IMG/VR virus record: IMGVR_UViG_3300037070_000843
Location: 1-20,892 of that record
Origin: a virus
Reading direction: 5' to 3' (one strand)
Length of the DNA: 20,892 bases
Made by a program: the position numbers and the translations under genes. The stretch's first letter is position 1; each line of letters starts with the position of its first letter. The notes below the pieces were generated by a model. It searched no databases, was not told the DNA's origin, and saw only the letters and a program-made list of their open reading frames with translations. Below are positions 1 to 20,892 of this stretch, piece by piece.

Positions 1-150
1 TGTGTGTAGGTATGATTCTTACCTTGGCTCTCAGACTGTGAGTATGAAATGCGAAATGAGGTACCTGTATTAGAACGCATGGCTTGTGCTCGCAAATAGG
101 TAATTGCTGGCCGCACAATTATCATAGGTACACTTCTCCACTGACACTTC
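1..150. other. AT-richer non-coding leader with repeated AGGTA half-sites
   Basis: This stretch is visibly richer in A/T than the rest of the window and holds no convincing gene. One frame is open to a TAG at 71-73, but it lacks the G/C third-position bias of every real gene here. The pentamer AGGTA occurs at 8-12, 59-63, 98-102 and 126-130, and its complement TACCT at 20-24 and 62-66; the pair at 59-66 forms the palindrome AGGTACCT. That is far more than expected by chance in 130 bases. The copies at 98 and 126 sit in ATAGGTA, the same string as the end of the promoter-like motif at 18882. The region may hold promoters or operators for the packaging genes or separate two genome arms; I cannot tell which. 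Confidence 0.5.
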
Positions 151-192
151 CGATCGGTCCTACGGTCCCCGTAGGGGACCTAGGACCGATCG
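151..192 (+). terminator. Long imperfect hairpin, possible transcription terminator
   Basis: Bases 151-162 pair perfectly with 181-192 (12 bp). Then, with one unpaired C at 163, bases 164-170 pair with 174-180 (7 bp) around a GTA loop. The whole is a 19-bp stem with one bulge. A moderately T-rich run (193-205) follows on the + strand and no T run follows on the other strand, so if it is an intrinsic terminator it acts on rightward transcription. It sits just before the first promoter-like motif at 242, repeating the terminator-then-promoter order seen near 9831-9888. It could instead be a processing site or a protein-binding palindrome. Confidence 0.5.
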
Positions 193-241
193 TCATTGTT
201 TCATTGTGCGGCTGAGAACCGTTCTCAAGTTGCGGGCACAG

Positions 242-263
242 GGGGACGGTCGGTACCTACTGG
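242..263 (+). promoter_or_regulatory. GGGGACG promoter-like motif, copy 1
   Basis: GGGGACG at 242-248, G at position 12 and CC at positions 15-16 of the element, then TACTGG at 258-263. The GTG start of the first gene lies at 265, two bases later. The geometry is identical to the copies at 2836, 9867, 15601 and 18882. The motif also contains a TACCT (254-258) like the half-sites in the leader. I read it as the promoter of the packaging unit; the function is inferred from placement and recurrence. Confidence 0.55.
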
Positions 264-264
264 C

Positions 265-744
265 GTGACACCAGATCCCGTGGACCCCGATGAGCTGTCC
301 GAGGCGCTGACGAAGGCTGAGCTGCTCGAGGTGGCCGAGGCCAACGAGGTGCCTGTCGCCAAGTCGAAGACGAAGGTCGAGATCGCTGAGGCGATCGTCG
401 ACGCCGATGTCGTGTCGGATGACGAGGAGGACGCTCGGGCGCTGCTGTTGGCGGCCCGTGAGTCGAAGTCGTCGAAGGACGAGCAGCCGAACCCGAAGCC
501 CGAGCACGCTGGTCAGCCTGTCCCTGAGCGGGTCGAGGAGCGCAGGTTCCTCGAGGTCGATGAGGAGACGGGGGCGTTCGGCAACACGCACTCGCAGTCC
601 CCTGTTCTGGATCGGGCGAAGCGGGTCGACTTGGTCTACCCTGTCGCTCCTCCTCGGGTACCTGAGCCTGACGTGACGTCGCCGCCTGCGGCGCCGTCTT
701 ACGTCCGCCGCTACCCGATCCCTGGCAACCCCGCCAAGTCCTGA
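265..744 (+). CDS. Small protein with SAP/Rho-N-like helical motif
   Basis: A 159-residue protein if started at GTG 265. I prefer this start over an in-frame TTG at 196 because 265 falls exactly 23 bases after the GGGGACG motif, the same distance as in the gene at 15624, and because 196 overlaps the hairpin tail. Residues about 11-47 (LTKAELLEVAEANEVPV...KVEIAEAI) look like the helix-loop-helix of SAP or Rho N-terminal domains, which commonly bind nucleic acid. The middle is acidic and charged. The last ~35 residues are rich in proline and probably disordered. It ends one base before the terminase small subunit start, so the two are probably co-transcribed. A role in DNA recognition or packaging is plausible from position, but no specific family is recognised. 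Confidence 0.7.
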   Translation: MTPDPVDPDELSEALTKAELLEVAEANEVPVAKSKTKVEIAEAIVDADVVSDDEEDARALLLAARESKSSKDEQPNPKPEHAGQPVPERVEERRFLEVDEETGAFGNTHSQSPVLDRAKRVDLVYPVAPPRVPEPDVTSPPAAPSYVRRYPIPGNPAKS

Positions 745-745
745 G

Positions 746-1192
746 ATGCCGCTCCTCCCTGGGGAGGGTTGGAACGGCAAGGGCGAGGAGAAGGAACGGT
801 TCCTCGACTGGCTGTGCTTCGGCCCTGAACGTCAAGTAGGCCAGTCGCAGAACGAGTTTGCGAAGGTCCTCGGTGTCGGCCGTTCCACGTTGGGCGAGTG
901 GAAGCGTGACCACCAGTTCCGTCTCCGTTGGGAGGCCCGTCTCCGTGAGACGGTCCTGGCCCCCGACATCATCCATGATCAGCTCCGTACGCTGCATGAG
1001 ATCGCTACGTCGGGTGAGGCGAAAGACTCTGACCGCATCAATGCGATCACCCAATATCAGAAGCTGACGGGTGCCGCAGCTCCTGAAAGGCATGACCTGA
1101 AGGCGAGCACAGAAGGTGTGCGCCAGATGTCGGATGAGGAACTGATGGCTGAGCTGCAGGCTCGTGTAGGCCAGAAAGCGCTCAATGCGTAA
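746..1192 (+). CDS. terS: Terminase small subunit
   Basis: The DNA-recognition half of the packaging motor; it would bind the phage packaging site and hand DNA to the large subunit. The 148-residue size is usual for the family. Residues about 33-60 (SQNEFAKVLGVGRSTLGEWKR) form a clear helix-turn-helix. Residues 70-110 are helical and could be the oligomerisation core. The C-terminal segment 128-139 (QMSDEELMAELQ) is the kind of short acidic helix seen at the end of many small terminases. It starts one base after the previous stop, and its own stop overlaps the large-subunit ATG (TAATG at 1190-1194), so the two subunits are translationally coupled. Assignment rests on the helix-turn-helix plus the immediate large-terminase neighbour. 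Confidence 0.85.
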   Translation: MPLLPGEGWNGKGEEKERFLDWLCFGPERQVGQSQNEFAKVLGVGRSTLGEWKRDHQFRLRWEARLRETVLAPDIIHDQLRTLHEIATSGEAKDSDRINAITQYQKLTGAAAPERHDLKASTEGVRQMSDEELMAELQARVGQKALNA

Positions 1193-2835
1193 TGGCCGAT
1201 TTGTCCGAACTGCAGATCGAGCGAGAGCTTCTATGGCGGAAGTGCAAAGGCTCGAGCGCCGAGGACTTCGAGGCGTGCCTCTACTTCCTCGACAACTACT
1301 GGAAGATCCGCCACCCGAGCAAAGGGACGATCAGCTTCCCGATCCGTGAACGTCCCGCCCAGATGGAGACGCTCGAGACGGTCATGTCGTGCACGCAGTC
1401 GATCATCTTGAAGGCACGGCAGATCGGGTTCACGACCCTGTTCACGGCGTACATGTTCTGGCTGGCGTTCTTCTGGCCCGACAAGCTCGTGATCGTCCTG
1501 AGCAAGCGTGAGGACGACGCCAAGGACATCCTGAAGTTCGTGGTCCGAGGGTATGACCGTCTGCCCGAGTGGATCCGTGACCGTGGCCCGAAGCGGACGA
1601 ACGACAGCTCGCAGATCTTCTCGCTGTCGAACGAGTCGGAGATCAAGTCGTTCCCGTCGAACAACAACCCTGCTCGAGGCCAGGCCGCCTACCTCGTCGT
1701 GTTCGACGAGTTCGCCTTCCTCGAGGACCAGCACTCCGCCTGGGCGTCGGTGGAGCCGACGACCGACATCGGTGGGCGGGTCATCATCCTCTCCACCGCC
1801 AACGGCGGCGGATCCCTCTACGAGTCGATGTTCAATGCCGCCCTCGGCGGGCACGGCGAGATGGAGGCGATCTTCTACCCGTGGTCGGCTGTCCCTGATC
1901 GTGACATGGCGTGGTACGAGGCGAAGATCGAGGGCTTCCGTCGGGCGAACGCCGAGTGGATCATGCACCAGGAGTACCCGACGTCGCCTGAGGAGGCGTT
2001 CATCCGTTCGGGTCGTGCCGTGTTCGACCTGGATCTGGTGATCGAGCGGCGGGAGGCGATCATCAGGGGCAGCGACGACATCCCTGTGTCCGCCAAGGGG
2101 TACATCGCTCCGAAGGGCGGCGGGGAGGCGAAGCTGGCCCGCCACTTCGTGTGGCGTCAGGGGCAGGGCGAGTTCGAGGTGTGGCGTCAGCCCGACAAGG
2201 CGCACCGCTACGTGATGGGTGTCGACGTGTCGGAGGGCCTCGAACACGGCGACTTCTCGGTCTGCTCGGTGTACGACACGAAGACGAAGGAGAAGGTCGC
2301 CAAGTGGCGGGGCCACATCGACCCTGACCTGCTGGCGAAGGACATCGCCTGGCCGTTGGGCCACTTCTACGGCGGCGCCCTGATCGGCGTCGAGTCGAAC
2401 AACCACGGCCTCGTCACGCTGATCAAGCTGCGGGACCTGGCGTACCCGAGGCTGTTCCGCCGTCAGGATCGGGCCGCCCTCGGCCGCCCGACCTCGACGA
2501 AGCTGGGCTGGTACACGTCGAAGTCCAGCAAGGTCGAGATGATCGACGAGTTCCAGGAGGCGTTCCGTGAGGAGCTGGTGATCTACGACACGGGTGTGCT
2601 CGCCGAGATGCTGATGTACACCCGTGACGAGAAGGGCCGCATGAGCGGCTCGCCGTTCGACGACGAGGTGATGGCTGATGCGATCGCCAACCAGATGTTC
2701 CGCCACATGCACACCGTGTCGTGGCCCGAGGTCGAGTCAGACGCCTACACGTTCGGGTGGCTGGTCCGTCGGGACAAGGAACGGGTGAAGCGTGACGCCA
2801 ACGTCGGCATGGGCCGACGTCTTGGCGTGCGGTAG
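1192..2835 (+). CDS. terL: Terminase large subunit (packaging ATPase and nuclease)
   Basis: The motor that translocates DNA into the procapsid and cuts the concatemer; 547 residues, a normal length. Visible ATPase signatures are a deviant Walker A, KARQIGFTT (residues 74-82), a Walker B, LVVFDEF (168-173) followed by AFLED, and a coupling motif STANGG (201-206). The C-terminal RNase H-like nuclease is marked by acidic residues in VMGVDVSEG (Asp345), IGVESNNHG (Glu401) and SPFDDEVMADA (Asp490/491), the usual three metal ligands. ATG overlaps the small-subunit stop. Its own TAG stop at 2833-2835 abuts the second GGGGACG motif, so the packaging unit ends here. The family is certain; the packaging strategy (headful, cos or terminal repeats) cannot be read from the sequence. 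Confidence 0.96.
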   Translation: MADLSELQIERELLWRKCKGSSAEDFEACLYFLDNYWKIRHPSKGTISFPIRERPAQMETLETVMSCTQSIILKARQIGFTTLFTAYMFWLAFFWPDKLVIVLSKREDDAKDILKFVVRGYDRLPEWIRDRGPKRTNDSSQIFSLSNESEIKSFPSNNNPARGQAAYLVVFDEFAFLEDQHSAWASVEPTTDIGGRVIILSTANGGGSLYESMFNAALGGHGEMEAIFYPWSAVPDRDMAWYEAKIEGFRRANAEWIMHQEYPTSPEEAFIRSGRAVFDLDLVIERREAIIRGSDDIPVSAKGYIAPKGGGEAKLARHFVWRQGQGEFEVWRQPDKAHRYVMGVDVSEGLEHGDFSVCSVYDTKTKEKVAKWRGHIDPDLLAKDIAWPLGHFYGGALIGVESNNHGLVTLIKLRDLAYPRLFRRQDRAALGRPTSTKLGWYTSKSSKVEMIDEFQEAFREELVIYDTGVLAEMLMYTRDEKGRMSGSPFDDEVMADAIANQMFRHMHTVSWPEVESDAYTFGWLVRRDKERVKRDANVGMGRRLGVR

Positions 2836-2857
2836 GGGGACGGAATGACCCTACAGT
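2836..2857 (+). promoter_or_regulatory. GGGGACG promoter-like motif, copy 2
   Basis: GGGGACG at 2836-2842, the conserved G at element position 12, CC at positions 15-16 and TACAGT at 2852-2857. It begins at the base after the large-terminase stop. An in-frame ATG at 2860 lies two bases beyond the motif, as at copy 1, whereas the upstream ATG at 2845 lies inside it. This would make it the promoter of the portal/fibre unit. The poly-G stretch could alternatively act as a weak ribosome-binding site for 2845. Confidence 0.5.
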
Positions 2858-3132
2858 TGATGTCGGCACACCTGGATGCAGCCCTCGAGGACCTCGACGC
2901 AGGACTGCATGCGGTTGGCGATCACACCTCCTGTGATCCGAACACGTGTTTCGCTGCGAAGATGCGCTACTGGCGCACCCACGGGGCGAACATCGTGACC
3001 CGACCCATGTTGACCCGAGAGGTGTCGGCGCTCCACGGGCCGACCAAGCGTGAGTTCCTCGACGAGCACGTGGGCCTCGACAACATCAAGAGCGGCGCCG
3101 CCGTTCCCAAGGACAAAGGACGTTGGGTATGA
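2845..3132 (+). CDS. Small hypothetical protein between terminase and portal
   Basis: A 95-residue soluble protein, not recognised. It contains two cysteines in a short stretch (SCDPNTC, residues 29-35) and a C-terminal region rich in charged residues. There are two candidate starts: ATG 2845, preceded by AGGGGGA about five bases upstream, and ATG 2860 (90 residues), placed just after the promoter-like motif in the manner of the genes at 265 and 15624. I give the longer form but regard 2860 as at least as likely. Its stop overlaps the next tiny ORF (ATGA at 3129-3132). Position between terL and portal suggests a head or packaging accessory; this is not shown by the sequence. Confidence 0.7.
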   Translation: MTLQLMSAHLDAALEDLDAGLHAVGDHTSCDPNTCFAAKMRYWRTHGANIVTRPMLTREVSALHGPTKREFLDEHVGLDNIKSGAAVPKDKGRWV

Positions 3133-3200
3133 CCCTCGGCGGAATCATCATCCTCCTCATCGTGATCCTCCTGGTGCTCGCCATCGTCGGCCGCATCTGA
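3129..3200 (+). CDS. 23-residue membrane peptide
   Basis: A very short ORF starting in ATGA overlap with the preceding gene, with AAAGGA (3114-3119) about nine bases upstream as a possible ribosome-binding site. The peptide is one hydrophobic helix: a short MTLGG start, then about 15 Ile/Leu/Val residues (GIIILLIVILLVLAIVG), then Arg-Ile. It would fit a single membrane span almost exactly. It is the first of three consecutive mini-ORFs that link the 95-residue protein to the portal without gaps. Function is unknown; a pinholin-like, membrane-remodelling or translation-coupling role can be imagined. Tight overlap and codon use support translation, but a chance ORF this small cannot be excluded. 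Confidence 0.55.
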   Translation: MTLGGIIILLIVILLVLAIVGRI

Positions 3201-3201
3201 C

Positions 3202-3333
3202 ATGAAGCCCCTCGTTCTCGCCGCCCTCGCAGCCGCAGGCACGGCTGCCGTCTACTTCGGTGGATGGCTGGCGTACGTCCTGATCTCGTCGGACACGGCC
3301 GAGAACGCCATCGACGACCTGTACCAGCGTTGA
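3202..3333 (+). CDS. 43-residue single-span membrane protein
   Basis: Starts one base after the previous stop (TGACATG). Residues about 4-28 (LVLAALAAAGTAAVYFGGWL and following) make a hydrophobic segment long enough to cross a membrane, preceded by one lysine. The tail (SSDTAENAIDDLYQR) is acidic and polar. The layout resembles a signal-anchor peptide with the tail exported, or a small inner-membrane protein. There is no cysteine lipobox. Its stop overlaps the start of the next mini-ORF (TGATG, 3331-3335). Not recognised. Gap-free packing and G/C third positions argue that it is real. Confidence 0.6.
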   Translation: MKPLVLAALAAAGTAAVYFGGWLAYVLISSDTAENAIDDLYQR

Positions 3334-3419
3334 TGATGGAAGCGCTGCTGATCCCCCTCGGCTGGGTAGGTGCGATGTGGGCGTTGACCCGCATCGTCAC
3401 CACGTGGCCGCCCCGCTGA
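3333..3419 (+). CDS. 28-residue hydrophobic peptide preceding portal
   Basis: Begins with two tandem ATG codons (3333 and 3336) overlapping the previous stop and ends in TGA overlapping the portal ATG (TGATG at 3417-3421). The sequence (ALLIPLGWVGAMWALTRIVTTW) is largely hydrophobic with aromatic residues, enough for one short membrane span. It could be a third small membrane protein or a leader peptide whose translation feeds ribosomes into portal. Function is unknown, and it is short enough that translation should be considered probable rather than proven. Confidence 0.5.
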   Translation: MMEALLIPLGWVGAMWALTRIVTTWPPR

Positions 3420-5518
3420 TGGCACGGGCGTCGAAGAAGACCGAGGGGCAGCTCTCCGCCTACCGTTCGTGCATCGAGTCGGCGAAGGGGTTCCGACGGC
3501 AAGAGGATCTCGACGGGCGGGACGGCCTGTGGGCCACCCTCGTCGACCTGTACAAGGGCAAGCACTGGCCGAAGAACGCCCCGTACAAGGACCTCATCAC
3601 CATCAACATCTCGAAGGCGACAGTCGACGTCATCCTGCCGTCCATCGCCATCAACTACCCGTCGGTGACGATCACGGCCCTGACGCCTGAGGCGTTCGAC
3701 GGCCAGGTCATCCTCGAGGCGGTCATCAACTACTGGTGGCGCCACTTCGACGTCATGCCCGAGGTCCAGGCCGCCGTCAAGGACTACCTGATCACAGGTC
3801 ACGGCTGGCTGAAGGTCGGGTACCGCTACGTCGAGGAGGAGCAGCCCGACTACGCCGCCGACGACGACCTGTTCGAGCAGAAGCGGGCCGAGGTCGAGGA
3901 GTACGCCGAGGCGAACCCGCACCTGGCTGGCGACCTCCCGACCGACGACGAGATCAAAGAGGAAGTCGGCGGGCAGACGAAGCTGCTGGTCGTCGAGGAC
4001 CGTCCGTTCGTGGAGCGTGTCTCCACCCACGACGTGTACGTCGACCCCGAGGCGACGTCGATGCGGGACATCTCGTGGATCGCCCAGCGGGTCGTGAAGA
4101 CCCTGCGGGACGTGCGGGACAACGAGGACTACAACAAGACGGCCCGCCGTGAGATCGAGGCCGACGAGGCGCTCGACACCGAGTGGCTCGACTGGGACCC
4201 GAACCGTCGTGAGGCGGTCCTGAAGGACGACATCAAGCGGGTCACCCTGTGGGAGTTCTACGACGTGCGTCGTGGGACGACCTGCACGTTCGCCGAGTCG
4301 GGCATGCGGTTCCTGGTGGAGCCTGAGGAGATCCCGTACGACTTTGGGCATCCGTTCCTGATGCTCCGCAACTACGAGGTCCCCGACCAGTTCTACCCGA
4401 TGGGTGAACTCGAGGCGCTCGAGGGGCTTCAGAACGAGCTGAACTACACCCGCACGTCGATGCTGAACGACGCCAAGGCGCAGCGGCGCCGTTGGCTGTA
4501 CCGTGCCGACGCTCTCGGCCAGAAGGCCCGTGAAGCCCTCACCTCCGACGAGGACAACATCGGCATCCCGATCGAGGGCCAGGACCCGCTGGACTCTGTG
4601 ATCGCACAGATGCCGTCGAACACGGTCAACGCCGAGATGTACCAGAACAACGACGTCATCATGGGCGACATCAACACCGTGACGGCGATCTCCGAGTACC
4701 AGCGTGGTGACGCCCCCGAGATCCGTCGGACGGCCACCGAGGCGTCGATCATCCAGGACGCCGCCAACGCCCGTGCCGCCTTCAAGCTCTCCCAGATCGA
4801 GCGGTACATGGGCGAGGTCGCCGAGTACCTGTCGAAGCTGGCCCAGGAGTTCGTCGACGAGAAGCAGACGTCGATGATCACAGGCAAGAACGGGCAGCCG
4901 TTCTGGTTCGAGTTCGACTCCGAGGACATCCAGGGCGAGTACGCTTTCTCCGTCGAGGCGGGATCCACCGAGCCGAAGAACGAGGTCACACGCCGACGCA
5001 CGGCCCTCGACCTGTTGCAGGCGCTCGGCCCGCTGATGGCCCCGAACCCCGATGGCTCGCCTGGACTGATCAACGTCCCCAACCTGTTGACCCATGTCCT
5101 CGAGTCGGGGTTCGGGATCAAGCAGCCCGAGAAGTTCCTGACCGCCCCCGTCGACCCCGTCACCGAGGGGATGGGCGACCCTGTGATGGCCGAGCAGCAG
5201 AAGATGGCTCAGCAGCTTCAGGGTGCGCCCGCCTTGCCTCCTGGCATGGAGGGCGGCGAGGACCTTCCTCCCGAGGTGATGATGCAGCTCATGGCCGAGC
5301 TGGGCCTCACGACGTCGCCTGGCGCCCCACCCGCCCCGCTTGCCACAGGCCCCAGTGCTCCTCCTGGCGGACTCCCCCCTGGCACGGTGACGGGTGCGGG
5401 CGCCAGCGAACTTCCGCCCGAACTGATCGCCCTGCTCACGCAGGACCCGTCAGGTGCGGACGCCATCCCACCCGAGATCCTTGCGCAACTGCAGGGCCAA
5501 GTAGGACTACAGGTCTGA
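3419..5518 (+). CDS. Portal protein
   Basis: Forms the dodecameric ring at one capsid vertex, docks the terminase and later the connector. From ATG 3419 the protein has 699 residues. I choose this start over an in-frame GTG at 3377 because it overlaps the preceding stop as TGATG, the pattern used throughout the window. Portal-type features include an N-terminal helical region, YLITGHGWLKVGYRYVEE entering the wing, an ELEALEGLQNELNYTRTSM helix, and a long stem-like helical stretch around TATEASIIQDAANARAA. The last ~90 residues are rich in Pro, Gly, Met and Leu (PPGMEGGEDLPPEV, GAPPAPLATGPSAPPGG) and look flexible. The length and layout resemble P22-type portals of short-tailed phages. Confidence 0.93.
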   Translation: MARASKKTEGQLSAYRSCIESAKGFRRQEDLDGRDGLWATLVDLYKGKHWPKNAPYKDLITINISKATVDVILPSIAINYPSVTITALTPEAFDGQVILEAVINYWWRHFDVMPEVQAAVKDYLITGHGWLKVGYRYVEEEQPDYAADDDLFEQKRAEVEEYAEANPHLAGDLPTDDEIKEEVGGQTKLLVVEDRPFVERVSTHDVYVDPEATSMRDISWIAQRVVKTLRDVRDNEDYNKTARREIEADEALDTEWLDWDPNRREAVLKDDIKRVTLWEFYDVRRGTTCTFAESGMRFLVEPEEIPYDFGHPFLMLRNYEVPDQFYPMGELEALEGLQNELNYTRTSMLNDAKAQRRRWLYRADALGQKAREALTSDEDNIGIPIEGQDPLDSVIAQMPSNTVNAEMYQNNDVIMGDINTVTAISEYQRGDAPEIRRTATEASIIQDAANARAAFKLSQIERYMGEVAEYLSKLAQEFVDEKQTSMITGKNGQPFWFEFDSEDIQGEYAFSVEAGSTEPKNEVTRRRTALDLLQALGPLMAPNPDGSPGLINVPNLLTHVLESGFGIKQPEKFLTAPVDPVTEGMGDPVMAEQQKMAQQLQGAPALPPGMEGGEDLPPEVMMQLMAELGLTTSPGAPPAPLATGPSAPPGGLPPGTVTGAGASELPPELIALLTQDPSGADAIPPEILAQLQGQVGLQV

Positions 5519-5521
5519 TCC

Positions 5522-6349
5522 ATGCCCGTCACCACCGACACCACCCCGCCGCCGTCGCTGGCTGACCTGCGCCGTGCCTACTACGGGGGCGGCACAGAAG
5601 CCGAGTACGAGGCGTTGCTGGCCGCTTCCGAGATGGGCCGCACCGCTTCGGATGTGATCGCACCCCTGTACCAGTGGTACTCGTCGACGTGGTCGCAGGT
5701 GATCGCCAACGCCACCTGGACCCCGATCGACTGGACGCACCCGTACACCGACCTCGGCGGCCTGCACGAGGGGTTCACGGCGGCGACCACGATCGCCGCT
5801 GGATCCAACAACGCCGCTCTCCCGCAGGGCACGATCAACGTGGCGAGCACGACGGGCTTCCAGGCTGCCTCTGCGGCGATCCCCCAGTTCGCCTCGATCG
5901 CTTTCGCCGACACGAAGCGGCACGTCTTCCAGTACACGGGGATGACGTCCACGAGCTTCACGGGCTGCACGCTCGGGTCGGGGACGATGCTGACGGGTCA
6001 GGCGGTGGCGCAAGCCAACTGCCGCATCCAGACGGGGCCGTTCTTCCACATGATGATCGCCGAGTGTGCGTTCGCCTCGAACGCCACTGGCGGGCGTGGC
6101 ATCCGCTTCCGTGACTACGGCCCGACCAGCTCGCCGTTCTTCTTCGTCGGCGGCCAGACGGGTCCCGTCGCCACCATCGCCGCCCAGATGCACGTCCAGG
6201 CCAGCATGCAGACCGTCGGCAACGTCGACGGCACGGGTGCCAACATCATCGAGGTCTACCAGTCCTCGGGCGGCGCCCTCGACATGATCCAAGAGGGGAT
6301 CTCGTCGCCGTCGCTGATGGGCGTCCCGCTCGGCTACCGCCTCCACTGA
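5522..6349 (+). CDS. Fibre- or decoration-like protein A with shared N-terminal module
   Basis: 275 residues, starting three bases after the portal stop. The first ~45 residues (MPVTTDTTPPPSLADLRRAY, then YGGGTEAEYEALLAASE) closely match those of the next gene, while the rest differs. This suggests a common docking module carrying different exposed domains. The remainder is beta-rich with little charge; TTGFQAASAAIPQFASIAF and FQYTGMTSTSFTGCTLGSG resemble the short beta-sandwich segments seen in phage appendage proteins. No coiled coil, enzyme motif or membrane span is visible. Placement between portal and scaffold suggests a head fibre or vertex-attached protein rather than a tail fibre. This is inference from position and modularity. 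Confidence 0.65.
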   Translation: MPVTTDTTPPPSLADLRRAYYGGGTEAEYEALLAASEMGRTASDVIAPLYQWYSSTWSQVIANATWTPIDWTHPYTDLGGLHEGFTAATTIAAGSNNAALPQGTINVASTTGFQAASAAIPQFASIAFADTKRHVFQYTGMTSTSFTGCTLGSGTMLTGQAVAQANCRIQTGPFFHMMIAECAFASNATGGRGIRFRDYGPTSSPFFFVGGQTGPVATIAAQMHVQASMQTVGNVDGTGANIIEVYQSSGGALDMIQEGISSPSLMGVPLGYRLH

Positions 6350-6356
6350 GGGCCTG

Positions 6357-7319
6357 ATGCCTGTCTCGACCGACACGACGCCACCGCCCTCGATCGGCGA
6401 CCTGCGCCGCCTCTACTACGGCGGCGGCACCCAGGCCGAGTACCAGTACCTCCTCGACGCTGCCGAGGCGGGGATCTCCGCTGCCGACATCCTGGCGCTC
6501 GCCGAGGGCGGCGGCGGTGGCGGCCTGACCGAGGAGCAGATCGGCGACCTCGTCGGTGCGATGGTGACGGGCGGCACGGAGTCGGGGATCACCGTCGGCT
6601 ACGACGACCCGAACCAGCGCCTCGACTTCACCGTCCCGTCCGCCTCCGACACGGCCGAAGGGCTGATCGAGACGGCGACGGGCGCCGAGACGACCACGGG
6701 GACGGACGCCGACAGGGCCGTCACGCCCGCAGGGTTGAAGGTCGTGACCGACACCCTGCAGACGGTCACCTCCGCCTACACCACCTACGTGGCGCAGCGG
6801 TCCATCGAGCGGGCCACCTGGCCGAACGGCGCCCTCGGCATCACGATCCCTGACCGTGGCGCACCCTCCAACAGCTCACCGCTCTCGTCAGGGCGTCTGT
6901 GCCTGCAGGCCATCGCACTCGAGGCTGGGGCCACGATCACGAACATCGTGTGGATGTCGGCGACGACCGCAGGGTCGGCGATGACGAACCAGTGGTTCGG
7001 CCTGTTCGACAACAACCGCAACGCCCTCCGCCTGACCGCCGATCAGACGTCAGGTGCCTGGGGCGCCAACACCGCCAAGTCGGTCGCCCTCACCTCGACG
7101 TTCGTGACGACCTACTCGGGCCTGCACTACATCGGTGTGTGCGTGGTCGGCACCCCGCCGACGCTGATGGGCCTCACCCCGTCGAACTCGGCCGCCATCG
7201 CCGTCCCCCCGATCGTGTCGGGGTTCTCGACCACGGGCCTGACGACGCCGCCTGGCCTGCCGTTCCAGGGCGCTGCCCTGTCGGTCAACGGGGCGATCTT
7301 GCTGGGTTGGGTGACCTGA
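6357..7319 (+). CDS. Fibre- or decoration-like protein B with shared N-terminal module
   Basis: 320 residues. Its N-terminus (MPVSTDTTPPPSIGDLRRLY, then YGGGTQAEYQYLLDAAE) is a near copy of the upstream protein's. A glycine run (EGGGGGGLTEEQ, about residues 50-60) then acts as a hinge. Residues about 97-125 (ASDTAEGLIETATGAETTTG, then TDADRAVTPAGLK) match the collar-like segment typical of tail-fibre proteins, in which ETAT...TGTD.RAVTP is a recurring pattern. The C-terminal half is beta-rich and lacks charged clusters, as in receptor-binding or decoration domains. It ends the portal/fibre unit just before the third promoter-like motif. Likely a virion surface fibre; the exact location is not shown. 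Confidence 0.68.
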   Translation: MPVSTDTTPPPSIGDLRRLYYGGGTQAEYQYLLDAAEAGISAADILALAEGGGGGGLTEEQIGDLVGAMVTGGTESGITVGYDDPNQRLDFTVPSASDTAEGLIETATGAETTTGTDADRAVTPAGLKVVTDTLQTVTSAYTTYVAQRSIERATWPNGALGITIPDRGAPSNSSPLSSGRLCLQAIALEAGATITNIVWMSATTAGSAMTNQWFGLFDNNRNALRLTADQTSGAWGANTAKSVALTSTFVTTYSGLHYIGVCVVGTPPTLMGLTPSNSAAIAVPPIVSGFSTTGLTTPPGLPFQGAALSVNGAILLGWVT

Positions 7320-7321
7320 GG

Positions 7322-7346
7322 GGGGACGCTTGTTCCACCCTATGTA
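7322..7346 (+). promoter_or_regulatory. GGGGACG promoter-like motif, divergent copy 3
   Basis: GGGGACG at 7322-7328 directly after the fibre-B stop, followed by CCCTATG at 7338-7344. The distance between the two parts is three bases longer than in the other five copies, so this copy is either weaker or only partly related. Unlike copies 1, 2, 5 and 6 it has a ~40-base leader and a normal ribosome-binding site before the next gene. It would drive the scaffold and capsid genes. Confidence 0.4.
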
Positions 7347-7370
7347 GAGAACAACCCGAGAGGGATTCTC
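7347..7370 (+). promoter_or_regulatory. Small hairpin in scaffold leader plus ribosome-binding site
   Basis: GAGAA (7347-7351) pairs with TTCTC (7366-7370). Inside it CCC (7355-7357) pairs with GGG (7362-7364) across a GAGA loop, a GNRA tetraloop. The ribosome-binding site AGAAAGGG (7371-7378) follows immediately and lies five bases before the GTG start at 7384. A stabilising 5' hairpin or a translation-tuning element for the abundant capsid-unit mRNA is possible. Confidence 0.4.
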
Positions 7371-7383
7371 AGAAAGGGCCATC

Positions 7384-8301
7384 GTGTCCCCAGTGAACAT
7401 GCCCGAGGACGATTCGCAGAACATCCTCGTGCCGCAAGGAAGTGCCGAAGACGAGTCAGTCGAAGCGGATCTCGGAGACGAGACAACCGTCGAGGCGGAG
7501 GAGTCCGAGGAGGCCAGGGCCAACATGCCCGAGGACCCGACGGAGTTCGACGAGGTCGAATCCGCCGAGGACGAGGGCGACAGTTCGGAGCTGTACACCA
7601 TCACGGTGGACGGCGAGGAACTCGAGGTGTCCCTGGAAGAAGCCCTGAACGGGTACCAGCGTCAGCAAGCGTTCACACGCAAGACGCAGGAACTGGCTCA
7701 GGAGCGTGAGTCTCTGACTCACATGGCGCAACTGGCGCAGGCTTTGGATCGTGACCCGCAGGGTACGGTCCTACGGCTCGCAGAGAACCTGGGCATCGAC
7801 CTGGGTGCGAGCACAACCCCGCAGGCCCCGCAGCCGACCAGCCCTCTCGAGGGAGTCGACTTGGAGGACCTGGATCCCGAGGTTGTCAGCGTGCTTCAGA
7901 CCTTGACCGCCGAGATCCAGTCGCTGAAAGGCGAAGTGGGCACGGTGGCGAGTTGGCGTCAGGAGCAGACGGAAGCCGAGCAGTTGGCTGCCATCGACCG
8001 TGAGGCCGAGGCAGTGATGCTCAGGCACGGCGTCCCCGACCTGGACAAGGGGGAGCTGTACCGCTTCGCAGGTGACCACAACATCGGTGACCTGGATGCG
8101 GCCTACGTCTACATGCGTGAGGTCCAAGCTGCTTCGGCGGCCCCTCCCGCAGCTCAGTCGAAGCGAACGAAGAAGCAGGCTCTCCGTACGGAGGGTGGCC
8201 GACATCGGACGTCGACCAAGCCCATCGCTCGAGGCAAGATGAGTCTCGAGGAAGCGATGGACAGGGCGGCCTCTGATCTCAGCATGTCGTTCCCCGACTG
8301 A
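7384..8301 (+). CDS. Capsid scaffolding protein
   Basis: Directs procapsid assembly and is removed on maturation. 305 residues from GTG 7384, supported by AGAAAGGG just upstream; ATG 7399 would be too far from that site. The N-terminal ~70 residues are strongly acidic. Residues 72-108 (YTITVDGEELEVSLEEAL, then NGYQRQQAFTRKTQEL) are a very characteristic scaffold segment. Helical, glutamine-rich stretches follow (about 165-215), consistent with elongated coiled-coil dimers. Residues 259-286 are basic (KRTKKQALR, RHRTSTKPIARGK) and precede a short C-terminal helix, as in scaffolds whose basic C-terminus contacts the coat protein. No serine protease motif is evident, so a fused maturation protease is unlikely. 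It lies immediately upstream of the major capsid gene. Confidence 0.88.
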   Translation: MSPVNMPEDDSQNILVPQGSAEDESVEADLGDETTVEAEESEEARANMPEDPTEFDEVESAEDEGDSSELYTITVDGEELEVSLEEALNGYQRQQAFTRKTQELAQERESLTHMAQLAQALDRDPQGTVLRLAENLGIDLGASTTPQAPQPTSPLEGVDLEDLDPEVVSVLQTLTAEIQSLKGEVGTVASWRQEQTEAEQLAAIDREAEAVMLRHGVPDLDKGELYRFAGDHNIGDLDAAYVYMREVQAASAAPPAAQSKRTKKQALRTEGGRHRTSTKPIARGKMSLEEAMDRAASDLSMSFPD

Positions 8302-8352
8302 TCCCCGTCCTTCCTTCTCTGACCACAACCCGACACACGGAGATCCAAGATC

Positions 8353-9315
8353 ATGGCTGCAGGCCACCCCGACTACGACACCTTCCTCAGCTCGACGCTG
8401 AACAACTACCGCTCGACCCTGGTCGACAACGTCTTCAGCGCCAACCCGCTGTTCCTGAAGCTGAAGGAACGTGTCCGCTACGAGGACGGCGGAGACAAGA
8501 TCTCCGTGCCCCTCATGTACGGGCAGAACTCCACGGTGAAGACCTACGACGCCTGGGAGCGCCTGGACCTGACCCCGCAGGAAGGCATCACCACGGCGCT
8601 GTTCGACTGGGGCCAGATCGCTGGCTCCATCGGCATCAACGGCATCGAGGAGTTCAAGAACTCGGGCAAGTCCCGCATCTTCAACCTGCTCAAGGCCCGC
8701 ACCAAGCAGACCGAGATGTCGCTCACCGAGGCCTTCGGCGAGATGTCGTTCCTGGCGGGCACCGACCCCGAGCGTGACTGGCTGGGCCTCGACGCCCTCA
8801 TCGGCGACGAGAACAGCACCGTCACCACCGTCGGCGGCATCGACTGCACCGACTCGGCCAACGACTGGTGGAGGTCCGTGGTCGTCGACGTCGACGCCCT
8901 CGCCTCGCAGGTCCGTTCGGACGCCGTGTGGACCAACGTCTACAACACGGCCTCGAAGGGCAGCGACAAGCCCGACATCATCGTCACCACCCAGGACCTG
9001 TTCGAGCACTACGAGGCGAACCTCGCCACGGACATCCGCTACACGAGCACCGACTCGGCGGACGCCCGCTTCAACCACGTGCTGTTCAAGAAGGTCCCCG
9101 TCTTCTACGACGACTACTGCCAGAGCGGCAGGACCTACTTCATCAACTCGAGCCACCTCGAGCTGGTGGGTGCGAAGGGCACCTGGTTCCGCCAGACCCC
9201 CTTCGAGACGGTCCCCGACGTCGACGGCAAGTGGGCCAACATTCTCACCTACGGGGGCATGGTGATCGACAACCGTCGGCGCCAGGGCCTCGTCCGTGAC
9301 CAGGACATCGCCTGA
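8353..9315 (+). CDS. Major capsid protein
   Basis: Main shell protein, probably with the HK97 fold (family inference). 320 residues; GGAG at 8340-8343 lies nine bases before the ATG. The N-terminal segment (LVDNVFSANPLFLKLKERV) followed by GGDKISVPLMYGQNSTVKTY is typical of coat proteins, in which an N-terminal helix is followed by a glycine-rich turn and beta strands. GLDALIGDENSTVTTVGGID marks the middle. The C-terminal part (THLELVGAKGTWFRQTPFE is its approximate pattern) ends in strands with conserved aromatics. It follows scaffold and is itself followed by a strong hairpin terminator at 9330, as expected for a very highly expressed gene. Confidence 0.9.
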   Translation: MAAGHPDYDTFLSSTLNNYRSTLVDNVFSANPLFLKLKERVRYEDGGDKISVPLMYGQNSTVKTYDAWERLDLTPQEGITTALFDWGQIAGSIGINGIEEFKNSGKSRIFNLLKARTKQTEMSLTEAFGEMSFLAGTDPERDWLGLDALIGDENSTVTTVGGIDCTDSANDWWRSVVVDVDALASQVRSDAVWTNVYNTASKGSDKPDIIVTTQDLFEHYEANLATDIRYTSTDSADARFNHVLFKKVPVFYDDYCQSGRTYFINSSHLELVGAKGTWFRQTPFETVPDVDGKWANILTYGGMVIDNRRRQGLVRDQDIA

Positions 9316-9329
9316 TCCTGGTTCCCTCT

Positions 9330-9355
9330 CGGCGGGGGGCTTCGGCCCCCCGCCG
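9330..9355 (+). terminator. Strong GC hairpin after major capsid gene
   Basis: An 11-bp perfect stem (9330-9340 with 9345-9355) is closed by a TTCG tetraloop, the most stable class of loop. No T run follows (TGACCAACCC), so it may be a partial terminator or a 3' stabiliser that protects the capsid mRNA while letting some transcription continue to the next gene. Capsid genes in many phages are followed by such an element. Confidence 0.75.
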
Positions 9356-9406
9356 TGACCAACCCATCCACCAAGCAGTCTCGACCAAGAGAGAAGACCC
9401 CCGAAC

Positions 9407-9811
9407 ATGGCCTCCGCCCGTTTGCACTACGGCAACACCCACCTGATCACCTACCACATCCCTGGCGTGGTCAGCGCCTCGGTCAACGACCACGACGTCG
9501 TGTTCGTGGCTCCCCGTCGGGGCAAGATCCTCGACGTGCGTGCCGCCTACGGTGTCGCCGCCGCCACCACCTCGGTGATCATCGACATCAACAAGTCGAC
9601 GAGCGCCCAGGCCGCCTCGGCGGGTACCACCATCTACACCACGCAGGCCGACCGTCTGACGGTCGCCGCTTCGGCGTTCAACAGCTCGAGCGCCCTGCCC
9701 GCCGTCACCACCTTCGCCGAGGGCGACAAGCTCTCCATCGAGGTGGACCAGGCCGACACGGGTCCCACCGCCGCCGACCTGACCATCCAGATCGAGGTCG
9801 CCTACTACTGA
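9407..9811 (+). CDS. Probable capsid decoration or head-stabilising protein
   Basis: 134 residues with AGAGAGAAG (9388-9396) about ten bases upstream of the ATG. It is almost entirely predicted beta strand: alternating hydrophobic and small polar residues (VVFVAPRRGKILDVRAAYGV, TTSVIIDINKST, DLTIQIEVAYY) with a highly Ala/Thr/Ser-rich middle. No charged helix, membrane span or enzyme motif is present. Small beta-sandwich proteins directly after the coat gene are often decoration proteins, and it lies between two hairpins, which gives it a separately tuned expression level. The beta architecture is inferred from residue pattern; family membership is not established. Confidence 0.55.
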   Translation: MASARLHYGNTHLITYHIPGVVSASVNDHDVVFVAPRRGKILDVRAAYGVAAATTSVIIDINKSTSAQAASAGTTIYTTQADRLTVAASAFNSSSALPAVTTFAEGDKLSIEVDQADTGPTAADLTIQIEVAYY

Positions 9812-9830
9812 TCCCCGACAGGGATCCGAC

Positions 9831-9854
9831 AAGCCCGCCCTTCGGGGCGGGCTT
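9831..9854 (+). terminator. Intrinsic terminator ending the capsid unit
   Basis: A 10-bp perfect stem (9831-9840 with 9845-9854) with a TTCG tetraloop, then TTTCGG and a second short T-rich patch. It lies about 20 bases after the stop of the decoration-like gene and 13 bases before the fourth GGGGACG motif, so it cleanly separates two transcription units. Confidence 0.85.
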
Positions 9855-9866
9855 TCGGTCGTTCTG

Positions 9867-9888
9867 GGGGACGTTCGGCCCCATAGGT
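9867..9888 (+). promoter_or_regulatory. GGGGACG promoter-like motif, copy 4 (directly after terminator)
   Basis: GGGGACG at 9867-9873, G at element position 12, CCCC ending at 9882 and ATAGGT at 9883-9888. Of all copies this is the one most clearly in a promoter position, because a strong terminator ends just upstream. The next gene begins at ATG 9965, leaving a ~75-base leader that includes a run of C. AAGGAA (9955-9960) serves as its ribosome-binding site. Confidence 0.6.
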
Positions 9889-9964
9889 GAGGGTGAGCGG
9901 GCGGGTCGGCTCGGGCATCGACGCTGGGCCACCGCCCCCCCCTCCCACTCGACCAAGGAACGAC

Positions 9965-10642
9965 ATGGACCTTCAGACGATGCGGCAGTTCGTGCTCACG
10001 CACGAGGACCTCGAGGCCGAAGACCTCGAGGAGACGCTGCTGGACGGCTGGGCCAACGAGGCGTTCACCCGCATCCACCGTCTCGTCGCCTCCTGGCCAC
10101 GCTTCGACTCGACCGTGTCCCTCGCCACGGTGGCGGGCACGTCAGCCTACGACCACGGCCTGAAGCGGGTCGAGACGATCTACGGCGACAACGGCCTCAT
10201 CGAGTGGATCGGCCACGTCGAAGCCCAACGCAAGTACCTCCTGAACGGGGTGCAGACGGGACGGCCGTACCGTTACTCGACCCGTGGCTCGCAGGTCCAT
10301 CTGTGGCCGCAACCTGACGCCGTGTACACGCTGACCCTCGAGGGGAAGCGTGTGCCGACGCCCTGGCCGCCCCTGACGGGAGCGCCAGGCTCCGAGCCTG
10401 ACCTGCCCGAGGACTTCCACCGCCTCATCCTGTCGTGGATGCTGCACCGTGCGCTCCTGCAGCAGGACGACGGTGAGCGTGCCCAGGCCGAACTGTCGCA
10501 CTACCAGAGCCTGCTGGGTGAGCTGATCACCGACGAGGTCCGTGCCGACCTGGCGGAGCCGCTGATCATCGGCGGCCGCCGTCGGCCGTCGACGTACCCG
10601 CCTGGCACCATGCCGTACGACGTTGACACTCTGCCGTCGTGA
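9965..10642 (+). CDS. Head-tail connector (adaptor) protein
   Basis: 225 residues from ATG 9965. I prefer this start because AAGGAA lies four bases upstream and longer in-frame starts would cross the promoter-like motif. Features are an acidic N-terminal helix pair (LTHEDLEAEDLEETLLDGWANEAF), then strands with aromatics (VASWPRFDSTVSLATVAGTS) and a C-terminal helical block (DLPEDFHRLILSWMLHRALL) typical of portal-docking adaptor proteins such as P22 gp4 or T7 gp11. The GTGA overlap at 10639-10642 joins it to the nozzle-like protein. In short-tailed phages these rings extend the portal channel and receive the nozzle. Family by layout and position, not by a firm motif. Confidence 0.75.
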   Translation: MDLQTMRQFVLTHEDLEAEDLEETLLDGWANEAFTRIHRLVASWPRFDSTVSLATVAGTSAYDHGLKRVETIYGDNGLIEWIGHVEAQRKYLLNGVQTGRPYRYSTRGSQVHLWPQPDAVYTLTLEGKRVPTPWPPLTGAPGSEPDLPEDFHRLILSWMLHRALLQQDDGERAQAELSHYQSLLGELITDEVRADLAEPLIIGGRRRPSTYPPGTMPYDVDTLPS

Positions 10643-12252
10643 GTCCCGCCTTCGCCACCTACGACACGCCACGCTTCCGTGGCGGCGGAAAGCAGATCCA
10701 GACCGCCAACGTGGGCGACTTCACGGGCGGCCTGAACCTGCGGGCCGAAGCGTTCAGCCTGGGGCAGAACGAGTCCCCCGACCTGCTGAACGTCGACGTC
10801 GACCCGAGAGGCGGGTTCGTCTCGAGGAGCGGTGTCGCCCAGTGGGGTCCCGAGGACCACGACTCCGACATCGAGGCGGTGTGGCGGTTCGACACCGCCG
10901 AGCTGTCCGCCGACCTCGTCGCCTACGACGGCGACCACCTGATGACCGAGTCGGCAGGCTCGTGGGTCGAGGGGACCGCCATCACGGGCACCGTGCGTGC
11001 CACCATGTTCAAGGACAAGCTGTACCTGACGAACGGGTCGGTGACGGTGAAGACGTGGGACGGCACGAGCTTCAGCTCGGTGGCGGACCCTGCCGCCTCT
11101 GGCGGCGCAGGGTACAACGACGACATCGAGGCCCCCGTCGGCGGGTTCATGCCGAAGGGCCGTTGCATCGCCGCCCACATGGGTGTCGTGTTCGTCGCCA
11201 ACACGCTCGAGGACTCGGTTCGGCACCCGAACCGTGTCCGCTGGTCGCACCCGAACTTCCCTGAGGACTGGGCCGACTTCCACTACATCGACGTCGACGT
11301 CGGCGCCGACGGCGACGAGATCACCGCTCTCGTCCCGTTCAACGACCGTCTCCTCGTCTTCAAGAAACGGTCGATCTACGCCATCTACGGCGAGCCGCCC
11401 GAAGCGTTCCAGGTGTTCAACATCAGTCGTGAGGTGGGGGCGATCCACCAGGAGGCTGTCGCACAGTCCGACCTGGGCGTCTACTTCTTCCACTACCCCG
11501 AGGGCGTGTACCTGTTCGACGGCAAGGCCACCAACTGGGAGTTCGACCGTCTGCTCCCGACGATCACCGACGGCGACATCGTGGCGGCCCACGCCGACGA
11601 GATCCAGCTCGGCTGGGACGGCTCCCGCCTGTACTGCTCGGTCCCGTTCGAGGGGTCGTCGGTCAACAACGTGACGTTCGTGCTCGACCCGAGGCTCACC
11701 AAGGAAGGGTCGTGGGTGAAGTACGACCTGGGCCTGAAGGCGATGACAGCCTACGGCGACTCCTACGGCGACGACCAGTTCATCGCCTCGGCGGTCGACA
11801 AGAACACCCTGATCGAGCTGAACACGGACACGCCGTTCGACACGTTCGGCGACGGGGACGTCAACAACTTCGACACCTACTACGTGACCCGCTGGCTCGA
11901 CATGAACGAGCCTGGGGTCCTGAAGCGGTTCAAGCGCCCCGACATCGTGATGGCCCGAGGCACCGAAGCGGCCGTCAGGGTCGAGGTGTACAAGGACTAC
12001 GACAACGGGAACGCCACCCGCAACTTCACCATCACGTCGATCGGTGACGCCACCATCGCCCGCTTCGGGACCGCCGTGTTCGGTGTCGACGTGTTCTCCT
12101 CCGAGTCCGTCGGGCGGCACAGCGTGGAGCGTGGCTCCCCGCTCGGCAACGCCCGAGGTGTCCAACTCAAGTTCATCGGTCCTGACGCCAACTCCCGCTG
12201 GGGTGTTGCTGGCATGACCCTCAAGCTGATCCCCAAGAAGGTCCGAGGCTGA
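10639..12252 (+). CDS. Tail nozzle / tail tube-like protein of short-tailed phages
   Basis: 537 residues from GTG 10639, overlapping the connector stop. It is mostly beta strand. The N-terminal block contains GGLNLRAEAFSLGQNESPD, LLNVDVDPRGGFVSRSGVAQ and then repeating strands with conserved aromatics (FNDRLLVFKKRSIYAIYGE, YFFHYPEGVYLFDGKATN). That arrangement is typical of the hexameric nozzle or beta-propeller proteins that plug and extend the short tail (P22 gp10-like or T7 gp12-like by analogy). The protein would form the distal tail channel to which the fibres attach. Its stop overlaps the next ATG (TGATG), so the connector, nozzle and fibre genes form one translationally coupled run. 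Confidence 0.72.
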   Translation: MSPAFATYDTPRFRGGGKQIQTANVGDFTGGLNLRAEAFSLGQNESPDLLNVDVDPRGGFVSRSGVAQWGPEDHDSDIEAVWRFDTAELSADLVAYDGDHLMTESAGSWVEGTAITGTVRATMFKDKLYLTNGSVTVKTWDGTSFSSVADPAASGGAGYNDDIEAPVGGFMPKGRCIAAHMGVVFVANTLEDSVRHPNRVRWSHPNFPEDWADFHYIDVDVGADGDEITALVPFNDRLLVFKKRSIYAIYGEPPEAFQVFNISREVGAIHQEAVAQSDLGVYFFHYPEGVYLFDGKATNWEFDRLLPTITDGDIVAAHADEIQLGWDGSRLYCSVPFEGSSVNNVTFVLDPRLTKEGSWVKYDLGLKAMTAYGDSYGDDQFIASAVDKNTLIELNTDTPFDTFGDGDVNNFDTYYVTRWLDMNEPGVLKRFKRPDIVMARGTEAAVRVEVYKDYDNGNATRNFTITSIGDATIARFGTAVFGVDVFSSESVGRHSVERGSPLGNARGVQLKFIGPDANSRWGVAGMTLKLIPKKVRG

Positions 12253-12905
12253 TGCCGTTCTCCACCCCCAACACGTTCCTCGACGCAGCGTCGATCGAGG
12301 CCGACGAGTTCAACGAGAACTTCGAGGCCATCGCCGACGCCATCGACGGCGACCTGATCCACGCTGACGGCACGGTGGCGTTCACGGACGTCCCGTCGGG
12401 TCCTGCGACGAACCCGTCGTCCAACAACCACTTGGCCCGCAAGCGTTACGTAGACGAGAAGGCGGGCGGCACGAAGGCCGCCTACGTGAAGACGAAGGAC
12501 TCGGGCGGGACCCTCACGACCCTGAGGGCCAACACGACGTCGGACGCCGTCACCGACCTGACCATCTCGGTCGACGAGGAGGACGGCCACTGGTATCGGG
12601 CGACGTTCAACGTCCCCGAGATCCTGCTCAACCAGTCCACCACGCTGGGTGTGATGCCCCGCCTGGCTGTGATCATCAAGCGGGGCGGCACCGAGGTGGC
12701 CCGCCAGTGGACGGAGAACACCAACGACCTGGGCGGCGCTGGCGTGACGCTGGTGACCCGCCCCCGTCTGGCGACGGCGACGGCGACGGTCGACTGGACC
12801 GTGTTCGTCCGCAACGGCTGGACCGCTGAGGCGAACGTCCGCTACAAGGCGGACACCAACTTCCCGATGTACCACTACGTCGAGGATCTCGGCCTGGGCC
12901 TCTGA
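12252..12905 (+). CDS. Tail-fibre-associated protein (fibre base / adaptor)
   Basis: 217 residues. The N-terminus has the short repetitive layout DAASIEADEFNENFEAIADA, then NNHLARKRYVDEKA; the latter is a YVDE-type motif frequent where trimeric fibres begin. The middle and C-terminus are beta-rich with alternating strands (SVDEEDGHWYRATFNV, TLVTRPRLATATATVDWTVF). ATG overlaps the nozzle stop and the stop overlaps the next, much larger fibre gene. It may be the fibre's tail-binding base or a small separate fibre. Confidence 0.6.
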   Translation: MPFSTPNTFLDAASIEADEFNENFEAIADAIDGDLIHADGTVAFTDVPSGPATNPSSNNHLARKRYVDEKAGGTKAAYVKTKDSGGTLTTLRANTTSDAVTDLTISVDEEDGHWYRATFNVPEILLNQSTTLGVMPRLAVIIKRGGTEVARQWTENTNDLGGAGVTLVTRPRLATATATVDWTVFVRNGWTAEANVRYKADTNFPMYHYVEDLGLGL

Positions 12906-15589
12906 TGGTCCAGCGCTTCAAGATCCCCCGCCGCCTCGAGCGGCCCGTTGAGCAGACGTTCCGCAGGCTGGCGGACTACCTGATCGACCGCATCGCCGAG
13001 CTGCAGGCGTCGATCGACGCCATCGAGGTCGGGGCGGGCGGCGACGTCGCCACCCACATCGCCGACACCACCGACGCCCACGACGCCTCAGCCATCTCGT
13101 ACGCAGGCGCCTCAGGGATCGCTTCCACCGACGTGGAGGGGGCGATCGACGAGGTCAACAGCGACGTGCTCGCACACCTGGGCGACACCGTCGACGCACA
13201 CGATGCGTCGGCGATCTCGTACGCTGGGGCGACAGGGATCTCCGCCACCGAGGTCGAGGGCGCCCTCGACGAGATCAACGGCGACCAGATCGCCACGGCC
13301 GCCGTGGCGGCCGCTGCGCTCCCGAAGGCAGGCGGGGACGTCACAGGCACGGTGACGTTCAACGCCACGGGCGGCAAGCTGATCATGCCGTACGACGGCG
13401 ACCAGTCAGGTGAGGGCATCACCTACCTGGACGCCTCGGGGAACCCGATGTTCCGTCTCCACTCGGTGGGCGGCGGGAGCATGTACTTCAAGATGATCTC
13501 GGGTTCAGCGATCTCGGGGATCACGTTCGCTGACACGGCGGGCCGTAACGCCATGCGGATCCTCGACGGCGGGGCGACAGGCATGGGTACCGCCTCGCCC
13601 GCTGGCGTGTTCCACTGCCTGCCGCTGTCGGCGGGTGCCCGAGGGTTCGTGGTCGAGTCGAAGTCGGGGCAGTCGCAGCCGACGTTCATCGTTGGCGACT
13701 CGTCGCAGGTGTCGAAGATCACGATGCTGGAGTCGGCGTTCAACCTGTACAACCTGAACTCGGGCTACTTCTCGGAAGCCACCAACTACGAGAAGCTGGT
13801 GCTGTCGCCTGTCTCGAACGTGTACCGTTTCAACTCCGTCAAGGGAGGGACGGGCACCGTCCGTGGCATGGAGTGGGCGATGGGCGGCACCGTGATGATG
13901 GGCCTGTCGTCGGCTGGTGTGCTGACGATGAACGCCCAGCAGATCAAGAACGTCGCAGACCCCACCTCGGGCCAGGACGTCGCCACACGGGCGTGGGTCC
14001 TCGGCCAGGCGCTCATCCCGAACGACGGAGCGAACCCTGCGCAGGTCGGGTCTGTGGCCGCAACCCCTGGCGTGCAGTCGGTGTTCGTGAAGTGGGCGCA
14101 GAACACCGAGTCCGACATGATCGGCGGGTTCGGCACCTACGTGGTCGAGATCGATACGGACAGCGGGTTCTCCGCCCCGTTCGTCTCCAAGGAAGTCGGC
14201 TCGGCGTTCGTGGCCTTCACGGGCCTCGCCGCAGGAGTCCAGTACCACGTGCGGGTCAAGGCGAAGGACGCCTGGGGGAACCTGTCCTCGTCGTGGTCGA
14301 CGACAGCGTCGACGACCACGCTGTACGTCACCAACAGCGACATCGCCGTCGGGACGATCAACGCCAACGTCCTCGTGGCGAACAGCATCACGGCAGCGGA
14401 GATCGCTGCGGGCACGATCACCACCACCCAGATCGCTGCGGGGACGATCGTCGCCTCGGACATCCAGGCGGCCACGATCACGGGGTCGCTGATCGCCGCA
14501 GGCACCATCCAGGCTGTCAACATCGCTGCGGGGACGATCACCTCGACGGAGATCGCTGCCGACACGATCACGTCGGGCAACATCCAGGCGGGAACGATCG
14601 TCGCTTCGGACATCGCCACGGGGACGATCACGTCGAACGAGATCGCTGCGGGGACCATCACCGCTGCGGACATCGCCGCCAACACGATCACCGCCGACGA
14701 GATCGACGTCCTCGAGCTGGACGTCGGCCAGTACATCAAGGGCGCAGGGTTCGACGGCGGCGGGTCCCAGGACCTGGCGGCGACGGCAGGCTGGATGCTC
14801 GACGAGTTCGGCCTCCAGGCGTACAACGCCATCCTGCGTGGGTCGCTCCGCACCTACGACGTGGCGGGCGCCTACGTCGAGGTCGACGGCAACTCGGTGG
14901 AGTTCTTCCCGTCCGACATCGACCCCTCCGAGGAACCTGCTTCGATCACTGCCCTCGACGACTACCAGCTCTCGATCAAGGCGTCGGACTCGGCGGTCGT
15001 GCAGCCTGAGATCATCCTGGCGGGCGAATCGTCCACGACGTTCGGCGGGTCGGCTGTGCACGTCAAGGCGAAACGGCACCGCCTGGGCGTCGACTCGGGC
15101 GGGGCGCCAGGCCACATCACGCACCCTGGGACGGTCGGTCTGATCTTGGACTCGACGGGCCTGGGGCAGACGATCGGCTCGGCAGGCTCGTACAGCACGT
15201 TGAACCTGACGTCAGGTGCCGTCCTGTACAACGACGGCAGCATCGACACGACGGACGACTATTGGGAGGCCCCGTCGTACTGGTTCGACGACGCCCAGAC
15301 GGGCGTGTTCGTGACGGTCCACTCGACGCTACTGATCGGCAACGGCGGGTCGACGGCCATCAAGGGCGCACGGTTCCAGATTTACAGCATCTCGGGCGGT
15401 ACGTCGGTGCGGGTGGTGGTGTTCGGCGGTGCCAGCTTCGCAGGGTCCGAGGACGGCAGGTTCTCAGGGTCCACGGTATTCAGGTTGGCTGGCCCGAACC
15501 AGGCGATCCGTCTGCAGGGCTTCCAGAACACGGGCGGCACACGTGACGCCGAGTACACGCTGTGCATCACATACAACGGCTTCTACTGA
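12905..15589 (+). CDS. Large tail fibre with fibronectin III domain and decapeptide repeats
   Basis: 894 residues, presumably trimeric, host-recognising. Order: a basic N-terminal helix; two near-identical 40-residue repeats (about 51-90 and 91-130) built on DAHDASAISYAGA...VEGA.DE.N; a collar-like GGDVTGTVTF segment at about 140; a beta region with GGGSMYFKM; NVADPTSGQDVATRAWV (about 350-366), a motif shared by many fibres; a fibronectin type III-like domain about 377-475 (VFVKWAQNTESD, YHVRVKAKDAWGN); a block of thirteen decapeptides (477-606); and a C-terminal beta domain. It starts in TGATG overlap. It is probably the primary adsorption device. The multi-domain layout suggests assembly from reusable modules. 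Confidence 0.85.
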   Translation: MVQRFKIPRRLERPVEQTFRRLADYLIDRIAELQASIDAIEVGAGGDVATHIADTTDAHDASAISYAGASGIASTDVEGAIDEVNSDVLAHLGDTVDAHDASAISYAGATGISATEVEGALDEINGDQIATAAVAAAALPKAGGDVTGTVTFNATGGKLIMPYDGDQSGEGITYLDASGNPMFRLHSVGGGSMYFKMISGSAISGITFADTAGRNAMRILDGGATGMGTASPAGVFHCLPLSAGARGFVVESKSGQSQPTFIVGDSSQVSKITMLESAFNLYNLNSGYFSEATNYEKLVLSPVSNVYRFNSVKGGTGTVRGMEWAMGGTVMMGLSSAGVLTMNAQQIKNVADPTSGQDVATRAWVLGQALIPNDGANPAQVGSVAATPGVQSVFVKWAQNTESDMIGGFGTYVVEIDTDSGFSAPFVSKEVGSAFVAFTGLAAGVQYHVRVKAKDAWGNLSSSWSTTASTTTLYVTNSDIAVGTINANVLVANSITAAEIAAGTITTTQIAAGTIVASDIQAATITGSLIAAGTIQAVNIAAGTITSTEIAADTITSGNIQAGTIVASDIATGTITSNEIAAGTITAADIAANTITADEIDVLELDVGQYIKGAGFDGGGSQDLAATAGWMLDEFGLQAYNAILRGSLRTYDVAGAYVEVDGNSVEFFPSDIDPSEEPASITALDDYQLSIKASDSAVVQPEIILAGESSTTFGGSAVHVKAKRHRLGVDSGGAPGHITHPGTVGLILDSTGLGQTIGSAGSYSTLNLTSGAVLYNDGSIDTTDDYWEAPSYWFDDAQTGVFVTVHSTLLIGNGGSTAIKGARFQIYSISGGTSVRVVVFGGASFAGSEDGRFSGSTVFRLAGPNQAIRLQGFQNTGGTRDAEYTLCITYNGFY
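13055..13294 (+). repeat. Two tandem 120-bp (40-residue) repeats in the tail fibre
   Basis: Units 13055-13174 and 13175-13294 encode 40 residues each that share HDASAISYAGA, G-I-(A/S), VEGA and DE(V/I)N at equal positions. The DNA differs mainly at third positions, so the duplication is old or kept apart to avoid recombination. It probably extends the fibre shaft. Confidence 0.8.
14333..14722 (+). repeat. Thirteen 30-bp (ten-residue) repeats in the tail fibre
   Basis: Residues 477-606 repeat a ten-residue unit of the type I-x-A-x-x-I-A-A-G-T (for example STEIAAGTIT, ASDIATGTIT). The third, fourth and fifth positions are often small and the isoleucines align. In DNA this is a 30-base period with ATCGCTGCGG at many joints. 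Such repeats usually fold as a triple-stranded beta-helix shaft. It is a protein repeat and not a CRISPR array: there are no spacers. Confidence 0.85.
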
Positions 15590-15600
15590 GAGTAGGTGAA

Positions 15601-15622
15601 GGGGACGGTTTGCCCCATTGGT
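15601..15622 (+). promoter_or_regulatory. GGGGACG promoter-like motif, copy 5
   Basis: GGGGACG at 15601-15607, G at element position 12, CCCC at 15613-15616 and ATTGGT at 15617-15622. The motif starts 11 bases after the tail-fibre stop and ends one base before the ATG at 15624, so the transcript would be nearly leaderless. It would drive the internal-protein and hydrolase unit. Confidence 0.6.
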
Positions 15623-15623
15623 G

Positions 15624-16076
15624 ATGCCTCGCTTCGACTTCTCCGACCCGTACGGCCTCGAGCCTGAGCAGGTCAACGCCCTACAGACGAGGCGCCGTCA
15701 GGTCAACACCACCTACGGCCTCGGCATGGCCCAGAACCGCTTCGAGCGGAACCGCACAGGCCGAGAGTTCCGACGAGGCAAGGTCGACCTGCTCCGCCAG
15801 TTCGGCAAGGCACGCCGTGAGCTGCCGCAGCAGTACGCCGCAGGCGGCCTCCTCAACTCGGGCCTCTACCAGAAGGGCATCGCCGACCTCGGCCAGGAAC
15901 GCATCGGCGCCTTCGGGAACCTGAGGGGCCAGTACCAGGACGTCATGGGCGGCCTCCGCCTCGCAGGACGGCAGCTCGGCCAGGTCCGCCAGTCCAGCCT
16001 CAACGACATCGCATCGCAGCGGGCAGCCTCGAGGGCTGCCCTCGCATCCTCACTACGAAGGGCAAACGGTACCTGA
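15624..16076 (+). CDS. Basic helical protein, probable internal virion protein
   Basis: 150 residues from ATG 15624; in-frame TTG 15618 lies inside the promoter-like motif and is rejected. It is rich in Arg, Gln and Leu and predicted helical throughout (RRRQVNTTYGLGMAQNRFER, GKARRELPQQYAAGGLL), with a net positive charge and no signal peptide or membrane span. Proteins like this just upstream of virion hydrolases are often ejected or core proteins in short-tailed phages. It is not recognised by motif. Its stop overlaps the next gene (TGATG), so the two are coupled. Confidence 0.6.
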   Translation: MPRFDFSDPYGLEPEQVNALQTRRRQVNTTYGLGMAQNRFERNRTGREFRRGKVDLLRQFGKARRELPQQYAAGGLLNSGLYQKGIADLGQERIGAFGNLRGQYQDVMGGLRLAGRQLGQVRQSSLNDIASQRAASRAALASSLRRANGT

Positions 16077-17233
16077 TGGCCTACGACGACGGCTACTTCG
16101 GCTCGAGGGTGTCGCCCCGTGGAGCCACCATCTCCGAGGCGGGCGGCAAGCGTGTCATCCGTGGCACCAAGGAACGGGATCGCCGCAACACAGGCATCTT
16201 CGCCCCTGGCGTCCTCGAGGACGAACTCGCCCGACGGCAAGCCCTCGACGCCAACGGCCAGCGGGCCGACCGTCTCTCCACCCTCGCAGGCGCAGGCCAG
16301 CAGTCCCTCATCGAGCAGATCCTGGCGGCCTCGGCCGCTGAGACGCAGGCCGCCTCAGGCGGCGGCGTCCCGTCTCTCGACGACGTCCTCGCCCCCTACA
16401 TCCAGGCCCGCCAGTCCGCCAACGAGGCGTACCAGACGGCACGGCCCGTCATCCACGACGCCTTCAACGACATGCTCCACGACCTCTCGGGCGGCCAGCG
16501 GGACCTGACCCGCCAGTCCCGCCAGGAGTCGAGGGGCCAGGCCCGTGACGTCCAGGCCTCCCAGAACGAGAACCGTCAGCAGACCGCCTCCGCCCAACAG
16601 GACCTCGCCACCCAGGCTGGCGGAGACGTCGCAGGGTCCCTGGCCCAGATGCTCGCAGGCACGGGCGGGGCTGTGTCCGCCGACATCCGCCAGTCCGCAC
16701 AGGGCGACCGTCAGCTCGCCTCCCGCATCGACCAGGTGGGACGGCAGGAGACACGGGCGACCCGTGAAGATGCGGGGCTGTCCCGAGCCAACGCCCTCGG
16801 GACCGCCCAGAACAACCTGGACTCGATCCTGAACGCCATCGGCCTCGAGGAGGCCCAGGCCAAGTCGGAATGGGAGACGGCCAAGGCCGCCTCCTCGTCC
16901 GCCGAGGCTGCGGGCACAGCCAACGCCGATGCGGCTGTCGGTGAGCTGCAGTCCACGATCAACCAGGCGACGGCGGCGGCCGCCCAGTCGGCGCTGTCGG
17001 CCACGTTGGCTGCGGGTCAGCCGTGGCAGAAGGCGCTGGACCTGATCCGTGCCGACGCAGGGAACCTGGCTCGTGGCATGACCGAGTACGGCGTGCCGAT
17101 CGACCCTCGGACGATCATCCGCATGATCCGCCAGCTCGGTCCCGCCTCCCAGTCGAACGCTGACGCCCAGCGCCGCCAGGGCCAGGAGCAGCAGCAGGCC
17201 CCCGAGGACATCCTCGCTCAGCTCGGCCTCTGA
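16076..17233 (+). CDS. Ala/Gln-rich helical protein, probable internal virion (ejection) protein
   Basis: 385 residues, ATG in TGATG overlap with the previous gene. It is dominated by Ala, Gln, Ser and Arg and predicted to be long amphipathic helix (DLTRQSRQESRGQARDVQAS, TAKAASSSAEAAGTANADAA), without cysteines or catalytic motifs. The N-terminal ~45 residues are basic and polar (GKRVIRGTKERDRRNTG). Such low-complexity helical proteins are typical of the internal core that is ejected with the DNA (T7 gp14-gp16 or P22 gp7, gp16 and gp20 by analogy). The stop again overlaps the start of the M15-like peptidase (TGATG, 17231-17235), supporting joint packaging. Confidence 0.62.
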   Translation: MAYDDGYFGSRVSPRGATISEAGGKRVIRGTKERDRRNTGIFAPGVLEDELARRQALDANGQRADRLSTLAGAGQQSLIEQILAASAAETQAASGGGVPSLDDVLAPYIQARQSANEAYQTARPVIHDAFNDMLHDLSGGQRDLTRQSRQESRGQARDVQASQNENRQQTASAQQDLATQAGGDVAGSLAQMLAGTGGAVSADIRQSAQGDRQLASRIDQVGRQETRATREDAGLSRANALGTAQNNLDSILNAIGLEEAQAKSEWETAKAASSSAEAAGTANADAAVGELQSTINQATAAAAQSALSATLAAGQPWQKALDLIRADAGNLARGMTEYGVPIDPRTIIRMIRQLGPASQSNADAQRRQGQEQQQAPEDILAQLGL

Positions 17234-17772
17234 TGCCGACCTTCGGCCAGTTGGCCCCTGGCAACGGGCCGCAACAGCGGGAGAAGACAGGCAAGCCGAT
17301 CGTCGAGGTCGAGCCGCCTTCGTTCACGTCGGGTCAGCGGGGCAACCCGTTCCAGGCCGTCCAGAACGCCAACGCCCAACGGCAGGGGTTCGGCGGGATC
17401 CCCGCCCACTCGCCCCCGCCTGCCCCCGCAGCGTCACCGACGCAGGGGTCCTCGTCGTCGCCGACGGGCGACTTCTCGGCGGCAGGGAACCTCACCTCGT
17501 GGGGTGGCTTCCAGATGGACGCCTCGCTCGTCCCCTATGCGCAGGGGCTGACGGGTCTGGGCCTGACCTTGTCGGGCGGGTACCGTGACCCTGCCCGCAA
17601 CGCCGCCGTCAACGGTGTCCCGAACTCGTGGCACCTGTCGGGCCGTGCTCTCGACCTGAGCGGCACGACCGCCCAGATGCAGGCGGGCGCCGCCTGGGCA
17701 CGTCAGCACGGGGCCAACGAGGTCCTGATCCACAACGCAGGCTCGGGCCTGCATCTGCACGTGGCGTGGTGA
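17233..17772 (+). CDS. M15-type peptidoglycan peptidase (D,D-carboxypeptidase/L-Ala-D-Glu-like)
   Basis: Likely cleaves peptide cross-links or stems in the cell wall, probably as a virion enzyme. 179 residues; zinc ligands are His134, Asp141 (NSWHLSGRALDLSG) and His176 in GLHLHVAW, with His174 beside it and Glu163 as a candidate catalytic residue, all in the expected order of the M15 fold. GYRDPARN at 116-123 is a further family signature. Residues 1-80 are a proline- and glutamine-rich, disordered linker. Within it, NPFQAVQNANAQRQ (38-51) is also present in the next enzyme. Its stop is followed, after one base, by the transglycosylase ATG. No signal peptide is present. Confidence 0.83.
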   Translation: MPTFGQLAPGNGPQQREKTGKPIVEVEPPSFTSGQRGNPFQAVQNANAQRQGFGGIPAHSPPPAPAASPTQGSSSSPTGDFSAAGNLTSWGGFQMDASLVPYAQGLTGLGLTLSGGYRDPARNAAVNGVPNSWHLSGRALDLSGTTAQMQAGAAWARQHGANEVLIHNAGSGLHLHVAW

Positions 17773-17773
17773 C

Positions 17774-18340
17774 ATGCCTCTCCTGACCCCTGGCCGTGAC
17801 AGCTCGGCGTCACGCTTCAACACGATGCGGCAGAAGCAGGCCGAGATCCTGCAGCCTGGCCGTCAGGGTGCGAAGGGACGGTTCGCCTCCCAGGCCACCA
17901 ACCCGTTCGATCACGTCCAGCAGCTCCAGGCGCAACGGCAGGCGCCGATCATGCAGTCCCCGATCTTCGAGCAGCCGACGCCTGAGCCTGCGGGCGATGC
18001 GTCGACTGCGCTGGCGGGCAACGTCACACCGATGGGGTCGTCGGATCTCCGTGGCCTCGTCATGGATCTCGCCAAGTCGCACGGCTGGCACACAGGCAAC
18101 GAGTGGAACAGCCTCGTCGAGCTGCTGAACCGTGAGTCGTCGTGGAACCCTGCGGCCGACAACCCGTCTTCGACGGCTTACGGCCTGTTCCAGTTCCTCG
18201 ACTCCACGTGGGCGGGCACAGGCTACCAACGCTCGTCCGATCCTCGGATCCAGACCCTGGCTGGCTTGCAGTACATCCTGAACCGCTACGGGTCGCCGTC
18301 GGCGGCCCTCGCTTTCCACAACTCCCACAACTGGTACTGA
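17774..18340 (+). CDS. SLT-type lytic transglycosylase
   Basis: Cleaves the beta-1,4 glycosidic bond between MurNAc and GlcNAc without water. 188 residues. The catalytic Glu121 lies in LLNRESSWNPAADNPSS, followed by AYGLFQFLDSTW (135-146), which is the Gly-Leu-Phe-Gln signature of the goose-lysozyme/SLT fold. The helical C-terminus (SDPRIQTLAGLQYILNRYGS, then PSAALAFHNSHNWY) closes the domain. Residues 1-85 form a polar linker with NPFDHVQQLQAQRQ (43-56), matching the linker of the upstream peptidase. No signal peptide is present. The coupled organisation with the M15-like enzyme and the metzincin suggests a multi-enzyme envelope-penetration set carried in the particle. Confidence 0.88.
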   Translation: MPLLTPGRDSSASRFNTMRQKQAEILQPGRQGAKGRFASQATNPFDHVQQLQAQRQAPIMQSPIFEQPTPEPAGDASTALAGNVTPMGSSDLRGLVMDLAKSHGWHTGNEWNSLVELLNRESSWNPAADNPSSTAYGLFQFLDSTWAGTGYQRSSDPRIQTLAGLQYILNRYGSPSAALAFHNSHNWY

Positions 18341-18341
18341 C

Positions 18342-18881
18342 ATGAGCGTCTACGCTGTGCACAAGACGGGCAACGGGTCGGTTATCACCTGGAACGGGAA
18401 GCCGATCGAGTACCGCATCAACTGGCATCACTTCGAGGGCTGGCACCGCACGATCATCAACGAGCAGATGGAGGACATCTGCGCACGGGTCCAGTCGGGG
18501 GCCAAGAACCCAGGCCAGACGTCGCAGAAGCCCGACTCGGGCTGGGACGTGTGGACGAACTACAAGCCGACCGACATCTTCGTGTACGCCCTGTTCGACG
18601 GCGGAGCCAACCAGTGGCTCGGCAAGTCGAACCAGCACTGGGTCGGGGACCAGTACCTCGGTGCGACCGTCGTCCTGAACGCCTTCTACTTCGACCACCC
18701 CACCTGGGGTACCACCAACACGTTCCGTTCGATCGTCGCCCACGAGATCGGGCACGCTGTCGGCCTCGAACACCCGACCGACGAGAGCCAGCTCATGGGG
18801 GCGCACCTCGACGTGCGCCTGCCGTGGAAGTCTGGGGACCTCGCTGGCTTCCAGCGTCTGCGGGACTCGACCCCGAACTGA
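18342..18881 (+). CDS. Metzincin-type zinc metalloprotease
   Basis: A zinc endopeptidase, 179 residues. The signature is HEIGHAVGLEH (134-144): the three zinc-binding His and catalytic Glu135 are followed by Met152 in SQLMGAH, a likely Met-turn, which together define metzincins, most like matrixins. The fold upstream is beta-rich (KPTDIFVYALFDGG, YLGATVVLNAFYFDHP), as in the N-terminal part of that domain. No signal peptide, prodomain cysteine or membrane span is visible, so it would not be made as a secreted zymogen. It starts one base after the transglycosylase stop. Its substrate may be an S-layer, surface or capsid protein; this is not shown by the sequence. Confidence 0.83.
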   Translation: MSVYAVHKTGNGSVITWNGKPIEYRINWHHFEGWHRTIINEQMEDICARVQSGAKNPGQTSQKPDSGWDVWTNYKPTDIFVYALFDGGANQWLGKSNQHWVGDQYLGATVVLNAFYFDHPTWGTTNTFRSIVAHEIGHAVGLEHPTDESQLMGAHLDVRLPWKSGDLAGFQRLRDSTPN

Positions 18882-18903
18882 GGGGACGTTACGCCCCATA
18901 GGT
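18882..18903 (+). promoter_or_regulatory. GGGGACG promoter-like motif, copy 6
   Basis: GGGGACG at 18882-18888 begins directly after the metzincin stop, with G at element position 12, CCCC at 18894-18897 and ATAGGT at 18898-18903. The ATG of the giant gene is at 18908, only four bases further, without a conventional ribosome-binding site. An AGGTA half-site (18900-18904) matches those in the left leader. Confidence 0.6.
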
Positions 18904-18907
18904 AGAC

Positions 18908-20892
18908 ATGGGACGCTACGAATCGCTCCTAGGTCAGGACAGCGGTAGTGAAGGCAACAACTACGGCTACCTGAACCTCCCTGACACGTCCATCCCCAAC
19001 CAGGGGGAGGGGGCGACTGTCGGTGGCGTCAACACCCAGCTCGAGTCGCTGCGCAACGCCCTCATCCAGGCCCGCACAGCCAACGAGGTCGACCAGGACT
19101 CTGGGATCTTCGACCAGGCGAAGGACATCGCCACAGGCGCCGCAGGCGGCCTCGGCAACGCCGTCCTGAAGACCCTCGAGGTCCTCGACGGTGGCCGTGC
19201 CCTCGTCGTGTCGGGCCTCACCGAGCTGGACGACCTGATCCGTGATCCTGAGGATGCTTCGTGGTCGGACGTAGCGCAGCAGACACGGGATCACATTGGG
19301 GTCGGGGACTGGCTCGACGACAGCGACCTGCCGTGGGCTGTCCGCTCGGGCCTGGGGTTCGTTGGCGACGTCCTCCTCGACCCCACCACGTACGCCACCC
19401 TCGGCACCTCCGCTGCAGCCAAGCCGCTCGTCGGCGCAGGCGTTGAAGGTGCCGAAGCGATCGGCGAGAGGGTCGCCCGTGAAGGTGCGGAGACGCTGGC
19501 TGAGCGTGTCGCACGCCGTGGCTCCGACGAGCTGGTCGAGCAGGCCCTCGGCGAGGCCCCCCTCGGGGCCGTCGAGTTCCAGCCTGGACGGATCCTCCAC
19601 GCCCGTGACGTCGCCCGTCGGCTCCTGAACCCGACCGACGAGCTGTCGCAGGCGTTCCCCGAGTCCCGCCTGCGGGAGGTGGCGGCCGACGTCCTCCACA
19701 ACCGCAGCCCCGCCTCGGTCCCGTCCGAGATGCGGCCGTTCGTCGGGATCGACACGGGCCTGTTCTGGGGCCTCGGGCGCAACAAGGTGCGGATCCCTGG
19801 CACGGACGTGATCGCCGAGCGGGTCGGTCGCCTCACTGGTGCCGCCAAGCGGGGCCTGTTCGACAAGCTCCCCGTGCCCGACAGTGCACGGCTGTGGCCG
19901 AAGCTGACGGAGCTGCGCCGTGAGGGTCCCGAGGGTGCGCTGAAGGCGTTCGAGTTGGAGATGGAGAACGCCAACGCCAACTTCCTCCGCAACACTGTCC
20001 GCTCGTTCCTGTTCGAGGGCGTCGACGTTCTCCGCAAGGAACACGGCGAGGAGTTCCTCCGCACCGACGACCTGTTCCGCCAGCTCGACGAGGGCGTCGA
20101 CTCGCCTGCCGCCAACGGGATCCGTGACCTCCTCGAGCAGGCCCGCAAGATCACGGGCGAGATCACGAAGCGTGAGGTCCCCGAGTTCGAGAACTACGTC
20201 CCGTACCGTCGGACCCGAGAGCTGCTCGAGGTCCTGTCGGAGAAGGGCGGCAAGCAGGTCCGCAACGGCGACGAGGCGTTCCGCAACTTCCGTCAGCTCC
20301 GCCCTGGCGGCGAGTTCCTCGGCCACGAGCTGGACGGCCAGTCGTCGATCCGTGACCAGGTCGAGGCGATCGCCAAAGAGACGTTCGGCGACGACTACGT
20401 CCAGGTCCTGCGGGACGACCCGCTGGCCCTGGTCGGCGCCTACATCGACGAGATCAGCGGCCCGATCCACGAGGCGTTCCTCCTGAAGCGCCTCGACGAG
20501 CGGGGCCTGTTGGAGACGTTCCGTCCCGTCGACTGGAAGCAGGCCCGCAAGCGGGGCCAGCGCATCGCAGGCGAAGGCGTGCACGACGTCACCGAGCAGG
20601 CGCAGCGGCAGGGCATCGAGAACGAGATCATCGACGCCAAGGGCAAGGTGTCGAAGACCCGCCGCCGTGGCTTCGCTCTCGGCCGTGAGATCCAGGACCT
20701 GGACACGGCGATCGACGAGGGTGAGCTGTCGGCGATCTCGGCAGGCTCGAACGCCGAGGACATCGGGGCACGGGCGTCCCGTCAGCGGTGGGACACGCAC
20801 GACGAGGCAGCCGACCTGATCACCCGATCGATCGGCGACATCGCCGAGATGGGCGACGAGGACCTGGTCAGGGCCGTGGCCGACGAGAACCT
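18908..20892 (+). CDS. Very large virion protein, 5' part (runs off window)
   Basis: An uninterrupted frame from ATG 18908 to the window edge, 661 complete codons without a stop, so the full protein is larger. Residues about 60-130 are helical. Residues about 130-163 (GVGDWLDDSDLPWAVRSG, then GFVGDVLLDPTTYATLG) form an amphipathic, membrane-interacting-looking segment. Long helices follow, and about 427-439 (EFENYVPYRRTRE) is a recognisable polar patch. Very large helical proteins after the virion enzymes are typical of internal or ejected proteins in podoviruses. It is preceded by its own promoter-like motif. No enzyme domain is visible yet; one may lie further downstream. Codon use matches the rest of the window. 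Confidence 0.8.
   Translation, partial: MGRYESLLGQDSGSEGNNYGYLNLPDTSIPNQGEGATVGGVNTQLESLRNALIQARTANEVDQDSGIFDQAKDIATGAAGGLGNAVLKTLEVLDGGRALVVSGLTELDDLIRDPEDASWSDVAQQTRDHIGVGDWLDDSDLPWAVRSGLGFVGDVLLDPTTYATLGTSAAAKPLVGAGVEGAEAIGERVAREGAETLAERVARRGSDELVEQALGEAPLGAVEFQPGRILHARDVARRLLNPTDELSQAFPESRLREVAADVLHNRSPASVPSEMRPFVGIDTGLFWGLGRNKVRIPGTDVIAERVGRLTGAAKRGLFDKLPVPDSARLWPKLTELRREGPEGALKAFELEMENANANFLRNTVRSFLFEGVDVLRKEHGEEFLRTDDLFRQLDEGVDSPAANGIRDLLEQARKITGEITKREVPEFENYVPYRRTRELLEVLSEKGGKQVRNGDEAFRNFRQLRPGGEFLGHELDGQSSIRDQVEAIAKETFGDDYVQVLRDDPLALVGAYIDEISGPIHEAFLLKRLDERGLLETFRPVDWKQARKRGQRIAGEGVHDVTEQAQRQGIENEIIDAKGKVSKTRRRGFALGREIQDLDTAIDEGELSAISAGSNAEDIGARASRQRWDTHDEAADLITRSIGDIAEMGDEDLVRAVADEN

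What the first reader, a model, noticed from the sequence alone, without database searches (positions are those of the whole stretch)
1..20892. Complete absence of CCGG and CGCG across 20.9 kb of GC-rich DNA
Scanning every line and line junction by eye I found no CCGG and no CGCG on either strand (both are palindromes). With a GC content I estimate at about 64%, base composition alone predicts very roughly 200 of each. Other CG-rich palindromes (GGCC, GCGC, TCGA) and GATC are common, so this is specific. Coding sequence adapts: Pro-Gly is written CCT-GG, Thr-Gly ACG-GG or ACA-GG, Ala-Gly GCA/GCT/GCG-GG, Arg before G is CGT (CGTGAG, CGTGAC, CGTGGC), and a codon ending in CG is not followed by CGN (TCA-CGC, ACA-CGC are used). 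The simplest reading is long selection against two restriction specificities, CCGG and CGCG, in the host or hosts. This predicts something concrete about an unknown host and may help match phage to host.
Basis: seen in the sequence. Interest (0 to 1): 0.82.

Follow-up and report, generated by a model that had tools for sequence, protein, structure and literature searches.

The report
Phage family that erased restriction sites
This phage fragment has lost every copy of several short DNA words that bacterial restriction enzymes usually cut, and nearly all its distant relatives have done the same with their own sets of up to eight four-letter words, so the genomes appear to record which restriction enzymes their unknown hosts carry.

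Summary
The window has 0 CCGG (157 expected from trinucleotides, 176±8 after synonymous-codon shuffling) and 0 CGCG (153; 175±9).

The window is the structural half of an uncultured podovirus genome. It belongs to a family seen almost only in metagenomes. I collected 131 contigs of at least 8 kb, including 30 read end to end (31-44 kb). In 124 of them at least one palindromic tetramer is completely absent, against 5 of 56 contigs of a control phage family. The absent set differs by clade and follows the portal tree. One crown clade lacks seven tetramers at once, with 0 copies each against 1,089-2,450 expected in 608 kb. That clade also nearly lacks CCWGG, GRGCYC and GWGCWC, while GGWCC, GANTC and GCNGC are normal.

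The best explanation is site elimination under type II restriction by the hosts. No endonuclease that could account for it was recognised in the phages. Seven relatives encode WhiB, pointing to Actinomycetota hosts for those. The host enzymes were not found (RE_HpaII in 0 of 296 genomes). The phenomenon is known; its completeness, multiplicity and family-wide spread look new.

The parts
1..20892 (.). whole record: no CCGG, CGCG, GRGCYC, CAGCTG or GAGACC/GGTCTC on either strand
746..1192 (+). probable small terminase subunit
   Evidence: PHROG 2538/7344, E 7e-5 to 3e-4
1192..2835 (+). large terminase subunit
   Evidence: Pfam Terminase_6N 5.7e-7, PHROG 2 1.9e-34; 38% identical to MW202803
3419..5518 (+). 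portal protein, SU10/P22 type
   Evidence: Pfam SU10_portal 1.9e-22; 40% identical to MW202803; basis of the family tree
7384..8301 (+). scaffolding protein
   Evidence: PHROG 3927, 1.5e-13
8353..9315 (+). major capsid protein
   Evidence: PHROG 9953, 2.2e-53
9887..10642 (+). head-tail adaptor, SU10 type
   Evidence: Pfam SU10_adaptor 9.3e-22
10639..12252 (+). virion structural (phage-stabilisation-like) protein
   Evidence: PHROG 3287, 2.3e-17
12905..15589 (+). tail fibre-like structural protein
   Evidence: PHROG 26466/13518/892
17233..17772 (+). M15-type peptidase (lysis or entry)
   Evidence: Pfam Peptidase_M15_3 1.8e-7
17774..18340 (+). SLT transglycosylase
   Evidence: Pfam SLT 6.6e-8
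18342..18881 (+). matrixin-like metallopeptidase
   Evidence: Pfam Peptidase_M10 7.5e-7
18908..20892 (+). start of a long open frame, probably an internal virion protein, running off the end
   Evidence: open-ended ORF of 661 aa; role inferred from position

Best explanation
[quoted passage not shown] For this virus the cognate sites are CCGG, CGCG, GRGCYC, CAGCTG, GGTCTC and perhaps CTCTTC. Unmethylated sites in incoming phage DNA are cut, so almost every mutation that creates a site is removed by selection, and old sites were lost mainly by synonymous change. The phages rely on having no sites rather than on self-methylation. Across the family the banned words change clade by clade, as expected if hosts or their restriction enzymes change. 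SHOWN: exact absence, word specificity, clade structure, synonymous escape, and no recognisable REase (or, with one exception, MTase) gene in the relatives examined. INFERRED: that the agents are host restriction enzymes, and the identity of the hosts (Actinomycetota for the WhiB-bearing relatives).
For: Zero counts against a codon-shuffle null. Context-dependent codon choice is all-or-none. Of 131 related contigs of at least 8 kb, 124 lack at least one palindromic tetramer, against 5/56 in a control family; 41 of 44 lineages below 80% portal identity still do so. Absence holds across 30 contigs read end to end. Only words matching orthodox type II specificities vanish: in the seven-site clade CCWGG 18/1307, GRGCYC 5/98, GWGCWC 30/345, ATGCAT 25/223, GAATTC 26/140, whereas GGWCC 0.99, GANTC 1.39, GCNGC 1.25. 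Sets follow the tree: 7-16 parsimony changes per common site against 33-41 when shuffled. No REase or DNA methylase model was hit among 151 representative phage proteins. One relative has ArdA and another a cytosine-5 methylase, both consistent with exposure to restriction. The published survey PMC6286503 finds elimination concentrated in type II sites.
Against: No host with the cognate enzymes was identified. RE_HpaII (PF09561) occurs in 0 of 296 Actinomycetota genomes, although REases diverge fast and one Pfam family is a weak test. The MAG holding relative L226 shows no CCGG depletion (47/38), and its GC (33%) differs from the phage contig (46%), so it is probably not the host. A few relatives show no absent tetramer without a visible methylase.
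Confidence: 0.87

Rival explanations
1. The phages themselves make one or more site-specific endonucleases without a matching methylase, for instance to degrade host DNA or exclude rivals, and so cannot tolerate the sites in their own genomes.
For: A PD-(D/E)XK nuclease gene is nearly universal in the family. Many genes are unannotated. Four unannotated clusters (c36-c39) are found in exactly the nine seven-site genomes.
Against: The PD-(D/E)XK protein is of the PDDEXK_1 (recombination nuclease) family and is shared by phages with quite different banned sets. The seven-site clade avoids perhaps 15 or more specificities, too many for the coding space. PADLOC found no REase among 151 representative proteins. 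The c36-c39 pattern is also what shared descent gives, since those genomes are one clade. No cluster tracks CCGG, AGCT or CGCG.
Confidence: 0.05
2. The sites were lost by mutation rather than selection, such as deamination of methylated cytosines at CCGG and CGCG.
For: TCGG/CCGA (1.33) and TGCG/CGCA (1.45) are among the more enriched one-step neighbours.
Against: The other deamination product, CTGG/CCAG, is not enriched (0.94), while transversion neighbours are (ACGG 1.26, CAGG 1.26, CGGG 1.18). Relatives lose GATC, AGCT, TTAA and AATT in the same total way. Mutation pressure leaves residual sites, not zero.
Confidence: 0.02
3. The absence is a by-product of base composition, codon usage, or an assembly or library artefact.
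For: The window is GC-rich with strongly biased codons.
Against: The codon-shuffle null predicts 175 of each. The same words are absent in relatives with GC from 45% to 69% from many separate metagenomes, and in the GenBank genome MW202803 (CCGG 0/180). Control phages from similar data do not show it.
Confidence: 0.01

Closest known systems
Restriction-site avoidance (site elimination) in non-temperate phages, as surveyed in PMC6286503
   Same: Orthodox type II words are lost from phage DNA. Elimination there means observed/expected below 0.1 and was seen in about 7% of phage-site pairs and roughly one-tenth of viral genomes.
   Different: Here 95% of contigs of one family have at least one tetramer at exactly zero, many have two to eight at once, and the set is inherited and changes clade by clade. 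The hosts are unknown, whereas the survey started from known host enzymes.
Anabaena phage A-4L (KF356198)
   Same: A podovirus with a distantly related portal (24%) that lacks GATC (0/97) and GGCC (0/41) entirely.
   Different: Only two tetramers, a cyanobacterial host, and not a member of this family.
Podoviridae sp. ct52p938 (MW202803)
   Same: Closest GenBank genome (TerL 38%, portal 40%, MCP 33% identity); CCGG 0/180 and GRGCYC 0 over 42 kb.
   Different: Keeps CGCG (93/199). Metagenomic, host unknown.
Planktophila phages E7 and F5 (PMC10202952)
   Same: WhiB, sigma-70 factor, glycosyltransferase and ArdA in ~39 kb, 45% GC genomes resemble the gene content found here among relatives.

Membership tests
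Type II restriction-site elimination in a phage genome | observed/expected below 0.1 with more than 15 sites expected | tested here: met
   CCGG 0/157 and CGCG 0/153 by Markov-2; 0/176 and 0/175 by codon shuffle
Type II restriction-site elimination in a phage genome | avoided words are orthodox type II recognition sites and other words of like composition are normal | tested here: met
   the enzymes named for these words rest on general knowledge
Type II restriction-site elimination in a phage genome | host (or host species) carries the cognate R-M system | tested here: inconclusive
   host unknown; RE_HpaII 0/296 Actinomycetota genomes; cytosine-5 methylases in 60/296 genomes of the class of G031, specificity unknown
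Type II restriction-site elimination in a phage genome | sites not protected by a phage methylase | tested here: inconclusive
   no methylase hit among the window proteins searched or among 151 representative proteins of relatives, one exception G031:C16; half of the window's own genome is missing
Type II restriction-site elimination in a phage genome | non-temperate lifestyle | tested here: inconclusive
   only 3 hits in 84,980 species genomes, one phage integrase hit among the relatives
MW202803-like podovirus family | homologous TerL, portal and MCP in conserved order | tested here: met
Actinophage | phage-encoded WhiB | tested here: inconclusive
   present in 7 relatives; no WhiB match among the window proteins searched, but only the structural half of the genome is seen

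The most novel reading that the evidence does not exclude
A whole, widely distributed podovirus family uses complete removal of restriction sites as its main defence, adding words one after another (up to eight of the sixteen palindromic tetramers plus perhaps ten longer sites). The missing words are then a readable barcode of the restriction repertoire of uncultured host guilds, obtainable from phage sequence alone.
Probability: 0.55. Interest if true: 0.8.

Novelty: new variant of a known kind. Interest (0 to 1): 0.68.

Why it matters
Site avoidance is usually partial and tied to one or two enzymes. Here a whole family shows absolute, multi-site, heritable elimination, which bounds the selection per site (2Ns above about 9 for AGCT in the seven-site clade and for GATC in the GATC-only group). 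The banned words give testable predictions of host methylomes and enzymes for uncultured aquatic bacteria, and a sequence-only marker for phage-host matching where CRISPR spacers are missing, as in Ca. Nanopelagicales (PMC10202952). The gains on the tree give a natural series for asking how fast phages can delete sites and whether they regain them.

Tried and rejected
Single-sequence scans with TerL and MCP returned no usable loci; two-member alignments solved this. The MAG assignment to Acidimicrobiaceae TMED189 was rejected as host evidence because the phage contig differs in GC (46% against 33%) and that genome is not CCGG-depleted. HpaII-family REase in Actinomycetota: none. A phage-borne REase was sought through Pfam and PADLOC and by gene/site association: no candidate beyond clade-linked genes. 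I tested whether relatives with no absent tetramer carry methylases: none found. WhiB as bait for unrelated actinophages gave ten loci, mostly of this same family. GenBank accessions of published G2 actinophages are not in the collection. Deamination, codon usage and hairpin-type explanations do not fit (GCGC is kept).

Full report
WHAT WAS CLAIMED AND WHAT IS THERE. Both counts are exactly zero. Base composition predicts 251 of each, a Markov-2 model 157 and 153, and a null that permutes synonymous codons while keeping every protein and the total codon usage predicts 175.7±8.2 and 174.9±8.9. No other tetramer comes near this depletion against the codon null. The coding sequence obeys the ban without exception: Pro CCG 0/127 before G-initial codons against 141/197 elsewhere; Arg CGG 0/200 after a C-ending codon against 96/197; Ala GCG 0/305 after C against 203/427; Ala GCC 0/69 before GG against 376/663.

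Tests of about 70 known type II words against the codon null show GRGCYC 0 (42.7 expected, never below 24 in 150 shuffles), CAGCTG 0 (11.6), GAGACC/GGTCTC 0 (14.5) and CTGGAG 3 (25.3). CTCTTC 0 (10.6) is weaker. GGWCC, GCNGC, GANTC and CCWGG are normal. GCGC is moderately low (86 against 156 in coding DNA) but present.

WHAT THE WINDOW IS. It is a linear virus record holding the structural module of a podovirus: terminase, SU10/P22-type portal, scaffold, capsid, adaptor, fibre, M15 peptidase, transglycosylase, a matrixin-like peptidase and the start of a long open frame. The best GenBank relative is MW202803, a 42 kb circular metagenomic podovirus from Manatee Spring (TerL 38%, portal 40%, MCP 33% identity). 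Other relatives come from IMG/VR. The replication half of this virus is not in the record.

THE FAMILY-WIDE PATTERN. MW202803 has CCGG 0/180 over 42 kb. In 30 contigs read end to end (31-44 kb) the absences hold along the whole length: G022 has ACGT 0/128, AGCT 0/145, CCGG 0/68, CGCG 0/57, GATC 0/108, GGCC 0/76 and TCGA 0/89; G015 (GC 69%) has CCGG 0/258 and AGCT 0/118; G006 lacks AATT, ACGT, AGCT, ATAT, CCGG, CGCG, GATC and TTAA and nearly lacks GGCC and TATA. Of 131 non-redundant contigs of at least 8 kb, 124 lack at least one palindromic tetramer where 7 or more were expected. By word: AGCT 90, GATC 87, CCGG 77, CGCG 53, GGCC 52, TCGA 50, ACGT 45, TTAA 6, AATT 5, ATAT 3; CATG, CTAG, GCGC, GTAC, TATA and TGCA are never fully absent. 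After thinning to lineages below 80% portal identity, 41 of 44 still show it, and below 60%, 9 of 11. A control family (TerL relatives of MW202795, a WhiB-bearing podovirus from the same spring) shows it in 5 of 56 contigs; contigs within each family are related, so the Fisher p-value of 3e-32 overstates independence. Of six further outgroup phages four show nothing of the kind, A-4L lacks GATC and GGCC, and Mx9 nearly lacks GATC.

CLADE STRUCTURE. On a portal tree the sets are inherited and change in steps: a CCGG group including the window, MW202803, G015 and two contigs found in marine MAGs; a GATC group; GATC+CGCG; AGCT+TTAA; and a large crown clade with seven. Parsimony needs 7-16 changes per common word against 33-41 for shuffled labels. 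The window is a deep branch, about 46% identical in the portal to all its nearest relatives, so its exact placement is unsure.

THE SEVEN-WORD CLADE. In 31 contigs (608 kb) the seven words number zero against 1,089 to 2,450 expected each. Beyond them CCWGG is 18/1307, CGWCG 63/486, GRGCYC 5/98, GWGCWC 30/345, GTGCAC 15/154, ATGCAT 25/223, GAATTC 26/140, GTMKAC 45/246, GAAGAC 32/227 and GAATGC 41/325, while GGWCC, GANTC, GCNGC, GTNAC and CTNAG are at or above expectation. I recognise these as type II recognition words from general knowledge; no REBASE search was possible.

MECHANISM. Total loss with synonymous escape, restricted to such words and varying by clade, is what restriction by host type II enzymes predicts. 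From zero in 2,450 the scaled selection against a site exceeds about 9, under a simple two-state model that I assume. Deamination is excluded by the neighbour pattern and by loss of GATC, AGCT and TTAA. Phage-borne endonucleases are unlikely: Pfam and PADLOC scans of 151 representative proteins gave no REase and no DNA methylase (the Pfam list shows 25 of 29 families), and gene clusters linked to the sets are only those private to the crown clade. An unrecognised nuclease cannot be excluded. Two relatives carry other counter-restriction genes: ArdA in G002 and a cytosine-5 methylase in the L226 phage contig, which still lacks CCGG.

HOSTS. WhiB genes in seven relatives point to Actinomycetota for those; PMC6802176 and PMC10202952 treat whiB as an actinophage marker. 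For the window and the seven-word clade the host is unknown. A scan of 84,980 species genomes found only three contigs; the best is probably mis-binned. RE_HpaII was not found in 296 Actinomycetota genomes.

COMPARISON WITH WHAT IS KNOWN. Site elimination in phages is established. PMC6286503 reports it for about 7% of phage-site pairs and roughly one-tenth of viral genomes, almost only for orthodox type II sites. My searches of the held literature found no report of a family in which nearly every member has one to eight tetramers at zero; subscription papers were not searched. I therefore file it as a new variant of a known kind.

Noticed in passing
L226 / G031:C16:19415-20392: A relative binned in an Acidimicrobiaceae MAG encodes a cytosine-5 DNA methylase next to GP88-like and DUF932-like phage genes, yet still lacks CCGG; the contig's GC (46%) differs from the bin (33%), suggesting mis-binning.
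   Followed up: partly
window 18342-18881: A matrixin-like zinc metallopeptidase (HEIGHAVGLEH motif) lies beside the transglycosylase and M15 peptidase genes, an unusual lysis or entry gene for a podovirus.
   Followed up: no
L206/L207 (G022): The family's replication genes include a TOTE-type archaeo-eukaryotic primase, DnaB-like helicase, RusA, a PD-(D/E)XK nuclease, a MoxR-type AAA ATPase and DUF7192.
   Followed up: partly
G435, G439, G375, G351, G443, G366: Genomes of about 1 Mb in the class of G031 carry strongly conserved type II-like cytosine-5 methylases; their specificity and any partner REase were not examined.
   Followed up: no
L324: A 6.5 kb contig with a WhiB gene and no detected match to this family has GATC 0/22, possibly an unrelated actinophage avoiding the same word.
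   Followed up: no
G029 and L130, L151, L159: A few family members show no fully absent tetramer and no N6/N4 or C5 methylase was found in them; how they cope is unexplained (most of these contigs are fragments).
   Followed up: partly
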